64,000 bases of DNA. Source: Ruminococcus sp. GTDB taxonomy: Bacteria > Bacillota > Clostridia > Oscillospirales > Ruminococcaceae. The notes below the pieces were generated by a model. That model searched no databases. It was given only the letters and a program-made list of their open reading frames with translations, and was not told the DNA's origin. Below are positions 1 through 64,000 of the stretch, one piece after another. The first letter of the stretch is position 1. Each line of letters starts with the position of its first letter. The DNA is taken from assembly GCA_017462565.1 (NCBI GenBank), contig JAFTQW010000014.1, forward strand, positions 62,001-126,000, read 5' to 3'. Both the position numbers and the translations under genes were made by a program.

Positions 1-91
1 TTGTCCATTCGAGGTTATTGATATTGAACTGACCTACCGCATATTTTCCTGCTCTTGCTTTCTGGAGCATTTCTGTAGCTGAAACTAACAT
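1..91 (-). CDS. fba: Class II fructose-1,6-bisphosphate aldolase, 5' end only
   Basis: Only the first 30 codons are inside the window; the gene runs off the left edge. The translated start (MLVSATEMLQKA, then YAVGQFNINN) matches the N-terminus of class II zinc-dependent fructose-bisphosphate aldolase, which cleaves fructose 1,6-bisphosphate to DHAP and glyceraldehyde 3-phosphate in glycolysis. The ATG at 91 follows an AGGAGG ribosome-binding site at about 100-107, and a good promoter lies upstream. The gene is divergent from the DtxR operon. The zinc ligands and active site are outside the window, so the call rests on the N-terminal motif alone. Confidence 0.85.
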   Translation of the reverse strand, partial: MLVSATEMLQKARAGKYAVGQFNINNLEWT

Positions 92-147
92 AATTTAGAT
101 TCCTCCTGAATTTTCATTTAAAAGGTGATAAGCACCCTGATAATGCT

Positions 148-176
148 ATTATATCATAATATTGACAGAATTGCAA
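148..176 (-). promoter_or_regulatory. Promoter of fba
   Basis: On the minus strand TTGCAA (171-176) and TATAAT (148-153) are separated by exactly 17 bp, a near-consensus sigma-A promoter that faces the aldolase start about 55 bp away. Confidence 0.75.
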
Positions 177-225
177 TAGGCAGAAACGAATTTTTTAAAA
201 CTTATGGTAAGACTTTGAAAAAATG

Positions 226-254
226 TTGTAATTTTCATAAAAGTATGATATAAT
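226..254 (+). promoter_or_regulatory. Promoter of the dtxR-murL-murD2 operon
   Basis: TTGTAA (226-231) and TATAAT (249-254) are separated by 17 bp. It is back-to-back with the fba promoter and leaves a leader of about 90 nt before the DtxR-family start at 353. Confidence 0.7.
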
Positions 255-352
255 ATAGTGTGTTATAAAAACTTTTCTGATATACTCACTGTTATTGATA
301 TATTTGCGGTAGCGGCGGGTATGTATTACAGAAATGATTAAGGAGAAGAAAA

Positions 353-742
353 ATGGCTATTACTGAAGCAGTTGAAAATTACCTTGAAACAATACTGATC
401 TTATCTAAGCAGCAGCCTGACGTTCATGCAATAGATATATGCTCTTATCTCGGCTATTCAAGACCTACCGTTTCTATTGTCCTTAAAAAAATGAAAGATG
501 ACGGACTGGTTTCCGTCGATGGAGATAATCATATAACTCTTACTGAAAAGGGCAGGGAAGTTGCCGAGAATATTTATGATCGTCATAAGATCATCTCTGA
601 GTTTTTCATGCTGCTTGGAGTAAAGCACGACACGGCTGCTGAAGACGCCTGCAAGATCGAGCATGACATATCTGATGAGACCTTTAGGCTTCTTAAAGCG
701 CATTATTACACGCTTTTGGAAGAAAAAAGAATTGGCAAATAA
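353..742 (+). CDS. DtxR/MntR-family metal-dependent transcriptional regulator
   Basis: This 129-residue protein has the layout of the short DtxR/MntR branch. An N-terminal winged helix-turn-helix (about residues 1-62, with YLGYSRPTVSIVLKKMKDDGLV as recognition region) is followed by a metal-binding/dimerisation helical domain containing H and E ligands (DRHKIISEFF, AEDACKIEHDIS). It lacks the C-terminal SH3-like domain of long DtxR proteins. Such proteins repress metal uptake or homeostasis genes when loaded with Fe2+ or Mn2+. The start follows AAGGAGAAG. Only 20 bp separate it from murL, so it is probably cotranscribed with murL-murD2; that link with peptidoglycan genes is not an obvious functional one. 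Which metal it senses cannot be told from sequence. Confidence 0.85.
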   Translation: MAITEAVENYLETILILSKQQPDVHAIDICSYLGYSRPTVSIVLKKMKDDGLVSVDGDNHITLTEKGREVAENIYDRHKIISEFFMLLGVKHDTAAEDACKIEHDISDETFRLLKAHYYTLLEEKRIGK

Positions 743-762
743 GCTGTTTTTCGGAGGAAACA

Positions 763-2145
763 ATGAGTAAATACGAACAATTCAGAAGAGAACATCCCGT
801 TTTTTTATATCGTTCTTACGAAATAACCGAATCAGCCGACAAGGTTGACGTAAGCTATAAATTCTCAATACCCGGTCTTGCGGATTTCAATCCGGGCTGG
901 AGTTTTCCAAAGCCTGAAAATGTAAGCGTTTCCGGAGATCTGACCTTTGAACGTCTTGTTTTTTCACTTGGCATGGCAGAAGCGGTAAGCTATTGGAAAG
1001 CGGTCTGTTCGCCTGAAATGATAGTTGAATGCGGCGAGCTTGACGGTGAACAGATATCGTGGTGGAAGAAACTTTGGTTCGCAGGTCTTGGCGAATTCTT
1101 TTATGTGAACGGAATAAATGCGGACAAAGAGAGCTTTGTTAAAATTGTGCCAAAGGGAAAGTTTGCCGGCACTTCTGCGGCTGAGTTACGAAAAAGTGAG
1201 GGGTGTCTTGTCCCGATAGGCGGAGGAAAGGATTCTGCGCTTACTATTGAAACTCTCGTGAATGCCGGAATGAACTGCCGCTGCTATGCGATAAATAAGC
1301 GCTGTTCGATAAGTGCGACTGTCGAAGCTGCCGGACTTGATGAATCTGCTCTTATTACGGCATCACGAAGGTTTGACCGTTCGCTTATAAATCTTAATAA
1401 TGCAGGATTCCTTAACGGACATACTCCATTTTCTTCCGTAGTGGCATTTTCTGCCGAAATTACGGCATATCTGAACGGCTTGAAATACATCGTTCTTTCA
1501 AATGAATCAAGCGCAAACGAGAGTACGGTTGTCGGACAGGAGGTAAATCATCAGTATTCCAAAAGCTTCGGGTTTGAATGCGATTTTCATGAATACGAGG
1601 AGAAATATCTTAAAACAGGAATTTATTATTTCAGCTTTCTCCGTCCGCTTACGGAATTTCAGATTGCAAAAATGTTTACGGCATATAAAAAATATCTTCC
1701 GGTTTTCAGAAGCTGCAATCTCGGAAGCAAGGTTTCGCCTGATATATGGTGCGGTGAGTGTCCGAAGTGTCTTTTTGTAAGCCTGATTCTGTCGCCGTTT
1801 CTTTCAAGAAAAGAGCTTGAAAATATTTTCGGAAGAGATATGGCGGACGATGAAAAAATGCTGGAATATTTTATTGAGCTTATCGGCGAGTCTGATCACA
1901 AACCGTTTGAGTGCGTGGGCAGCGTTGGCGAGGTCAACCTTGCTGTTTCGCTTGCTATACGTCAGCTTGAGGAAAAAGGTGAAAAGCTACCTCTTCTTTT
2001 TGAAGAATACAAAAAGCGTGGAGCGTATCATCCCGAGCAGATAGACGCTCTGAACGATGAATACTGCCGTTATTTCAGCAGCGAAAATCTTCTGCCGGAG
2101 ACTTTCAAGGAAATTTTGATTAAAGAAATGGAGCGTTTGCTTTGA
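763..2145 (+). CDS. murL: MurL-like UDP-MurNAc-L-Ala-L-Glu epimerase
   Basis: This 460-residue cytoplasmic protein resembles MurL, which epimerises the terminal L-Glu of UDP-MurNAc-L-Ala-L-Glu to D-Glu and so replaces glutamate racemase. Visible features are an N-terminal beta-rich region, SYWKAVCSPEMIVECG, a GLGEF segment, the phosphate-loop-like VPIGGGKDSALTIETL (about 151-166) typical of PP-loop ATPases, and a CGECPKCLFV cysteine cluster (about 332-341). The downstream gene is a MurD-type ligase overlapping by 4 bp, the arrangement expected for the MurD2/MurL pathway described in Xanthomonas. Start ATG follows GGAGG. The family assignment comes from motifs recalled, not from a search; an unspecific PP-loop enzyme is the alternative. 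Confidence 0.72.
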   Translation: MSKYEQFRREHPVFLYRSYEITESADKVDVSYKFSIPGLADFNPGWSFPKPENVSVSGDLTFERLVFSLGMAEAVSYWKAVCSPEMIVECGELDGEQISWWKKLWFAGLGEFFYVNGINADKESFVKIVPKGKFAGTSAAELRKSEGCLVPIGGGKDSALTIETLVNAGMNCRCYAINKRCSISATVEAAGLDESALITASRRFDRSLINLNNAGFLNGHTPFSSVVAFSAEITAYLNGLKYIVLSNESSANESTVVGQEVNHQYSKSFGFECDFHEYEEKYLKTGIYYFSFLRPLTEFQIAKMFTAYKKYLPVFRSCNLGSKVSPDIWCGECPKCLFVSLILSPFLSRKELENIFGRDMADDEKMLEYFIELIGESDHKPFECVGSVGEVNLAVSLAIRQLEEKGEKLPLLFEEYKKRGAYHPEQIDALNDEYCRYFSSENLLPETFKEILIKEMERLL

Positions 2146-3482
2146 GTAAATTCGTCGAATATATCAGAGGATATACCGCAGGAAAGAAAATCTGCATTCT
2201 CGGTTTCGGAAGAGAAGGAAAGTCAACTTACAATATACTGAAAAAATACTGCGTGCCGGAAACTGTTGCTATTTCCGATCTGAATCCGATTGACAGAAAT
2301 ATTAATAATATTCTGGAAAATGTTCAGCTCATAACAGGAGAAAATTATCAGAGCTGCCTTGATGATTTTGATATGGTCTTTAAAAGTCCGGGAATCGTAC
2401 TTGAAAAAAGTCCACAGGAGTTGAAATGTGATATAACGTCTGAAACGCAGATTTTATTTACCGTTTTCCGTGAGCAGATAATCGGAATCACCGGAACAAA
2501 GGGGAAAAGTACTGTAACATCGCTGATCTACCATATTCTGAAAGAATCCGGAGTTGATTGCAGAATAGCCGGAAATATAGGAATTCCTGTTTTTGATATC
2601 GCCGAGGATATGAAAGAGGATACTGTTGTTGTCTGCGAACTATCCTGCCACCAGCTTGAATATATGACCGTTTCGCCGGAAAAAGCTGTTTTTCTCAATC
2701 TTTATGAGGAACATCTTGATCATTACGGTACTATCGAAAAATATTACAATGCCAAAAAAAATATCTATCTTCATCAGAAAGAGCATGATTGTCTGCTGAT
2801 AAATTCTGAAATTGCTCCCGAAGGCGGTAAGCAGTATATTTATACTGTTTCTGCGGCTGATCCTGATGCAGATATTTACGTCCACGACGGAAAAATAATC
2901 CGAAACGGAGAAGCTTATGATATCCCTGTTGAAAAAATCAAGCTGCTGGGAGTTCATAATCATTATAATATTGCTATTGCTTATGCTGTTGCGGAATTTT
3001 ATGTTGAAAAAACGGACATTGAAAAGGCTCTTTGCAGCTTTTCACCTCTTGCTCATCGCCTCGAATATGTTGATACTGTAAATGGAGTCCGCTATTATGA
3101 CGACTCTATTTCAACTGCCTGTGCGACCGCTATTGAGGCGGTAAAAAGCGTTCCGCAGGCAGGAACAATCCTTATCGGCGGTATGGACAGAGGTATCGAC
3201 TACAGCGATCTTGTAGACTTCCTCAGCAGTTCAGATGTGAATGTCATCTGTATGGAGGCTTCCGGCAAACGTATTTTTGATATGATAAGCAAAATGAATT
3301 TCAACGCTCCGGAGCGTGTTCATTATGTTTCTCATCTTGAAGAAGCAGTTAAACTTGCCTCTGAAATTACTCCAAGCGGAATGAGCTGTATCTTGTCGCC
3401 GGCAGCGGCAAGCTATGGGATTTTCAAAAATTTTGAAGAGCGTGGTGACGCTTTCAAAAAGCTTGTCAGCGCATTGAAATAG
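2142..3482 (+). CDS. murD2: MurD-type UDP-MurNAc-L-Ala glutamate ligase (probable MurD2)
   Basis: This 446-residue Mur ligase adds glutamate to UDP-MurNAc-L-alanine in the cytoplasm. It shows the N-terminal Rossmann-like domain (ICILGFGREGKSTY), the ATP-binding GITGTKGKSTVTSL P-loop (about 112-125), the central ligase HNHYN segment and the C-terminal domain with HRLEYV and DDSISTACATAIEAV. The start is TTG at 2142 and overlaps the murL stop codon (TTGA), so translation is probably coupled. Being paired with murL suggests it adds L-Glu rather than D-Glu; that is inference, since the ligase fold looks the same in both. A canonical murD is expected elsewhere or may be replaced by this gene. Confidence 0.82.
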   Translation: MSKFVEYIRGYTAGKKICILGFGREGKSTYNILKKYCVPETVAISDLNPIDRNINNILENVQLITGENYQSCLDDFDMVFKSPGIVLEKSPQELKCDITSETQILFTVFREQIIGITGTKGKSTVTSLIYHILKESGVDCRIAGNIGIPVFDIAEDMKEDTVVVCELSCHQLEYMTVSPEKAVFLNLYEEHLDHYGTIEKYYNAKKNIYLHQKEHDCLLINSEIAPEGGKQYIYTVSAADPDADIYVHDGKIIRNGEAYDIPVEKIKLLGVHNHYNIAIAYAVAEFYVEKTDIEKALCSFSPLAHRLEYVDTVNGVRYYDDSISTACATAIEAVKSVPQAGTILIGGMDRGIDYSDLVDFLSSSDVNVICMEASGKRIFDMISKMNFNAPERVHYVSHLEEAVKLASEITPSGMSCILSPAAASYGIFKNFEERGDAFKKLVSALK

Positions 3483-3502
3483 TAATTTATTAAAAGTTGA
3501 TA

Positions 3503-3626
3503 TCATGAGTGAGCAATATCAGGCTTCCAAAGGGCAGCGTGACGCTGCATCCGATCACGATGTCGCTATCTAATAAAAGATAGAAGAACACATTGCTCAT
3601 GATTCACCGTAATAATAGATTTCCTA
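3503..3626. repeat. Dispersed structured repeat, copy A
   Basis: About 105 bp (3522-3626) recur at 35012-35117 with roughly 85% identity, including TTCCAAAGGGCAGCGTGACG and AAAAGATAGAAGAACAC in the same order. The core contains a small hairpin (CAGCGTGACGCTG). In this copy TCATGAGTGAGCAAT at 3503 is roughly complementary to ATTGCTCATGA at 3592, so the whole unit can fold into one long hairpin. It lies between murD2 and the NUDIX gene. No open reading frame is conserved between the copies. Confidence 0.75.
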
Positions 3627-3671
3627 AACAGAATAACAATTTTATTCATATAAATTTATTGAAATTGGCTA

Positions 3672-3700
3672 TTGACATTTCTCTCTGATAGGTATATAAT
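3672..3700 (+). promoter_or_regulatory. Promoter of the NUDIX gene
   Basis: Perfect TTGACA (3672-3677) and TATAAT (3695-3700) with a 17-bp spacer, placed about 80 bp before the NUDIX start. Confidence 0.85.
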
Positions 3701-3778
3701 AACAACGCTGAATTATATGGAACCGTTTTCCATGAAAAGACGGATTTACGCTGTTCAAAGCGTGCTTATGGAGTTGAA

Positions 3779-4558
3779 ATGGATACTATTGAAATTTTCC
3801 TTAACAAACTTTCTTCAGAAAAAGAGCTTTATGACGAGCTTTCGTCAAAACTCGAATGCGGCAGTATTACTGAAAAAAGCAAGCTTTCTGCCGTTCTTTC
3901 AGACTGGAACAAGGATATTGGGTTCAAGCTTTTTATTTCCGATGAGAATATTTCCAACGAAACGGTTGACGAAATTATTAAAGCGTTTCATGAATGCAAA
4001 AATATAAGCTGTGAAACTGTAACGGACGAATTCCTTAATGTTATCGGAGAAAATGAGAGAATCACACACCTCAGCAAACCGAGATCTCTTATCCACAGAG
4101 ACGGAGATCTTCATCCGACTGTACACGTCTGGATAGTAAAAAGAAAGGATATGGGCATTTTTGTTCTGCTTCAGAAAAGAGCTTCAGAGAAGGAGATCTA
4201 TCCGGATTGTTATGATGTATCGGTTGCAGGACACGTTTCTCAGGGTATGGAATTCCGAAAAACTGCCGTAAAAGAGGCTTATGAAGAGATTGGTATTGAG
4301 ATACCGGCGGGAAAACTTGCACATATAGGAAATCGCCGTATTTCGCATTCAAGCGAAAAAATTAACGACAATGAAATGAGCGCTATATATATTTATCGTG
4401 AAAATGTTGATATAAACGATCTGGTGCTTCAAAAATCCGAGGTTTCAGAGGTATGCTGGGCTGAAATAGACGAAATCCTTGCTGCAATGAAAACCGAGAA
4501 TTTCCCGAATTGTATTTCTATTGATGAGCTTTCAATGATTAAAAAAACGCTTTTTTAA
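3779..4558 (+). CDS. NUDIX hydrolase with an N-terminal extension
   Basis: This 259-residue protein has about 105 N-terminal residues of unassigned helical sequence followed by a NUDIX domain of the isopentenyl-diphosphate isomerase-like type. The NUDIX box reads AGHVSQGMEFRKTAVKEAYEEIGI (around 150-173): the metal-binding K-E-x-x-E-E-x-G core is present, while the first Glu of the classical box is replaced by Met with Glu next to it. NUDIX enzymes hydrolyse nucleoside diphosphates linked to another group; the substrate here is unknown. It has its own promoter and terminator, so it is monocistronic. A monofunctional isomerase role is possible but not shown. Confidence 0.8.
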   Translation: MDTIEIFLNKLSSEKELYDELSSKLECGSITEKSKLSAVLSDWNKDIGFKLFISDENISNETVDEIIKAFHECKNISCETVTDEFLNVIGENERITHLSKPRSLIHRDGDLHPTVHVWIVKRKDMGIFVLLQKRASEKEIYPDCYDVSVAGHVSQGMEFRKTAVKEAYEEIGIEIPAGKLAHIGNRRISHSSEKINDNEMSAIYIYRENVDINDLVLQKSEVSEVCWAEIDEILAAMKTENFPNCISIDELSMIKKTLF

Positions 4559-4603
4559 AAATAAGCCGGAGAAGACTTCAAATCTCCTCCGGCTTATTTT
4601 TTA
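4558..4603 (+). terminator. Terminator of the NUDIX gene
   Basis: The arms AAATAAGCCGGAG and CTCCGGCTTATTT flank a 15-base loop and end in a run of T. It starts immediately after the stop codon and could act in both directions. Confidence 0.85.
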
Positions 4604-4760
4604 TACTAATTCCTGACCGAACTGATGAAAAGATTGGCAGATAGCATTTTGTCAATCAAGGAAATAGCTGCAGGCATACTGACGTATGGCAAGGTTGATT
4701 GACGTAGAGTGGCGAAATGATAGCTGTCAATCTTGTCAATAGGTTGGTTAGGAATTAGTA
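4604..4760. repeat. 157-bp imperfect palindrome with 15-bp terminal inverted repeats
   Basis: TACTAATTCCTGACC (4604-4618) is repeated inverted at 4746-4760 with 14 of 15 bases matching. Internal arms ATTGGCAGATAGCAT (about 4633-4647) and ATGATAGCTGTCAAT (about 4717-4731) also pair, so the stretch folds into one long hairpin. It fits exactly between the NUDIX terminator and the stop codon of the convergent membrane-protein gene. A small MITE-like element or a large bidirectional terminator are the two readings. Confidence 0.7.
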
Positions 4761-7163
4761 TTATTTCCAGAAAGCGAAGAACTGCTCAACATCGTATGCG
4801 ACTTCCGGGTATTCAGGTCTGATGCTTGTGTAGCAGAATATCTGGTTTATATTCTGAACTCCTGCTATAAATAAAGTCCATACAAGCGAAAAGCACATAA
4901 ATCCTTTTGCAAGCTTTTTAAGCGTTTCATTGTCCGTTTTACAGTACAAATAGAATATTATTGCAAATGCTCCTAAAAGTGCCTGCCATGAGAAATCCAC
5001 CATATATCTGACGGCGTAACCGCTTTCCCAGACGGACGCCACTATAATAAACGGTATAAGCAGACATGGAATTCCTATATATGCCGTGCGGCTGAGTTTC
5101 GTGCGGCGGTCGGGGAGAGTTTTCAGCGCTCTCGGTGCAAGAAAATACGCAAACATAGGCAGCGCAAGGAAGAAAAGTCCGGAGGAATTCAAAGTTGAAG
5201 CGAAATCCTCATAGAAAAATCCGTTCACGTTCATAAATTGGAAGTTGGTCGAGACTATTGGATAAACCGGACTTATTACAGGTGCATTGAAGAAGTAGTT
5301 GAAGAGCGCAACCAATGAGAGCTGCCAATGAAACTGAGTCTTTGTAAAATCATTTATAGTAAGAGAATACTGTATTCCGAATTCAAAGGGATTGCCAAAG
5401 CGTGAGTAATTGTACCACATTTGAACGAGTCCGAGACAAGCCATAGGAAGCAGCGCACAGAGGATATATTTTACTCCGTCAGCATTAAAGAGTTTATTTT
5501 TCTTAGTATCTGAGGCTTTTCCGGATGCTCTTTTCAAAGCTGCAAGCATAAATACTGCGGCGCAGATACAATAAAGCACCAGCGTTGGTCTTGAAAGAAC
5601 TGCAACGGCAAAAAGGAGCGAAGATATTGCCGTTTTGGGAAAAGAAGGCTTTTCCTTTCCGATAATTCCGGCTGATATCATAAAATAAACCGCCCACGTT
5701 AAAAAGGCGAATCCGGCTGCCATAGCTGTTTCATAAAATTGCGGTCTGCCTATGCTGAACCATATTCCGCTGACTGTCTGCAAGATGATCAGAGCCGTTA
5801 TAAATAATCCCGTAGGAGTTTTGGGAAAGAATTTTTCCACTATTTTCATGAAGAGGAATGACAATCCTATTATTCCGATAAACGAAAATATCATTATCGC
5901 TATGCCGTCATGCAGAAAATGTCCTGTTATCAGGTGAAATGGCAGAAATAAAAGTATTACCGGAGCAATTCCATAGTAGGAATAATATTTCTGATCGAAA
6001 TAAACGTGATCCCATTCAATATCAAGCTCATAACTTTCCCTTAATTCACGATCATAGGGATTATCAAAGTCTTTCAGCGACTCAGCAGGTTCGATAAGAA
6101 GGCTTGTACTGCCGTTTTCAAAAGCCTCGACAAGCTCCTGCGACATCTGATCGCCCTCCGGTAGGCTAAGAGCGTCTTTCCATGTAAATCCAAGCTTGTA
6201 ATGGGTTATCCAGACTGTGATAAGACATAGAACCACTGTAATAACAGCGGCAAATCCACGGCAGAATTTTTTGTTTTCCGCAAAACTTCTGTTGAATCTT
6301 ATGCTGTTGAACATAAGATAAATAAGGCTGCTCAGCAGAACGATCGCAAGAAATCTTATCAATGAAATATTCATAGGCGAGGCAGTGTTGAGAGTTATTC
6401 CGTTTATGTAAACGATACCGCCGTTTATAGGAACGATTCTTATTTTCATGCTGCTTACTTTACCGGAAAGCTGAAGATCCGTAAATTGTGACCCCCACCT
6501 GTCACGAACCATAATTCCTTTTCCGATATTTTCCCTGTAAACAGTAGTCTGAGTTTCATCCATTGCGTCAACGTGAATTTCCGCACCCTTTGTTCCGTTT
6601 TCAAAATTAAGATCAATAAAAATATTTCCGACTTCTTCATTTATTCCTTCAAGAGTAAATGAAATTTCCTCGCTGCCCTTAATTATGATATCTTTTTCAG
6701 CTGAACGATAATTTTTTCCCATTGAAGAAGCAAATTGTTCCGCCTTGAAATTCATTTCAGTGAAATTTTTACCCCAAAGCCTGTAAAACGGCAGATTAAA
6801 AAGCGTTACTTCAAGCACTGCTGCGATCATCATTGCTTTTACGGCAAAAGCTATAACAGGATATTTTTTCTTTTTGTTTATTTCACAGAGCAGAAAGGAA
6901 AAAATACTTATGATTCCAAGAAGGAAGAAAGCTCCGGAATATATTCCGAAATTAATAAGTCCAAGATTATCCGCAGCTCCGATGCTGAAAAGGAAGACTG
7001 CCGCTCCTCTTGCTATGCTGCGAATCGAACGCAGTTTACCGCCGGCTTTTTTTCCTTTATTATCACTGCAAATTTCATGAAGGAAAATACCTGTGACTGA
7101 CAATGATATAATAAACATAAGTATAAATAAAAACGTGTTCATCAAAAACCTCCCATTTTTCAC
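4761..7163 (-). CDS. Large polytopic membrane protein, possibly a GT-C-type glycosyltransferase
   Basis: The 800-residue product has four N-terminal membrane segments (about 1-125), then an extracytoplasmic beta-rich domain (about 130-260), a further pair of membrane helices (about 268-325), a polar loop containing PEGDQMSQELVEAF and NPYDRELRE (about 330-390), and around eight more membrane helices to the C-terminus. Acidic motifs in the first large loops and many C-terminal helices recall GT-C glycosyltransferases, which transfer sugars from polyprenyl-phosphate donors outside the membrane. I do not recognise the family firmly. The gene is monocistronic with its own promoter at 7235-7263, divergent from the lipoprotein gene. 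No catalytic residues can be assigned with confidence. Confidence 0.6.
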   Translation of the reverse strand: MKNGRFLMNTFLFILMFIISLSVTGIFLHEICSDNKGKKAGGKLRSIRSIARGAAVFLFSIGAADNLGLINFGIYSGAFFLLGIISIFSFLLCEINKKKKYPVIAFAVKAMMIAAVLEVTLFNLPFYRLWGKNFTEMNFKAEQFASSMGKNYRSAEKDIIIKGSEEISFTLEGINEEVGNIFIDLNFENGTKGAEIHVDAMDETQTTVYRENIGKGIMVRDRWGSQFTDLQLSGKVSSMKIRIVPINGGIVYINGITLNTASPMNISLIRFLAIVLLSSLIYLMFNSIRFNRSFAENKKFCRGFAAVITVVLCLITVWITHYKLGFTWKDALSLPEGDQMSQELVEAFENGSTSLLIEPAESLKDFDNPYDRELRESYELDIEWDHVYFDQKYYSYYGIAPVILLFLPFHLITGHFLHDGIAIMIFSFIGIIGLSFLFMKIVEKFFPKTPTGLFITALIILQTVSGIWFSIGRPQFYETAMAAGFAFLTWAVYFMISAGIIGKEKPSFPKTAISSLLFAVAVLSRPTLVLYCICAAVFMLAALKRASGKASDTKKNKLFNADGVKYILCALLPMACLGLVQMWYNYSRFGNPFEFGIQYSLTINDFTKTQFHWQLSLVALFNYFFNAPVISPVYPIVSTNFQFMNVNGFFYEDFASTLNSSGLFFLALPMFAYFLAPRALKTLPDRRTKLSRTAYIGIPCLLIPFIIVASVWESGYAVRYMVDFSWQALLGAFAIIFYLYCKTDNETLKKLAKGFMCFSLVWTLFIAGVQNINQIFCYTSIRPEYPEVAYDVEQFFAFWK

Positions 7164-7234
7164 CTTGCGGAAAATAATGAATAATAAGAACCTGTCCGAT
7201 TTGGAGTGATTCTTAATTCATCGTTTGTAGGTTT

Positions 7235-7263
7235 ATTATATTATAATAAATGGAATTTGTCAA
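7235..7263 (-). promoter_or_regulatory. Promoter of the polytopic membrane protein gene
   Basis: On the minus strand TTGACA (7258-7263) and TATAAT (7235-7240) stand 17 bp apart, about 70 bp upstream of the start at 7163. Confidence 0.85.
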
Positions 7264-7351
7264 CTTTTTCATGCTTGGTGACAAAAGCGTGAAATATTAA
7301 TGATAAAAAGATGACTTTTTCTTAGAAAGACATTACATTGTGACATTTCGC

Positions 7352-7380
7352 TTGACAAAACTGCTATTCTTGTGTATAAT
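7352..7380 (+). promoter_or_regulatory. Promoter of the cohesin-like lipoprotein gene
   Basis: Perfect TTGACA (7352-7357) and TATAAT (7375-7380) with a 17-bp spacer, 54 bp before the ATG at 7435. Confidence 0.88.
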
Positions 7381-7434
7381 ATGTATAAGAATACGGAGAA
7401 GCACTGCTCCGGAAAACATGAAAGGAAAATTATC

Positions 7435-8364
7435 ATGAATACATTAAAGAAAAGGTTAATCTCGCTTGCGCTTCTGTGTTGTTTTGCCCTTGCTTCCGTT
7501 ACAGGATGCTCGGATAAAAACAGCAGCAAAAATTCGGAAAGCGATCATATTTCTGTAAATGACGGTGATACTGATTCTTCCAATGGTAACGGCGGAGAAA
7601 TGATCAATGATACCCCCATAGAGATCATCACAAATAACAATGGAAATCCTATTGCTTTTCCATTCCAGTCTGAAGACGTACAAAACGGTCAGATATCAAA
7701 CGAAAACGGCATGAATCTTGCCGGACCTGATTCAAGTTCTATAGACGTTTCACCGTCCATAGATACTTCATCTCAGACTCCTACAGAATCCGTTACTGTC
7801 GTTGACGAAGACGGCGAACCAGTTACAGAGGCAAACGGTCAGCCTGTTACAGAATACGTTACAGTTCCTGCCGAATCTACCAGCGAAAATGCTGCTTCCG
7901 ATTATAAGAGTAAGACAAACGGAAGATATGTACTCTGGGTCGATATCTCAAAGGATGAAAACTATGTTTTCAACGATGAATTTGTAAAGGTTACTATGAA
8001 GATCAAGGATAATATTCCGGATGGCGATTATCCTATCAGTCTTGTAACCGATCTTTCAACGATCGCAGGCGTTTCTGTTGATCCGGATAAGATATTTGCG
8101 GGAACAGTCAGAGTAGGCGGCGGAGAAATACAAGCTCAGGATTTTTCATCTGAAACGGGATTTGTCGTATACGGAGACAATATAAGCTGTAAACAGGGAG
8201 ATACCGTTGATTTTTATATCAACATGAAAAACAATCCCGGACTTGCTGCGGTTCTGATGTGGTTCTATTACGATTCAAATGCAATTGAAATTGAAGATGT
8301 AACTGCTGCCGGTGAGTTTGAAACATTTGCACGTCCCCAGACTGGTGAGAAAAAATCGCAATAA
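7435..8364 (+). CDS. Lipoprotein with cohesin-like C-terminal region
   Basis: The start was set at ATG 7435 (MNTLKKRLISLALL) because it follows AAAGGAAAA and gives a clean lipoprotein signal peptide with lipobox SVTGC; an in-frame TTG-type start further upstream lies inside the promoter. The mature protein has an Asn/Ser/Gly/Pro-rich linker (about 25-150) and then a beta-rich region. It ends in DNISCKQGDTVDFYINMKNNPGLAAVLMWFYYDSNAIEIEDV, which has the G-D-x-V ... NNPG ... YD pattern of the first half of a type I cohesin. The second half of a cohesin is not evident, so a shortened or divergent module is likely. It probably sits on the outer face of the membrane and may hold dockerin proteins such as those encoded nearby; that role is inference. 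A terminator follows directly. Confidence 0.65.
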   Translation: MNTLKKRLISLALLCCFALASVTGCSDKNSSKNSESDHISVNDGDTDSSNGNGGEMINDTPIEIITNNNGNPIAFPFQSEDVQNGQISNENGMNLAGPDSSSIDVSPSIDTSSQTPTESVTVVDEDGEPVTEANGQPVTEYVTVPAESTSENAASDYKSKTNGRYVLWVDISKDENYVFNDEFVKVTMKIKDNIPDGDYPISLVTDLSTIAGVSVDPDKIFAGTVRVGGGEIQAQDFSSETGFVVYGDNISCKQGDTVDFYINMKNNPGLAAVLMWFYYDSNAIEIEDVTAAGEFETFARPQTGEKKSQ

Positions 8365-8373
8365 TTTCTATAA

Positions 8374-8410
8374 ACAAAAATATGACGCCTTAATCCGGCG
8401 TCATTTTTGT
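8374..8410. terminator. Bidirectional terminator between the lipoprotein and Rrf2 genes
   Basis: The symmetrical hairpin with arms ACAAAAATATGACGCC and GGCGTCATTTTTGT has A- and T-rich flanks on both sides, so it can end transcription from both convergent genes. Confidence 0.85.
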
Positions 8411-8428
8411 AAAATCAGCAGTTCTGTC

Positions 8429-8866
8429 TCATATGCAGCGATCATTTTCCGAATTGCCTGAATTACGATCAATTATATCCTGAAGAGTAATATTATCAAG
8501 ATAGTCCGTGATAACTTTGTTTAAGCCTTCCCAGACAAAAAGTGTTGAACATTCTGCTGCTCGTGGACAATCATTGTGATCAGATTCCAGACAAGCTACC
8601 GGAGCAAGATTTCCTTCAGTCATTCTGAGAATTCCGCCTACCGTATACTCTGACGGGGATTTTGCAAGCATATAGCCTCCTTTGTTGCCTCGGTTTGCTT
8701 TCAGAATGCCGCCTTTTCCTATAAGCGGAATAATTTGTTCAAGATATTTTTTTGAAATATTCTGTCTTTCAGCGATATCCTTTAAAGAAACATAATTTTC
8801 ATTGCCGTTAAGCGCAAGATCATAAAGCATACGCAAAGCGTATCTGCCCTTGGTAGAAATTTTCAT
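8429..8866 (-). CDS. Rrf2-family transcriptional regulator (IscR/CymR-like)
   Basis: This 145-residue protein begins with the family signature MKISTKGRYALRMLYDLA and a winged helix-turn-helix (YVSLKDIAERQNISKKYLEQII). Three cysteines (CLESDHNDCPRAAEC, around 93-107) are placed as in [2Fe-2S]-binding IscR-type members, so it may sense iron-sulfur cluster or cysteine status. It is not next to isc/suf or cysteine genes here. A palindrome over its own -10 box suggests autoregulation. Start ATG at 8866 follows AAAGGAG. Confidence 0.88.
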   Translation of the reverse strand: MKISTKGRYALRMLYDLALNGNENYVSLKDIAERQNISKKYLEQIIPLIGKGGILKANRGNKGGYMLAKSPSEYTVGGILRMTEGNLAPVACLESDHNDCPRAAECSTLFVWEGLNKVITDYLDNITLQDIIDRNSGNSENDRCI

Positions 8867-8901
8867 ATTATATAAGCTCCTTTCAGTATAAAACTGTTAT
8901 G

Positions 8902-8933
8902 CCTATTATAACATAGGTTTAATATGTTTTCAA
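8902..8933 (-). promoter_or_regulatory. Promoter and probable operator of the Rrf2 gene
   Basis: On the minus strand TTGAAA (8928-8933) and TATAAT (8905-8910) are 17 bp apart. The inverted repeat CCTAT-N6-ATAGG at 8902-8917 covers the -10 box, a place where a bound dimer would block polymerase. Use by the Rrf2 protein itself is inferred. Confidence 0.65.
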
Positions 8934-9061
8934 GACATTATTTGCTTTTTGAAAAAAATTTCTCCAAAAACATTCATCATTCCTGAAAAATTTAAGGTAA
9001 TTTTAAGATTCTTTCTCTATAATATAATCAAACGATACGAAAGGAGCGTGAGTTTTAAGAA

Positions 9062-9853
9062 ATGGCAATTAATACTTTTGCTCGTAAGGAGATAAAATTT
9101 CTTCTGAATATGCAGCAATATGAGAGCCTTATGAACGTTATTCATGAATATATGAACCCTGATAAATACTGCGTAGGCGGAAGAGAATACGGCATTTATA
9201 ACATATATTATGATACTCCGGATGACTTTCTTATAAGAGAGTCGCTTGCTAAACCCTATTATAAAGAAAAAATCAGACTTCGCAGCTATTATTCTCCCGC
9301 TGCGTCTGATGATACGGTTTTTCTTGAAATAAAAAAGAAAATCGGAGGTATTGTTACCAAAAGGAGAGTTTCAATGACTCTCGCCGAATCGGAAGCTTAT
9401 TTTTACGAACGCTCTAAGCCTGAGATCACCAAATATATTACAGAACAGGTTTTCCGTGAGCTTGACGTTTTTCTCGATCATTACCCTGTTGTTCCGAAGC
9501 AGTACATAAGTTATCAGAGAGAAGCATTTTTCGGCAAGGATAACAGCGATTTCCGCCTTACCTTCGACCGGAAGATCACTGAGCGGAGATACGATCTTGG
9601 TCTTGATTATGAAAGCTACGGCAATTTTATTATCGGTGAGGATCAGCGTCTTATGGAAGTAAAAGTTTCCGACGCTATACCGGATTGGCTTGTAGGAAAG
9701 CTTTCAGAGCTTCAGATCTATAAAACGAGCTTCTCTAAATACGGCAGAGCTTATGAGAATTTCGTTAAATCAAACATTGAAAAATCAGAACCTATAAAAA
9801 TTTCCGGTATTTCAATGGTCAACAACAATATATTAATTAACAGGAGTGTATGA
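9062..9853 (+). CDS. VTC-domain polyphosphate polymerase family protein
   Basis: The 263-residue product is a VTC domain of the triphosphate-tunnel type found in yeast vacuolar transporter chaperone. Basic and acidic strands that would line the tunnel are visible: ARKEIKFLL, KEKIRLRSYY, VFLEIKKKIGGIVTKRR, FDRKITERRYD and LMEVKV. Yeast VTC4 makes polyphosphate from ATP; bacterial members next to DUF4956 membrane proteins are poorly characterised. The gene is followed immediately by a DUF4956 gene and a surface carbohydrate-binding lipoprotein gene, so the three probably form one operon and act together at the cell envelope. Confidence 0.85.
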   Translation: MAINTFARKEIKFLLNMQQYESLMNVIHEYMNPDKYCVGGREYGIYNIYYDTPDDFLIRESLAKPYYKEKIRLRSYYSPAASDDTVFLEIKKKIGGIVTKRRVSMTLAESEAYFYERSKPEITKYITEQVFRELDVFLDHYPVVPKQYISYQREAFFGKDNSDFRLTFDRKITERRYDLGLDYESYGNFIIGEDQRLMEVKVSDAIPDWLVGKLSELQIYKTSFSKYGRAYENFVKSNIEKSEPIKISGISMVNNNILINRSV

Positions 9854-9857
9854 TATT

Positions 9858-10616
9858 ATGTTTCCAAACGGCTTTTTCGGCAATGTTCTTTCAAAATACG
9901 GCGAATCAAGTGAAACTGCTGATTCAATATTAAACAATACAGCAACGGCAACTGCTCTGACAGAGATAAAACCGGCTGAATTTTTCCTTTGCGTCGGAGC
10001 AGCTCTCGTTATCGGTTTCCTCATCAGCCTTATCTACATAGCGACTCATAAAAAGGAAGGCTATTCGCAAAGCTACGTTTTAACGATCATCATGCTTCCG
10101 ACTATAGTTTCGCTTATTCTTCTGCTTATAAGTACCCCTGCCGGCGCACTCAGCCTTGCCGGAGCATTTACCCTTGTAAGATTCAGAAGCGTTCCCGGCG
10201 ATCCGAAAGATATTGCATATATTTTCTTTGCAATGGCTACCGGAGTTGCCTGCGGTATCGGATATGTCGGCTTTGCAATCGTATTCTTTGTAATTCTCGG
10301 AATCGTTATGTTTGTTCTTTCTGCGGTCGATTTCGGAGGATGTAAGAGAAATCATATGACACTTAAAATCACTATCCCGGAAAACCTTGATTATCAGGGA
10401 GTTTTCGAGCCCGTTCTCAGCAGATACACAGCTTTTCACAAGCTCAGAAGAGTTAAAACCACTAACTTCGGTACACTTTTCGAGCTTATCTACAGCGTTG
10501 ATGTGTACGATGATATCGATCAGAAAAAATTCATCGACGAGCTTCGTGCGCTCAACGGCAACATGACTATCAATCTCGTATTTTTTAAGTACGATGATAA
10601 GGTCTATGAAAACTAA
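9858..10616 (+). CDS. DUF4956 integral membrane protein
   Basis: This protein of about 252 residues has four or five membrane helices between about 30 and 155, with the family-like segment ALSLAGAFTLVRFRSVPGDPKDIAYIFFAMATGVACGIGY, and a soluble C-terminal ferredoxin-like domain (about 170-250). DUF4956 proteins occur next to VTC-domain genes, as here, and are assumed to form the membrane partner. The ATG at 9858 was chosen because AGGAG at 9842-9846 is well spaced for it; a GTG at 9846 inside that ribosome-binding site is the alternative. The gene starts 4 bp after the VTC stop codon. Confidence 0.85.
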   Translation: MFPNGFFGNVLSKYGESSETADSILNNTATATALTEIKPAEFFLCVGAALVIGFLISLIYIATHKKEGYSQSYVLTIIMLPTIVSLILLLISTPAGALSLAGAFTLVRFRSVPGDPKDIAYIFFAMATGVACGIGYVGFAIVFFVILGIVMFVLSAVDFGGCKRNHMTLKITIPENLDYQGVFEPVLSRYTAFHKLRRVKTTNFGTLFELIYSVDVYDDIDQKKFIDELRALNGNMTINLVFFKYDDKVYEN

Positions 10617-10633
10617 TAAATTCCCTCTTGAAT

Positions 10634-10671
10634 ATTTGTCAGACCCTCAGTGCAGATTGGGTCTGGCAAAT
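10634..10671 (+). terminator. Hairpin between DUF4956 and the surface-protein gene
   Basis: The arms ATTTGTCAGACCC and GGGTCTGGCAAAT form a 13-bp stem (one G-U-type mismatch). The T-run behind it is weak, so it may be a partial terminator or an mRNA-stabilising hairpin setting a different level for the last gene. Confidence 0.55.
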
Positions 10672-10700
10672 TTCGTATTTATGAAAAGGAGAGTAAAATT

Positions 10701-12143
10701 ATGAAATACAGAAAAGTTCTTGCAGCAGCGCTTTCGCTGGCTATCATATCAGGAGTATGTTCGTGCGGAAAAAACAGCAGCAGTTCCGAAAAAGCTCCTG
10801 AAATAGCCGGAAATACAGAGATTATTTCAGAAGAAGAAAAAAATACAGATGAAGATTCAGATAAAATAGGTGATAAAAAATCCAATAATTCATCTAAAAC
10901 AACAACGTCAGTTTCTTCAGATTCAAACAGCGCAAAAACTACATCAACTACCGCTAAAGGCTTTGTAGCCGGTGGAAACACTTTAACCACTACATCTGCA
11001 CCGAAAAAAACTCCATCAGCCACTGCTGCCAATAATTCCGGCACGGGAGGAAATACTCATCAGCCATCCGGAGGAAATACATCTCAGCATCCGGCAGGAA
11101 ACGTTTCGTCCGGAGGAAACGCCTCTTCATCAGGCGGAAACAACTCCGGAGGCACAAGCACGGGCGGAAATTCCGGTGGAAATTCAAGTGGAAATGAACC
11201 TGCAACTTCTCCTGTCGATACGCCGAGTGAAGAGAAATACACAGCTTCGGTCACTCTTGGCTCTTCGCCCACTTTTACCGGAAGCAACGTTTCTGTTGAG
11301 GGCTCTGTTGTTAAAATAAATGCAGGCGGAGATTATATTTTCACGGGCAGCGTTTCAGACGGTCAGATCTATATCAATACTCAAACAGAGGAAAAGATAA
11401 CTCTGGTTCTGAACGGCGTAGATATTTCCAACTCGTCCGGTCCGGCAATTTTTATTGACGAAGCTAAAAAATGCACTATAAAGATAAAAGAAGGTTCGGT
11501 CAATAATCTCAGCGACGGAGGCAAGGATAAAATCAACGACGGAGTTATTTTCTCCAACGATACCTTACGTTTTAAGGGCGGCGGGGAATTGAATATCACG
11601 TCTGGTAACGCTCATGGAATCGCAAGCGACGACGATATCATTATAGAAAACGGAACATACAACATCACCTCTGTAAAGTCCGGAATTTTTGCCCATGACG
11701 ATATAACCATAAGCGGTGGAAATCTTGATATAAAAGGAGGTACAAACGGTATAAAATCAAAGGGAACGATCAATATAAGCGGTGGAAATTCCATTATTTC
11801 GGGAGGAACGAAGGAAGAAAAAAGTTCGATTTACTCGGCTGGAGCGTTCAATTATTCAGGAGGTTACGTTTTTGCCGCAGGAAATATGGTCTCTGCCCCG
11901 ACAAATACCGACATACCTTACATTGTAGTTGATTTAGGTACGTCGTTTCCTGCCGGAAGCGAGGTTGAAATGATTCTCGACGGCGTTCAGATGTCAGATT
12001 TTGTTCCGCATAATAATTTCCGCTGTCTGATGATGCTTGCTCCGGAAGTCTCTGTCGGAAGCAGTTTTTATACTGTGATCAACGGCAGTGCCTCTGAAAC
12101 AAATACGGTTAATGAAATTCAGAATATTTTTAATATTAATTAA
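10701..12143 (+). CDS. DUF4353 carbohydrate-binding surface lipoprotein (Cthe_2159-like)
   Basis: Start ATG 10701 (MKYRKVLAAALSL) follows AAAGGAGAG and gives a lipoprotein signal with lipobox GVCSC. Residues about 25-185 are a Ser/Thr/Gly/Asn-rich linker with many GGN repeats. Residues about 195-480 are a right-handed beta-helix with repeating turns (ENGTYNITS, ISGGNLDIKGG, KSKGTINISGG), the pattern of DUF4353 proteins. Clostridium thermocellum Cthe_2159 of this family binds cellulose and polygalacturonate. It is the third gene of the VTC/DUF4956 cluster and presumably displays a glycan-binding fold at the cell surface. Confidence 0.82.
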   Translation: MKYRKVLAAALSLAIISGVCSCGKNSSSSEKAPEIAGNTEIISEEEKNTDEDSDKIGDKKSNNSSKTTTSVSSDSNSAKTTSTTAKGFVAGGNTLTTTSAPKKTPSATAANNSGTGGNTHQPSGGNTSQHPAGNVSSGGNASSSGGNNSGGTSTGGNSGGNSSGNEPATSPVDTPSEEKYTASVTLGSSPTFTGSNVSVEGSVVKINAGGDYIFTGSVSDGQIYINTQTEEKITLVLNGVDISNSSGPAIFIDEAKKCTIKIKEGSVNNLSDGGKDKINDGVIFSNDTLRFKGGGELNITSGNAHGIASDDDIIIENGTYNITSVKSGIFAHDDITISGGNLDIKGGTNGIKSKGTINISGGNSIISGGTKEEKSSIYSAGAFNYSGGYVFAAGNMVSAPTNTDIPYIVVDLGTSFPAGSEVEMILDGVQMSDFVPHNNFRCLMMLAPEVSVGSSFYTVINGSASETNTVNEIQNIFNIN

Positions 12144-12594
12144 CAGTATTATAAATTAATTTATCATGAATATATATTATATTATAATCAATTTACAAAA
12201 AATTAACTATAAATTTATCACAAAAAGTGCTCTAAAATACACTAAAGTATAGTTGTGTGTATTATTATATATTGCAATGCTGTCGATTTTGCAATATAAT
12301 ATATACAGCAAATGAAAATACTGGTATTTAGTTTCAAGCGTTCTCCCTCTCATACGCTTGATACTGAATATCAGCTTGCTTGCAATCGCAAAAACGATTT
12401 GCTAACTAATAAAACAAAATCCCCTTTCATTTGTAATTTTTCATGTTTTCTATTCTCAGTAATTTATTTTAACTTGTTATTCTTTATGCGTTCCGCAGTG
12501 CTAAAGCGGTTTTCCGTTTGGAGCGTCATTGCCTTCCCTAACAGGAAGGATTTTTTTGCTTTGTGAAACTTGTGTGAAAAATTATATAATTCCA
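12144..12594. other. Gene-free AT-rich gap with hairpins
   Basis: This stretch between the surface protein and the RHH gene shows no convincing gene; an 84-codon reading frame at 12312-12566 has no ribosome-binding site and unlikely composition. A hairpin forms between TATATATTGCAA near 12266 and TTGCAATATAATATA near 12289. A second, GC-richer hairpin with arms CCTTCC and GGAAGG (12532-12549) runs into seven Ts and looks like a terminator of a short + strand transcript, or of long readthrough from upstream. Confidence 0.5.
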
Positions 12595-12623
12595 TTGACA
12601 AATTCTATAATCAGTGATATATT
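12595..12623 (+). promoter_or_regulatory. Promoter of the RHH-clpB operon
   Basis: TTGACA (12595-12600) and TATATT (12618-12623) are 17 bp apart. No HrcA CIRCE repeat and no CtsR heptad repeat is visible around it, although the operon contains clpB. Confidence 0.75.
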
Positions 12624-12665
12624 ATTCTTGTAAGGAAAATAACACAAAAACAAAGGAGGTCGGTT

Positions 12666-13307
12666 ATGAAACGCAGCGTTTATAGTCTCGTTTTATCCGA
12701 TGACGTTATAAAAGCCGTTGACAAAGAGGCTTATCGGCGAGGGACAAGTCGCTCTAATCTTATCAATCAGATTCTCGCAGAACAGCTTTCCTGCATTACT
12801 CCTGAAATGAGAATGCGTGATATTTTCGATGCAGTTTCAGGGCTTGTAAACGAAAATTTTCAGATTCAGCAGCAGCGTTCTGCTTCTCTTATGACTCTGA
12901 AAACTGCTCTTGAATATAAGTACCGTCCGACTATTAATTATAAGGTCGAGCTGGAACGCTCTCCCGAAAATTTTCTGGGAACATTAAAAGTTCAGATTCG
13001 TACTCAAAGCGAAAATCTTATAGAAATGTTCAACAGTTTTTTCGTTTACAGAATCAAATTTGAAATGTTTCAGCTTGCCGCTCATGGTTATAATAATTAT
13101 ACCTGCGATTTATCATCGGGATTGTTTACAAGAAAGTTTCTTAACAGCTCTCTCAGTGAAGAGAAAGCAGGAATGGCTATCAGCCGCTATCTGACTAATC
13201 TTAACGATTCGATTCAAATATTTTTTTCAGCTCCGCAAAACTTCAGTAAATATGCTCCGGAGCTTGAAAATGATTATAAAAAAATGCTTAAAGAATTTGT
13301 AATTTAG
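12666..13307 (+). CDS. Ribbon-helix-helix protein of unknown role, upstream of clpB
   Basis: This 213-residue protein begins with a CopG/Arc-type ribbon-helix-helix (KRSVYSLVLSDDVIKAVDKEAYRRGTSRSNLINQIL, residues about 2-38). The rest, about 170 residues, is a helical domain I do not recognise, with FNSFFVYRIKFEMFQLA and a C-terminal APELENDYKKMLKEF. RHH domains bind DNA as dimers through the beta-strand. The start follows AAAGGAGG. Only 12 bp separate it from clpB, so it is cotranscribed and may be a regulator of that operon or a partner of the chaperone; both are inference. Confidence 0.7.
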   Translation: MKRSVYSLVLSDDVIKAVDKEAYRRGTSRSNLINQILAEQLSCITPEMRMRDIFDAVSGLVNENFQIQQQRSASLMTLKTALEYKYRPTINYKVELERSPENFLGTLKVQIRTQSENLIEMFNSFFVYRIKFEMFQLAAHGYNNYTCDLSSGLFTRKFLNSSLSEEKAGMAISRYLTNLNDSIQIFFSAPQNFSKYAPELENDYKKMLKEFVI

Positions 13308-13319
13308 GAGGAATTGTTT

Positions 13320-15917
13320 ATGAACGCAGAGAAATTAACTCAGAAATCTATGGACGCCGTAAGAAAGGCTCAAAGCATTGCTGTTATGCACTCCAATCAG
13401 ATAATCGAGCCAATTCATCTTCTTGCCGGACTTCTTAAACAGGAGAACGGTCTTATTCCACAGCTTCTGCGTAAAATGAATATCGACGCAGATATTTTTG
13501 AATCTGAAACAGATAAAAAGCTCGATTCTCTTCCTAAGGTAACGGGAAGCGGACGAAGCAGCAATATCGGAATTTCATCCGAGAGCGATCGTGTTCTTAC
13601 TTCCGCCGAAAAAATTGCTTCCGATATGAAAGATGAATTTATCTCAGTCGAACATATCATGCTCGCTCTTATTGACAGTAAGGACAAGGATGTTTCTCAG
13701 CTTTGCAAAACTTTTAATATCAGCCGTGAAAATTTCCTCAGCGCCCTTATGTCTGTACGGGGAAATACCAGAGTTACAACGGAAAATCCGGAAGATACCT
13801 ACGATGTTCTTGCAAAATACGGTCAGGAGCTTGTCGAGCTGGCACGTAAAAATAAGCTTGATCCCGTTATCGGACGTGACAGCGAAATAAGAAACGTTAT
13901 CCGTATTCTTTCCAGAAAAACCAAAAATAATCCTGTTCTTATCGGTGAACCCGGAGTCGGAAAAACTGCCATTGCCGAAGGACTTGCTCTCAGAATCGTG
14001 GCGGGAGATGTTCCTGACAGTCTTAAAGACCGTAAAGTTTTCTCGCTTGATATGGGAGCTTTGGTTGCCGGAGCTAAATACCGTGGTGAATTTGAAGAGA
14101 GGCTTAAAGCCGTTCTTAATGAGATAAAAAACAGCAACGGTCAGATACTGCTCTTTATTGACGAGCTTCACACTATCGTCGGCGCAGGCAAATCCGACGG
14201 TGCAATGGATGCGGGAAATCTCCTTAAACCTATGCTTGCCAGAGGCGAACTCCACTGCATCGGCGCAACAACGCTGAACGAGTACCGTCAGTATATTGAG
14301 AAGGATCCGGCTCTTGAACGTCGTTTCCAGCCTGTTATGGTCGATGAACCATCCGTTGAGGATACTATATCTATCCTTCGTGGACTTAAAGAACGCTATG
14401 AGGTTTTCCACGGCGTTAAAATTCACGATAACGCTCTGATTTCTGCCGCCGTCCTCTCAAACCGATATATAACTGACAGATTCCTTCCGGATAAGGCTAT
14501 CGACCTTATTGACGAAGCCTGCGCTACTATCCGTACTGAAATGGACTCGATGCCCACCGAACTTGACGTTATTTCACGCAAAATCGTTCAGCTCGAAATC
14601 GAAGAAGCAGCTCTAAAAAAGGAAAACGACAACATCTCTAAAGAACATCTTGAGGAGATTCGCAAAGAGCTTTCCGAGCTTCGTGAACAGTTCAGCGAGA
14701 TGAAAGCTAAATGGGAAAATGAGAAGACCGATATTTCCGCCGTTCAGAAACTCCGTGAAGAAATCGAAGCCGTAGGCGGAGAAATCGACCGTGCCGAGCG
14801 TGAATACGACCTTAACAAAGCCGCAGAGCTGAAATACGGCAGACTGCCGCAGCTTCAGAAAGAGCTTGAAGAGCTTGAACACAAGGCTGAACATGACGTT
14901 GAAAACGGCAGACTTCTTCGTGATAAAGTAACAGAAGAAGAAATTGCCAAAATTGTTTGCCGCTGGACAGGAATACCGGTTTCCAAGCTTATGGAGGGTG
15001 AAAAGGAAAAAATACTCGGTCTTGAAGGGCTGCTCCATAAACGGGTTATCGGTCAAGATGAAGCCGTTACAAAGGTCAGCGAAGCTATTCTCCGTTCAAG
15101 AGCCGGTATTCAGGATCCGGACAGACCTATCGGTTCGTTCCTGTTCCTCGGTCCGACGGGTGTCGGTAAAACCGAGCTTGCAAAAGCTCTTTCGGAAATC
15201 CTTTTCGATGACGAACGCAATATAATCCGTATTGACATGAGCGAATATATGGAGAAATTCAGCGTAAGCCGTCTTATCGGAGCGCCTCCCGGATATGTCG
15301 GCTACGACGAGGGCGGTCAGCTTACCGAAGCCGTGAGAAGAAAACCCTATTCAGTCGTTCTTTTTGATGAGATTGAAAAAGCTCATCCTGATGTTTTCAA
15401 TATTCTGCTTCAGGTTCTCGATGACGGAAGAATTACCGATTCACAAGGCAGAACAGTTGATTTCAAGAACACTATAATCATTCTTACCTCAAATCTCGGT
15501 TCGCCGTATATCCTTGACGGCATTGATTCTGACGGTGAAATCACTGAAGAAGCAAGAGCAAAAGTAGAATCGCTTCTGAAACAGCAGTTCCGTCCGGAAT
15601 TCCTTAATCGTCTTGATGAAATAATCTTCTATAAGCCTCTTGCCAAAACTGAGATCATTAAAATCGTTGATCTTATGCTCAGTGATCTTCAAAAACGTCT
15701 TGATGATAAACATCTGCGTATAAACGTCAGTGAAGCTGCCAAGAATTATATTGTTGAATGCGGATACGATCCTAACTTCGGCGCAAGACCGCTGAGACGA
15801 TTTATCCAGAGCCGAGTCGAAACTCTTGCCGCTAAAAAAATCATCGGCAGCAATCTTTCAGCCGGCGATATCATTGATATCGACCTCGATGAAAACGGAG
15901 TTCTCACAGCTGATTAA
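13320..15917 (+). CDS. clpB: ATP-dependent disaggregase ClpB
   Basis: The 865-residue AAA+ chaperone resolubilises aggregated proteins with DnaK. Visible are the N-terminal Clp repeats (about 1-145), the first ATPase domain with GEPGVGKT and [10 protein letters not shown], the coiled-coil middle domain (about 400-520, heptad-rich [17 protein letters not shown]) that separates ClpB from ClpC, and the second ATPase domain with [14 protein letters not shown] and [35 protein letters not shown]. Start ATG 13320 follows AGGAGG at 13306; a TTG 6 bp upstream is less well placed. It follows the RHH gene directly. Confidence 0.95.
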
Positions 15918-16033
15918 TTTCTTTTATATTGGCTTAAAACCGCAAAATTACTTGATTCTATAGCTGTTTTATATAAAAAAATAGCGTTAGATAGCCAAAT
16001 ACAAGGTCATTTTGTCATTTTTTTCTCAATTCC

Positions 16034-16062
16034 TTGACAAATAGAAATAAAGGGTATATAAT
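16034..16062 (+). promoter_or_regulatory. Promoter of the HU operon
   Basis: TTGACA (16034-16039) and TATAAT (16057-16062) with a 17-bp spacer, about 40 bp before the HU start. The perfect boxes fit a highly expressed nucleoid protein. Confidence 0.85.
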
Positions 16063-16100
16063 TCAATTGTAAAAAAACAAGATATATGGAGGATACAAAA

Positions 16101-16376
16101 ATGACTAAAACAGAATTAATCAGCTCAGTTGCCGAAAAAACCGACTTGACCAAGAAGAACGCTGAAGCAGTTGTAAATGCGGTTATCGCTACAATTACGG
16201 ATGCTCTTGTAAACGGCGACAAGGTTTCTATCGTTGGTTTCGGTACATTTGAAGTTCGTGACCGTAAGGAAAAACAGGTACTTAACCCACAGACACATCA
16301 GATGATGACTGCTCCTGCTTCAAAGGCTCCCGCTTTTAAGGCTGGTCAGGCATTAAAGAACGCCGTAAACAAGTAA
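16101..16376 (+). CDS. hup: DNA-binding protein HU
   Basis: The 91-residue histone-like protein compacts and bends DNA as a dimer. It carries the family signature GFGTFEVRDRKEKQVLNPQT and the N-terminal helical pair starting MTKTELISSVAEKT. The ATG at 16101 is preceded by TGGAGG at 16086; an ATG 15 bp upstream overlaps that ribosome-binding site and is rejected. It is cotranscribed with the small basic protein that follows 18 bp later. Confidence 0.95.
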   Translation: MTKTELISSVAEKTDLTKKNAEAVVNAVIATITDALVNGDKVSIVGFGTFEVRDRKEKQVLNPQTHQMMTAPASKAPAFKAGQALKNAVNK

Positions 16377-16394
16377 TTTTAGGAGGATTTTATT

Positions 16395-16745
16395 ATGCCA
16401 AGAGCTAAAAAGACATCTACTGCTGCAACAGCTAAAAAAGAAGTAAAGGCTGCTGTAACTGCTGCTCCTGTTGAGGAGACAAAACCCGTTGAAGAAAAGA
16501 ATCCGGTTGAAGAAAAGAAAACTGCCGCTAAGAAGACTGTTTCAAAGAGCGCTTCTGCCGTTGAGACAAAGGTTGTTATTCAGGCAAACGGTTCAGAAGT
16601 AATTGCTGCTGATCTCGTTGAAAAAGCAAAGGCTGCTGCCGGCGTTAAGAGCATAAAGAAGGTTGACGTTTACGTTAAGCCTGAAGTAAACAAGGTTTAC
16701 TATGTTGTAAACGGCGACACATTCGGTGATTTTGACCTCTTTTAA
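16395..16745 (+). CDS. DUF6465-type protein with Lys/Ala-rich tail
   Basis: The 116-residue protein has a basic, Ala/Lys/Glu-rich N-terminal half (residues 1-55, with repeats of PVEEKK) that resembles histone H1-like tails. A small folded C-terminal domain follows (TKVVIQANGSEVIAADLVEKAKAAAGVKSIKKVDVYVKPEVNKVYYVVNGDTFGDFDLF). The C-terminal domain fits the DUF6465 family of Clostridia. Following HU in the same transcript suggests a chromosome-associated role, but the function is unknown. Start follows AGGAGG. Confidence 0.75.
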   Translation: MPRAKKTSTAATAKKEVKAAVTAAPVEETKPVEEKNPVEEKKTAAKKTVSKSASAVETKVVIQANGSEVIAADLVEKAKAAAGVKSIKKVDVYVKPEVNKVYYVVNGDTFGDFDLF

Positions 16746-16756
16746 TCTATATTGAA

Positions 16757-16790
16757 CAAAAAGGCTTCGGATTTGCTCCGAAGCTTTTTC
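16757..16790 (+). terminator. Terminator of the HU operon
   Basis: Arms GGCTTCGGA and TCCGAAGC with a 5-base loop and five Ts, 12 bp after the DUF6465 stop codon. Confidence 0.9.
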
Positions 16791-16843
16791 GTAAGTTCCT
16801 ACATTGCAGGTCAGTAATTTGTGATAGCATTTAGTATAATATG

Positions 16844-16881
16844 AAAAGAGGCAATGTACATTGTACATCAGCCTCTTTTTA
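16844..16881 (-). terminator. Terminator of the dockerin metalloprotease gene
   Basis: AAAAGAGGC and GCCTCTTTTT form the outer stem, with the palindrome ATGTACATTGTACAT in the loop region. It is almost identical to the terminator at 18643-18680. Confidence 0.85.
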
Positions 16882-16885
16882 TTAA

Positions 16886-17110
16886 TTATTCTTTTTCAGG
16901 AAGTTCTGATATGATCTCCAGCTTATATTTCTGGATTGCAAGAGCGTCATTATTGGTAACTCCGTCGCCTGTATTATAACAATCGGCATTCTTCAATCCC
17001 TGATCTGTAATATGACTTGGATCGGAACCTTGCAGCCCGTATTTATCAGGATTTGCGAGCGACTGCATTACCAATACCGCATCCGACATATCTATCTGAC
17101 CATCGCAGTT
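16886..17110 (-). repeat. Duplicated dockerin 3' end, copy 1
   Basis: The DNA encoding the last 75 or so residues, together with the stop codon, the linker and the terminator, is closely similar to 18686-18920. The match goes beyond the coding region, so the two copies come from one duplication or from gene conversion. Confidence 0.8.
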
Positions 17111-18478
17111 TGTATCACCGTATTTGATCTGTTCATCACGGATATTGCTGATAAGCTCGATATTATCAACACTAACGATAGCAGGAAGCTCCGTAGGCTG
17201 ATACCATAATGTTATTTTTATTACATCTCCTGCCTCGTAGAATGCCAGATTTGTTTCGTCTCTGTCTGAATATCCCTCATTTAATGCGAATGTTCCGTGA
17301 TTTTCAAAGGTTATAGAGGTTTCGTCTATGGCAGCAATTGTATCGCTGAATTCAATTTTTTGTGTATCAATTGATGTGGTGGTAGTAGTTGTAGTTGTTT
17401 CAGAAGTAGTAGTTGTTGTGGTAGTAGTCGTAGTTTCAGAGGTAGTTGTTGTTGTGGTGGTAGTTGTAGTAGTTTCGATTGGCTGCGCATTGGCAAGGTC
17501 GAAACGTCCGTCCTCATCCTTGATCTTCGTCCACATATAACGGAGCATCCAGCCGTCAAACGTTGTTATTTTAGCTGACGATCCAGCCATCATAAGGGAA
17601 TTTTCTCCGCCTGGGAAACCTCCGGGCGGGAATCCGTCAATTTCGCCCTCTCCGCCGTAAAAATCCGTCATGCCGAATCCGTGGCCTATTTCATGTTCAA
17701 GGACGTGAATTCCGCTGCTGTCTATCATATTAAGATAAGCCGTATCGGAAAGACGCTGTCCCCAGTCTCCTCCGCAGCCGCCGATATCCGGAAATCCCTG
17801 TGTTGCCCACATATACATATCGAATCTTTTATCCAGTCCTCCGGGATAATTATAAGCATCAAAATTCGGATTATTTGAATTTTCAAAATGATAGAAACGG
17901 GAAATATTATCCGGAGCAAACGGTTCTTTATCCGGAATCGTATCACGTCCGTTAGATGTATCATACTGTGCATCGTAATATTTTGTATCCGTGTAAACAA
18001 TTTCGTCATCGTGCAGATCAAGCAGACAACTCTTATCAATGACTGCCCATCCGACTATCTTAACATCAATATGGTCGTAAGGCCAGTTTTCATAACCGAC
18101 AAGCCAATCGTTCCAGCCGTTTATACAATCGGAGAGCATTTTCTCAAACTGCTGACGCTGTTCGTATGTTACGGTTCTGTAAGACTGCCATTTCACAACA
18201 TAATTAATAGTTCCCTTTCCGGCGACGATCATATCGAAAATCGTATTTCTCCGCTTTGTAGAACCTTCACGCTCGATTCGGTTGGTCCATATCCAGTCGG
18301 CAGCATAGATGAAATCCGAGGGCATATCGTCAATTGTAATCTTATCCGCAGCATAGGCGGAAACCGGAGCATTCGACATTGTTCCAAGCGGCGTTATACC
18401 TGAGGGTGAGGCGATTGAAGCCGTCATAACAGCAGCGCCGAGAAGCAATGCTGTTATTTTGTGTTTAATTTTCTGCAT
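16886..18478 (-). CDS. Secreted dockerin-bearing metzincin-like metalloprotease
   Basis: Start ATG 18478 (MQKIKHKITALLLGAAVM) follows AAAGGA and opens a signal peptide; a start 12 codons upstream would spoil it. The 530-residue product has a catalytic region (about 50-330) containing HEIGHGFGMTD, the HExxHxxGxxD zinc site of metzincins with Asp as third ligand, followed by SLMMAG as likely Met-turn. Two poly-Thr linkers broken by SE follow (about 345-375), then a beta-rich domain and a type I dockerin with two calcium loops (DTNCDGQIDMSDAVLVMQ and DCYNTGDGVTNNDALAIQ). It is probably a cellulosomal or surface-docked peptidase. The specific peptidase family was not identified. Confidence 0.78.
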   Translation of the reverse strand: MQKIKHKITALLLGAAVMTASIASPSGITPLGTMSNAPVSAYAADKITIDDMPSDFIYAADWIWTNRIEREGSTKRRNTIFDMIVAGKGTINYVVKWQSYRTVTYEQRQQFEKMLSDCINGWNDWLVGYENWPYDHIDVKIVGWAVIDKSCLLDLHDDEIVYTDTKYYDAQYDTSNGRDTIPDKEPFAPDNISRFYHFENSNNPNFDAYNYPGGLDKRFDMYMWATQGFPDIGGCGGDWGQRLSDTAYLNMIDSSGIHVLEHEIGHGFGMTDFYGGEGEIDGFPPGGFPGGENSLMMAGSSAKITTFDGWMLRYMWTKIKDEDGRFDLANAQPIETTTTTTTTTTTSETTTTTTTTTTSETTTTTTTTSIDTQKIEFSDTIAAIDETSITFENHGTFALNEGYSDRDETNLAFYEAGDVIKITLWYQPTELPAIVSVDNIELISNIRDEQIKYGDTNCDGQIDMSDAVLVMQSLANPDKYGLQGSDPSHITDQGLKNADCYNTGDGVTNNDALAIQKYKLEIISELPEKE

Positions 18479-18513
18479 AAATACATTCCTTTCATTATTG
18501 AGTCGATTTCGCA

Positions 18514-18558
18514 CTGTATATATGCCTATTATATACAGCCGTATAATTTTAATTATAC
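18514..18558. promoter_or_regulatory. Two palindromes over the metalloprotease promoter
   Basis: CTGTATATA (18514-18522) and TATATACAG (18530-18538) are a perfect 9-bp inverted repeat around 7 bp. Next to it GTATAATT (18541-18548) and AATTATAC (18551-18558) form an 8+8 palindrome that overlaps a minus-strand TATAAT box, with TTGACT about 16 bp further upstream on that strand. Both fit operator sites for a dimeric regulator, which is not identified. Confidence 0.55.
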
Positions 18559-18642
18559 ATGAACAATTAAAAAAGTCAACTTAATTATTATAATTTCCTC
18601 ATTTTGTACAATAATCAGAAATATTTTATGTGTAAATGATAC

Positions 18643-18680
18643 AAAAAGAGGCGATGCACATTGTACATCAGCCTCTTTTT
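18643..18680 (-). terminator. Terminator of the mannanase gene
   Basis: AAAAGAGGC / GCCTCTTTTT hairpin lying 6 bp past the GH26 stop codon; its near-copy follows the neighbouring dockerin gene. Confidence 0.85.
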
Positions 18681-18685
18681 ATTAA

Positions 18686-18920
18686 TTATTCTTTTTCAGG
18701 AAGCTTTGATATGATCTCCAGCTTATATTTCTGGATTGCAAGAGCGTCGTTATTGGTAACTCCGTCGCCTGTATTATAGCAATCGGCATTCTTCAATCCC
18801 TGATCTGTGATATGGCTTGGATCAGAACCGGTTAATCCGTATTTATCGGGATTTGAGAGCGACTGCATTATCAGTACAGCATCGGACATATCTATATCGC
18901 CGTCACAGTTTGAATCACCG
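18686..18920 (-). repeat. Duplicated dockerin 3' end, copy 2
   Basis: Partner of the repeat at 16886-17110. Protein identity across the dockerin is very high (NADCYNTGDGVTNNDALAIQ is the same in both), whereas the modules upstream are unrelated. Confidence 0.8.
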
Positions 18921-20902
18921 TAATCTACATCATCATCGGGTATGGAAGTACCAAAGGATGTTTTGACGAGGTCACAATCTTTATCATGAGAATCTTCAAT
19001 AGCGGCATCCCACACGTTTGACCACCAGATCTGAACTTCGACCGATTTAATAGAAGCGGGAATATCAGAAATATCAATATCAACAGACGCTTTTCCGTCG
19101 CTGTCAAGACTTGTTGACCACTCAATATTTACCCAATCATCAGCGGTTGTACCGTAGCCGACTCCGCCGCCTACTGAAGCTGTAGGAGCTCCCTCGATTT
19201 CAAGTGTAAGAGTAGTTCTTTCTTCCGGAAGATCAACTTTATATGACTTCTGCTTAAACACAAATTCTGATGTAGTAGTTGTTGTTGTCGTTGTTGTAAC
19301 AGAAGGATCAGATGTTGTAGTTGTTGTCTGCACAGGTTTTATCTCGTTTGAATAGAGGTCTGCCGGCAGTTCATCAAGAGTGATGCAGTAGTCACTCTGA
19401 TACATTTCTATAGTATCTTCCAATGTATTGAAAAGCGGATTTGTCAGGAAATTGTTATTTTCGCTTCCGCCGTCATACCATGTACAGAAATAGAGCCAGC
19501 CAGCTTTTTCGGTTGTAAGGTTTTCTACAGTTGAGAAGCAGTCGTTTTCAGCCATTGCAACCATTTTGGCATTGTTGTACTTTTCCATGATTCCGTAGAA
19601 AATCGGACTGATCGCACTGTCATCATGTTCATATGATGCCTGCCAGTTGTTTTCTTCGAGGTATTTTGTACAGCTGTACTTATCATAGGCGATAATATCA
19701 ACATATTCGTCACCCGGATACCAGTCGGCAGAAGTTGTGAAGTTATAGCTGTTCCACTCCCAGATTATATTATGGAGACCGTAATCTTCTGTAAGTGTCT
19801 TATACGTAAGCTTCCAAAGCTCTTTGTAAACGGCAGAACCTTCTTTGCCCCACCAGAACCATGAACCTGTTTCACCGCCGCCGCCTTCTGCTTCGTGAAG
19901 AGGACGGAAAATAAGCGGAACACCTGCGTCCTGAAGTTTCTTGATCTGTCCTGCGAGAGCTTCCAGTGCAGCGAGGTAATACTCACGCTCAACAGTGCCT
20001 TCCTTGAGAACATTGGATGTAACAAAATCAGTTTCTTTCGGGTCATAAGTTGCGCTGCCCCAGTCTATATTGGTATCGCCTACCTTATAGCCTGCCATTT
20101 TTTTAGGAACGGTTATATGCCACGAAGCCGTTACGATACCGTTTTTATTCTTTACCCAGTCGATCATTCTGTCTGCTGTTCCGTCTTCTGTACCATAGAG
20201 AATATTTGCGCAGTTGAGGAAGTCAAAACCTCTGATTGCAGGATAGTGACCTGTTTTATCTTTAAGATATTCAAATTCATATTCAAAATCATGCGGACCG
20301 TACATATAAATTTCCTGCTGACCGGAAAGAATATTGTTTCCGTAAACGCTTGCGAGATATGACATAAGATTCTTTGTCTCGGCGGTAGCGTTCTTGTCGC
20401 ACGGTGTGGTCTGTGCAGCGGAAATAGGAATGGAAGAAGCGTCTTCAATTTCCATATAGTCGAAATTTGACCAACCCCATGACTTTTCGATAAGAAGTGT
20501 ATTCTTGCCCTCGTTAAGCCTTATTGACGAAACCTTGACAGCTTCAAATCCATCGGTTTCAGGCACGCCAACAGCACCCTGTGAAACGCCGTTTATACTG
20601 AGGTTCTGCTGTTTTGCACCGCCTATACCTCCGCAGTAAAGTATAATATTATACATTCCTGCTTTTTCAACGTTGAAATCAATCGAAATAGTACCGCTGT
20701 TAGTCATTTTCAGGCATTTTCCGCCGCTTGCACCGGCACTTTCTTCAACTGTAACTTCGCCTGTGATATCGGCATCTTCAAATTCGATTTTTTGGTTTTC
20801 GCCGGATGCCGTAATTATCTGGCTGCCTACAGCCATAGCGTTAAAAGCCATAGCAGCCGCCATAACTGCCGAACCGGCTTTCTTTAAGAATTTAGAATAC
20901 AT
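18686..20902 (-). CDS. GH26 endo-beta-mannanase with CBMs and dockerin
   Basis: The 738-residue secreted enzyme starts with a signal peptide (KKAGSAVMAAAMAFNAMAV). A CBM35-like beta-sandwich (about 35-150) is followed by a GH26 catalytic domain (about 165-510) with acid/base Glu in FRPLHEAEGG and probable nucleophile Glu in VAMAENDC; GH26 enzymes cut beta-1,4-mannans. After a short poly-Thr linker (about 528-545) comes a second beta-sandwich (about 550-645, with VEVQIWWSNVWDAA) that may be a ruminococcal CBM, then a type I dockerin almost identical to that of the downstream metalloprotease. Start ATG 20902 follows TTGGAGGGG. It is likely part of a fibre-degrading complex. Confidence 0.88.
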   Translation of the reverse strand: MYSKFLKKAGSAVMAAAMAFNAMAVGSQIITASGENQKIEFEDADITGEVTVEESAGASGGKCLKMTNSGTISIDFNVEKAGMYNIILYCGGIGGAKQQNLSINGVSQGAVGVPETDGFEAVKVSSIRLNEGKNTLLIEKSWGWSNFDYMEIEDASSIPISAAQTTPCDKNATAETKNLMSYLASVYGNNILSGQQEIYMYGPHDFEYEFEYLKDKTGHYPAIRGFDFLNCANILYGTEDGTADRMIDWVKNKNGIVTASWHITVPKKMAGYKVGDTNIDWGSATYDPKETDFVTSNVLKEGTVEREYYLAALEALAGQIKKLQDAGVPLIFRPLHEAEGGGGETGSWFWWGKEGSAVYKELWKLTYKTLTEDYGLHNIIWEWNSYNFTTSADWYPGDEYVDIIAYDKYSCTKYLEENNWQASYEHDDSAISPIFYGIMEKYNNAKMVAMAENDCFSTVENLTTEKAGWLYFCTWYDGGSENNNFLTNPLFNTLEDTIEMYQSDYCITLDELPADLYSNEIKPVQTTTTTSDPSVTTTTTTTTTSEFVFKQKSYKVDLPEERTTLTLEIEGAPTASVGGGVGYGTTADDWVNIEWSTSLDSDGKASVDIDISDIPASIKSVEVQIWWSNVWDAAIEDSHDKDCDLVKTSFGTSIPDDDVDYGDSNCDGDIDMSDAVLIMQSLSNPDKYGLTGSDPSHITDQGLKNADCYNTGDGVTNNDALAIQKYKLEIISKLPEKE

Positions 20903-20934
20903 AATAATACCCCTCCAAGATATAATATGTTTTT

Positions 20935-20963
20935 ATTATAATATTTTGAAACAATAAAAGCAA
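20935..20963 (-). promoter_or_regulatory. Promoter of the mannanase gene
   Basis: On the minus strand TTGCTT (20958-20963) and TATAAT (20935-20940) are 17 bp apart, about 33 bp before the start codon. Confidence 0.65.
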
Positions 20964-21066
20964 TATTTTTTCAAAAAAATATTCACTTTTAACATTTTTT
21001 TGGTTATTCTCACAATTTTTAAGATGTTTTTTTGGTTATTGATTCAAAAAATCCTCTTCATGCATA

Positions 21067-21095
21067 TTGACTTTAGACGAAAAATTGTTTATAAT
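21067..21095 (+). promoter_or_regulatory. Promoter of tepA
   Basis: TTGACT (21067-21072) and TATAAT (21090-21095) with a 17-bp spacer, 80 bp before the TTG start. Confidence 0.75.
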
Positions 21096-21176
21096 TAATG
21101 TATATACTCTCATTTATCTCATATAATATTTGAACCGGCAGAATCTTTCTGAAAAAATTATGGGAGTGTATTAATA

Positions 21177-21884
21177 TTGGAAAAAGATAAAAACGATACT
21201 CAAAATCCGGCAGAAGAAAAGCTTGATGAAGCCGAACTTGCCGAAAAACTCGGTCAGACTGTTTCGCAGAATTCAAAGCATCTGATCCATTGTCTTACTG
21301 TGATCGGACAGATAGAGGGGCATTATGTTCTTGCCGAGCAGAATAAAACTACTAAATATGAACATATTATCCCCGCTCTTGTCGCAATCGAACAGGACAG
21401 AAGCGTTGAAGGTCTTCTTATAATCCTCAATACTGTAGGAGGAGACGTTGAAGCCGGGCTTGCTATTGCAGAGCTTATTTCGGGAATGAAAACACCGACG
21501 GTTTCACTGGTCGTAGGTGGAGGACATTCTATCGGAGTTCCGCTCGCCGTAAGTGCGAAACGCTCTTTTATCGTCCCCACAGCTTCAATGACTATCCATC
21601 CTGTAAGAATGAACGGAACTGTTCTCGGCGTTCCGCAGACTCTTTCCTACTTCGATAAAATGCAGGACAGGATCATAAATTTCGTTCTCGGCAACAGCAA
21701 CATCAAAGAGGACGATTTCCGCCGTCTTATGATGAATACAGAAGAACTTGTGCTTGACGTGGGAAGCGTTCTTGAAGGAGAAAAAGCAGTTGAAATAGGT
21801 CTTATTGACGAACTCGGCGGTCTTAGCAATGCCATGGAGTGTCTTTATGATCTGATTGAAAATACAGAAAAAAGATATTTATAA
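21177..21884 (+). CDS. tepA: ClpP-family serine protease, TepA-like
   Basis: This 235-residue cytoplasmic protein belongs to the ClpP/crotonase fold. It has the oxyanion and Ser region [19 protein letters not shown] (Ser at about 119), the His region [11 protein letters not shown] and the conserved GLIDELGG near the C-terminus. The TepA subgroup of Bacillus was linked to protein translocation and spore formation. The start is TTG at 21177 with GGGAGTG upstream. It precedes the ftsK/spoIIIE gene, a frequent neighbour of tepA in Firmicutes. Confidence 0.85.
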
Positions 21885-21886
21885 AA

Positions 21887-21931
21887 ATATGAACCTGTTC
21901 TCGTGAATTTATGGGAACAGGTTCATATAAT
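21887..21931. terminator. Hairpin between tepA and ftsK
   Basis: TATGAACCTGTTC and GAACAGGTTCATA form a 13-bp perfect stem with a 14-base loop. A T-run is missing, so it may only partly terminate or may protect the mRNA end. Confidence 0.6.
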
Positions 21932-21953
21932 CAGATAAAACCGGAGGAACAAA

Positions 21954-24488
21954 ATGGCAGAAACAAAAAAGGAAAGCCAGAAAAAAACAAGATCCAAATC
22001 CGTCTCGGATACTAAGTCATCAGCGAATCCCAAAGCTGATAATCAGCAAAAACAAAGTCAGAAAACCAAAAGCAAGCAGACCTCTGCACCCAAAAATGAA
22101 CAGAATCAGTTCTGGTCGATAATACTTTTCGCCGTTGGAATCCTTGTCGCTCTTATGACGGTTATAAAAGGTACCTCCGGATGGCTTGGAATACATAATC
22201 TTCTTCTCGGAACATTCGGTGCGGCAGTTTTTTTCGTGCCGGTCATTCTGATATATACTTCTATTCAGATAGGCATGGAAAAAAGTCAGCGGAGCGTTTC
22301 AGGCAGAGCCGTATGGGGAATTGCTATGACCTTTCTCGCCTCGGCTGCTCTGCAAATTTTCTTTGTCGGAGAAATTCCCGGAAACAGCTTCACCAAATAT
22401 TTTTCCTCTCTTTACAATAACGGCGTAAACCTTAAAGGAGGAGGCGTCGCCAGTCTTCTTATCGCAGGACCTCTTCTGAAAATTTTCGGAAGTATAGGAG
22501 CAAAGATCATCACCATAGTCATGTTTTTCGTGTTCGGTATGCTTCTTTCAGGACTTGGTCTTATAGATTTTCTGAAGCTTCTAACAAAACCGTTCCGCTT
22601 TCTTGGAAACTGCGTTGAAGGACTTGCAAATCTCCTTATGGGCGGAAATTTTGAGGACGCTTTTGAAGACGACGATAACGATGACGATAAGGAAAAACGT
22701 GATTTTGACGCCGATCTTGAAGCCATTGACATTGTTAATAATAAAAGAAAAACAACTCTCCAGCCGCAGAAGCAAAATGATCTTCCCGAAATTCATTCGG
22801 GAAATACATCTCACGGTGATTTTGCTATAGATATCCCTCTTCCATCGGATAATCTCATTAAAAATCAGCCGGAAAATACTTCTCCGGTCGTGGAAGCAAA
22901 AGACGAAAACCTCGAAAAACTTATTTCAAAAGCCGCGGAAAAGAAGCCGGATGATATTAATAATACACCCGAAATTAAAACGGAAAACAATAAGGAAGCC
23001 GAAAAAGAGTCTCTTTACGTTCTTCCGCCCCTTGATCTGCTTGCACTTCCGTCGGCACATTCAAACTCTGCCGACGCTGCCGAAGAAATGCGTGAAAAAG
23101 CCGACGTTATCGTAAACACGCTGAGAAGCTTCGGCGTTGAGGTAAAGATCAAGGATATTTTCAGAGGTCCTTCTATAACAAGATATGAAATTCAGCCCGG
23201 CGCAGGAGTTAAAGTCTCGAAAATAAAGGGTCTTGAGGACGATATCGCACTGAATCTTGCCGCTATGGGTGTAAGAATCGAAGCTCCTGTTCCCGGAAAA
23301 TCAGTTGTCGGAATCGAAGTTCCTAATACCAATAAAGATATGGTAACACTGCGTGAAATTTTACAGACTCCGGAATTTCACAACAGCAAAAGCAAGCTCA
23401 CCTTTGCAGTCGGAAAGGATATCGCCGGCAACACCATTCTTGGCGATATCACCAAAATGCCGCACGTTATTATCGCCGGAACTACAGGTTCCGGTAAATC
23501 AGTCTGCACACGTTCTATCATCATGAGCATTCTCTATAACGCAAAGCCGGATGAAGTAAAGCTTATTCTTATCGACCCGAAAATGGTTGAATTCAAGGTG
23601 TTCGACGGCATACCGCATCTTCTCATTCCTATTGTTATCGACGCTAAAAAGGCTGCCGGTGCTTTGAACTGGGCGGTTAACGAAATGATGCGCCGCTATA
23701 CCGTTTTCTCGCAGATAGGCGCAAACGATCTTAAATCCTATAACGTAATCGCTAAAGAGGACGGTATTGATACTATGCCTCAGATCGTTGTTTTCATCGA
23801 CGAGCTTGCCGATATGATGCTTGTTGCAGGAAAGGAAGTTGAAGATTCCATATGCCGTCTGGCACAGATGGGACGTGCTGCCGGAATGCATCTTGTTGTC
23901 GCTACACAGCGTCCTACAACGGACGTTATAACAGGTCTTATCAAGGCTAATATCCCGAGCCGAATCGCTCTTTCCGTTATGTCGCAGGTAGATTCGAGAA
24001 CTATTATTGATACAGCAGGAGCAGACAAGCTTCTCGGAAACGGCGATATGCTTTATATGCCTATCGGTATGAATAAGCCGCTGAGAGTTCAGGGCTGTTT
24101 CGCATCAAATAAGGATATCACCGACACACTGACATTCATTAAAAATCAGGTTCAGGCTGAATATGATTCTTCAATAACAGAAGCCGTTGACAGCTTTGTT
24201 CCGCAGACTAAGGGTGACAATGGCGGCGGCGGTGATTCTGCCGCTGTCGGAACGGACGAAGATTATGTTGAACGTGCGATCGAAGTTGCCGTAAATAACG
24301 GTCAGCTTTCAACAACAATGCTCCAGAAAAAATTAAAACTCGGCTACGCAAGAGCTTCGAGAATTATGGACGAGCTTGAAGAAATGGGCGTTATCGGTCC
24401 AAGCGAAGGCTCTAAGCCGAGAAAAGTCTATATGTCCAAAATGCAGTTTGACGAGCGCAGACTCAGAAAACAGAGCGGGGAGGCATGA
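21954..24488 (+). CDS. ftsK: DNA translocase FtsK/SpoIIIE
   Basis: The 844-residue membrane-anchored ATPase pumps chromosomal DNA through the division or spore septum. It has a basic Ser/Lys-rich N-terminus, four membrane helices (about 48-200), an acidic linker (DDDNDDDKEKRDFD), the alpha-beta motor with Walker A GTTGSGKS and Walker B-type VVFIDELADMMLV, and a C-terminal winged-helix gamma domain (MLQKKLKLGYARASRIMDELEEMGVIGPSEGSKPRKV). Four N-terminal helices fit the SpoIIIE/SftA-like pattern. The gene overlaps or abuts the downstream YgiQ gene. Confidence 0.93.
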   Translation: MAETKKESQKKTRSKSVSDTKSSANPKADNQQKQSQKTKSKQTSAPKNEQNQFWSIILFAVGILVALMTVIKGTSGWLGIHNLLLGTFGAAVFFVPVILIYTSIQIGMEKSQRSVSGRAVWGIAMTFLASAALQIFFVGEIPGNSFTKYFSSLYNNGVNLKGGGVASLLIAGPLLKIFGSIGAKIITIVMFFVFGMLLSGLGLIDFLKLLTKPFRFLGNCVEGLANLLMGGNFEDAFEDDDNDDDKEKRDFDADLEAIDIVNNKRKTTLQPQKQNDLPEIHSGNTSHGDFAIDIPLPSDNLIKNQPENTSPVVEAKDENLEKLISKAAEKKPDDINNTPEIKTENNKEAEKESLYVLPPLDLLALPSAHSNSADAAEEMREKADVIVNTLRSFGVEVKIKDIFRGPSITRYEIQPGAGVKVSKIKGLEDDIALNLAAMGVRIEAPVPGKSVVGIEVPNTNKDMVTLREILQTPEFHNSKSKLTFAVGKDIAGNTILGDITKMPHVIIAGTTGSGKSVCTRSIIMSILYNAKPDEVKLILIDPKMVEFKVFDGIPHLLIPIVIDAKKAAGALNWAVNEMMRRYTVFSQIGANDLKSYNVIAKEDGIDTMPQIVVFIDELADMMLVAGKEVEDSICRLAQMGRAAGMHLVVATQRPTTDVITGLIKANIPSRIALSVMSQVDSRTIIDTAGADKLLGNGDMLYMPIGMNKPLRVQGCFASNKDITDTLTFIKNQVQAEYDSSITEAVDSFVPQTKGDNGGGGDSAAVGTDEDYVERAIEVAVNNGQLSTTMLQKKLKLGYARASRIMDELEEMGVIGPSEGSKPRKVYMSKMQFDERRLRKQSGEA

Positions 24489-24490
24489 TA

Positions 24491-26467
24491 ATGTATAAAA
24501 ATTTTATCCCGACTACTAAAAAAGAAATGGACGAGCTTGGCATTGATCAGTTCGATTTCATTTACATAACCGGAGACGCTTATGTCGATCACCCCAGCTT
24601 CGGTGCGGCTATTATCACAAGACTTATCGAGGCAATGGGATTTACCGTCGGTATCATCGCTCAGCCGGATTGGCACAGCGATCGTGATTTCCGGCGGTTT
24701 GGCAAGCCTAAATATGCGTTTCTCGTAACATCCGGCAATATTGATTCAATGGTAGCTCATTATACCGCCGCAAAGAGAAAGCGCTCCGATGATGCGTATT
24801 CTCCGGGCGGAAAAGCTGGGAAACGTCCTGATCGTGCCGTCATTGTCTACTGTCAGAAGATAAGAGAATATTTCGGCGGAGTTCCGATCGCTATCGGAGG
24901 TCTTGAGGCTTCGCTCCGCCGTTTTGCCCATTATGATTACTGGGACGACGATGTAAGACCTTCTATTCTTGCCGACAGCGGAGCTGATCTTCTTATGTAC
25001 GGCATGGGCGAACATCAGATCCAAGAGCTTTGCAGCCGTCTTGCCGCAGGCGAAAACATCAGAGATATTCATGATATCCGTGGAACGTGCTATATGACCG
25101 AGCCAGTCAATACTCCTCTCGGAGCAGCTCAGTGTCCTTCTTTTGAACAGGTAAGAGAAAGCAAAACCGAGTATGCCAAGGCAACTAAAATACAGTACGA
25201 CTGGCAGGATGAGGTTTACGGAAAAACTATCATTCAGCGTCATGGAAAAATGATGCTTGTTCAGAACCCACCGGCTCTGAGCCTTACTACCGAGGAACTT
25301 GATTATATCTACAGTCTGCCCTATACAAGGGCGGTTCACCCCTCTTATGAGGCTATGGGAGGCGTTCCCGGAATCGAGGAAGTCCGCTTCTCTATCACTC
25401 ATAACCGTGGATGCTTCGGCTACTGCAATTTCTGCTCGATAGCGCTGCATCAGGGAAGAAGAGTTACCTGCCGCAGCGAAAAATCAGTTCTCGAAGAAGC
25501 CGAGCGCATAACAAAAATGCCCGATTTCAAGGGATATATTCACGATGTCGGAGGTCCGACGGCTAATTTCCGCCATACATCGTGTGAAAAGCAGCTCAGC
25601 AAGGGACTTTGCATGGGTAAGAAGTGTCTTGCTCCGACTCCGTGTCCTGCCCTTAAAGCCGATCACACTGAATATCTGGCTATGCTCCGCAAAATAAGAA
25701 AGATCAAGGGCGTTAAAAGGGTGTTTATTCGCTCGGGAATACGCTACGATTATCTTATGGAGGATAAAAATGACGAGTTTATGCGTGAGCTTATAAAATA
25801 TCATGTCAGCGGACAGCTTAAAGTTGCTCCGGAACATTGCTCGGCGGTCGTTCTTGACAAAATGGGAAAACCCCATATAGAAGCCTACAAGGCTTTTCAG
25901 AAACGCTTTTACGAAATCACCAAGGGTATCGGAAAAGAACAGTATCTCGTGCCTTACCTCATGTCCTCGCATCCCGGAAGCACACTGAACGAAGCGATAG
26001 ACCTCGCTTTGTTTCTGAAAGAAAACAAGATACGTCCGGAACAGGTTCAGGATTTTTATCCGACTCCCGGAACTATATCAACTTGTATGTTCTACACGGA
26101 GCTTGATCCTTATACGATGCAAAAGGTATATGTTCCGAAAACTCCGAAAGAAAAGGCAATGCAGAGAGCTTTACTGCAATATTTCCGTCCGCAGAACAAG
26201 GAAATAGTCCTCGAAGCTCTGAAGCTTGCAGGCAGAAGAGATCTTATCGGAACTTCACCGAAATGTCTCGTTGACGACGGTGCAGGCAGCAGAAAAGGCG
26301 GTGAAAAATCATGGCACAAGCCCGAAAACAGACGAAAAGACCGGTTTCCGGAAAAAAGAACGTCCGGAACTACTCAAAAACAAAGAAAAAATTCGTCAAA
26401 AACTTCACAGGCAAATACAAAAAGCAATCAAAAAAGAAAAAACAGCAGCAAGGCGTTTCATCGTTAA
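24491..26467 (+). CDS. YgiQ-family radical SAM protein
   Basis: The product of about 658 residues has the UPF0313/YgiQ layout: an N-terminal region with FIYITGDAYVDHPSFGAAIITRLIE, then a radical SAM domain with CFGYCNFCSI (the CxxxCxxC variant here reads C-x3-C-x2-C) and GPTANFRHTSC, and a C-terminal DUF3362-like part. Its reaction is unknown. ATG 24491 is preferred because GGGGAGG at 24476-24482 is 8 bp away; an ATG at 24485 overlaps the ftsK stop codon. The last 50 residues are Lys/Arg/Ser/Gln-rich and are encoded in a region shared, in another frame, with the next gene. Confidence 0.85.
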   Translation: MYKNFIPTTKKEMDELGIDQFDFIYITGDAYVDHPSFGAAIITRLIEAMGFTVGIIAQPDWHSDRDFRRFGKPKYAFLVTSGNIDSMVAHYTAAKRKRSDDAYSPGGKAGKRPDRAVIVYCQKIREYFGGVPIAIGGLEASLRRFAHYDYWDDDVRPSILADSGADLLMYGMGEHQIQELCSRLAAGENIRDIHDIRGTCYMTEPVNTPLGAAQCPSFEQVRESKTEYAKATKIQYDWQDEVYGKTIIQRHGKMMLVQNPPALSLTTEELDYIYSLPYTRAVHPSYEAMGGVPGIEEVRFSITHNRGCFGYCNFCSIALHQGRRVTCRSEKSVLEEAERITKMPDFKGYIHDVGGPTANFRHTSCEKQLSKGLCMGKKCLAPTPCPALKADHTEYLAMLRKIRKIKGVKRVFIRSGIRYDYLMEDKNDEFMRELIKYHVSGQLKVAPEHCSAVVLDKMGKPHIEAYKAFQKRFYEITKGIGKEQYLVPYLMSSHPGSTLNEAIDLALFLKENKIRPEQVQDFYPTPGTISTCMFYTELDPYTMQKVYVPKTPKEKAMQRALLQYFRPQNKEIVLEALKLAGRRDLIGTSPKCLVDDGAGSRKGGEKSWHKPENRRKDRFPEKRTSGTTQKQRKNSSKTSQANTKSNQKRKNSSKAFHR

Positions 26468-27315
26468 TTTTAATTATCTTGATTCTCATTGCAGGATTCG
26501 TTTACTTTCGCTTCTTTAATGAAAAAGAAAGATTTCCCATTGCGGAGGGAGATATCGCCGTTCATTTTATAGATGTCGGACAGGGCGATTCAATTTTCAT
26601 CGAGTCCGGCGGCGAAACTATGCTGATCGACTGCGGAGAATCCTCGGAAACAGACAAGGTCATCAGCTATCTTGAAGAATTAAACGTGGAAAGACTTGAT
26701 TACGTCATTGCAACTCATCCCCATTCAGATCATATGGGAGGAATGTATAAAATAATTGACGAATTCGATATCGGCAAGGTAATGATTCCTCATCTTGACC
26801 CCAGCGATACTCCAACAACACGGTATTTCGAGAAATTCCTCGATTCATGCAATAGCAAGAACATTACGCTTTCTTATGCGAGAAAAGGAAACGTTATCCA
26901 TTTAGGAAGCTCCGAAGCGGAGGTCATTGCTCCATGCAGCGATGACTACAACAACGTCAACAACTATTCTGTCGGAATTTTCCTGATGCATGGTAAAACA
27001 AGCTTTATCCTTACAGGAGACGCAGAAAAGCTTGCCGAGGATGAAATGATCGAAAGCGGTTCGCTTCGTCATGCCGACGTTTATAAAGCAGGTCATCACG
27101 GCAGCGATACCTCCGGTTCGCAGAATTTTATGGATATAATTTCACCTGACTATGCCGTTATTTCATGCGGCGCAGGCAACTCCTACGGTCATCCGTGCGA
27201 ATCGACTCTTGAAAGGCTTTCACAATTCACAGACAAAATTTACCGCACCGATCTTTGCGGTACGATCGTATTTGTGTCGGACGGCGAAAATATTACCGTC
27301 AGAACAGAAAGGTAG
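26311..27315 (+). CDS. Membrane-anchored ComEC-like metallo-beta-lactamase-fold hydrolase
   Basis: The 334-residue protein has a very basic N-terminus (residues 1-48), one membrane helix (SLILIILILIAGFVYF), and a metallo-beta-lactamase domain related to the C-terminal part of ComEC. Zinc-site motifs are ATHPHSDHMGG, LTGD and KAGHHGSDTS. ComEC-type domains are thought to degrade the non-transported DNA strand; free-standing forms are probably extracytoplasmic nucleases or phosphodiesterases. Start ATG 26311 follows AAAGGCGGTG and lies 157 bp inside the YgiQ gene; no later ATG precedes the domain. A DUF3006 gene follows 6 bp later. Confidence 0.82.
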   Translation: MAQARKQTKRPVSGKKNVRNYSKTKKKFVKNFTGKYKKQSKKKKQQQGVSSLILIILILIAGFVYFRFFNEKERFPIAEGDIAVHFIDVGQGDSIFIESGGETMLIDCGESSETDKVISYLEELNVERLDYVIATHPHSDHMGGMYKIIDEFDIGKVMIPHLDPSDTPTTRYFEKFLDSCNSKNITLSYARKGNVIHLGSSEAEVIAPCSDDYNNVNNYSVGIFLMHGKTSFILTGDAEKLAEDEMIESGSLRHADVYKAGHHGSDTSGSQNFMDIISPDYAVISCGAGNSYGHPCESTLERLSQFTDKIYRTDLCGTIVFVSDGENITVRTER

Positions 27316-27321
27316 CGATAT

Positions 27322-27528
27322 ATGATAATTATTGACAGATTCGAGGGCGGTAAAGCCGTTCTTGAAACCGATTTCGGAATGCAGGCAATAAACCGTGAAC
27401 TGCTTCCAGCTGATGCAAATGAGGGCGATGTTGTAATTTTTGAAAACGGGATTTACTTCATTGACCAGCAATCAACTGACGAAAGGCGAAAGGCTATGGA
27501 GGAAAAACTCCGCAGACTTTTAAGTTAA
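27322..27528 (+). CDS. DUF3006 small protein
   Basis: This 68-residue protein (MIIIDRFEGGKAVLETDFG ... LPADANEGDVVIFENG) fits DUF3006, a small beta-rich family often encoded next to ComEC-like metallo-beta-lactamase proteins, as it is here. It has no signal peptide. Function is unknown; a chaperone or regulatory role for its neighbour is guesswork. Confidence 0.75.
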   Translation: MIIIDRFEGGKAVLETDFGMQAINRELLPADANEGDVVIFENGIYFIDQQSTDERRKAMEEKLRRLLS

Positions 27529-27532
27529 AAAT

Positions 27533-28750
27533 ATGACTGATGTAATTATTATAGGCGGAGGCGCAGCCGGATGTATGGCGGCGGTTCAGGCTGCAAGACT
27601 CGGCAAGAGCGTTATCGTTTTTGAAAAAAACGACCGTCTCGGCAGAAAGCTCCGCATAACAGGAAAAGGACGATGCAACGTCACAAATAACTCTCCGGTC
27701 GAGGTTCACCTCAATAATATCCCTGTAAATTCACGCTTTCTGTACAGCTCTTTTGCAGGATTTGACTCCGCTGACGTTATGAACTTTTTTGAGGAACTTG
27801 GCGTTCCGCTGAAAACCGAACGTGGAAACCGTGTTTTCCCCGTAAGCGACAAAGCCGACGATATCGCCGATGCTCTCGCTTATGAAATGAAAAACCTTGG
27901 GGTTAAAATCATTAACAAGCGTGTTTCAGCACTTATTATCGAGGAAAATGTCTGCGTCGGAGTTATCGCCGGAAAGGAAGAATTCCGTTCCGCTTCAACG
28001 CTTATTGCCTGCGGAGGAAAATCCTATCCCAATACAGGTTCAACGGGGGACGGATATACTCTTGCGGAATCTGCCGGACACACTGTCACAGAGCTTAAAC
28101 CGAGCCTTGTGCCTCTTATGTCACCGGATAAATTCTGCGCTGAAATGATGGGACTTTCTCTCCGCAACGTAACTCTGAGGCTTTATGACGGAAAAAAACT
28201 GATTTTCAGCGAGCTTGGAGAAATGCTCTTTACCCATTTTGGAGTTTCCGGACCGCTTGTCCTTAGTGCAAGCTCACATATCCGTGATATGACTCCCAAC
28301 CGTTATCATCTCGAAATCGACCTGAAACCGGCTCTTTCACCGGAGCAGCTCGATGTTCGCATCCGGCGTGATTTTGCGGAAAATCTCAATCGTGATTTCA
28401 TTAACGGCATAAGGAAGCTTCTTCCGACAAAACTTATCCCTGTTGCTGTAAAGCTTTCGGGCATAGCTCCGGAAACGAAGATAAACAGTATAACTAAGGA
28501 GCAGCGTCACAAATTCGGCGAGCTTATCAAGAGTTTTCCCGTCCGTATTTCCGGTTTCAGACCGATAGAAGAGGCTATTATTACGAGCGGAGGAGTTTCC
28601 GTTAAGGAAATAAATCCCAGAACTATGGAATCGAAGCTCGTTCCCGGATTGTTTTTCGCCGGAGAAGTTATCGACACCGACGCTTACACAGGCGGTTTTA
28701 ACCTGCAAATAGCCTTTTCTACGGCTTATTCAGCAGCTTTATATATGTAA
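27533..28750 (+). CDS. HI0933-family FAD-dependent oxidoreductase
   Basis: The 405-residue flavoprotein begins with the FAD-binding dinucleotide motif VIIIGGGAAGCMAAVQAARLG and the family-specific ENDRLGRKLRITGKGRCNVTN. The C-terminal PITSGGVSVKEINPRTMESKLVPGLFFAGEVIDTDAYTGGFNLQIAFSTAYSA type motif closes the FAD fold. The family includes proteins annotated as aminoacetone oxidase and BaiN, but the substrate here is not known. It sits within the tight housekeeping operon ending in ispH-S1. Confidence 0.88.
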   Translation: MTDVIIIGGGAAGCMAAVQAARLGKSVIVFEKNDRLGRKLRITGKGRCNVTNNSPVEVHLNNIPVNSRFLYSSFAGFDSADVMNFFEELGVPLKTERGNRVFPVSDKADDIADALAYEMKNLGVKIINKRVSALIIEENVCVGVIAGKEEFRSASTLIACGGKSYPNTGSTGDGYTLAESAGHTVTELKPSLVPLMSPDKFCAEMMGLSLRNVTLRLYDGKKLIFSELGEMLFTHFGVSGPLVLSASSHIRDMTPNRYHLEIDLKPALSPEQLDVRIRRDFAENLNRDFINGIRKLLPTKLIPVAVKLSGIAPETKINSITKEQRHKFGELIKSFPVRISGFRPIEEAIITSGGVSVKEINPRTMESKLVPGLFFAGEVIDTDAYTGGFNLQIAFSTAYSAALYM

Positions 28751-28762
28751 AGGAGTAAAAAA

Positions 28763-29431
28763 ATGAGTTCAGTAAATATTGCAATCGACGGACCTGCCGG
28801 CGCAGGAAAAAGCACTATCGCCAAAATGGTTTCGGCAAAGCTTGGCTACATTTATGTCGATACAGGAGCGCTTTACCGCACTGCCGCTTTGTTTATAACC
28901 GAAAATAATATTCCCGATGAAGAAATTGAAAAAGCTCTTGAAAGCGCCGATATTTCGCTTAAATTCATCGACGGAACACAAAGAGTTTTCCTCGGGGAGA
29001 GGGATGTTTCCGATTTTATCAGAACTCCGGAGATTTCTATGGCGGCTTCAAGAACTTCAGCAATACCGGCGGTTCGTGCTTATCTCTTTGAAACGCAGAA
29101 AAAAATTGCCCGTGAAAATAATGTCATCATGGACGGACGTGATATCGGTACGGTCGTTCTTCCTGATGCGGATGTGAAGATCTTCCTGACCGCTTCTGCT
29201 GAGGAACGTGCAAACCGCCGCTTCAAGGAGCTTTCTGAAAAGCCCGATTGTCCGCCCTATGACGATATTCTGAAAGACATAATCCAGCGTGATTACCAGG
29301 ATATGCACCGTGAAACTTCTCCGCTGAAACAGGCAGACGACGCAGTCCTCGTCGATACGACCAAGCTTGATCTTGAGGAATCTGCTGATGAAATAATCAG
29401 AATAATCAACGAAAAAATCGGGAGAGATTAA
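28763..29431 (+). CDS. cmk: Cytidylate kinase
   Basis: The 222-residue enzyme phosphorylates CMP and dCMP using ATP. It carries the P-loop IDGPAGAGKSTIAKMVSAKLG and the CMP-binding YVDTGALYRTAAL, plus DGRDIGTVVLPDADVKIFLTAS and RRDYQDMHRETSPL-type lid residues. Start follows AAAGGAGT. Cmk, PlsC and IspH-S1 in this order is a common clostridial arrangement. Confidence 0.95.
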   Translation: MSSVNIAIDGPAGAGKSTIAKMVSAKLGYIYVDTGALYRTAALFITENNIPDEEIEKALESADISLKFIDGTQRVFLGERDVSDFIRTPEISMAASRTSAIPAVRAYLFETQKKIARENNVIMDGRDIGTVVLPDADVKIFLTASAEERANRRFKELSEKPDCPPYDDILKDIIQRDYQDMHRETSPLKQADDAVLVDTTKLDLEESADEIIRIINEKIGRD

Positions 29432-29433
29432 TA

Positions 29434-30081
29434 ATGTATTACATTTGTAAGGTACTGGTCTGGATCTATATGCATATCGCTTATAATCTGCACTATGTCG
29501 GACGAAAAAATATCCCCAAAAATACTACTGTTATTTACGCTTCAAATCACAGAAGCTATGCCGATCCGCCGCTTCTCGGTGCAGGTGCTAAAGGAAAATA
29601 CGCTTTCATGGCTAAAGAGGAGCTTTTCGGAAACAAGCTTTTCGCATGGCTTATACGCTCTCTCGGAGCGTTTCCGGTCTCACGGGGCAAGGGTGATACT
29701 TCCACTATTGACACTGCTGTCGAAAGACTTAACGGCGGAAGAAGTCTCATGATCTTCCCGGAGGGAACTCGCTCTAAGGACGGAAAGGTCGGCAAGGGAC
29801 ACACCGGAGCGGCTCTTATTGCGGCAAGATCGGGAAAGCCCATTATTCCCGTAGGTATCGTTTACGGAAAAAAACTCCGTTTCCGCACAAAGCTCATTGT
29901 TGAATTCGGCGAACCTATAATGCCGGAGGATTACACCGAAATCTGCGATACTCCCAATCCACGACAGCTTGTTAAGCTGAAAAACCGCTATATGGAAGAC
30001 ATCAGGCGTCTCGTCGAGGGCGAACCTAAGACGGAAATTTCTGCCGATAAGGCTTCGGGAGGTGCAGCTGATAATGAGTAG
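29434..30081 (+). CDS. plsC: 1-acyl-sn-glycerol-3-phosphate acyltransferase
   Basis: The 215-residue membrane-associated enzyme acylates lysophosphatidic acid to phosphatidic acid. It has the acyltransferase motifs NHRSYADP (HxxxxD), FPVSRGKGD and FPEGTRSKDGK, and an N-terminal hydrophobic segment. It starts 2 bp after cmk and its 3' end overlaps the ispH start by 8 bp, so the three are translationally linked. Confidence 0.93.
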   Translation: MYYICKVLVWIYMHIAYNLHYVGRKNIPKNTTVIYASNHRSYADPPLLGAGAKGKYAFMAKEELFGNKLFAWLIRSLGAFPVSRGKGDTSTIDTAVERLNGGRSLMIFPEGTRSKDGKVGKGHTGAALIAARSGKPIIPVGIVYGKKLRFRTKLIVEFGEPIMPEDYTEICDTPNPRQLVKLKNRYMEDIRRLVEGEPKTEISADKASGGAADNE

Positions 30082-32044
30082 GGTTACTGTTGCGGAATCT
30101 GCCGGATTCTGCTTCGGAGTGGACAGAGCCGTCAAAATGGTTTACGGCGAGCTTGAAAAAAACACAAAAGTTGCAACTCTCGGTCCGATAATCCATAATC
30201 AGGACGTTGTAAACGATATGCAGGCAAAAGGCGCAAGAATTATCAGCAGTGTTGACGAGCTTTCAGATGACGAGACTGTTGTTATACGTTCTCATGGAGT
30301 AGGAAGAGAAGTTTATGATCAGATTGAAGCAAAAGGCAACAGAATGCTCGATGCAACCTGTCCGTTTGTTTCAAGGATACATAAAATCGTTGCTGAAAAA
30401 TCAGCCGAGGGCTACTTTATTCTCATTGCCGGCGACGCTTCACATCCGGAAGTTCAAGGAATTGTTGGTCATTGTGACGAAAATTGCCTCGTATTCAAGG
30501 ATAATTTTGAGCTAAAAGACTTTTTTGAGAAAAAATACAAAAAATTAGAAAAAAAGCTTGCAATTGTGGCTCAAACGACGTATAATATAGTAGTATGGGA
30601 TGAGTGTTTAAACGTGATTCCGAAAAATGATTCCGACATCGTTATATTTGATACTATCTGCAACGCTACTGATACAAGACAATCCGATGCGGCTGAACTT
30701 GCAAAAGGCTCGGACATTATGCTTGTTGTCGGCGGACGGCACAGTTCGAATACCGTTAAGCTTTTCGAGGTTTGCAGCCGATATTGCAGGACTTATCACA
30801 TAGAAAATTCGGACGAGCTTCGGTCTTTAAAGCTTCCCGCTGCTGAAAAAATCGGCATTACCGCCGGAGCGTCTACGCCGGCTTATATAATCAAGGAGGT
30901 ACAAACCACTATGGCAGACAATGAAAATATTGCAGAAATTCAGGATGAGGATATCGATTTTGCTGAAGCAATCGATCAGTCATTCAAAAAAATACATACA
31001 GGAGAGAAAGTCAAGGGCATTGTTGTAGGCGTTGATAACGCAGAGATCACTGTTGATCTCGGCACAAAGCACACAGGCTATGTTAAGCTTGAGGATCTTA
31101 CAGACGATCCGGCTAAGAAACCTGAGGATATCGTTAAGGTCGGCGACGAGATTGAGCTTATCGTTATCAAGGTAAACGACGCAGACGGTACTGCTCAGCT
31201 TTCAAAGAAGAAGGTTGACGAGCAGGCAGGCTACGATACTATCGTTAAGGCTTACGAGGAGAAAACGGTTCTCGAGGGTACTGTTCAGCACGTTGTAAAT
31301 AAGGGCGTTACTCTTACTTATCTCGGCGTAAGAATCTTTATTCCTGCTTCACACACAGGTCTTCCGAGAGGAGCAGAGCTTGATGAGCTTCTCAAGAAGA
31401 AGGTTGAATTCATGATAATCGAAGTTACTGAGGGCAAGAAGAGAGCTGTCGGCTCTATCAAGGCTGTTCAGAACGCTAAGAGAGCTGAGGCTCAGGCTAA
31501 ATTCTGGGATAATGCTAAAGTCGGCGACGTTTACGTTGGCAAGGTTAAGTCCCTTACAAGCTTCGGCGCATTCGTTGATCTCGGCGGAATCGACGGCATG
31601 GTTCATATTTCCGAGCTTTCATGGAAGAGAATCAAACACCCGAGCGAAGTTGTTGCAGTTGGCGATACTCTTGAGGTTTACATCAAGGATCTCAACCGTG
31701 ATGAAAATAGAATTTCTCTCGGTTTCAAGAAAGCTGAGGACGATCCTTGGGAAATCTTCAAGGCTAACTACAATGTAGGCGATGTTGTTAAGGCAACTAT
31801 CGTTTCTATCACAAGTTTCGGCGCATTCGCAAGAATTATTGACGGAATCGACGGTCTTATCCACATTTCTCAGATCGCTGACAAGAAGGTTGAAAACGTT
31901 AAGGATATCCTTTCCGTTGGCGACGAGGTTGACGTTAAGATCATTGACATCGACGCAGACGCTAAGAGAATCAGTATTTCTATCCGTGCTCTTCTTGAAG
32001 ATAAGGAGAACGACGAAGAAGTTTCTGAAGAAGACGCTGAATAA
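30074..32044 (+). CDS. ispH: IspH-ribosomal protein S1 fusion
   Basis: The 656-residue protein joins two functions. Residues 1-280 are 4-hydroxy-3-methylbut-2-enyl diphosphate reductase, the last MEP-pathway enzyme, with cluster cysteines in ESAGFCFGVDRAV, LDATCPFV and TICNATDTRQ. Residues about 295-640 hold four S1 RNA-binding domains; the third and fourth (VGDVYVGKVKSLTSFGAFVDLGGIDGMVHISELSW and its repeat) are the most canonical, the second is degenerate. The fusion is known from many Clostridia. ATG 30074 is preferred over GTG 30062, which lies in the GGGAGGTG ribosome-binding site. A second strong start at 30911 could give S1 alone. Confidence 0.93.
   Translation: MSRVTVAESAGFCFGVDRAVKMVYGELEKNTKVATLGPIIHNQDVVNDMQAKGARIISSVDELSDDETVVIRSHGVGREVYDQIEAKGNRMLDATCPFVSRIHKIVAEKSAEGYFILIAGDASHPEVQGIVGHCDENCLVFKDNFELKDFFEKKYKKLEKKLAIVAQTTYNIVVWDECLNVIPKNDSDIVIFDTICNATDTRQSDAAELAKGSDIMLVVGGRHSSNTVKLFEVCSRYCRTYHIENSDELRSLKLPAAEKIGITAGASTPAYIIKEVQTTMADNENIAEIQDEDIDFAEAIDQSFKKIHTGEKVKGIVVGVDNAEITVDLGTKHTGYVKLEDLTDDPAKKPEDIVKVGDEIELIVIKVNDADGTAQLSKKKVDEQAGYDTIVKAYEEKTVLEGTVQHVVNKGVTLTYLGVRIFIPASHTGLPRGAELDELLKKKVEFMIIEVTEGKKRAVGSIKAVQNAKRAEAQAKFWDNAKVGDVYVGKVKSLTSFGAFVDLGGIDGMVHISELSWKRIKHPSEVVAVGDTLEVYIKDLNRDENRISLGFKKAEDDPWEIFKANYNVGDVVKATIVSITSFGAFARIIDGIDGLIHISQIADKKVENVKDILSVGDEVDVKIIDIDADAKRISISIRALLEDKENDEEVSEEDAE
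30893..30913 (+). promoter_or_regulatory. Internal ribosome-binding site and start for a separate S1 protein
   Basis: AAGGAGGT (30893-30900) lies 10 bp before an in-frame ATG at 30911, exactly at the domain border between IspH and the S1 repeats. Translation from here would give a 377-residue four-domain S1 protein besides the fusion. Confidence 0.65.
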
Positions 32045-32065
32045 ATTTCTTATCTCATAAAAAAC

Positions 32066-32098
32066 AATGGACTGTACAATTAAGTACAGTCCATTTTT
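32066..32098 (+). terminator. Terminator of the ispH-S1 operon
   Basis: Arms AATGGACTGTAC and GTACAGTCCATT form a 12-bp stem with a 6-base loop followed by five Ts. Confidence 0.92.
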
Positions 32099-32114
32099 GA
32101 TTTGCAGTGAAGAC

Positions 32115-32246
32115 TCAGTTGTTGGAGTGATCAGAGTTTCTGTTATCGAAGCTGTTGGAATTTTTGTCCTGAGCTCCTGTATTTGGGGTTTTGTCGTTAA
32201 GACCGCCGTTCTTCTTATCGTTTGACTGGTTTTTATTCTTGCTCAT
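32115..32246 (-). CDS. Small hydrophilic protein of 43 residues
   Basis: The ATG at 32246 follows GAAAGGTG and opens a 43-codon frame: MSKNKNQSNDKKNGG, then LNDKTPNTGAQDKN, ending SNN. It is almost only Asn, Lys, Asp, Ser and Gly, without hydrophobic core, so it is probably disordered, like small spore or stress proteins of Firmicutes. No family was recognised. It lies between the convergent ispH-S1 and GH13 genes on its own. Confidence 0.6.
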   Translation of the reverse strand: MSKNKNQSNDKKNGGLNDKTPNTGAQDKNSNSFDNRNSDHSNN

Positions 32247-32299
32247 AATCAAGCACCTTTCTCTGCAAATTCCGGAAACCCTTCAGCAGTTCCGCTTTG

Positions 32300-32385
32300 C
32301 AGAAACAAAACAGCTGTATCATAATAGCGATTTCCGTTGGGAATATTTTTTCCCCTCATAGCTATTATTAACAGCTGTTTCTGTT
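32300..32385. terminator. Long imperfect hairpin downstream of the GH13 gene
   Basis: AGAAACA, CAGCTGT and ATAATAGC at 32300-32329 pair with GCTATTAT, ACAGCTG and TTTCTG at 32360-32383. It covers the space between the GH13 stop codon and the small hydrophilic gene, and may end GH13 transcription. Confidence 0.55.
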
Positions 32386-32405
32386 TTATTCAGTTAAAAT
32401 ATGAA

Positions 32406-33995
32406 TTAATCTAACTTCACAAATCTTCTTACATCTCCTGCTTTGCCGATAAACATCGACTTTGGTCTCGCCCATACCTGAGAATCGCTGAGAGATTTAT
32501 ATATTACAAGCTCCTCGTTATTTTCGCTGTGACGTGCAACAGCCATAACTTCGTATTCGCCGCCCTTGAAATGACGATATTTTGCTCCGATAACGATTTC
32601 TGTATCCTTATCCTCCGGAATCTGAGTCTGAACAGCTTCCTCTTCGTTATTTACAATATCATCGGAAACGATTATCATTGCTGAGTAAGGAGGCATCTTG
32701 ACATAGGCGTTTCCATTTTCAACGGAGATCTGTCTTGCTCCAATAACGTCAACAAGCGCCGGAAGATGAGTTCCAAAACTGAGATCAAATTCATAATCGC
32801 CAAGGTTAAGAGCAACATATACAGTCTGATCGCCCTGAGTCTTTTTGAAAAGAAGCTGCTGATTCGTTATCATTATTCTTTCATAGCTGCCTGTACGGAG
32901 AGCCGGATAGGCACGATAAATTCTGCCCAGCTTAACGATATGATTGTAAAGTCCGGTATTTTCCCTTTCCATATCCTGAAGGTGGAGACATGGGCGGAGA
33001 TTATCGTCGGAATTGTTCTCCTTGCGTCCTTGAATGCCGTATTCGCTTCCGTAATAAATTGACGGAATACCGGGCATTGCGTACATAAGAGTATAAATAA
33101 GCGGCAGGTATGCCTGATTTGTAACCGTGCTTGCAAGACGGTTTACATCATGATTATCAACAAAGTTATAAAGATTGATCCCCCTGTAAATACCTCCGTT
33201 TGCACCTGACTGACGGTTGATGGAGTAGTCGATCTCAAAGTAGTTTTTGTCGTTGTGTGAGGAATAAAGTCCCTTGTAGCATTCATAGTTCGTAACGCTG
33301 TCGAGCATTTCCGGGTTAGCCCAGCGGTTGTAATCACCGTGGATAATTTCACCCATGAGCCAGAAGTCCGGACGCTTGCCCTTACAGAAGCTTCTGATTC
33401 TCTTGAAGAAATCAAAATCAATGCAATCAGCGGCATCGAAACGAATACCGTCGATTTTGAATTCCTCGATCCAGTAATTTACAGCGTCAATGAGGTGATC
33501 GCATACGCCCACGTTTCTGAGATTGAGTTTTACAAGGTTATAGTGGCCGTTCCAGCCCTCATACCAGAACGGATCGCCGCATGGTGAAGGACCGCCGAAA
33601 TTAAGGTTCTGAAACCAGTCGCAGTATCCGCTTCCCTGACCTTTTTCCTGAATATCAACAAACTGTGGGAATTTTCTTCCAACATGATTGAAAACTCCGT
33701 CCAGAATAACTCTGATGCCGTTTTCATGAAGCTTATCACATATATTTCTGAATGAATTATTATCACCGAGACGACGATCGATCATTTTGTAATCTGTAGT
33801 ATCGTATCCGTGTTCAACAGACTCAAAAACAGGTCCGAAAAAAACTGCGTCAACATTCATTTCCTTGAAATGAGGAATCCAATCCAACACCTTATCAAGA
33901 CGATAAACAACTTCTCCTCCGTCATTGAACTTAGGCGCACCGCAGAATCCAAGCGGATAGATGTGATAAATTATTGCGTTTTCATACCAATTCAT
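32406..33995 (-). CDS. Intracellular GH13 alpha-amylase-family enzyme fused to DUF1653
   Basis: The 529-residue protein has no signal peptide. Residues about 1-440 are a GH13 barrel with the four conserved regions DGVFNHVG, DGIRFDAAD (nucleophile Asp), LMGEIIHGD (acid/base Glu) and FVDNHD, followed by the C-terminal beta-domain. GH13 members cleave or rearrange alpha-1,4-glucans such as maltodextrins or glycogen. Residues about 465-528 are a DUF1653-like domain (YRHFKGGEYEVMAVARHSENNEELVIYKSL), normally a free small protein. The start follows AAGGAG. The HD gene behind it is on the same strand and may be upstream in the same operon. Confidence 0.87.
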   Translation of the reverse strand: MNWYENAIIYHIYPLGFCGAPKFNDGGEVVYRLDKVLDWIPHFKEMNVDAVFFGPVFESVEHGYDTTDYKMIDRRLGDNNSFRNICDKLHENGIRVILDGVFNHVGRKFPQFVDIQEKGQGSGYCDWFQNLNFGGPSPCGDPFWYEGWNGHYNLVKLNLRNVGVCDHLIDAVNYWIEEFKIDGIRFDAADCIDFDFFKRIRSFCKGKRPDFWLMGEIIHGDYNRWANPEMLDSVTNYECYKGLYSSHNDKNYFEIDYSINRQSGANGGIYRGINLYNFVDNHDVNRLASTVTNQAYLPLIYTLMYAMPGIPSIYYGSEYGIQGRKENNSDDNLRPCLHLQDMERENTGLYNHIVKLGRIYRAYPALRTGSYERIMITNQQLLFKKTQGDQTVYVALNLGDYEFDLSFGTHLPALVDVIGARQISVENGNAYVKMPPYSAMIIVSDDIVNNEEEAVQTQIPEDKDTEIVIGAKYRHFKGGEYEVMAVARHSENNEELVIYKSLSDSQVWARPKSMFIGKAGDVRRFVKLD

Positions 33996-34062
33996 ATAAA
34001 ATCTCCTTAAAATATAATAATTATTCTCAGAACGTACCCTTATTCAGAATAATATATTTAAC

Positions 34063-34656
34063 TTATTTATTGCTTCCCTCCAGAAAATAGGAAGCTTCCA
34101 TATCGGCAACGTTCAGCGCAAATGCAAGCGGATACATTTCAAGAGCTTTGCCGATAGTATTTTTATCTTCAATTCCGGAAAAACCCATGTGGTAGCGGAT
34201 GGCAAATGCTTCCTCACGGCTCAGACGTGCGTCGCCGTAGAAAAATCCCGAAATTATGTAGACCGATTTCTCTCCATGACCATACGGCAGCGTATCATTT
34301 ATCGTGTAATATGGAACCTTTTCCCAGACTCCGTCATCGTTTTTTCTGTTACGATAATCGACCGTATAAAAATTTACTTTACAAAGATCATGCAGCAGCG
34401 CAACAATTGCTATAGTTTCCTCTGAATAATTCATTCCGTACATTTCTTTTACTCTCGGTCGTGAGAGATAATCTTTCAGACAATGATAAACATTTACGCT
34501 ATGCTGAACTAATCCGCCCTCATAAGCTCCATGAAAGCGTGTACTGCTGGGAGCAGTAAAAAAATCGCTCTTTTTAAGATACTCCAGAAGTCTGTCCGCA
34601 CCTTCACGCTTGATATTTTCATTGTAAATAGAGATAAACTCCTCCTGTGGTGACAT
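34063..34656 (-). CDS. HD-domain hydrolase
   Basis: The 197-residue protein has an HD metal-dependent phosphohydrolase fold with GAYEGGLVQHSVNV (first His) and IVALLHDLCKV (HD pair), plus YGHGEKS and IRYHMG. It resembles the HD part of YhaM-type exoribonucleases and small HD proteins of Clostridia; without a nucleic-acid-binding domain the substrate is open. It lies 67 bp upstream of the GH13 gene and may be cotranscribed with it. Confidence 0.8.
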   Translation of the reverse strand: MSPQEEFISIYNENIKREGADRLLEYLKKSDFFTAPSSTRFHGAYEGGLVQHSVNVYHCLKDYLSRPRVKEMYGMNYSEETIAIVALLHDLCKVNFYTVDYRNRKNDDGVWEKVPYYTINDTLPYGHGEKSVYIISGFFYGDARLSREEAFAIRYHMGFSGIEDKNTIGKALEMYPLAFALNVADMEASYFLEGSNK

Positions 34657-34750
34657 TTATTTCCTCCCTTTACTGCATTTTAAGAAAATAATGCTCCGTA
34701 AGCGTTTTTCTTTCATTTAAAATTCATTGGTAAACTGACGGAACAATATA

Positions 34751-34779
34751 ATTATACCACATTATTATAAAATATTCAA
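34751..34779 (-). promoter_or_regulatory. Promoter of the HD-GH13 pair
   Basis: On the minus strand TTGAAT (34774-34779) and TATAAT (34751-34756) are 17 bp apart, about 95 bp before the HD start. Confidence 0.75.
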
Positions 34780-34851
34780 TAGAAAAAAGTAATCTCACAT
34801 GATTTTTGTGTATTTTCAACAAATGGCTGAAAAAATTTCATACGCTTGAAC

Positions 34852-34879
34852 AAAAAAAGAGAGCTGAATATCAGCTCCC
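34852..34879 (-). terminator. Minus-strand terminator downstream of the repeat-rich gap
   Basis: GAGCTGA-ATA-TCAGCTC (34861-34877) ends in seven Ts on the minus strand. It would end transcripts coming from the solute-binding-protein gene at 35525 after a 3' region of about 640 nt. Confidence 0.75.
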
Positions 34880-34964
34880 GGTATTGATAATGTTGTTAGC
34901 TTAACGCATTTTGTTCTTTACTCTCTTTGCCAAATGAGTATTCATTCTATGGGCAATCTGCTCT

Positions 34965-35005
34965 AATTATTTAAAATGCCTATTTACAAGGCATTTTAAA
35001 TAATT
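34965..35005. repeat. Covarying hairpin, copy 1
   Basis: AATTATTTAAAATGCC and GGCATTTTAAATAATT form a perfect 16-bp stem around 9 bases. Compared with the copy at 35209-35243 two base pairs differ on both strands of the stem (A-T to C-G, G-C to A-T). Confidence 0.85.
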
Positions 35006-35011
35006 AATACT

Positions 35012-35117
35012 GGGTTTCCAAAGGGCAGCGTGACGCTGCACCCAATCACGGAGTTACTGCCCATAAAAGATAGAAGAACACGTCGCTCATGATTTACCAT
35101 AATAATAGATTTCCCAA
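35012..35117. repeat. Dispersed structured repeat, copy B
   Basis: Matches copy A at 3522-3626. It starts in the shared GTTTCCAAAGGG segment behind hairpin copy 1 and ends at AATAATAGATTTCC. It lies about 31.5 kb from copy A in the same orientation. Confidence 0.78.
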
Positions 35118-35135
35118 ATGGTTATCAGTCCTTGT

Positions 35136-35322
35136 CAATGCCAACAACTTAAGAGATTTTGCACCTTGAACTTTTGTCAAAAAGTATTCAATTTTTGGCG
35201 ATAGCCATAATTATTTCAAATACCAACGGTATTTGAAATAATTAATACTGGGTTTCCAAAGGGTTGAATAACCCTTTGGCAGGGGTACGGGGACAGCGTC
35301 CCCGCTTAAGTTGTTAGCATTG
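35136..35322. mobile_element. MITE-like 187-bp segment
   Basis: CAATGCCAACAACTTAAG (35136-35153) is repeated inverted at 35305-35322 with one mismatch. The 9-bp direct repeat CAGTCCTTG stands on both sides (35126-35134 and 35323-35331), as a target-site duplication would; one extra T separates it from the left terminal repeat. No gene lies inside; hairpin copy 2 does. Confidence 0.6.
35209..35243. repeat. Covarying hairpin, copy 2
   Basis: AATTATTTCAAATACC and GGTATTTGAAATAATT form a perfect 16-bp stem around AAC. The following bases are the same as behind copy 1 up to CCAAAGGG, then a different hairpin (CCAAAGGGTT / AACCCTTTGG) follows. Confidence 0.85.
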
Positions 35323-35524
35323 CAGTCCTTGTTGGGGGTACGGGGACGGTTACTCCTTACAGTGTAGAGAGATGTCACGAAGTGACAGAAGGGTGCAGGT
35401 TGCCAGTGGAGACCTCTCGCAAAGCGAGAAGCACCGACCGAACCGACAGGTGAGACCGCGGCTCCTGTTAGGAGTCTCCGTTTAAGCTGACATCATTACC
35501 AGTTTCAACTATAATTTCAGCATA

Positions 35525-37954
35525 TCATCTTTTCTCGCTTAAAGCTATAGAAGCACGGTTCTGGATCATATCTGCTGCATTTTCTGCGGTTGTTTCTCCT
35601 GCAAAGTAGGCAGAAGCTTCTTCAAGGCAGATATTCAGGACGTCTGCATCGTAGTCGCCGTAAATAGTATCGCAGCCGAGAATGTAATTTGTGAGTTTTT
35701 CCTCTTCTTCCTGAGTAAGAGGATAATATTTATCGCCCTTGCTTTCACGATAATCAACGCTTTCGCCGTTTTCATCGGTGAAATGCGATGATCTGTACAT
35801 ATCACGTTCAAAACCGTCTTTTCTTGCTGAAAGACCTTGAATGTTCGTTTTACCGCCCCATTCGTTTTCGGCAAGCTGATATTCCTTTGTGAAATAGCTG
35901 CGGACGAACTGCCATGCTCCTTCTTTATCGGGGCAGGTAGCTGAAATAGCGATATTTTCCGAAAGATCAAGCTTTCCGCCGCTTCCGTTTGAGGAGGGAT
36001 AGCCGACAAGAGTGATATCATCCCTTGCGTCAACGTCTCTTGTATAGCTTAAAGAGGTATCTCCGCCAGCCCCTATTTCAGAAACAATTATTCTGTCATT
36101 GCTCCACCAGTAAAATTTATCGGTGTAATACTGCTGATGAGCTTCAGGATCGCTCAATTTATCGGGCATATCCACTTCGTCAACGAAACGATTGCAGAAT
36201 TCAAGTATCTTTACAAAATCAGGACTGTTGAAATGACACTCGCCGCTTTCGTAATCCACAAGATCGGTTGCGGCATAGAATAAATTCCTGAACATTTCCT
36301 CTTTGCTCATGCCATCGTAAAGATGATCGGCAGTTGACGGAGCGTTGTCATAGAGGGATATCATATCATCAAGAGTCCAGTTTTCCTTATCGGTAAGTTT
36401 AGTTTTGGCAGCCATTGTTTTAATACTAAAAGAGGGGGCAAGAGAATAAAGCTGACCGCTGGAATTTTCGCAGGCTTTAAGAAGATTTGGCATAAGGGTA
36501 TCACGGTTTACATCCGGATCGTTTTCCATAAACTGATAGAGGTCTACAAAAGCGCCTTTTGCTGACAGAGCGGTAATATCATTGTGATTCTGAGTGATTA
36601 TAATATCAGGAGCTTTTCCGGAGATAAGATCCATTTTAAGCTGATTCATGGCTCCGTCGGCAGTATATGGCGGTTCTTCACTGTTGTACTGACTGTAATC
36701 CACGATTTGTATGCGGTATTTGTTCTGACTCTGGTTGAACTGATTAACAATATCGCTTCCGCCTCCCCACAGCGATGCAAGAGTTAAAACCACTGTATCG
36801 GAGAGTTCGCTCATATTTCTTCTTCTGAGATATATGAATTTCATCTGATTGCTGTAATTGTCCGAGCCAAAAGCGACAAAATCGTTTTCGCCGACGGGAT
36901 AAAGTGCAATAGCTCCGATATCTGAATCATTCCAGTTTAAAACGGATTCAAGGCTTCCGTCCGCTTTTACGCCGTAAAGAGCGTCTGAAAGCGGAATGAA
37001 TAAGCGGTAATCCCCACGTCCGCCTGTGACAGCTCCGTTCGGAGAATAATCTGTGGTCGAAACGGCGAACGGCTCAGTAGAGATTCCGGAATCAGGGTTT
37101 ACATCGTAAAATTTCTGACTGACCTGCGGTGTATCTTCGGTGTAATCGGTAGAAGTTATTGCGAAGATCAATTTTCCGTCTTTATCGGCGACCATTTGCG
37201 CATCGTCAACGTAGATGTTTTCATCATCATCATCATTATGCTGATATAAAACCTTTACAGAACCGTCTTTGTTGATTTTAAGAAGAGTCGCATCCCGCAG
37301 ACAAAGAACTGCACCGCCGTCATCCGCAGCATATACAGATGAGATCTGTAAATAGCCGTATTCATCGTGAAAAGCTTCAAGTCCGTTCACGTTTATTTTA
37401 TCGGTAAGTTCGCCGTTTTCGCTGAAACGGCAGAATATATAGCTTTTGACAGCGTTTGCCTCATAGGCTTCGTAGTCAAAGTTTTCATCGTATTCTTCGG
37501 GCATAACAACTCCGCCGTGGTCGGACATTGTAAGCAAGGCTGAAACTTCTCCTTTGTCAGAAAAAGAGTAAATCGGATACGCTTCGTCGCTTGAGTTGTA
37601 TTCATCCGGAAACTGGAGCGTTATTTCCGATGAGGACGCAAAATCAGAACTGAACGAGAGTAATTTTGTGGATTGTGTGTCGCTCCCGACTGCCATAACG
37701 CTATCTTTATCCGGAATGTATCTGAAATCGCTCAGGAAGTCGATTCCTTCCGGTATAGTTAGCTGAGAGGCTTTATATGAATCGCTTAGAACCTCTTCCG
37801 CTTTCTGCGTTGTACGCTCGACGGTAACAGCTCCGCCTGCAACAGGTTTTGAGGAAGGATCTTCGGAAGCAGTTCCGGTTTTTTTACTGCATGATTGAAG
37901 CGACAGGCAGGCTGCAATTGCAAAGGCGGCAGAACGCCAGTAAAATTTATTCAT
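35525..37954 (-). CDS. Lipoprotein with propeller-like N-domain and solute-binding C-domain
   Basis: The 809-residue protein starts with a lipoprotein signal (lipobox LQSCS at about 19-23). Residues about 60-380 form repeated beta segments of propeller type (KLLSFSSDF, GEVSALLTMSDHGG, GGAVLCLRDATLLKINKDGS). From about 390 the sequence follows family 1 extracellular solute-binding proteins: VVLTLASLWGGGSDIVNQFNQSQNKYRIQIVDY, LISGKAPDIII and QLYSLAPSFSIKTMAAK. No ABC permease gene is near. The divergent neighbour encodes a paralogue with the same layout and the same C-terminal IQNR motif. It may bind oligosaccharides at the cell surface; ligand unknown. Start follows GAAAGGAAAC. Confidence 0.75.
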   Translation of the reverse strand: MNKFYWRSAAFAIAACLSLQSCSKKTGTASEDPSSKPVAGGAVTVERTTQKAEEVLSDSYKASQLTIPEGIDFLSDFRYIPDKDSVMAVGSDTQSTKLLSFSSDFASSSEITLQFPDEYNSSDEAYPIYSFSDKGEVSALLTMSDHGGVVMPEEYDENFDYEAYEANAVKSYIFCRFSENGELTDKINVNGLEAFHDEYGYLQISSVYAADDGGAVLCLRDATLLKINKDGSVKVLYQHNDDDDENIYVDDAQMVADKDGKLIFAITSTDYTEDTPQVSQKFYDVNPDSGISTEPFAVSTTDYSPNGAVTGGRGDYRLFIPLSDALYGVKADGSLESVLNWNDSDIGAIALYPVGENDFVAFGSDNYSNQMKFIYLRRRNMSELSDTVVLTLASLWGGGSDIVNQFNQSQNKYRIQIVDYSQYNSEEPPYTADGAMNQLKMDLISGKAPDIIITQNHNDITALSAKGAFVDLYQFMENDPDVNRDTLMPNLLKACENSSGQLYSLAPSFSIKTMAAKTKLTDKENWTLDDMISLYDNAPSTADHLYDGMSKEEMFRNLFYAATDLVDYESGECHFNSPDFVKILEFCNRFVDEVDMPDKLSDPEAHQQYYTDKFYWWSNDRIIVSEIGAGGDTSLSYTRDVDARDDITLVGYPSSNGSGGKLDLSENIAISATCPDKEGAWQFVRSYFTKEYQLAENEWGGKTNIQGLSARKDGFERDMYRSSHFTDENGESVDYRESKGDKYYPLTQEEEEKLTNYILGCDTIYGDYDADVLNICLEEASAYFAGETTAENAADMIQNRASIALSEKR

Positions 37955-38040
37955 TGTTTTGTTTCCTTTCGTTTTGAATCGGAATAACAGCGTGCAAAGG
38001 AGGCTTGCATGGTTTACACGATGTTTATTTTACATTTTTC

Positions 38041-38069
38041 AGTATAATTTCCGAGGCTAAATAAGTCAA
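38041..38069 (-). promoter_or_regulatory. Promoter of the minus-strand solute-binding lipoprotein gene
   Basis: On the minus strand TTGACT (38064-38069) and TATACT (38041-38046) are 17 bp apart, about 87 bp upstream of the start. Confidence 0.7.
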
Positions 38070-38125
38070 TAGCTTTTGCATTTATTTTGCATTTTTGTGA
38101 GCGATAATTTGCAGACAGGATATGT

Positions 38126-38153
38126 TTGCATTGTTAAAATAAAAAAATATATT
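38126..38153 (+). promoter_or_regulatory. Possible promoter of the plus-strand solute-binding lipoprotein gene
   Basis: TTGCAT (38126-38131) and TATATT (38148-38153) with a 16-bp spacer. The AT-rich surroundings make this less certain. Confidence 0.4.
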
Positions 38154-38244
38154 TTTGCTTCGTCTTTTTTGCCATTTTAAATCACTTATTTATAGAGACA
38201 GCTTAAAGCCGTTGCTGAAAATTTGCTTTTTAGGGGTTGTATAT

Positions 38245-40470
38245 ATGAAAAAGTTCGCAGCAATTTCAATTATTCTATCAATGATATTAGTAAACGCATC
38301 ATGCGGAAAAGGTCAGAAAAAGCCGGAAGCTTCGCCGGAAGTCACTGTAACTCAGACCATTTATAAAGAACAGCGTCTGATGCTTCCGGATGATCTTATC
38401 TCTTTTCAGGACCTTTCCTATAGTGAATCAAACGGAGTACGGCTCGTATACAAGAGTATTGACGGAGCGATAAAATTTATAGGATTTAATGAGCGAATGG
38501 AGTATAATGCTCCGATTGAGCTTGCTTTTGAAAGAAAAGCGGACGAGGTTATCGTTAACTCGGAATCGGACGGAGGCTTCACCGTTTTGTGTCAATATAA
38601 GGACGTTGAGAATGCCAGAGCAGAATTTGAGATACGATGCTATAATGCGGACGGAGAATTTTCCAAATCAGTGAAAATAAGCGGCATGGAACGCTATTTT
38701 ACCGTCGGAGAATCGTTTGTGAGCGGAATAGTTCGTTACGGAAGCGGCTATATACTTCCTTTCAGCGGCGGAACGGCTCTTCTTGATGAAAACGGCAGCG
38801 TTACCGATGTTGCCGACAGTGACAATGACTTTTTCTACGGAGAGGATTCCGATGGCAATATGATAGTTTCTTCAGTGAGCGGATATGCGGTTATGGACGG
38901 AAAAAGCGCTGAAACGCCGCAGGAAATGATTCCCTATGGAGGATATCTGAACCGTAAGGGAGGTCATGTCAGGGGAACGGGAGATTATAAGCTCTATTTC
39001 ATGATGATCGACGGAATTTTCGGTCTTACCAAATCGGACGAGCTTGTTAAAATTACGGACTATATTGCTTCGGATGTAAGCAGTTCTGAGCTTATCCAGA
39101 TCGCTCCTGCCGGAGAAGGAAAATTTGTTGCTACCGGACGTGATAATAAGACCAGAGAAGCTTATTTATCGCTGTTAACAGTACGTCCGGACGATTATGT
39201 TCAGAATAAGGAAACGGTAGTTGTAGGAGTTTCGGGAAATGTAAATTCCGATAAAAGAGAGCTTTCTGTCGAGTTCAACAAATACAGCGATAATTACTCC
39301 GTTGAGATGAAAGCTTATGATGACAGTGACGAAAAGCTTAAAGAAGACGTCCTTTCCGGAAATGCTCCGGATGTTTATTGCTACACCAATACCGGAACGA
39401 TGTATCGTTATGCAAATTTGGGCGCTTTTGCCGATATGTGGGAGCTTTCAGCAGAGTACGGAGGATTTTCCAAAGACGATATTCTTGATAATATAGTTCA
39501 GGCTTATGAGTATAAGGGCGGTCTTTATGGAATTTCCGATCGTTTCTCCGCAAACTTTCTTCTTGCAAACAAAGATATTATCGGGGAGGAGTACAGCGAT
39601 TGGAATTATGATGAATTTTTAAATATCGCTGAAAATATGCCTGAAGATATGTACCTTGGAGTAGAAAGACAGTGCAGCAGTCCGGAGGATGTTTTTGAAT
39701 TATATTGCATTGAAAATCTCGGCTCGTGGATAGACTTTGAAAGATCTGTATGCAGCTTTGATTCCGATGAATTTATAAGGCTTCTTAATTTTACGAAAAC
39801 TGCAAAAACGGTTGAAAAATTTGACTGGGCGGAATATTCCGATGATGAACAAAATTTAATTATTCATGAAATGTATCATACGGTAAAAGACAAAAAGGCT
39901 CTTCTCTTAACACACAATTTCAGCAGCCTTTCAGATCTATCCTATATTGCCGATATGTATGGCTTTAAGGACGGCGAAGCGGCATTTCTCAACTATCCGT
40001 CCGAAAATCGCAGCGGCGTGATTTCACCTTGTTATCAGGGAGTTTATTCGGTTCTCAGAGGCGGAAAATGCACTGCCGGAGGCTGGGCGTTTGTAGATTA
40101 TATCATGAGCTTTGATAATCAGGCGGACAAGAGCGCTACACTTTCTTCAACGCGATTTTCAACGAGAAAAGATGCTTTCGAGCATAATCTGCTCCATGAT
40201 CAGCGTATATCGCAGAATCCTGATGTTATTATAGACGGCGAGGAGTGGCATAACTTTGAGTTTATAAATTGCGGAGCAGTCAGCGACGAAACGATAGGCT
40301 CAATAAAAGAGCTTGTGGGACGATGCACTGTTCTTGCCGGAGGCAATAAGCCTGTTGAAGATATAATGCGTGAGGAGTTTTCCGAATTTGTCAGTGATGA
40401 AATTACGGCGGAAGAGTGCGCTGAAAGAATTCAGAACAGAACTGAAATTTATCTTAGCGAGACTTCATAA
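38245..40470 (+). CDS. Lipoprotein with propeller-like N-domain and solute-binding C-domain, paralogue
   Basis: The start was set at ATG 38245 (MKKFAAISIILSMILV, lipobox NASCG), which gives a proper lipoprotein signal after TAGGGG; a start 30 codons earlier would bury it. The 741-residue product repeats the architecture of its divergent neighbour: beta-propeller-like part (about 50-330), then a solute-binding domain (ETVVVGVSGNVNSDKRELSVEFNKYSDNYSVEMKAY, VLSGNAPDVYCYTN, GLYGISDRFSANFLLANK). It ends IQNRTEIYLSET, matching IQNRASIALSEK of the partner. Sequence identity is low outside the framework, so the duplication is old or the ligands differ. Confidence 0.75.
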   Translation: MKKFAAISIILSMILVNASCGKGQKKPEASPEVTVTQTIYKEQRLMLPDDLISFQDLSYSESNGVRLVYKSIDGAIKFIGFNERMEYNAPIELAFERKADEVIVNSESDGGFTVLCQYKDVENARAEFEIRCYNADGEFSKSVKISGMERYFTVGESFVSGIVRYGSGYILPFSGGTALLDENGSVTDVADSDNDFFYGEDSDGNMIVSSVSGYAVMDGKSAETPQEMIPYGGYLNRKGGHVRGTGDYKLYFMMIDGIFGLTKSDELVKITDYIASDVSSSELIQIAPAGEGKFVATGRDNKTREAYLSLLTVRPDDYVQNKETVVVGVSGNVNSDKRELSVEFNKYSDNYSVEMKAYDDSDEKLKEDVLSGNAPDVYCYTNTGTMYRYANLGAFADMWELSAEYGGFSKDDILDNIVQAYEYKGGLYGISDRFSANFLLANKDIIGEEYSDWNYDEFLNIAENMPEDMYLGVERQCSSPEDVFELYCIENLGSWIDFERSVCSFDSDEFIRLLNFTKTAKTVEKFDWAEYSDDEQNLIIHEMYHTVKDKKALLLTHNFSSLSDLSYIADMYGFKDGEAAFLNYPSENRSGVISPCYQGVYSVLRGGKCTAGGWAFVDYIMSFDNQADKSATLSSTRFSTRKDAFEHNLLHDQRISQNPDVIIDGEEWHNFEFINCGAVSDETIGSIKELVGRCTVLAGGNKPVEDIMREEFSEFVSDEITAEECAERIQNRTEIYLSETS

Positions 40471-40588
40471 GTTGTGCATATTGTATAAATCAGAACAGTT
40501 GAGATCACGGTTTGACTCTGTTTTTAATAGCTGATATTATATTGTAATGGTGATAATTAACAAAAATGAAAGAACTATTAAATATTTG

Positions 40589-40617
40589 TTGATTTTTAAT
40601 AATAAAAATGATATAAT
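40589..40617 (+). promoter_or_regulatory. Promoter of the LRR protein gene
   Basis: TTGATT (40589-40594) and TATAAT (40612-40617) with a 17-bp spacer. Confidence 0.65.
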
Positions 40618-40669
40618 TAGTTAGTAATTTGAAAACAAGTCCTAAAATAATGACAGGAGTGATTGAAGC

Positions 40670-41941
40670 TTGAAGATGGTTAAATGTCCTGAGAGGCATT
40701 ATTATGATTCGGAAAAATATAAAAGTTGTCCATTATGTGCCAAAGCAGAAATGTCTAAAAAGGTAAAGGCAGTGAAGATAAAGCCAAAAACGCCTGTAAT
40801 TCAAGAGAAAATGACTGCTGCTGTAAAATCTGAGCCTATCTCCGAGAAGAAAAAAATTCACGAAAAGAAGATAGAGCCTGTTGCCGAAGAGAAAAAAGCT
40901 CCCGAGAAGAAGCCCGAGCCCGTTGCAGAATTGAAAAAAGCTCCGGAAAAGAAGCCCGAGCCTGTTGCCGAAGAGAAAAAAGTTTCTGAAAAAAAGCCCG
41001 AGCCTGTTCCAAAGAAGAAAATTCTTGAAAAAGCAGACATTGCTGATGAAGCTTCAAAAGAGATAGAGGAACTTCTCAAGGATGAGGACGTTGTTATTGA
41101 CGATTCAGGAAACATGGCTATAAATCGAAAAACAGGCACTCTTGTTAAATATATCGGAACATCAAGTGCGATCGTTCTTCCCGATTGTATAACGACCATT
41201 GGCAAATACGCTTTCAGAGGCAACGAAACTTTAAAAAAGATAGTTATGCCGGACAGCGTGAAAAAAATTGAAAAGTTTGCCTTTTGCCATTGTTTTGCGC
41301 TTGAAGAGATAATACTTTCCGAAAATCTCGAATTTATAGGCGAAAACGCTTTTTTGAAATGTCAGAGACTAAAAGATATAAGCTTTCCTGAATCGTTGAA
41401 AACTATAGGAAAGGGAGCGTTTGGACGATGCAATTCTCTTGAAAATATCGTCCTTCCGGCTTATCTTCAGAAGATCAGCGATCTTTGTTTCTTTTCATGC
41501 CGCAGACTCAGAAGAATCGTTATCTCAGGTTCAGTCGAAGTTATTGGAATTGCTGCTTTTTCCGAGTGTTACAGTCTGAAAAAAGTAGTCATTTCAAATT
41601 CTGTCACAGTTATCGGGGAGAGTGCGTTTTCATGGTGCAGATCGCTTGAAAGCATAGATATTCCGCATACTGTCAAGACTATCGGAAACTGGGCGTTTTA
41701 TGGCTGTCAGAACCTCATTGAGCTTAGGATAAGCTGTCTCACTAAGGACATTAAGGAGGACGCTTTCTGCGGCTGCGAAAGTCTTTACAATATAAATATT
41801 GCTGAATTTGATAATCCTGATATTTCGATAGACGTAGTTAAAAAAGGCAGAAAACAGACCATAAGGCTGCTGAAACAGATAAACCGTAAAAAGGCAGAGA
41901 ATTATGCGAGAGAACATGGCATGAGCACACTGTTTATTTAA
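40670..41941 (+). CDS. BspA-type leucine-rich-repeat protein with N-terminal zinc ribbon
   Basis: The 423-residue cytoplasmic protein begins with a short zinc ribbon (CPERHYYDSEKYKSCPLC), followed by four tandem EKKPEPVAEEKKA-type repeats (about 60-110) and about nine BspA/LRR_5 repeats of 23 residues (typical unit IGENAFLKCQRLKDISFPESLKT). It ends KAENYAREHGMSTLFI, a common tail of this class. No signal peptide is present. BspA repeats mediate protein binding; the partner is unknown. TTG 40670 fits AGGAGT at 40654 better than the in-frame ATG 40676. The repeats are prone to length change. Confidence 0.8.
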   Translation: MKMVKCPERHYYDSEKYKSCPLCAKAEMSKKVKAVKIKPKTPVIQEKMTAAVKSEPISEKKKIHEKKIEPVAEEKKAPEKKPEPVAELKKAPEKKPEPVAEEKKVSEKKPEPVPKKKILEKADIADEASKEIEELLKDEDVVIDDSGNMAINRKTGTLVKYIGTSSAIVLPDCITTIGKYAFRGNETLKKIVMPDSVKKIEKFAFCHCFALEEIILSENLEFIGENAFLKCQRLKDISFPESLKTIGKGAFGRCNSLENIVLPAYLQKISDLCFFSCRRLRRIVISGSVEVIGIAAFSECYSLKKVVISNSVTVIGESAFSWCRSLESIDIPHTVKTIGNWAFYGCQNLIELRISCLTKDIKEDAFCGCESLYNINIAEFDNPDISIDVVKKGRKQTIRLLKQINRKKAENYAREHGMSTLFI

Positions 41942-41963
41942 ATCTTTTTTCTTGATTTTTCTC

Positions 41964-41992
41964 TTGACATTGCTGCATAAAGATGATACAAT
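41964..41992 (+). promoter_or_regulatory. Promoter of the T-box-asnS transcript
   Basis: TTGACA (41964-41969) and TACAAT (41987-41992) with a 17-bp spacer; transcription would start near 41999, at the head of the T-box leader. Confidence 0.85.
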
Positions 41993-41998
41993 GTAAAT

Positions 41999-42249
41999 GT
42001 AATAAATGCCATGACGAAGAGAAGTAGTGCAGAAATTCGTTCCCAGAGAGTGCGTGTAAGGTGAGAGCCGCATATCAGAGTCTGTATGAATAACACTTCA
42101 GAGCAGCAAACCGAAAGGGACTCTGTTTCAAGTAGGGGAGACGTTTTCCGCACGTTACAGCGGCTCAGAAGTGATCGCTTTTGCGGTAATTCAGGTGGCA
42201 CCACGGGTTATATATTCCCGTCCTGTTGATTCAGGACGGGAATTTTTAT
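41999..42249 (+). ncRNA. T-box leader (asparagine) controlling asnS
   Basis: The leader contains the conserved T-box sequence AGGTGGCACCACGGG (42193-42207), which pairs with the 3' end of uncharged tRNA. A terminator with arms ATTCCCGTCCTG and CAGGACGGGAAT (42214-42242) and five Ts follows immediately; the T-box and the first terminator arm are mutually exclusive in the antiterminator. Upstream is a long stem I region. An AAC triplet at 42092-42094 is well placed as specifier codon for tRNA-Asn and agrees with the downstream gene, but I placed it by eye. Uncharged tRNA-Asn would allow asnS expression. Confidence 0.9.
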
Positions 42250-42273
42250 TTATTTACGAAAGGAAAGATTGCA

Positions 42274-43650
42274 ATGAAGCATACTGATATTAAGAAGATT
42301 ATTAAATCAAAGGAAGAGTTCATCGGACAGAATGTAACTATCTGCGGCTGGGTTCGTACTTCCAGAAACTCTAAGAGCGTAGCCTTTGTTGAGCTGAATG
42401 ACGGTACTTCGCTGAAAAATATTCAGGTAGTTATCGAAAAGGAGTCTGATCCCGATTTTAAAGAGCCTCGTGTAGGAATGTCCGTTAAAGTTACCGGAAA
42501 TGTCGTTGAGGGAAGAAATAACACAGTCGAGATAAACTGTACTCCCGCTGATATCCAGCTTCTCGGAACTTGTCCATCGGACTATCCGCTCCAGAAAAAA
42601 GGTCATACGCTTGAATTTCTCCGCTCGATGCCCCATTTAAGAGGAAGAACGAACACTTTCAATGCGGTATGGAGAGTGCGTTCGGTACTTGCCGAGGCTA
42701 TCCACAGGTATTTTCAGGAAAATAATTACGTATATATTAACACTCCGCTCATTACCGGAAGCGACTGCGAGGGTGCCGGAGAAATGTTTCAGGTAACGAC
42801 CAACGGATACACAACTGAATTCAAGAACGAGGAAGATTACTATGCTAATGATTTCTTCGGCAGAAAAGCCGGACTTTCTGTTTCCGGACAGCTTGAAGGA
42901 GAAGTTGCCGCTATGGCAATGGGCAAGATATATACTTTCGGACCGAGTTTCCGTGCTGAGAACAGCAATACTCCGAAGCATCTTGCCGAATTCTGGCATA
43001 TCGAGCCGGAGGTAGCTTTTGCAGAGCTTGATGACGTTATCGAAATTGCAGAGGAAATGGTTAAATTCGTTATCCGTGAGCTTCTTGAAGCCTGTCCTGA
43101 CGAGATAGCATTTTTTGACGCTCATTTTGAAAAGGGACTCAAAGCTCGTCTTGAGGAGCTTATTTCTCACGATTTCGGCAGAGTTACTTACACAGAAGCT
43201 ATTAAGCTTCTTCAGGAATCAGGAGAAAATTTCGTTTATCCTGTTGAATGGGGATGCGATTTGCAGACCGAGCATGAACGCTATATCTCGGAGAAGGTGT
43301 TCAAAAAAGCTGTTTTTGTAACCGATTATCCAAAGGAGATAAAGTCTTTCTACATGAAACAGAATGCCGACGGAAAAACCGTTGCCGCAGTTGATCTGCT
43401 CGTTCCCGGAGTAGGAGAGATTATCGGCGGAAGCGAGAGAGAAGCCGACTACGATAAGCTTGTTGCCGCAATGGAGGAAAGAGGAATGAACCTCAGCCTT
43501 TACAGCGATTATCTCGACCTGAGAAAGTATGGTTCAGTGCCTCACGGCGGTTTCGGACTGGGATTTGAGAGACTTATCATGTATACAACAGGTATGTCGA
43601 ATATTCGTGACGTTATACTCTATCCGAGAACAGTTGGTTCAATCAGATAA
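42274..43650 (+). CDS. asnS: Asparaginyl-tRNA synthetase
   Basis: The 458-residue class II synthetase charges tRNA-Asn. It has an N-terminal OB-fold anticodon-binding domain (VTICGWVRTSRNSKSVAFVELNDG) and a catalytic core with FRAENSNTPKHLAEFWHIEPEVAF (motif 2) and GLGFERLIMY (motif 3). ATG 42274 follows AAAGGAAAG; earlier in-frame starts lie within the T-box terminator. The T-box in front fits the assignment to Asn instead of Asp. Confidence 0.95.
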   Translation: MKHTDIKKIIKSKEEFIGQNVTICGWVRTSRNSKSVAFVELNDGTSLKNIQVVIEKESDPDFKEPRVGMSVKVTGNVVEGRNNTVEINCTPADIQLLGTCPSDYPLQKKGHTLEFLRSMPHLRGRTNTFNAVWRVRSVLAEAIHRYFQENNYVYINTPLITGSDCEGAGEMFQVTTNGYTTEFKNEEDYYANDFFGRKAGLSVSGQLEGEVAAMAMGKIYTFGPSFRAENSNTPKHLAEFWHIEPEVAFAELDDVIEIAEEMVKFVIRELLEACPDEIAFFDAHFEKGLKARLEELISHDFGRVTYTEAIKLLQESGENFVYPVEWGCDLQTEHERYISEKVFKKAVFVTDYPKEIKSFYMKQNADGKTVAAVDLLVPGVGEIIGGSEREADYDKLVAAMEERGMNLSLYSDYLDLRKYGSVPHGGFGLGFERLIMYTTGMSNIRDVILYPRTVGSIR

Positions 43651-43675
43651 AATAAAAAAGTACCGTAATCATCAT

Positions 43676-43800
43676 AATATCGGGATTTTTAAGGGATGTA
43701 TTCTCCTTAGGCAGAGAGATGTGCGAGGGGAGACAGTGTCTCTCTGTCTCACTCGTTCTGCCATTGAGAATCCCATTATTAATCGTGCGTCGCACCCGTT
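43676..43800. repeat. Multi-hairpin segment between asnS and asnA
   Basis: Outer arms GGGATT (43682) and AATCCC (43769), inner arms TTCTC/GAGAA and GGCAGA/TCTGCC, and a tip GAGACA-G-TGTCTC stack into one structure of about 93 nt, followed by a small GTGCG-T-CGCAC hairpin at 43785-43795. There is no T-run. It shares AGAGAGATGT with the repeat-rich gap near 35370. It may be a small repeat element or a processing signal between the two asparagine genes. Confidence 0.55.
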
Positions 43801-43881
43801 TATTTTATATTTTTACTACAGCTAACAGAGAACGTCAATGACGCCGTTCTTTGAATATATTTACAGAAAAGGAATGATTTT

Positions 43882-44892
43882 ATGTCAAGATCGCTGTATA
43901 TTCCGGAGGGGTATAAGCCCTCGCTCACTATCAGAGAAACTCAGCACGCTATCAAGTATATCAAGGATATCTTCCAGCAGGCTCTTTCTATAGTGCTCAC
44001 TCTCGATCGTGTTTCCGCTCCGCTTATCGTTAAAAAGGGAAGCGGCATCAACGACGATCTCAATGGCGTTGAACGCAAGGTCGATTTCGATATCAAGGAA
44101 ATTTCCTGTGACGCCGAGGTAGTTCAGTCGCTCGCAAAGTGGAAGAGAACTGCTCTTCACCGTTACGGCTACGAGCCGGGAGAGGGCATCTACACCGATA
44201 TGAACGCTATCCGCCGTGATGACGATACCGACAACACTCACTCTATTTTCGTTGACCAGTGGGATTGGGAAAAGGTTATCACCCGTGAACAGCGTACACT
44301 TGATTACCTGAAAGAAACAGTAAAAAACGTCGTTAAGGCTGTTGTTTACACAAAGAGAAAGGTAAGCCACAGATATCCCGTTCTTGCCGATAAAATTTCT
44401 GATGAGGTGTTCTTTATCACAACTCAGGAGCTTGAGGATATGTTCCCGGATAAAACTCCCCGTGAGCGTGAACGTCTCATTGTTAAAGAGCATAAAACCG
44501 TATTTATTATGCAGATCGGCGGAAAGCTTGCAAGCGGGGAAAAGCATGACGGAAGAGCTCCCGATTACGATGACTGGGCTTTGAACGGAGATATTTTTTT
44601 CTGGGACGAGGTTCTTGACAATGCTCTTGAGATATCTTCAATGGGAATCAGAGTTGACGAAACTTCGCTGAAAAAACAGCTTGCTGAATGCGGAGCAGAG
44701 GACAGAATGCAGTATAAATATCACCAGATGATCGCTGACGGAACACTCCCGCTTACTATCGGCGGCGGAATCGGACAGTCAAGACTTTGTATGCTGCTCC
44801 TTGAAAAGGCACATATCGGCGAGGTTCAGTCCTCTATCTGGAGCGATGAAATGATCCAGAAATGTGCGGAAAACGGTATCACATTACTTTAA
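43882..44892 (+). CDS. asnA: Aspartate-ammonia ligase (AsnA-type asparagine synthetase)
   Basis: The 336-residue class II synthetase-like enzyme makes asparagine from aspartate, ammonia and ATP. Typical are YIPEGYKPSLTIRETQHAIKYIKDIFQ at the N-terminus, FDIKEISCDAEVVQSLAKWKRTALHRYG, IYTDMNAIRRDDD and GGGIGQSRLCMLLLEKAHIGEVQSSIW at the C-terminus. Its position behind asnS puts asparagine synthesis and charging together; whether the T-box also controls asnA depends on readthrough past the hairpins in between. Confidence 0.95.
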   Translation: MSRSLYIPEGYKPSLTIRETQHAIKYIKDIFQQALSIVLTLDRVSAPLIVKKGSGINDDLNGVERKVDFDIKEISCDAEVVQSLAKWKRTALHRYGYEPGEGIYTDMNAIRRDDDTDNTHSIFVDQWDWEKVITREQRTLDYLKETVKNVVKAVVYTKRKVSHRYPVLADKISDEVFFITTQELEDMFPDKTPRERERLIVKEHKTVFIMQIGGKLASGEKHDGRAPDYDDWALNGDIFFWDEVLDNALEISSMGIRVDETSLKKQLAECGAEDRMQYKYHQMIADGTLPLTIGGGIGQSRLCMLLLEKAHIGEVQSSIWSDEMIQKCAENGITLL

Positions 44893-45011
44893 TTTGATAA
44901 ATTCATTTGCAGCTCTGTTCAGGAAGTGTTAGCAGCTTCCGGATATGAGATCAAGCTGTAAATTGTAAAAAAATTGTTACTGCTCCTATTTTTATGATAG
45001 GAGGAAATTAA

Positions 45012-45890
45012 ATGAAATTTTCTAAAATGCACGGAATCGGAAACGATTACATTTATGTAAATTGCTTTGAGGAAAAAGTCTATGAGCCGGAAAAAGTCTC
45101 AGTCGTTTTAAGCGATCGGCATAAAGGCATCGGTTCGGACGGACTTGTGCTTATTATGCCGTCGGAAATAGCTGACTTCCGCATGAGGATTTTTAATGCG
45201 GACGGTTCTGAAGCTATGATGTGCGGAAATGCAACAAGATGTATCGGAAAATACGTTTACGATATGGGTTTAACTGATAAAACCGAGGTAACTCTTGAAA
45301 CAAATTCCGGAATCAAGTACCTCAAACTTTTTCTCAGTGACGGCAAAGTTGATATGGTTACGGTCGATATGGGCAAGGCAATTCTTGTTCCGAGGGATAT
45401 TCCGGTTGACAGCGATCTCGAAAGCTTTGTGAGCCAGCCACTTGAAGTCGGCGGAAATGAATACAAAGTCACCTGCGTTTCAATGGGAAACCCTCATGCA
45501 GTTATTTTTACCGAGGGTATAGACGAGCTTGAACTTGAGAAAATAGGTCCTCTTTTTGAAAATCATAAGCTTTTTCCAAACCGTATCAACACTGAATTTA
45601 TCGAGATTATCGACAGTCATACGCTCAAAATGAGAGTATGGGAACGTGGAAGCGGCGAGACGTTTGCCTGCGGTACGGGAACTTGTGCAACAGTTGTTGC
45701 GGCAGTTCTTAACGGAATTTGTCCGAAAGACGAGGAAGTTCTTGTACATCTTCGTGGCGGAGATTTGCGTATTATCTGGAAAAATGACGGAACTGTGCTT
45801 ATGACAGGACCTGCTGAATATGTATTTGAGGGAAATGTTTCTGATGAATTTATCGCTAAAGAAAAGGAGAATGTTGTATGCCGCAGTTAA
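45012..45890 (+). CDS. dapF: Diaminopimelate epimerase
   Basis: The 292-residue enzyme converts LL-DAP to meso-DAP for peptidoglycan and lysine. The two catalytic cysteines are in MMCGNATRC (first half) and FACGTGTCA (second half), with KMHGIGNDYIYV at the N-terminus and HKGIGSDGLVL. Start follows AGGAGG. It overlaps dapL by 13 bp, so the last two steps of DAP synthesis are coupled. Confidence 0.96.
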   Translation: MKFSKMHGIGNDYIYVNCFEEKVYEPEKVSVVLSDRHKGIGSDGLVLIMPSEIADFRMRIFNADGSEAMMCGNATRCIGKYVYDMGLTDKTEVTLETNSGIKYLKLFLSDGKVDMVTVDMGKAILVPRDIPVDSDLESFVSQPLEVGGNEYKVTCVSMGNPHAVIFTEGIDELELEKIGPLFENHKLFPNRINTEFIEIIDSHTLKMRVWERGSGETFACGTGTCATVVAAVLNGICPKDEEVLVHLRGGDLRIIWKNDGTVLMTGPAEYVFEGNVSDEFIAKEKENVVCRS

Positions 45891-47086
45891 ATGAAAATTT
45901 TCTTAAATTAGAAAAAAACTATCTTTTTATAAATATTGCAAAGAAAATTGCCGCTTTTAAAGAGGCAAATCCCGATGCTGATATTATCAGAATGGGAATC
46001 GGCGATGTTACGCTTCCGATCGCTCCGGTCGTTATCGAGGCTATGAAAAAGGGCTGCGATGAAATGGGAGTTAAGGAAACTTTTAAAGGCTATGAAGACA
46101 GCGGTGCAGGATATGATTTCCTTAAAGAAGCCGTTTCAGGCTATTATAAGAGCTTCGGAGCTGATATTGCTCCTGATGAGATACGCATAAACGACGGCGC
46201 TAAGAGCGACTGCGGAAATATTGTCGATATTTTCGGTGACGATAACGTTATCCTCGTTACCGATCCAGCATATCCGGTTTATGTAGATTCAAATTTAATG
46301 AGCGGAAGAAAAATAATCTATGCCGATTCCAACGAGGAAAACGGCTTTGCGGCTATGCCGGATAAGAACGTTCATGCCGATATTATTTACCTCTGTTCGC
46401 CGAACAATCCGACAGGCTCAGTTTATACAAAGGCTCAGCTCAAAGAGTGGATAGACTATGCAAAGAAGAACGATGCGGTTATCATTTACGATTCTGCGTA
46501 TGAAGCTTTTATCACCGATCCAGATGTTCCAAGAAGCATTTTCTGCGTTGAGGGAGCAAAGGAGTGCGCTATCGAGATGTGTTCGCTCTCAAAAACTGCC
46601 GGATTTACAGGAATGAGATGCGGATATACTGTGATTCCCGATGCTCTTAAAGTTAAAGCGGGCGACGGTACGGAAATTTCTGTTTCACAACTCTGGGGCA
46701 GACGTCAGGGAAGTAAATTCAACGGCGTTTCATATCCCGTACAGTGTGCCGCCGCCGCTGTTTTCACTGAAGAAGGCTTGAAGCAGATTCATGAAAACAT
46801 TGCGTACTATCAGGAAAATGCCAGAATCATAGCTGACTGCATGACTAAGCTCGGAGTTAAATTCACGGGCGGAGTTAATTCCCCTTATATATGGTTCAAG
46901 TGCCCCAGAGATATGGGAAGCTGGGAGTTTTTCGATCTTATGCTGGAGAAAATATGTGTTGTCGGAACTCCGGGTGCAGGCTTCGGAAAGAACGGCGAGG
47001 GCTGGTTCAGACTTACTGCATTTGGCGACAGACAGCGTACTATCGAGGCTATGGAGCGTTTTGAAAAGCTCGTTGGTCAAATGTAA
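45878..47086 (+). CDS. dapL: LL-diaminopimelate aminotransferase
   Basis: The 402-residue PLP enzyme forms LL-DAP directly from tetrahydrodipicolinate, bypassing the succinylase and acetylase routes. Visible are FLKLEKNYLFINIAKKIAAFK, RMGIGDVTLP, VTDPAYPVYVDSN, YLCSPNNPTG and the PLP lysine in MCSLSKTAGFTGMRCGY. Start ATG follows AAAGGAG. It is followed by a strong terminator that ends the asn-dap run. Confidence 0.95.
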   Translation: MPQLNENFLKLEKNYLFINIAKKIAAFKEANPDADIIRMGIGDVTLPIAPVVIEAMKKGCDEMGVKETFKGYEDSGAGYDFLKEAVSGYYKSFGADIAPDEIRINDGAKSDCGNIVDIFGDDNVILVTDPAYPVYVDSNLMSGRKIIYADSNEENGFAAMPDKNVHADIIYLCSPNNPTGSVYTKAQLKEWIDYAKKNDAVIIYDSAYEAFITDPDVPRSIFCVEGAKECAIEMCSLSKTAGFTGMRCGYTVIPDALKVKAGDGTEISVSQLWGRRQGSKFNGVSYPVQCAAAAVFTEEGLKQIHENIAYYQENARIIADCMTKLGVKFTGGVNSPYIWFKCPRDMGSWEFFDLMLEKICVVGTPGAGFGKNGEGWFRLTAFGDRQRTIEAMERFEKLVGQM

Positions 47087-47107
47087 AGTAAATGAATAAA
47101 TTGTAGC

Positions 47108-47137
47108 GAAAGAGACTGCATTTGCAGTCTCTTTTTG
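47108..47137 (+). terminator. Terminator of the dapF-dapL operon
   Basis: AAGAGACTGCA and TGCAGTCTCTT form the stem with a 2-base loop, followed by five Ts. Confidence 0.92.
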
Positions 47138-47264
47138 TATTATTTTGCAATTGCTCAGGGTATTTTTCTACAATAGACAAAAATATACAAAAATACTTTA
47201 CTTTTTGGGTGAAATGATAATATATTCTGGCTTGATTGATAAGCTGAAAAAAGGATGGTTTAAA

Positions 47265-47684
47265 ATGAAAATAAATTAAAAATGATATCAATACTTGCTG
47301 CCGCTGCGCTTTCGCTTTCAGCTGCCTCTTGTCTTGAACAAGAAGATGATGAAGAAAAAAATAAAGAATATGCCACATTGAAAATTAATACCGAAAGAAC
47401 AAATAGAATATGAAATTATTTCTTTGAGTAATAAGAACAGCGGCATATATGCGATATTTATGTTGTGTGATGATGGTACTGCTGAAGTAGCTATAGAATG
47501 CTCTGAAACAGAAAGTACAATTAGTTCATCTATATTGGAGAAATATATTTGTATCGATGAAATAAAGCTTGATGATGTGATTTCACTAAATATTAATTAT
47601 TTTAATGGAGAAATGGAATATGATATAGAAAATCTGAAATCTGAATCTGCTAACGGTACTGCTACAACTAATTTAGATAATTAA
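47265..47684 (+). pseudogene. Broken small lipoprotein gene with two frameshifts
   Basis: A good ribosome-binding site (AAAAGGATGG) precedes ATG 47265, but the frame stops after MKIN. A frame beginning at 47282 continues with a lipoprotein signal (ISILAAAALSLSAASCL, lipobox SAASC) and an acidic stretch up to about 47400. The rest is in the first frame again (KEQIEYEIISLSNKNSGIYAIFMLCDDGTAEVAIE to the stop at 47684). Two single-base indels, the first probably in a run of A near 47278, restore one protein of about 140 residues. Sequencing error is possible for one, less likely for both. Confidence 0.65.
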
Positions 47685-47748
47685 GGAAGTACTGATTAAA
47701 TCCAGTGTGCATCTGATGCACAATCTCTGCGCGGTGTTGCCTTAATCA
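47681..47748. repeat. Dispersed repeat with TTAAGGCAACACCGC end, copy 1
   Basis: This 68-bp unit begins TTAAGGAAGTACTGATTAA, holds the hairpin TGTGCATCTGATGCACA and ends GCGGTGTTGCCTTAATCA. Its reverse complement starts with TTAAGGCAACACCGC, the same 15 bases that open the hairpin repeat at 53640. Its first bases overlap the stop codon of the broken lipoprotein gene. Confidence 0.6.
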
Positions 47749-47851
47749 AAAGTGTTTATAGAGGCTGCTATATTATATTGGATTTTTTTTCTTTGTTGCA
47801 TTTCTTGAAAATCTGCATAAGATAATATAAGCAGCAAAAAAGATAAATGCC

Positions 47852-47977
47852 GCTCCGGAGTGGTGATATACCCATGAATAGCTTTGAAGCATTGACGTTT
47901 TTCTGACGGCTGCTTTGAGATAGATTTTTCCGGAGCTTGTGTAAACTTAGTTGGTTTACAAAGGCTCCGGATTTTTT
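47852..47977 (+). ncRNA. Attenuator-like RNA with three mutually exclusive segments
   Basis: GCTCCGGA occurs at 47852-47859 and 47964-47971, and its complement TCCGGAGC at 47929-47936. Pairing of the second and third segments, extended by GTAAAC/GTTTAC, makes a terminator ending in TTTTTT; pairing of the first and second would prevent it. Between segments 1 and 2 lies a 10-codon frame at 47874-47906 (MNSFEALTFF, then stop). This is the arrangement of a riboswitch or leader-peptide attenuator, but no known aptamer was recognised and no + strand gene follows before the amidase fragment. Confidence 0.5.
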
Positions 47978-47979
47978 CT

Positions 47980-48540
47980 TTATTTGGAGTTTATATAATC
48001 ATTTATTCCGCTGAAAATAGCGAAAGCAACCATGCTCTGATATTCGTCTGTGACAAGCAGCGCAGCTTCTTCCGGATTTGACAAGAATCCGCATTCAACC
48101 ATTACAGTTGGATTTTCGCTGTAATAGCAGAGAAAAAGCTCTTTGCCGCATTGTTTTATCTCACGTTTGTTATCAGGCTGAATAAATTCTACAAAGCGGT
48201 TCTGGATAGATCTCGCAAGATCTTCACTGCCGCTGTTTGAGGACGAATAAAACATTTGCGCTCCGCTGTATTTAGTCTCGTTGAATTGATTCTGGTGAAT
48301 CGAAACGCATACGGCATTGGAATTTTTATTGAAAATCGCTAAACGATTATCCATATCGCTGCTCTTCTGATTTGCAATGCCTTCAATGCCTTTGTCATGT
48401 ATCGAAACATCCTCGTCTCTTGTAACTTCAACCTCATAACCGCTTATTTCAAGAAGATCACGAACTTTTAACAGTATGCTTAGATTTATTCCTTTTTCGG
48501 GAATACCTTCCGCTGTTGTACAGCCGCCGTCAAATCCGCC
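47980..48540 (-). pseudogene. CwlD-like N-acetylmuramoyl-L-alanine amidase, 3' part (186 codons)
   Basis: Reading from 48540 without interruption: GGFDGGCTTAEGIPEKG, then LLKVRDLLEISGYEVEVTRDED, CVSIHQNQF and NPTVMVECGFLSNPEEAALL. These are the Amidase_3 zinc and catalytic motifs except for the first His. The natural start is missing; the upstream DNA is the left terminal repeat of the island. The first 57 codons are at 63814-63984 on the same strand. The enzyme class cleaves the lactyl-peptide bond of peptidoglycan; the length of 243 residues with one N-terminal membrane anchor fits CwlD, which prepares spore-cortex muramic lactam. A short in-frame ATG at 48354 could yield only a fragment. 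Confidence 0.88.
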
Positions 48541-48544
48541 ATGT
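48540..48544. repeat. Target-site duplication CATGT, left copy
   Basis: CATGT directly precedes the left terminal inverted repeat. The same five bases directly follow the right terminal repeat (63813-63817). On the coding strand of the amidase they read ACATG, part of the codons for G-H-G. Confidence 0.85.
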
Positions 48545-48562
48545 GGGGAATCAAATTAAACT
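48545..48562 (+). repeat. Left terminal inverted repeat of the island
   Basis: GGGGAATCAAATTAAACT; the 16 bases from GGAATC onward are the exact reverse complement of the right end. The four Gs at the tip and a 5-bp duplication are also seen in Tn3-family ends, but the rest of the sequence is not Tn3-like. Confidence 0.85.
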
Positions 48563-48577
48563 GGGTTTGTGTCAAGT
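48554..48577 (+). repeat. 24-bp direct repeat bounding the recombinase module, copy 1
   Basis: AATTAAACTGGGTTTGTGTC plus AAGT overlaps the inner side of the left end. It matches 51849-51872 at 19 of 24 positions, sharing the core TGTGTCAAGT. Confidence 0.55.
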
Positions 48578-48638
48578 CGGCGAACAGCTGATATTCTGCA
48601 TTTGCTATGAATACAGTAAATGCTTCGTTTTGTGTGTA

Positions 48639-48668
48639 TTGATTTTGGGAGGCAATGTATGGTATAAT
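48639..48668 (+). promoter_or_regulatory. Promoter of the CPBP gene
   Basis: TTGATT (48639-48644) and TATAAT (48663-48668) with an 18-bp spacer, about 40 bp before the start. Confidence 0.65.
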
Positions 48669-48705
48669 ATATGACAATGATTCAGGAGTTAAGGAGGATT
48701 GGGTA

Positions 48706-49494
48706 TTGAAAAAGAATATGTATATACCTATTGTGCAAGGAATGGCTGTGACAGCGATATTCCTTTTAACAGAGATAGTATTGAATCTATTGGGAGCATT
48801 TGACGGAGATATTCAGCTCTATCTGGTAGATATACCTATACGGCTTGTATTCGGAACTATTGCTCTTATATTGCTTGCCTTCAGTTTTAAAAAACAAAGG
48901 AGCAAGTTTAGCTTGAAGGAACTGTTTACGAATGCGATACCTAAAAGTGCCTATAAATTGCTCCTGCCATTCGTATTATTTCTGATAATTGAACTTTTGA
49001 CTATGATAACTGCTGAGGAAATTTCCATGAAAGCTTTAGGAATATTCGGTTTAAACTCTGTTCAGCAACTGACTACAGGATATTTTGAAGAAGCTTCCAG
49101 GGCTTTGTTGATGTGCGGACTTTTAAAATATAATATCAGTACAAAGAAAAACAGACTGTATACCATATTTATCGCAGGAATCTGTTTCGGGTTAAGTCAT
49201 ATGCTGAATTTCTTCTTTGGCAATGATATTCTTTCCACACTCTGGCAGGTTTTCAGCTGCTTTGTATGGGGACTTTTCGTTGCATCAATATATATGCTTT
49301 CTGAAAATCTTACATTAATAATGTTAATGCACGCTTTATGGGATATTATCATAAGAGTGCCGAATGCTTTTTGCAGACTGCCCGAAAATTCAATACTATT
49401 GGACGGTATGTACATAATTCAAGACATTATACAATTCGGAATTATGACGGCTGCGTCAGTCTATATTTGCATTAAATATGATAAATTGCGATGA
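48706..49494 (+). CDS. CPBP-family intramembrane metalloprotease
   Basis: This membrane protein of about 262 residues has seven or eight helices and the CPBP (CAAX protease/bacteriocin-processing) motifs: FEEASRALL (EExxR), FGLSHML (FxxxH) and MLMHALWDI. Bacterial members serve in peptide maturation or bacteriocin immunity; the substrate here is unknown. The start is TTG 48706, 8 bp behind AAGGAGG; the in-frame ATG at 48655 has no ribosome-binding site and overlaps the promoter. It is the first gene inside the island and has its own promoter. Confidence 0.78.
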   Translation: MKKNMYIPIVQGMAVTAIFLLTEIVLNLLGAFDGDIQLYLVDIPIRLVFGTIALILLAFSFKKQRSKFSLKELFTNAIPKSAYKLLLPFVLFLIIELLTMITAEEISMKALGIFGLNSVQQLTTGYFEEASRALLMCGLLKYNISTKKNRLYTIFIAGICFGLSHMLNFFFGNDILSTLWQVFSCFVWGLFVASIYMLSENLTLIMLMHALWDIIIRVPNAFCRLPENSILLDGMYIIQDIIQFGIMTAASVYICIKYDKLR

Positions 49495-49571
49495 ATTTTG
49501 ATATGAATTCAAAATAATGAAGAGTTACTTGTTTTCATTATAGATCAGTTTTGAGGACAATAATAAAATAT

Positions 49572-49601
49572 AAAAAACGGTAAGCCAAAAAGCTTACCGT
49601 T
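49572..49601 (-). terminator. Terminator of the serine recombinase gene
   Basis: AACGGTAAGC / GCTTACCGTT stem with six Ts on the minus strand; it overlaps the stop codon of the recombinase gene. Confidence 0.85.
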
Positions 49602-51171
49602 AAATTTTCCAATGGATATTGATCTCACGTTCATTATTCTCCTGAATCATATCTACCTCAATGAAGTCTATGAATTCCTCAACAATACTTCTGTCAAGGG
49701 CGGAGAAATGTGTGTATTTTTCAATCAGCGCTTTCTGATTTTCAGTATTTTCGCAGCGAATACGGTATTCCTTGATTTGCTTTTCTGTTTCGGCAATACG
49801 GCAGGATATTTCATGTTCCTCGGAGGAAAGGGTTTCTCGGAACATGAGGTAATCTGCATCAGAAATAATATCGTCGAGTCTGTCCTTGTACATTTTAGTC
49901 AGGCGATTCTTAGCAGTGCTGAGCTGAGAGTTAAGAAAGAAAATCTGCCGTTCCATATTTTGCATTTGTTCGCTTTTGATATCGACAATTGTAATGTTAT
50001 CAGCTTGGCAGTAGTTTTCAATGATACGATTCAGTTCATCGAGAATTTTCTGTTCAAGGACTTTTCCGCTGATAGACTTTGTGTTGGTACAGTCCATCGC
50101 TCCTGTTTTGTATGTAGCGCACTGCAAACCATAATACTTGATAGTTTTAGCCTTGTTGTAGTAGACATTTCGTTTCATAGGACGTCCGCAGACTGCGCAT
50201 CTGACTTTACCTGAAAGAGGAGAAAGCTCCTGCGAACGCTTTCCGACTCGTGTGTGACTATTGAGACGTTCCTGCGTCCGTGACCATGTCTCCATGTCTA
50301 TTATGGCTTCATGCGCGTCGGGGATACGCACCCAGTCAGCCTGCTCCACCTTTTTTCGCTTTTTGTTTTTATAGCTGATATGGTGAGATTTCCCCTGTAC
50401 CAGCGTTCCAGTGTACATTTCATTTCTGATAATTGCTGCAACCGTTGACTGCGTCCACAGTCCTTTTGAATTGCCGGAATCGGCGTTGGCATTGACGTAT
50501 TTTGAGCCTTTCTGTCGCTTATATTCACTGGGACTTATTGTGCCCTGATCGTTAAGCTCCTGAACTATTTTGCGGTAGCCCTCGCCGCTGACGTACATTT
50601 CAAATATCTGTCTGACAACCGGAGCAGTTTCCTCATCAATAACAAGATGATGCTTGTTCTCCGGATCAATCTGATAACCGTATGGAGCGAACGAGCCTAT
50701 GAACTGTCCCTGTGCACGCTTATAAGCAAGCGTTCGGCGAATCTTTGAGGAAATGTCCTTAACGTACATCTCGTTGTATGCGCTGGTAAAAAGCCTCATA
50801 GTGCCGTACATTTCACTGTCAGAGTCCGCATTGTCGGCAACTCCGATAAAACGGATTCCCCATTCAAGGAACTTATCGTTTATGTATTGCTCGATGACTA
50901 CGGTATCTCTGGAAAAACGTGACTGATCTTTACACAGAACTATGTCGATATTGCCCTTTTCGCAGTCGTGGAGAAGTCTGTTGAACTCGGGACGGCTGCG
51001 GTCAATGCCGCTGTAGCCGTCGTCAGCATATATGTCATATATCTCCCAGTCGCGCTCCCGACAATAATCACGCAGCATGGACTTTTGGTTCTGTATACTC
51101 TGACTGGCGTCGCCGCCTGATTTGTCTCTGTCCTCAATAGACAGACGGCAATATATACCTACTTTTGGCAC
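49600..51171 (-). CDS. Large serine recombinase
   Basis: The 523-residue site-specific recombinase has the resolvase catalytic domain (about 1-145: VGIYCRLSIEDRDKSG with catalytic Ser in DASQSIQNQ, YADDGYSGIDRSRPEFNRLL and KDQSRFSRD). Then comes a recombinase domain (about 165-270, APYGYQID, TQSTVAAIIRNEMYTG), a zinc ribbon (CAVCGRPMKRN ... C) and a coiled-coil C-terminal region (about 400-480). It appears intact. Such enzymes integrate and excise integrative elements between short att sites, with no terminal inverted repeats. It starts with GTG 51171 behind GGAGG, 34 bp after a 39-residue gene. Confidence 0.93.
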   Translation of the reverse strand: MPKVGIYCRLSIEDRDKSGGDASQSIQNQKSMLRDYCRERDWEIYDIYADDGYSGIDRSRPEFNRLLHDCEKGNIDIVLCKDQSRFSRDTVVIEQYINDKFLEWGIRFIGVADNADSDSEMYGTMRLFTSAYNEMYVKDISSKIRRTLAYKRAQGQFIGSFAPYGYQIDPENKHHLVIDEETAPVVRQIFEMYVSGEGYRKIVQELNDQGTISPSEYKRQKGSKYVNANADSGNSKGLWTQSTVAAIIRNEMYTGTLVQGKSHHISYKNKKRKKVEQADWVRIPDAHEAIIDMETWSRTQERLNSHTRVGKRSQELSPLSGKVRCAVCGRPMKRNVYYNKAKTIKYYGLQCATYKTGAMDCTNTKSISGKVLEQKILDELNRIIENYCQADNITIVDIKSEQMQNMERQIFFLNSQLSTAKNRLTKMYKDRLDDIISDADYLMFRETLSSEEHEISCRIAETEKQIKEYRIRCENTENQKALIEKYTHFSALDRSIVEEFIDFIEVDMIQENNEREINIHWKI

Positions 51172-51205
51172 TGACCTCGCCTCCTTGCATCAGATTTTAT
51201 TCTTG

Positions 51206-51325
51206 TCAGACTGTTTTCTTTGCTCGATCATTCACCAGCTTTTCTATCTTGGCAGTAACTGCCTTTTTCAGCAGTTCGGCATCACTCGATTTGAATGTAC
51301 TGGTAGTATGTATAACGTTTTTCAT
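51206..51325 (-). CDS. 39-residue protein upstream of the serine recombinase
   Basis: ATG 51325 follows AAGGAAGGAG and opens a 39-codon frame (MKNVIHTTSTFKSSDAELL, then KKAVTAKIEKLVNDRAKKTV). The tail is an amphipathic basic helix. Short genes just in front of large serine recombinase genes are common in clostridial integrative elements; their role, possibly regulation or directionality, is not known. Confidence 0.7.
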   Translation of the reverse strand: MKNVIHTTSTFKSSDAELLKKAVTAKIEKLVNDRAKKTV

Positions 51326-51409
51326 AGCGTTCACTCCTTCCTTTTGGATTTTATGCGGTGCAGTTGAATTATATGCTAAGCTTGACCTTTTTGTGCGTAT
51401 TTATGATTG

Positions 51410-51643
51410 TTATGCAAATATACCGGACAGATAGCTGATTATTTTAGCCGAGGCTATCAGATGATAACTGCTGTGCATAAAGAAGATCAGGGTGGTTCCA
51501 AATATCATGGTTATATTATAATGAACTCAGTGAATCTCAATAACGGTAAGCTGTACCACAGTGGTAATTCCGAACTTAAAAAGCTTGCAATGCATATTTA
51601 TGAAGTGACAGGTAATTATTGTAAGCCTGAGAACGAAAAGTGA
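51410..51643 (+). pseudogene. Relaxase (MobA/VirD2-like) fragment
   Basis: About 75 codons match the catalytic core of mobilisation relaxases: YQMITAVHKEDQGGSKYHGYIIMNSVNLNNGKLYHSGNSELKK. The family pattern HxDx4HxH reads HKEDQGGSKYHGY, so the last His has become Tyr. The N-terminal part and everything behind the first 80 or so residues are missing, and the start has no ribosome-binding site. It shows that the island, or a part of it, once belonged to a mobilisable element. Confidence 0.7.
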
Positions 51644-51703
51644 CATCAATTATTATACCAAATTAATATTGTAAATTATATAGCAGCTGTAGTTATTTAG
51701 AAA

Positions 51704-51723
51704 TCCTCCCCGTACGGGGAGGA
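51704..51723. repeat. Perfect 20-bp palindrome upstream of ugd
   Basis: TCCTCCCCGTACGGGGAGGA is a perfect palindrome and the only strongly GC-rich stretch in this region. It may be a binding site, a cruciform or a leftover transposon end. Confidence 0.6.
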
Positions 51724-51780
51724 CGGCTGTTATAATTCGCAAGTTTCCGCATAATTCTGAAAAACCGGTTATTTTACCTG

Positions 51781-51809
51781 TTGACAAGTTTTGGGATATA
51801 TGATATACT
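51781..51809 (+). promoter_or_regulatory. Promoter of ugd
   Basis: TTGACA (51781-51786) and TATACT (51804-51809) with a 17-bp spacer, about 135 bp upstream of the ugd start. Confidence 0.75.
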
Positions 51810-51848
51810 TTGAATAAATATAAAAATTTTTTCATATTTTATAAACCT

Positions 51849-51872
51849 AATTAAGAATGGTCTGTGTCAAGT
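51849..51872 (+). repeat. 24-bp direct repeat bounding the recombinase module, copy 2
   Basis: AATTAAGAATGGTCTGTGTC plus AAGT, the internal partner of the repeat at 48554-48577. The two copies enclose the CPBP-recombinase-relaxase module of 3.3 kb. Confidence 0.55.
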
Positions 51873-51945
51873 GAAAATTTGAAAAATTCGATGCAATGAC
51901 TGCATACTTTTGATAATATGTATAAATGTTTTGGGAGGTATTACT

Positions 51946-53195
51946 TTGGAAAAAAAGTTAAAAATAGCTGTCGCAGGTACGGGCTATGTGGGACTTAGTC
52001 TGGCGGTACTGCTGTCTCAGAACAATAAAGTATATGCTGTAGATATTATTCCTGAAAGGTGGATATAATTAATAATAAAAAATCACCAATACAGGATGAC
52101 TATATTGAAAAATATCTTGCTGAGAAGAAACTTGACCTTACAGCTACTCTTGATGCTGAATCGGCATATAAAGATGCAGATTTTGTAGTAATAGCTGCTC
52201 CTACCAACTATGACAGCCAGAAGAATTTCTTCGATACAAGCGCTGTTGAAGCAGTTATTGAGCTTGTAATGAAATATAATCCTGATGCCATAATGGTAAT
52301 AAAGTCCACTATTCCGGTAGGATACACTAAGTCTATCAGAGAAAAGACCGGTTCAAAGAATATTATTTTCAGCCCTGAGTTTCTTCGTGAGTCCAAGGCT
52401 CTTTATGATAATCTCTATCCAAGCCGTATTATCGTTGGCACTGATATGAATGACGAGCATCTTGTGGAGGCTGCTCATACTTTTGCTGCTCTGCTGCAAG
52501 AGGGTGCTATCAAGGAAAATATTGACACTTTGTTTATGGGATTCACTGAGGCTGAGGCTGTTAAGCTTTTTGCAAATACATACCTTGCACTCCGTGTAAG
52601 CTACTTCAACGAACTTGATACTTATGCCGAAATAAAGGGACTTGATACTCAGCAGATCATTAACGGAGTTTGTCTTGATCCGAGAATTGGTACTCATTAT
52701 AATAATCCAAGCTTTGGCTATGGCGGATATTGTCTGCCTAAGGACACAAAGCAGCTCCTTGCAAACTATAAGGATGTTCCGCAGAATATGATGACTGCTA
52801 TTGTTGAGTCAAATAAAACCCGTAAGGATTTTATTGCTGACAGAGTTCTTCAGCTTGCAGGCTACTATGCTTACGATGATAATTCTGCTTATGATAGGTC
52901 CAAGGAAAAACAGGTAACGATCGGTGTGTACAGGCTAACTATGAAGTCTAACAGCGATAATTTCCGTCAGAGTTCTATTCAGGGCGTTATGAAGAGAGTT
53001 AAGGCGAAAGGTGCTCAGATGATTATCTATGAACCGACTCTTAATGACGGAGACACATTCTTTGGAAGCCTTGTTGTAAATGATCTGGAAAAGTTCAAAT
53101 CTATGTCCGACTCTATTATTGCCAACAGATACGACGTTTGTCTTGACGATGTTCAGGATAAGGTCTATACAAGAGATATTTTTAATAGAGACTGA
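51946..53195 (+). pseudogene. ugd: UDP-glucose 6-dehydrogenase with a single frameshift
   Basis: TTG 51946 behind GGGAGGT starts [31 protein letters not shown], the NAD-binding Rossmann motif. The frame ends at 52068 (GAA AGG TGG ATA TAA). One more G near 52058 would continue it as [19 protein letters not shown] into the long frame that runs to 53195. That frame holds [41 protein letters not shown] and the catalytic Cys in [13 protein letters not shown]. The repaired length of 416 residues is normal. The enzyme would supply UDP-glucuronate for the polysaccharide. A downstream GTG at 52059 cannot give an active enzyme because the NAD site is lost. Sequencing error in one base is the alternative. 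Confidence 0.85.
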
Positions 53196-53288
53196 ATAGT
53201 GTATTTAAAGCGAGTATAAATATTATGATATGGATGCAGTTATTGCAGCTGCTCTTTCTAAGGCAAAAGAAGAATTGAAATAATATTG

Positions 53289-53320
53289 AAAAAAGCACAC
53301 CCGAAACGGTGTGCTTTTTC
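53289..53320 (+). terminator. Terminator downstream of ugd
   Basis: AAAAGCACACC and GGTGTGCTTTT with a 6-base loop and five Ts. Confidence 0.92.
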
Positions 53321-53540
53321 ATTGTATTAAGAACACCCCTGGCTATGCTGGGGGTCAAAGGAGCTTGCAAATATGTATATAAAGATAAAGAAACTTTGAG
53401 AAAATTCATATTAAGCGAGGGGGTTACATCAGATGTTTCTACTGATTTATTGAGTTTTATTTTCGGCAAAATTTGTTGATTTTGAATAATCTTGACAGAA
53501 AATCATGTGCAATTTTCCTGTTTATTTGTGAGCTTAGATA

Positions 53541-53569
53541 TTGACAAATATGTGGGGGAATGATATAAT
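53541..53569 (+). promoter_or_regulatory. Distal promoter of the polysaccharide cluster
   Basis: TTGACA (53541-53546) and TATAAT (53564-53569) with a 17-bp spacer; transcripts from here run into the hairpin at 53644. Confidence 0.75.
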
Positions 53570-53640
53570 TTTATTAAACTACGTTTATTATAAGTATGTG
53601 CAGAAAATCTTTGCTTTTTTAGTAAGAAGTATAGAGTTGT

Positions 53641-53690
53641 TAAGGCAACACCGCACAAAGACCGCTTGTCGGCTTTGTGCGGTGTTGCCC
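53641..53690. repeat. Dispersed repeat with TTAAGGCAACACCGC end, copy 2
   Basis: GGCAACACCGCACAAAG (53644-53660) and CTTTGTGCGGTGTTGCC (53673-53689) form a perfect 17-bp stem, extended inside by CCG/CGG. The outer 15 bases are shared with the unit at 47681-47748, which lies outside the island. Confidence 0.7.
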
Positions 53691-53899
53691 AAGACAAATG
53701 CGTAAGTTTTTTAAAGGGAATATCCTGAATTCTGAAACAGGCGGAGTTATTGAAGAATAAAAATTGAGTGTATTGCTTGATAAGAAAAATCTGGGCGAAT
53801 TCAAATCTCAGTTTGTTTTTTACCGGATTGTTGCCTCAGAGATAAATATGCTATCATTGGCATAGTAAATCATTTATAGATATAAAGCAAAAACGATAA

Positions 53900-53928
53900 T
53901 TGACAAAAATATTAAAATATAGTATAAT
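53900..53928 (+). promoter_or_regulatory. Proximal promoter of the polysaccharide cluster
   Basis: TTGACA (53900-53905) and TATAAT (53923-53928) with a 17-bp spacer, 74 bp before the first glycosyltransferase gene. Confidence 0.85.
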
Positions 53929-54001
53929 CTAAAATGTATATTCTATGCGATTGTAAGCAGTTAATTACAAAGCATGAAATTTTTTAGGAGTGATTGGTTG
54001 T

Positions 54002-54451
54002 ATGAAGGTTTGCTTAGTTGGTTCAAGTGGCGGTCATCTCACACACTTATATATGCTTAAGCCTTTTTGGCAGAATAAGGAGAGGTTTTGGGTTACTTTT
54101 GATAAGGAGGATGCCCGCAGTTTACTTAATGGTGAAAAAATGTATGCATGCCATTATCCGACAAACAGGAACATCAAAAACCTCATTAGGAATACAATCC
54201 TTGCATTTAAAGTGCTTCGTAAAGAAAAACCCGATCTTATAATTTCTTCTGGTGCTGCAGTGGCGGTTCCTTTCTTTTGGCTCGGAAAACTGTACGGTGC
54301 AAAACTTATATATATTGAAGTGTTTGACAGAATAGACAAGCCTACTATAACGGGCAAACTTGTTTATCCCATTACAGATAAGTTTATTGTTGAATGGGAA
54401 GAAATGAAGAAGGTATATCCAAAAGCAATCAATCTTGGCTCAATTTTTTAA
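54002..54451 (+). CDS. Alg14/PssD-like glycosyltransferase subunit
   Basis: The 149-residue protein corresponds to Alg14, the membrane-anchoring acceptor subunit of a two-part GT28-type transferase. It begins MKVCLVGSSGGHLTHLYML and has PDLIISSGAAVAVPFFWLGKLYGAKLIYIEVFDRIDKPTITGKL. With its Alg13-like partner, encoded 15 bp downstream, it would add a sugar from a UDP donor to a lipid-linked precursor. ATG 54002 fits TTAGGAGTG at 53985; a GTG at 53990 lies inside that ribosome-binding site. Confidence 0.85.
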   Translation: MKVCLVGSSGGHLTHLYMLKPFWQNKERFWVTFDKEDARSLLNGEKMYACHYPTNRNIKNLIRNTILAFKVLRKEKPDLIISSGAAVAVPFFWLGKLYGAKLIYIEVFDRIDKPTITGKLVYPITDKFIVEWEEMKKVYPKAINLGSIF

Positions 54452-54466
54452 CGTGAGGATTAAAAT

Positions 54467-54967
54467 ATGATATTTGTTACAGTTGGAACTCATGAGCAGC
54501 CTTTTAACAGGCTTGTTAAAGAGATAGATTCATTAAAAGGAAACGGTGTCATTAGTGAAGATGTTATAATACAGACAGGATTTAGTACGTATGAACCCCT
54601 TTTTTGCGAGTGGAGCAAGCTATATCCGTATCAGGAAATGGTGAAAAAGGTTGCCGATGCAAGAATAGTTATCACACACGGCGGTCCTTCAAGCTTTATT
54701 ATGCCTCTTCAGATAGGAAAAATCCCGATTGTTGTGCCAAGAAAAAAAGCTTTTGACGAGCATGTAAACGATCATCAGGTTGAGTTTGCCAAAGCGGTTG
54801 CAGAACGTCAGGGAAATCTAATCGTTGTTGAAGATATTGGCGATCTGAAACAGACGATTCTCAATTATGACAATATTGTCGGTGCAATGCCGGCTGAGAT
54901 GAAGAGTAATAATAAAAACTTTAATTGCAAATTTGAGAAGATAGTAAACAGTTTATTTAAGCCATAA
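54467..54967 (+). CDS. Alg13/PssE-like glycosyltransferase catalytic subunit
   Basis: The 166-residue protein is the Alg13-type donor-binding half of the GT28-like transferase: MIFVTVGTHEQPFNRLVKEID, then ARIVITHGGPSSFIMPLQIGKIPIVVPRKKAFDEHVNDHQ, where HGG-S-S and the E-H-x-D-H-Q stretch bind the UDP-sugar. It needs the Alg14-like protein encoded just before it for membrane attachment. Start follows GTGAGGA. Confidence 0.88.
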   Translation: MIFVTVGTHEQPFNRLVKEIDSLKGNGVISEDVIIQTGFSTYEPLFCEWSKLYPYQEMVKKVADARIVITHGGPSSFIMPLQIGKIPIVVPRKKAFDEHVNDHQVEFAKAVAERQGNLIVVEDIGDLKQTILNYDNIVGAMPAEMKSNNKNFNCKFEKIVNSLFKP

Positions 54968-55052
54968 TTCTGAATTTGCCTGCTGCGCCTGTGTGCGCAT
55001 TGCTTTAGTTGTGATTCAGTTTGTAACGTTGAGGTGAATAATAGGAGCAGTT

Positions 55053-56084
55053 ATGCAGAAATTTGATGTAACGGTTATTATACCGGCATATAATTCCGAA
55101 AAAACCATTGAAAAATGTGTGGATAGTGTTCTGACACAAACTTTAAAAAATGTTGAAATAATAGTTGTAAATGATGGTTCTGTAGATTCAACATCAAAAA
55201 AGTTATCTAAATATAGTGAATACAGCCAGCTATCGGTGATTAATCAGGAAAATCACGGCGTTTCATACAGCAGAAATATTGGTATTAAAAATTCAAATGG
55301 TAAATATATATTTTTCCTGGATTCTGATGATTATATTGAAAAAGATTTGTTAAAGCAACTTTTTGATTACGCTGTGGAAAATGACCTGGATTTAGTTTCC
55401 GGAGATCATTTGGAGTGCAATTCAACCTTGTATGGAGGAAATGAAAGTAAAAAGGATACCTTTTTTGTACGTGGAAATGAAATAGGAAATCGTTTTTTGG
55501 ATGTATTTCCAAAATGCGTTTGGGCAAAATTATTCAGAACAGAGGTTATTAGAAGAAACGGCATTGTTTTTCCTGAAAAAATGTCTTTGGGAGAGGATCT
55601 TTACTTTTCATATCTTTTCTTTCTTAAAGCCGAGAGCATCGGAAAATGTTCGGGAGCCAAGTATATCGTTCAGAATGTAAATCCGAATTCACTGTCGAAA
55701 AAATACGTTCCCGGACTTGAAAATGATTTGGAAGAACAGTTGAGATTGTGGAAAAAGCTCGTCAAGAAATATCCGGCAATAGAATCAAATTATTATCTGA
55801 ATGAATATGATATAGAATTGTATTTTATTGCTGCATACATAAATAATCTATATAAATGGGATTGTCCCTTGAGCAAAAAGGAAAAGCGAGAGCTTTTAAA
55901 TCAGTATTTAATTTCAAAGAAAGAAATAATTATATCGGCGGGGAAGGGCATCAAGTGTCCAAAAAATCGTTATCAGAAGATACTTTCTATGGTCTTAAAG
56001 ACTAGGAATGCATTTTTAATCGGACTTTTTTTTAAAACAAAAGAAAAGATAAAAGTATACAAATTTAATCGTTCAAAGGAATAA
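55053..56084 (+). CDS. Family 2 glycosyltransferase
   Basis: The 343-residue protein has a GT-A fold of family 2: VTVIIPAYNSEKTIEKCVDSVLTQT, VVNDGSVDST, GVSYSRNIGIKNSNGKYIFFLDSDDYI (DxD) and an acidic SLGEDLYFSYLF motif. The C-terminal 100 residues are basic and may touch the membrane. It adds one sugar to the repeat unit; donor and linkage cannot be told. Start follows AGGAG. Confidence 0.92.
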   Translation: MQKFDVTVIIPAYNSEKTIEKCVDSVLTQTLKNVEIIVVNDGSVDSTSKKLSKYSEYSQLSVINQENHGVSYSRNIGIKNSNGKYIFFLDSDDYIEKDLLKQLFDYAVENDLDLVSGDHLECNSTLYGGNESKKDTFFVRGNEIGNRFLDVFPKCVWAKLFRTEVIRRNGIVFPEKMSLGEDLYFSYLFFLKAESIGKCSGAKYIVQNVNPNSLSKKYVPGLENDLEEQLRLWKKLVKKYPAIESNYYLNEYDIELYFIAAYINNLYKWDCPLSKKEKRELLNQYLISKKEIIISAGKGIKCPKNRYQKILSMVLKTRNAFLIGLFFKTKEKIKVYKFNRSKE

Positions 56085-56165
56085 TACAAATTTAACAGAG
56101 AATAAAAACGCCAAAAATAATGAATGTATTATTTTATAAGAATATGATAGGTGGAATTGAAATTT

Positions 56166-57164
56166 ATGGATAACGAGAAGGAAAAAATAGATTTTGTATT
56201 GTTATGGGTGGACGATAATGATCCGAAATGGATAGATGAATATAACAAGTATAGAACCGATGACGGTGATACAAGAAGTCTAAGATACAGAGACATGAAT
56301 TTGTTAAAATATTGGTTCAGGGCAGTCGAAAAATTCACACCATGGGTAAACAATATATATTTTGTAACCTGTGGTCAAAAACCTGATTTTCTTAATGTAG
56401 ATCATCCTAAGCTGAAGTGTGTTGATCATAAGGACTTTATTGAGCAAAAATATCTTCCAACTTTTTCAAGCCATGCCATAGAGGTAAACCTTCATCGTAT
56501 TAAAGGATTAAGTGAACAGTTTGTCTACTTTAATGATGATATGTTTGTTGTTTCTCCAATGAAAAAGACAGATTTTTTTGTTGACGGAAAACCTTGTGAA
56601 GCTGCTGTTATGGATATGTTTGTACCAATCAGAGAGCCATTGTTCACACCTCCTTGTGCAAATGCAGTTGTAATAAATAGAAATTTTGTGAAAAAAGATG
56701 TTCTGAAGAAAAATTTTAGAAATTTTTATAGTCTGAAATATGGAAAGGACGTCGTAAAGAATATTCAGCTTTCAGTTGGAAGATATTTTGCGGGTTTTCA
56801 TAATTATCATCAGCCTACTTCGTTGTTAAAGTCTACTTTTAATGAAGTATGGGGGCTGGAAGCGGAAGTCCTGAGAAGATCTACTTCACATAGATTCAGA
56901 ATATTGACCGATGTAAATCAGTGGCTTTTTAAGGATTGGCAGATATGCAAGGGAAATATTTATCCAAGAAGCGTAAAAAAATGTTATTATATAGTAATAG
57001 ATAATAAAAATGATTTAAAAAATGCTGTTGCGGCTCTGGATTCAAGAAAATATAAATTAGTATGCCTGAATGACGGAAGAATTGATGATTTTGATGCCGT
57101 TAAATCAGATTTGACAAATGCTTTTGAACGACTTTTGCCTGAAAAAAGTTCATTTGAAAAGTGA
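56166..57164 (+). CDS. Stealth-family sugar-phosphate transferase
   Basis: The 332-residue protein carries the Stealth conserved regions: CR1 IDFVLLWVDDNDPKW, the region RYRDMNLLKYWFRAVEKFTPWVNNIYFVTCGQKP, CR2 LSEQFVYFNDDMFVVSPM, and CR3-like HNYHQPTSLLKSTFNEVW. Stealth proteins move a hexose-1-phosphate onto a glycan, giving phosphodiester-linked capsules. The polymer may therefore contain sugar phosphates. ATG 56166 is preferred over GTG 56151, which is part of the ribosome-binding region. It overlaps nothing and is followed by a pyruvyl transferase gene. Confidence 0.9.
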   Translation: MDNEKEKIDFVLLWVDDNDPKWIDEYNKYRTDDGDTRSLRYRDMNLLKYWFRAVEKFTPWVNNIYFVTCGQKPDFLNVDHPKLKCVDHKDFIEQKYLPTFSSHAIEVNLHRIKGLSEQFVYFNDDMFVVSPMKKTDFFVDGKPCEAAVMDMFVPIREPLFTPPCANAVVINRNFVKKDVLKKNFRNFYSLKYGKDVVKNIQLSVGRYFAGFHNYHQPTSLLKSTFNEVWGLEAEVLRRSTSHRFRILTDVNQWLFKDWQICKGNIYPRSVKKCYYIVIDNKNDLKNAVAALDSRKYKLVCLNDGRIDDFDAVKSDLTNAFERLLPEKSSFEK

Positions 57165-57205
57165 TTTTTTATTCACAGAAAGAATTAGTATATGGAGATC
57201 ATAGC

Positions 57206-58321
57206 ATGAAAATTGGATTAGTAACATTTCACAGAGCTGAAAATTATGGAGCGCTGCTTCAATGTATAGCGCTGTATACATACATTAAGAACAAAGGGTA
57301 TGATATTGAGATAATTGACTATAGAAGTGATGCTGTTGAAAGTCCTTACAATATATATCCGAAAGTAGAAAATAATCCAATCAAGTATTTGTCCTCAAGT
57401 TTCTTTTCATTCATCAATAAAAAGAAGCTTGAGGAAAGAAAAGAAGAGTTTAATAAAGTTCGCAGGCTATTGAAGCATTCAGAGTCGGTAAATTCCGAAA
57501 CGATAGAAAATCTGGATTATGATGTATATATCTCAGGAAGCGATCAATTGTGGAATACGGAGATAACTCATGGCTTTGATAATGCATATCTTCTGAATTT
57601 TAAAACGAATGGTATAAAAGCAACTTATGCAATGAGTATAGGAAATTGTAATAATCCGGATTATAAAAAAGAGTTTTTTATAAATGCAGTAAAAAACTTT
57701 GATTTTATCTCGATGAGGGAGAAGGATGCTGTTAATTTTATTTCAGAAATATCCGAAAGAAATGATATAGATTTTGTTATTGATCCTACCTTGCTTTTGT
57801 CCAAAGATGAATGGGATAAATTGATCGGTAATGAGAAAAAACATAAAATCCCGGAAAGATATATTCTTTTGTATTATGTAAAATATGATAAGAATCTTGA
57901 AAGAATGGCAGATGCTGTTTCAAGAGAATATGGCATACCTGTTGTATACATTAATTCTAATCCGAGAAGACCTATTTTATATAAATTCAGGAATAAAGTT
58001 TTCAAAATGTCTTTTGTTGGACCTCTTGATTTTGTAAGTTTAATAAAAAATGCTTCATGTGTAGTTACAAATTCATTTCATGGAACTGCATTTTCATGTA
58101 TATATAACAAGGATATTTTTATGCTTTTGCCAGAAGGTACAGGCTCAAGACTGGAGTCGATAGCGAATGTGTTTGGAATACAGAACAGAATTTTCAAATC
58201 TTACGATGTCTTCCTTGAGAAATATAAAGATTGCAGTATTGATTACCGTTTTGACAAGTTTGATGCATTAAAAATCAAGTCTGAAAAATATATATCCAGA
58301 CTGTTAGATAAAAGTAGATGA
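57206..58321 (+). CDS. Polysaccharide pyruvyl transferase, first copy
   Basis: The 371-residue protein of the PF04230 type puts a pyruvate ketal on a sugar, using phosphoenolpyruvate. Visible are MKIGLVTFHRAENYGALLQCIALYTYI, YDVYISGSDQLWN, FISMREKDAVNFI, VIDPTLLLSKDEW and CVVTNSFHGTAFSCIYNKDIF. ATG 57206 follows TGGAGATC. The enzyme shares its layout with the second copy, from which it is separated by a degenerate 349-bp gap. Confidence 0.88.
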   Translation: MKIGLVTFHRAENYGALLQCIALYTYIKNKGYDIEIIDYRSDAVESPYNIYPKVENNPIKYLSSSFFSFINKKKLEERKEEFNKVRRLLKHSESVNSETIENLDYDVYISGSDQLWNTEITHGFDNAYLLNFKTNGIKATYAMSIGNCNNPDYKKEFFINAVKNFDFISMREKDAVNFISEISERNDIDFVIDPTLLLSKDEWDKLIGNEKKHKIPERYILLYYVKYDKNLERMADAVSREYGIPVVYINSNPRRPILYKFRNKVFKMSFVGPLDFVSLIKNASCVVTNSFHGTAFSCIYNKDIFMLLPEGTGSRLESIANVFGIQNRIFKSYDVFLEKYKDCSIDYRFDKFDALKIKSEKYISRLLDKSR

Positions 58322-58670
58322 AATGTGAATTAGATGGAGACTTCATGTCCTTAATTAAGCTTAAATTTGTTATCACACAGGAACAGAAAATTGCACACTT
58401 TATAATTGCAGGTTAGGATAATGAAACAAAAATGCGTTTCAATAAGTGAAAACTTGCAATTGGTTTGTATACTCAAAAAATATAATATAGAAAGTTAGGC
58501 TTTAACCTTAAATATGGTATAGCCCAAAAATAATATGGAGGAGTATACCGCAAGTAGTCCGATGTATACAAATTATGTATTTGCATAATCAATAGAGTTC
58601 GGGTTATATAATCATTTTAGCCTTTGTTTTTTTACAGACAGTGCAGTAGTGTATTGCGGTATTATTTATT
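58322..58670. other. Degenerate gap between the pyruvyl transferase genes
   Basis: No gene is seen. Only an 18-codon remnant frame at 58535-58588 (MEEYTASSPMYTNYVFA) and scattered AT-rich promoter-like boxes are present. The stretch probably held a gene that was lost. Confidence 0.55.
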
Positions 58671-59744
58671 ATGAAGATAGGAATATTAACTTTTCATAGA
58701 GCTTCAAATTATGGAGCTGTTTTACAGGCTTATGCACTTTCTGAAATGGTAAAAAAATTCGGTTGCAGTGTAGAAATTATTGATTATCGCTGTCCTGAAG
58801 TTGAAATGGCGCACAGACCCTTTGCTTCCTTTAAAAAGCAAAAATGGTATAAAGCTGCCGTATATTTCATAGGTAAATGTAAAAACGGAAAAACGTTTGA
58901 TAAATTCAGGAATAGAAGGTTGCAGTTATCTGAAATGTATACAAGAGATAATGTTGGTACTATAAAAGATAAATATGATATATTTATCTCAGGATCAGAT
59001 CAGGTATGGAGCAAACGTTTCTCTGGTTTTGATAAAACATATCTGTTGGATTTTGTTGATGATGACAGAAAAAAATATTCATATGCTGCAAGTTTTGGTT
59101 TTACATCATTTCCTGAAAATACAAAGGATGTATATCAGAAATACCTTGAAAAATTTCAAATGATTTCTTTGCGGGAAAAAACAGCGGTGGATTTGTTGAA
59201 AAATGAGTGTGGTATAGATTCATGTGTATGTCTTGATCCAACTTTAATTCTTGGTAAAGATGAATGGTTGAAATTTTCGGCAAAACCTGATTTAAACGAA
59301 AAATATATTTTGGTATATACCGTTCAACAGCCTGTTGGACTTTTAAATTATGCAAGAAAACTCTCTGAAGAAAAAGGATTAAAGCTCATCTATTTAAATA
59401 ACAGCCGAAGAAAAGATCTTGATATAAAGCATATCAGATATTCAACACCTGAAGAATTTGTTGGCTTTTTTGCCAATGCTGAATATGTGCTTACGAATTC
59501 GTTTCATGGAACAGCTTTTTCTATTATATTTAATAAAGAGCTTGTAGTTGAAATAAAAACTCAAAAAAGTGTTAATACCAGAAGCGAGGATTTGCTGAAG
59601 TTGTGTAAAATTGATGACAGAATAATTAGTGATAATTACAGCGATTTTAAGATGTCGGAAATTAACTGGCAGAATGTAAATCAAAGGCTTGAAAATGAAA
59701 AGAAAAAATCAGTGGAATATCTTAAATGCATATGTAAAAATTAA
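58671..59744 (+). CDS. Polysaccharide pyruvyl transferase, second copy
   Basis: The 357-residue protein repeats the PF04230 motifs: MKIGILTFHRASNYGAVLQAYALSEMV, YDIFISGSDQVWSKRF, MISLREKTAVDLL, CLDPTLILGKDEW and YVLTNSFHGTAFSIIFNKELV. Identity to the first copy is moderate, so the two probably modify different sugars. The ribosome-binding site is poor (GCGGT), which suggests weak initiation or coupling to the degenerate gap upstream. Confidence 0.87.
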   Translation: MKIGILTFHRASNYGAVLQAYALSEMVKKFGCSVEIIDYRCPEVEMAHRPFASFKKQKWYKAAVYFIGKCKNGKTFDKFRNRRLQLSEMYTRDNVGTIKDKYDIFISGSDQVWSKRFSGFDKTYLLDFVDDDRKKYSYAASFGFTSFPENTKDVYQKYLEKFQMISLREKTAVDLLKNECGIDSCVCLDPTLILGKDEWLKFSAKPDLNEKYILVYTVQQPVGLLNYARKLSEEKGLKLIYLNNSRRKDLDIKHIRYSTPEEFVGFFANAEYVLTNSFHGTAFSIIFNKELVVEIKTQKSVNTRSEDLLKLCKIDDRIISDNYSDFKMSEINWQNVNQRLENEKKKSVEYLKCICKN

Positions 59745-59760
59745 AAGAGGAGTATAGCAG

Positions 59761-61170
59761 ATGAGCCGAGAAGGAAATCTTGCAAAAAACACGGGAATAC
59801 TTGCAATTGGTACTTTTTTGCCAAAATTGGCTTCGTTTATAACTTTGCCGATTTTAACGGGATATTTATCAAAGGCACAGTATGGTACATATGATTTGAT
59901 TATCACGCTTGCCTCTCTCTTTTTGCCGGCTGTGACATTACAGATTCAGACTGCCGCTTTCAGATTTTTAATAGAAGTCAGATCTGAGGAAAAAAAGATT
60001 AAATCTATCATATCGAATATACTGATGTTTATTGTGCCTATTTCTTTATTAGGCGTAATAATACTATATTTTTGTTTATATAAAATTGAAAGCCGTATAA
60101 GGTTGCTTGTATGTTGCTACTATTTGTTTGATATAGTTGTAAATGTGTTTAGACAGATAGCAAGAGGACTTTCCAAAAATCTTAATTATTCCTTAAGTGC
60201 TATAATAAGTTCAGTTTTACAGCTGATTTTTGTGGTTTTATTTGTTTTTGTATTGAAAATCAATTTATTTGGTGCTGTTCTTGCGCTGACAGTATCAGAG
60301 ATATTATCGGCATTATATATTTTTCTGAGTGTAAGAATTTATAAATATGTAGACATTAAAGCCTTTGATAAATCAGAGCTTAGGCGAATGATTGCTTATT
60401 CTTGGCCAATGGTTCCAAATTCAATGTCCATGTGGGTAATGAGAGTTTCTGACAGACTTGTTTTAACTTTTTTTAGGGGGGTGTCAGCCAATGCTGTTTA
60501 TGCTGTAGCAAATAAGATTCCACAGTTGCTGACTATTGCACAGACTACATTTACTATGGCGTGGCAGGAGAATGCGACAATAGTTTCCAAAGATGAAGAT
60601 GCTCCGAAATATTATTCTACTATGTACAGAACATTATTTGATTTGATGGCTGGTGCAATGATGATTATTATTGCTTGTACACCGGTGCTTTTTGCAATAC
60701 TTGTACGTGGAGATTATTCTGAAGCATATATACAGATTCCTATATTGCTGCTTGCTATGTTTTTCTATGCCATGAGTACATTTTTAGGCGGCATATATGT
60801 AGCTTATATGAAAACCAAGAATGTTGGAATTACAACAATTATAGCAGCAGCATTGAATATAATTATAGATGTATCATTGGTTCATTTTATAGGGCTTTAT
60901 GCAGCATCTTTATCCACTCTTGTAAGCTATATATTTCTTTTTTTCTATAGAATCATTGATGTTAGAAAAATTGTACCGATAAATTATGATAAGAAACATA
61001 TGATATTTGTATTTATAATTATGACTCTTATAAGTGCATTGTGTATGTTGCATAATAATATTGCGAACATTTTTAATTTTGTAATTGCATTGATTGCATT
61101 TGTTGTTATGAATAAGGAATTTTTAAAAGTAATATTCAATAGTTTGAAAGCAAAGCTTGTAAGGAGATAG
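59761..61170 (+). CDS. Wzx-type oligosaccharide flippase
   Basis: The 469-residue membrane protein has about twelve to fourteen helices and the N-terminal layout of polysaccharide flippases (NTGILAIGTFLPKLASFITLPILTGYLSKAQYGTYDLIITLASLFLP). It would move the lipid-linked repeat unit across the membrane for outside polymerisation. Start follows GAGGAG, 16 bp after the pyruvyl transferase gene. Confidence 0.9.
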   Translation: MSREGNLAKNTGILAIGTFLPKLASFITLPILTGYLSKAQYGTYDLIITLASLFLPAVTLQIQTAAFRFLIEVRSEEKKIKSIISNILMFIVPISLLGVIILYFCLYKIESRIRLLVCCYYLFDIVVNVFRQIARGLSKNLNYSLSAIISSVLQLIFVVLFVFVLKINLFGAVLALTVSEILSALYIFLSVRIYKYVDIKAFDKSELRRMIAYSWPMVPNSMSMWVMRVSDRLVLTFFRGVSANAVYAVANKIPQLLTIAQTTFTMAWQENATIVSKDEDAPKYYSTMYRTLFDLMAGAMMIIIACTPVLFAILVRGDYSEAYIQIPILLLAMFFYAMSTFLGGIYVAYMKTKNVGITTIIAAALNIIIDVSLVHFIGLYAASLSTLVSYIFLFFYRIIDVRKIVPINYDKKHMIFVFIIMTLISALCMLHNNIANIFNFVIALIAFVVMNKEFLKVIFNSLKAKLVRR

Positions 61171-61173
61171 GCT

Positions 61174-62403
61174 ATGGAAAATAAATTTCTTGATTCAACA
61201 AGATATATTAATCTTGAAAATAAAAAAATAAATAAGGATTTGCCTGAATTATATAGTAATAAGGAAAATTGCTGCGGCTGCGGTGCGTGCTATTCAATAT
61301 GCCCTGTTTCTGCAATAATTATGCAGGAAGATGGGGAGGGCTTTTTATATCCGTCTGTATATGCAGATAAATGCATAGGCTGTTACAAATGCTTAAAGGT
61401 TTGTTCGTTTAATCCAAAAAAATTTTCTGATAAAGCTGATGATGAATCAGATATATATTTAGATGAAACTAAAGTTTATGCTTCACGAATTAAAAATCAG
61501 GAAATTTTAGCAAAAAGTTCATCTGGAGGAATGTTTACTGCTTTTACAGATTATTTGATTGATAATAATTATGCTGTCGTTTGCAGTATAATGGACTATG
61601 AAAATAAAACTCTTGAATTTTCAATTGTTAATGATAAAAATAAGCGTGATGAGGCAAGAGGTTCAAAATATTTTCAAAGTGACTCTAAAAATATATTTTC
61701 AGAGTCAATAGCCTATTTAAAAGCTGATGCTAATCATAGAATTGCATTTGTTGGAACTGGGTGTCAGACAGAAGCATTTAGAAAATATATATATATGCAC
61801 AACTTAAATGACAGAGTATTACTTATTGATATAATTTGTCATGGTGTACCCAGCAAAAAAATTGTTATGGAATATATCAAATATCTTACAGGCGGTACCG
61901 GAGAATTTGACTATATTACTTACAAGGATAAAAGAAACGGTTGGAGTAAACCTGTAAGTTTAATTAAATATGATAACAAGGAATACAAATTAAATAAAGA
62001 TATTTGCTATAATGCTAATACAATAAGACTGTCATGCAATGTTTGTCCATACACTAAAACAAAAAGAAAATCTGATATTACGATAGGAGATTTTTGGGGA
62101 ATAGAGAAACAACACCCTGAATTTTATTCAGAAACAGGCAATTCATTAGTTCTTATACACAGTAAAAAGGGAATGGAATTATTTAACCGTATAAAGCCAG
62201 ATATTGAATATGTAGAAAGTTCAGTAGACAAGTGTTTGCAGCCTAATTTGAAAAAGCCTACAATGAGAAGCAAAGACAGGGCTAAATTTTGGAACGATTA
62301 TAATTCTAAGTCATTTTCTTATGTTGTAAAAAAGTATGAAATGATTGGATTATATAAAAAAATCCGTAATAAAGCCAAGAAAATTATCCGTGGAAAAAAG
62401 TGA
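61174..62403 (+). CDS. F420-hydrogenase/dehydrogenase beta-subunit-like ferredoxin protein
   Basis: The 409-residue protein has an N-terminal pair of 4Fe-4S motifs (CCGCGACYSICPVSAI and CIGCYKCLKVCSF, about 33-83) and a C-terminal domain of the F420-reducing hydrogenase beta type (FVGTGCQTEAFRKY, IDIICHGVPSKKI, RLSCNVCPYTKTKRKSDITIGDFWGIEK). Genes of this class are frequent in capsule and exopolysaccharide clusters, where they may reduce or modify a sugar or pyruvyl group. The reaction is unknown. It starts 3 bp behind the flippase stop with AAGGAG. Confidence 0.85.
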   Translation: MENKFLDSTRYINLENKKINKDLPELYSNKENCCGCGACYSICPVSAIIMQEDGEGFLYPSVYADKCIGCYKCLKVCSFNPKKFSDKADDESDIYLDETKVYASRIKNQEILAKSSSGGMFTAFTDYLIDNNYAVVCSIMDYENKTLEFSIVNDKNKRDEARGSKYFQSDSKNIFSESIAYLKADANHRIAFVGTGCQTEAFRKYIYMHNLNDRVLLIDIICHGVPSKKIVMEYIKYLTGGTGEFDYITYKDKRNGWSKPVSLIKYDNKEYKLNKDICYNANTIRLSCNVCPYTKTKRKSDITIGDFWGIEKQHPEFYSETGNSLVLIHSKKGMELFNRIKPDIEYVESSVDKCLQPNLKKPTMRSKDRAKFWNDYNSKSFSYVVKKYEMIGLYKKIRNKAKKIIRGKK

Positions 62404-62457
62404 TACTTCAAGGGTTATTGTAGTAGTGTTCAGGAACAGAAAGGTGAGTTTAATACT

Positions 62458-63687
62458 GTGAAAGCAATTTCTATTAAATTACGTTTTAAAAAAATTACTT
62501 TGATTGAACTTGTTCTTTCATTGTGTTTTTTTTCATTCTATCTTCCAAATCAGGAATCTGTTTCAGGTAAAGTATATACTATATGGCGATTAGCGTGTTT
62601 ATTAGCTACGGCTTGTGCTGTGTTGATATATATTGTCAAATGCCATAATAAAATATCTCTGAAGTATATATCAATTGTTTTGTTTTTCACATATATTTAT
62701 ATTGGAACGTCAATTCTGACTCCGGGCGGACATTTCCCTAAATTTACTTTTTTATGTGTAATTGGATTTATAACATTATTAGAAGTTAGTTTTCAGACTT
62801 TTCCTAAAAAAGTTGTTATCCGTTCATATCTAAAAGCAGGAATAGCGGCAAGCATAGTTTATTTTATAACATTTGTAAAATATTTTAATGTAGATGGCGG
62901 TATGCACAGCGGTCTTATGGTAAAAACAGGATACGGAATGGTTGAAACACATCAAAATTGGTATATTTTCACTTATGACAATGCATCAGTTTTTATATTT
63001 CTTCCAATAGCTGCTGCACTTTTATATTACTGTTATAACTATCAGAAAAAGGCAACGAAAGTTTATATAGGTTATATAGTATTAATATTGTTTATGTATA
63101 TCTCTAAAATGGCTGTTGCTGCCATGATTTCATTTGTTCTTTTTGTTGCTTTAACATGGTATTATTTTAGAATGTATAATAAAAACAAAAGAATAAAATT
63201 AAAATTAACTTACTTGAATGTCCTTGCTATGGGATTGCTTTTATATATTGTAGTAATTTCATTTGTAGGAAGTGATTTAAGCTATACTATATCAGGATTT
63301 TTCGGCAAGGATGGAACTTTTACCGGCAGAGATGTAATATGGGCAAATGCGATTAAATATATTGTGAAATATCCTGTTTTCGGAAATGGTCTTGAATCAG
63401 AGGCAGTAAGATATGCTAAAATTATGATGGGACAATGTCATAATATATTGTTGGAAATTTTATATGATGGTGGTTTGATTGGCATTATCCTTTTGGTTTT
63501 TGCTGTTTATCAATTTAAGCCTAAAAAAAGTAATACATATTCAGCATATATTTTTTCGATTTGTTTATTTTGTTACATCATCGCAGCAGGATTTGATGCT
63601 AAATTAGGATTTCCTTACCCAATAGCAATTCTTTATTTTTCTTATTATTTAGAAGATAAACCACGACTTTTAAAAAAATCAACTTAA
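62458..63687 (+). CDS. Wzy/O-antigen-ligase-like polymerase
   Basis: The 409-residue membrane protein has about ten helices and a large periplasm-facing loop (LMVKTGYGMVETHQNWYIFTYDN) plus the Wzy_C-type segment FTGRDVIWANAIKYIVKYPVFGNGLESEAVRY, with the typical GRD-x-W and NGLE residues, ending in CHNILLEILYDGGLIGIILL. It would polymerise the repeat units outside the membrane. GTG 62458 follows AAAGGTGAG. It is the last gene inside the island. Confidence 0.88.
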   Translation: MKAISIKLRFKKITLIELVLSLCFFSFYLPNQESVSGKVYTIWRLACLLATACAVLIYIVKCHNKISLKYISIVLFFTYIYIGTSILTPGGHFPKFTFLCVIGFITLLEVSFQTFPKKVVIRSYLKAGIAASIVYFITFVKYFNVDGGMHSGLMVKTGYGMVETHQNWYIFTYDNASVFIFLPIAAALLYYCYNYQKKATKVYIGYIVLILFMYISKMAVAAMISFVLFVALTWYYFRMYNKNKRIKLKLTYLNVLAMGLLLYIVVISFVGSDLSYTISGFFGKDGTFTGRDVIWANAIKYIVKYPVFGNGLESEAVRYAKIMMGQCHNILLEILYDGGLIGIILLVFAVYQFKPKKSNTYSAYIFSICLFCYIIAAGFDAKLGFPYPIAILYFSYYLEDKPRLLKKST

Positions 63688-63754
63688 AATTTATGTAAAG
63701 TATCAGCTCAATAGCTTAGCACTCAATGTATATGCACTGATGCAGTGAAATAAA

Positions 63755-63779
63755 GAAGCTCCCCGACAAAGGGAGCTTC
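63755..63779 (-). terminator. Terminator just inside the right end of the island
   Basis: GAAGCTCCC and GGGAGCTTC form a 9-bp stem with a T-rich tail on the minus strand (TTTATTT). It would stop transcription entering from the amidase promoter, 35 bp inside the island. Confidence 0.65.
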
Positions 63780-63795
63780 AATGCTTTATGAACTA

Positions 63796-63812
63796 AGTTT
63801 AATTTGATTCCT
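63796..63812 (-). repeat. Right terminal inverted repeat of the island
   Basis: AGTTTAATTTGATTCCT; 16 bases are the exact reverse complement of the left end. It reads out of the amidase 5' fragment, adding four foreign codons (EESN) and a stop. Confidence 0.85.
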
Positions 63813-63817
63813 CATGT
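63813..63817. repeat. Target-site duplication CATGT, right copy
   Basis: Same five bases as at 48540-48544. Confidence 0.85.
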
Positions 63818-63984
63818 CCTGCATCAAGGACAATAACAGGAGGCTCATTCTCTTGTGAGAGCATAGCGACGGGAACAGCGTCGCTCTTGGCTTTCTGACT
63901 GATTTTAGCGGCGGCGCTGAGTCCTATGACCGCACAGCCGAAGATAACTGCTCCGCCGATAATTTTACGTTTGATCTTATTCAT
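63814..63984 (-). pseudogene. CwlD-like N-acetylmuramoyl-L-alanine amidase, 5' part (57 codons)
   Basis: ATG 63984 follows AAAGGAG and opens MNKIKRKIIGGAVIFGCAVIGL, a membrane anchor or signal, then a linker and PPVIVLDAGH, the first zinc-ligand motif of Amidase_3 enzymes. Behind His the frame enters the right island end and stops after EESN. The remaining 186 codons are at 47980-48540. The promoter and ribosome-binding site stay with this half, so the other half is very probably silent. Confidence 0.9.
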
Positions 63985-64000
63985 AAAAAAACTCCTTTTT

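Follow-up and report, generated by a model that had tools for sequence, protein, structure and literature searches.

Elements that divide a gene used in sporulation have been described in several spore formers, and we outline them here as the available portions of the published reports present them. In Bacillus cereus ATCC10987 the gene gerE is divided by gin, a non-phage island that contains three serine recombinases and a separate directionality factor, GirX, and has a short direct repeat at the joint; its excision was demonstrated (PMC5595907). In Clostridioides difficile the skin element carries a large serine recombinase inside the split mother-cell gene sigK. There the recombinase has a sigma-A promoter, and the small directionality factor CD1234 (72 aa) is under sigma-E (PMC5025042). 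SPbeta, an active prophage in spsM of Bacillus subtilis, is excised at the time of sporulation, which restores the split gene (PMC4191935), and the prophage-like yin sits within the sporulation-associated gene yabG of Clostridium botulinum (PMC10747680). Among the best matches to queries on such elements in the literature searched, none described a cwlD-type gene divided in this way.

We consider it probable, at roughly 0.6, that a 15.3-kb segment of Ruminococcus DNA, lying in the 64-kb stretch analysed here (the window), is a gene-intervening element of the skin/gin type that occupies a CwlD-like gene and is probably cut out in the mother cell. It resembles gin, as far as gin is described in the text available, as a non-phage island that divides an apparent sporulation gene, with a serine recombinase inside, a short direct repeat at the joint and a separate candidate directionality factor. 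It differs in the gene and the recombinase, and the excision demonstrated for gin is predicted for the Ruminococcus island. With skin it has in common a large serine recombinase inside a split, putative mother-cell gene; unlike skin with its sigma-A recombinase, the Ruminococcus recombinase and a small open reading frame, ORF39, seem to be under one sigma-E-like promoter, and the Ruminococcus elements carry glycan or other genes. SPbeta and yin have other target genes and are of prophage nature; yin is similar in its position, the Ruminococcus island lying within a putative sporulation gene, and SPbeta in that a split gene is made whole by excision, as would be expected of the Ruminococcus island.

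On either side of the segment stand the two parts of an amidase gene, both on the minus strand. The CwlD-like 3' part (C-half, 47980..48544) begins with the crossover codon and ends at the stop, as placed by codon comparison, and the 5' part (63813..63984) extends from the start codon to VLDAGH. When the flanks were joined without 48545-63812 and one copy of CATGT, an open amidase of 243 codons containing VIVLDAGHGGFDGG was obtained. The initial annotation had the halves joining perfectly without the island, and its 243-residue frame was reproduced on recomputation; judged from the letters alone, exact removal of the island would make the reading frame whole again. CATGT is present at 48540-48544 and at 63813-63817. 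Within it the CA crossover dinucleotide lies at 48542..48543 on the C side and at 63815..63816 on the N side (both minus strand), as located by break-point comparison of complete elements, and forms the first two bases of the codon for the catalytic His of VLDAGHGG. The top NCBIfam match of the amidase homologue was TIGR02883 spore_cwlD with 199 bits, under the equivalog cut-off of 221.6. As insertion landmarks, no RNA families were detected in 47000-64000 and no tRNAs in the window.

Inside the island the Resolvase, Recombinase and zinc-ribbon domains are united in one protein of approx. 500 aa, a large serine recombinase of 523 aa (49600..51171, minus strand; PF00239, PF07508, PF13408 and PF14287). 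The solved chains nearest to it by sequence were YokA, which we take to be the SPbeta recombinase SprA and which is a further point of likeness to SPbeta, and then TnpX. Mobilizable elements of the Tn4451/TnpX type and SCC cassettes likewise have a large serine recombinase next to an att site. The island is similar to these in its matches to the TnpX chain and to the CcrB/CcrC models and in a relaxase remnant; its att sites are different, and the CcrB/CcrC models match the recombinase with scores that stay far below the equivalog thresholds for SCC (134 of 900 bits). A viral origin was considered and rejected: phage and plasmid matches to the recombinase were all below 60% identity, and one scan of viral contigs, out of eight possible, gave no exact hit to the attP pattern described below.

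The recombinase gene is preceded at a distance of 34 bp by the conserved ORF39 (39 aa; 51206..51325, minus strand), a candidate recombination directionality factor. Of 48 regions upstream of the recombinase, 47 hold an open reading frame of about this length, and profile searches gave no confident family match for ORF39. The orientation of the recombinase varies, with the C-half on the opposite strand in two loci (L103, L105); a 5' fragment with the P' arm is on the opposite strand in four (L073, L080, L082, L085), and in genome G002 the recombinase is placed at the N side of the element.

The remaining genes of the island are on the plus strand. A cargo gene for a membrane protease of the Rce1/CAAX type (48655..49494; PF02517) is followed by a relaxase remnant of 78 aa (MobA/VirD2-like, 51407..51643; PF03432, E=1.1e-4, 23.0 bits, just under the cut-off of 24.6), and weaker relaxase matches occur in four other loci (L071, L088, L067, L048). 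Then come, by profile matches, a UDP-glucose 6-dehydrogenase gene with its frame broken near 52056 (51947..53195), an Alg14-like glycosyltransferase subunit (53990..54451; PF08660), a glycosyltransferase subunit of GT28 C-terminal type (54467..54967; PF04101), a GT2 glycosyltransferase (55053..56084; PF00535), a Stealth-family protein (56151..57164; PF11380), two polysaccharide pyruvyl transferases (57206..58321 and 58671..59744; both PF04230), a Wzx-like polysaccharide flippase (59761..61170; PF01943), a ferredoxin/FrhB-type oxidoreductase (61174..62403; PF04432) and a Wzy-like polymerase/ligase (62458..63687; PF04932). The reading of a Wzy-type glycan locus on an island set precisely into the amidase gene was supported. 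The cargo differs among elements, and glycan loci recur in four of ten complete elements and in 4 of 48 partial loci.

The ends of the island had been read as those of a transposon. The perfect inverted 16-mer GGAATCAAATTAAACT was confirmed at both ends, at 48547-48562 (plus strand) and 63796-63811 (minus strand), and these are its only exact copies in the 2.63-Mb draft genome; the closest further matches carry 2 mismatches, and the genome-wide search proposed for further repeat pairs returned no exact copies beyond the island ends. With mismatches allowed the inverted repeats reach 24 nt, at 88%, and their spacing to CATGT is unequal, GG on the left and T on the right. The perfect repeats and the 5-bp direct repeat of this single copy would fit a DDE transposon or MITE that has terminal repeats of 16 bp and duplicates 5 bp of its target, but we regard such an origin as very improbable. 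No DDE transposase was present among the ten larger proteins scanned, in agreement with the initial annotation, which had overlooked the large serine recombinase, and the repeat pair has no second exact copy in the genome. The same amidase CA is broken in ten complete elements, our own included, with sizes of 3.8-67 kb and different cargo, and the target is one fixed codon across many species. The direct repeat through the break reads CA, CATG, ACATG, CACGGCG, TCACGGCG or ACATGGCG in the ten elements; therefore CA alone is constant. CATGT is indeed found at both ends, but a constant target duplication did not hold up, since the repeat measures 2 bp (CA) at its shortest and 8 bp at its longest; a duplication of fixed length at varied sites was not encountered in the ten elements. 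A composite-transposon relic was also tried as a candidate and rejected, as the genome has no further exact repeat copies.

The same arms build attP palindromes in other genomes. By half-site comparison, the P arm at the C-side end (TGGGGAATCAAATTAAACTGGGTT, 48544..48567, plus strand) and the P' arm at the N-side end (TGAGGAATCAAATTAAACTTAGTT, 63791..63814, minus strand) are the two halves of attP, and a consensus TGGCGAATCAACTTAAAC is common to N-side and C-side half-sites. The two arms of an element resemble each other more than they do the arms of other elements (0.75 vs 0.62, permutation p=0.00025), and G142, with the most divergent recombinase (52% identity), has divergent arms too, both with GCGTATGT. 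Palindromic attP sites were found on contigs of G125, G063, G143, G010, G080 and G022, and a weaker one in locus L094; attP is an imperfect palindrome with one half at each element end and a 2-bp core common to attB. All four junction types, attB, attP and both hybrids, are present among the genus genomes. One-mismatch copies of the 16-mer numbered five in 100 genus genomes, and two of the five, in G031 and G065, have the coordinates of split-amidase junctions. On these comparisons what had been read as terminal repeats is the pair of arms of a palindromic attP, and what had been read as a target duplication is sequence identity that happens to surround the CA crossover dinucleotide. Transposon ends, a transposase acting in trans and growth from a MITE were consequently abandoned: the ends match attP arms, and a serine recombinase lies inside. 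The segment is apparently a site-specific island, placed in the amidase by its own large serine recombinase.

The split amidase was found in 35 of 124 other genus genomes, of which 26 have the recombinase and 9 gave no recombinase match. The intact gene across the junction, which the initial annotation had proposed to look for in relatives, was found in 69 of the 124. In G026 it lies between the same neighbours that flank the 17.8-kb glycan element of G002, a two-sided empty site for that element; for the window's own flanks no such site was found among the relatives. Recombinase-positive genomes were split in 26 of 28 cases vs 9 of 76 recombinase-negative ones (Fisher p=9e-15, relatedness uncorrected; our own genome and 20 of the 124 others without a scorable amidase, among them the recombinase-positive G010, were left out). 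Besides metagenome bins, named strains carry the recombinase. R. flavefaciens XPD3002, ND2009 and YRD2003 have it together with the split gene, and in YL228 and MA2007 it occurs with an attP that stands before an intact gene.

In known spore formers cwlD belongs to the mother-cell genes; for C. difficile it is described, in the portion of text available, as a sigma-E gene. Our genome has Spo0A_C and SpoIVA. A spore_sigmaE match at E<=1e-90 was found in 110 of 125 genomes, with 35 over the cut-off and our own slightly under it (347.6 vs 348.6 bits); SpoIIIAA was matched in 36 of 40 genomes, in none over the cut-off, our own included. For the promoter scans the sigma-E consensus KMATATT-N13..15-CATACAHT was applied, and the relatedness of the genomes was left uncorrected. 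As far as the available description goes, sigma-E promoters have an ATA motif at -35 and a -10 that resembles that of sigma-K. Upstream of the operon of ORF39 and the recombinase a sigma-E-like motif, GCATATA-N14-CATAAAAT, scores 13/15 (51348..51376, minus strand). Such upstream regions reached at least 12/15 in 35 of 47 cases, vs 8.6% of shuffles, and 30 of the 47 also keep the spacing of 14 and a similar position. Among 442 comparison genes (a set that includes intact amidases, a single recombinase gene and a number of genes fetched twice in overlapping stretches; the 465 proteins present before filtering comprised 432 distinct ones) 22 reached 12 and 8 reached 13, seven of the latter being intact amidases. 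In our own amidase upstream region two sites tie at a score of 12, and the spacing of one of them is 15. As controls, SpoIIIAA upstream regions reached at least 12 in 12 of 28 cases vs 7.9% of shuffles (28 of 30 loci kept, with start codons assigned by a rule), and the motif was absent upstream of SpoIVA in our own genome, where the best score was 10/15. The recombinase operon and the amidase have a sigma-E-like promoter motif in common by this scoring, and because the amidase is CwlD-like we infer an element of the skin/gin kind.

In such an element the recombinase would join the near-palindromic attP (P, P' and the central CA) to attB at the His codon of VLDAGHGG, and after integration the amidase would stand as two parts, N|P' and P|C. 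Recombination in the opposite sense, with ORF39 as the candidate directionality factor, would restore the amidase exactly. During growth the element would stay quiet and its glycan locus would be usable; excision in the mother cell would then give back the amidase.

An ordinary serine-recombinase genomic island, in which the amidase is simply inactivated and developmental excision plays no part, has a real chance, short of even, of being the correct explanation. The halves would then be intact owing to recent insertion or to an almost neutral effect of the loss, and the constraint on the halves could be a sign of recent insertion. Stop codons were absent from 58 C-halves, 28 of them from split loci, which speaks against plain inactivation. 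So do the 35 other species with a split gene and no intact copy among the matches listed, and the amidase's sigma-E-like motif on the recombinase operon. The varied cargo fits the ordinary island. The C-half dN/dS between genomes G000 and G031 was 0.011, but the median was higher in split-split pairs (0.17, n=7) than in intact-intact pairs (0.04, n=17), therefore some relaxation is possible, again as an ordinary island would have it. For G000 and G031 the dS of the C-half (0.79) exceeded that of the N-half and flanks (about 0.3), therefore the C-half has a history unlike its surroundings. The recombinase (dS 2.9) and the UDP-glucose dehydrogenase (1.3) were far more diverged than the flanks (0.27), thus islands at the amidase site turn over, a further point for an ordinary island.

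Compatible with the intervening element, though tentative and in our view unlikely, is an integron-like cassette array. The recombinase and the P arm would be its platform, and each N|P' scar would mark one in a series of cargo captures upstream of the amidase, some of them through homologous recombination of the repeated amidase 5' modules. G068 has three serial N|P' scars and then an intact amidase. In G125 the recombinase is followed by P|P', cargo, N|P', further cargo and an intact amidase, and G063 holds the same parts spread over two contigs, so that its order crosses contig ends. The N|P' junctions numbered 42 and came from 34 of the 125 genomes, with none for a reversed-pattern control. 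In 25 of 48 loci the recombinase has a P arm within 4 kb on its downstream side (28 in the scan, three being N|P' fragments that face the recombinase). Against an array, the ten complete elements are all N|P'...P|C units, and the founding event is unexplained. Rather speculative, and likewise unlikely, is a genus-wide capture system in which a sigma-E-controlled recombinase and the P arm would be a platform at the spore amidase. Glycan loci and other cargo would be captured, exchanged between species and stacked as arrays of att scars, and the amidase would be restored by mother-cell excision or by a cassette with a new amidase 5' end. Lysis of the mother cell would in that case free the excised circles.

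The arrangement we prefer, an intervening element in a CwlD-like gene, suggests that clean excision on sporulation could restore the gene. If true, it would put vegetative surface-glycan genes inside an apparent spore gene, which would be a safe harbour, with the cost of the split to the host limited to sporulation. It would also provide a way for a Wzy-type glycan locus to move as a unit in rumen Ruminococcus.

The initial annotation had described end repeats, a 5-bp identity and a rejoined amidase of 243 residues for the island at 48545-63812, which splits a CwlD-like amidase gene at the His codon of VLDAGHGG, and all of these were borne out by the sequence. In its own genome (GCA_017462565.1), a draft of 2.63 Mb in 66 contigs to which the window belongs, the 16-mer repeat occurred in exactly two copies. 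The proposed 5-bp target duplication had to be abandoned as such, because the direct repeat through the crossover dinucleotide CA differed in length among elements, from CA alone in genomes G002, G058 and G142 up to ACATGGCG. Both ends were known for 10 elements of 3.8 to 66.8 kb, the island in the window included, some of them assembled from adjoining fetched stretches of a single contig. Read outward from CA, the half-sites on both sides had the common consensus TGGCGAATCAACTTAAAC, and arm similarity was higher within one element than between elements.

We denote the 5' and 3' parts of the amidase gene N and C, and the two arms of attP P and P'. The whole-attP pattern, with at most 2 mismatches, matched 20 of 125 genus genomes, in most places at N|P' hybrids. 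Palindromes of the P|P' type were found in G063, G125, G143, G010, G022 and G080, with a further candidate in G142 (C8) and a lower-scoring site in locus L094 that a profile search brought up. The N|P' pattern detected 42 junctions, distributed over 34 of the 125 genomes, a lower bound as it missed the own genome, and the reversed-pattern control gave 0 junctions in the 125 genomes. Thus attB, attP and both hybrids were all found, in agreement with the prediction of site-specific recombination, and we consider the segment a site-specific island with a probability of about 0.95. Integration would join attP and attB at CA, yielding N|P' and P|C, and excision would be the reverse reaction with a directionality factor, which excision needs in known systems.

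A search of 60 relatives revealed several amidase genes split at the same residue. Among 124 genus genomes (from the search of 125, tallied by hand with the own genome left out) the amidase was split in 35, and unmatched, partially matched or a 5' fragment only in 20; the intact gene, which the initial annotation had suggested looking for in relatives, was present in 69. The large serine recombinase of the island (49600-51171, minus strand) had matches at E<=1e-150 in 30 of 125 genomes, own included. The amidase was split in 26 of the 28 genomes that had both the recombinase and a scored amidase, compared with 9 of 76 genomes without such a match, both uncorrected for relatedness; in the other two of the 28, G125 and G063, it was intact.

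We collected 48 recombinase loci (L060-L107, recombinase identity at least 61%); L113 and L123 additionally hold short fragments. Where loci were named, the source was Ruminococcus flavefaciens, Ruminococcus sp. or a bin with the label Oscillospiraceae or Clostridia. In 26 of the 48 a truncated C-half was seen, with the arm known from the window in front of it. Among the remaining 22, L064 held an intact gene, L082 and L091 a 5' fragment only, and the others no amidase part by protein search within the 10-kb flank or contig. In 25 of the 48 loci, a P arm with C or P' attached followed the recombinase at a distance of no more than 4 kb downstream (28 in the raw count, three being 5' fragments facing the recombinase). 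The orientation of the recombinase relative to the amidase parts varies: the C-half was on the opposite strand in L103 and L105, as was the 5' fragment with P' in L073, L080, L082 and L085, and in G002 the recombinase stood at the N side of the element.

Gene order on both sides was common to G026, with an intact amidase, and G002, in which a 17.8-kb segment with glycan genes and the recombinase splits the gene; G026 thus represents an empty site. In G135 (intact amidase) sharing was confined to some genes of the C side, the nearest two not among them. In G000 and G031 both flanks were common and the amidase was split in both, and their islands had little in common, with identities of 81% for the recombinase and 94% for UDP-glucose dehydrogenase. 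Between these two genomes dS was approx. 0.27 in flanking genes, 1.3 in UDP-glucose dehydrogenase and 2.9, near saturation, in the recombinase; since dS in the island was far above that of the flanks, the island here was exchanged or separately acquired.

By Pfam the island in the window encodes a CAAX-type protease in addition to the recombinase, as well as a glycan locus comprising UDP-glucose 6-dehydrogenase, Alg14-like and GT28-type subunits, a GT2 transferase, a Stealth protein, two pyruvyl transferases, a flippase, an FrhB-type protein and a Wzy-like protein. The dehydrogenase frame (51947-53195) is broken near 52056 and is open in the G031 homologue (L045, 3009-4259); this may reflect either a true pseudogene or a mistake in the assembly. 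A relaxase remnant near the recombinase scored slightly under the Pfam cut-off, with weaker matches in 4 other loci. A short palindromic repeat (TTAAGGCAACACCGCACAAAG with its inverse) lies at 53638-53693, with another arm outside the island at 47727-47741 (3 matches of the word, 0.05 expected); in L079 the word was also seen ahead of the recombinase operon.

Large glycan loci were present in 4 of the 10 complete elements (G000, G031, G002, G032) and other genes in five, while the smallest, G039, carried by inspection two nucleotide-sugar-type genes. At least three glycan-like stretches occurred in 4 of 48 partial loci, two of these being G031 and G002 again; as partial loci end at 10 kb, the count is a minimum. 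Glycan cargo recurs but does not define the elements. By eye, C-side ends such as those of L067, L068, L075, L077 and L084 carry a sigma-A-like promoter, TTGACA-N17-TATAAT, directed outward into the amidase 3' half and followed by a GGCTATTTTAAGCC hairpin.

An intact amidase in G068 (L208) is preceded by three amidase 5' modules, each with P' at its end. The order in G125 was recombinase, attP, cargo, N|P', cargo, intact amidase, and G063 had the same parts over two contigs. Such an order could be obtained if an N|P' circle inserted at P|C, or alternatively by homologous recombination between amidase 5' modules. Extra 5' regions ending in the P' arm, single or serial and some at contig ends, were seen in L208, L190/L191 (G125), L192/L211 (G063) and L050/L051 (G035). 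L212 (G099) contains at approx. 11511 a second C-half with P arm, approx. 7.6 kb downstream of the intact amidase. Isolated N|P' fragments in L058 (G033) and L059 (G008) adjoin, by eye, putative sodium/alanine symporter genes, in differing relative orientation.

No stop codons were found in 58 C-halves (28 split, 30 intact), and split C-halves among the matches listed had open frames of at least 190 codons. Median dN/dS was 0.09 for split-intact (n=28), 0.04 for intact-intact (n=17) and 0.17 for split-split pairs (n=7). For G000 and G031 dN/dS was 0.011 in the C-half and approx. 0.05 in the N-half; the C-half dS of 0.79 exceeded that of the flanks, indicating a different history. Open halves and dN/dS fit an amidase that would still be in use after the split, though they may instead reflect recent insertion.

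In a literature search that reached few subscription papers, we found no paper combining cwlD with a serine recombinase, nor one on Ruminococcus flavefaciens that dealt with both serine recombinase and polysaccharide biosynthesis; the matches listed concerned intervening elements in genes other than cwlD only, so that priority is not proved.

The accessible text of PMC5814915 reports sporulation genes and spores for R. bromii and holds no statement on R. flavefaciens sporulation. The own genome contains Spo0A_C, SpoIVA and a SigE-family protein at 347.6 bits (cut-off 348.6); SigE-family matches at E<=1e-90 occurred in 110 of 125 genus genomes, above cut-off in 35. SpoIIIAA was matched in 36 of 40 genomes, none above cut-off, and the intact amidase homologue of G026 matched spore_cwlD best, below its cut-off.

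Directly upstream of the recombinase a 39-aa ORF (51206-51325, minus strand) was present in 47 of 48 upstream regions, L097 being the sole exception (the set comprised the window, L113 and 46 of L060-L107; L095 and L101, in which the first codons of the recombinase are missing, were left out). By position and conservation it is the obvious candidate for the directionality factor. Upstream of this operon a sigma-E-like motif, scored out of 15 against a sigma-E consensus, averaged 12.04, the mean of dinucleotide shuffles being 10.28; a score of at least 12 was reached by 35 of 47 upstreams, and 30 combined this with spacing 14 and similar position. Amidase upstreams reached 12 in 12 of 19 (the window plus 18 loci with an intact gene) versus 7.9%. 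Eight genes of a 442-gene comparison set, which unintentionally contained intact amidases, reached 13, seven of them amidases. The own amidase has two score-12 sites, TCATACT-N14-CATATTCT and another with spacing 15. As controls, SpoIIIAA reached 12 in 12 of 28 (11 with spacing 14) and SpoIVA was negative.

In C. difficile, both cwlD and the directionality factor of skin are described as sigma-E genes (PMC5025042, PMC3789822, in the text available) and the skin recombinase as having a sigma-A promoter (PMC5025042, likewise), whereas here the sigma-E-like motif precedes the joint ORF-recombinase operon. Because of the shared promoter motif, the gene type and this precedent, mother-cell timing is suggested, and excision of the island in the mother cell, restoring the amidase gene, would be the slightly favoured reading.
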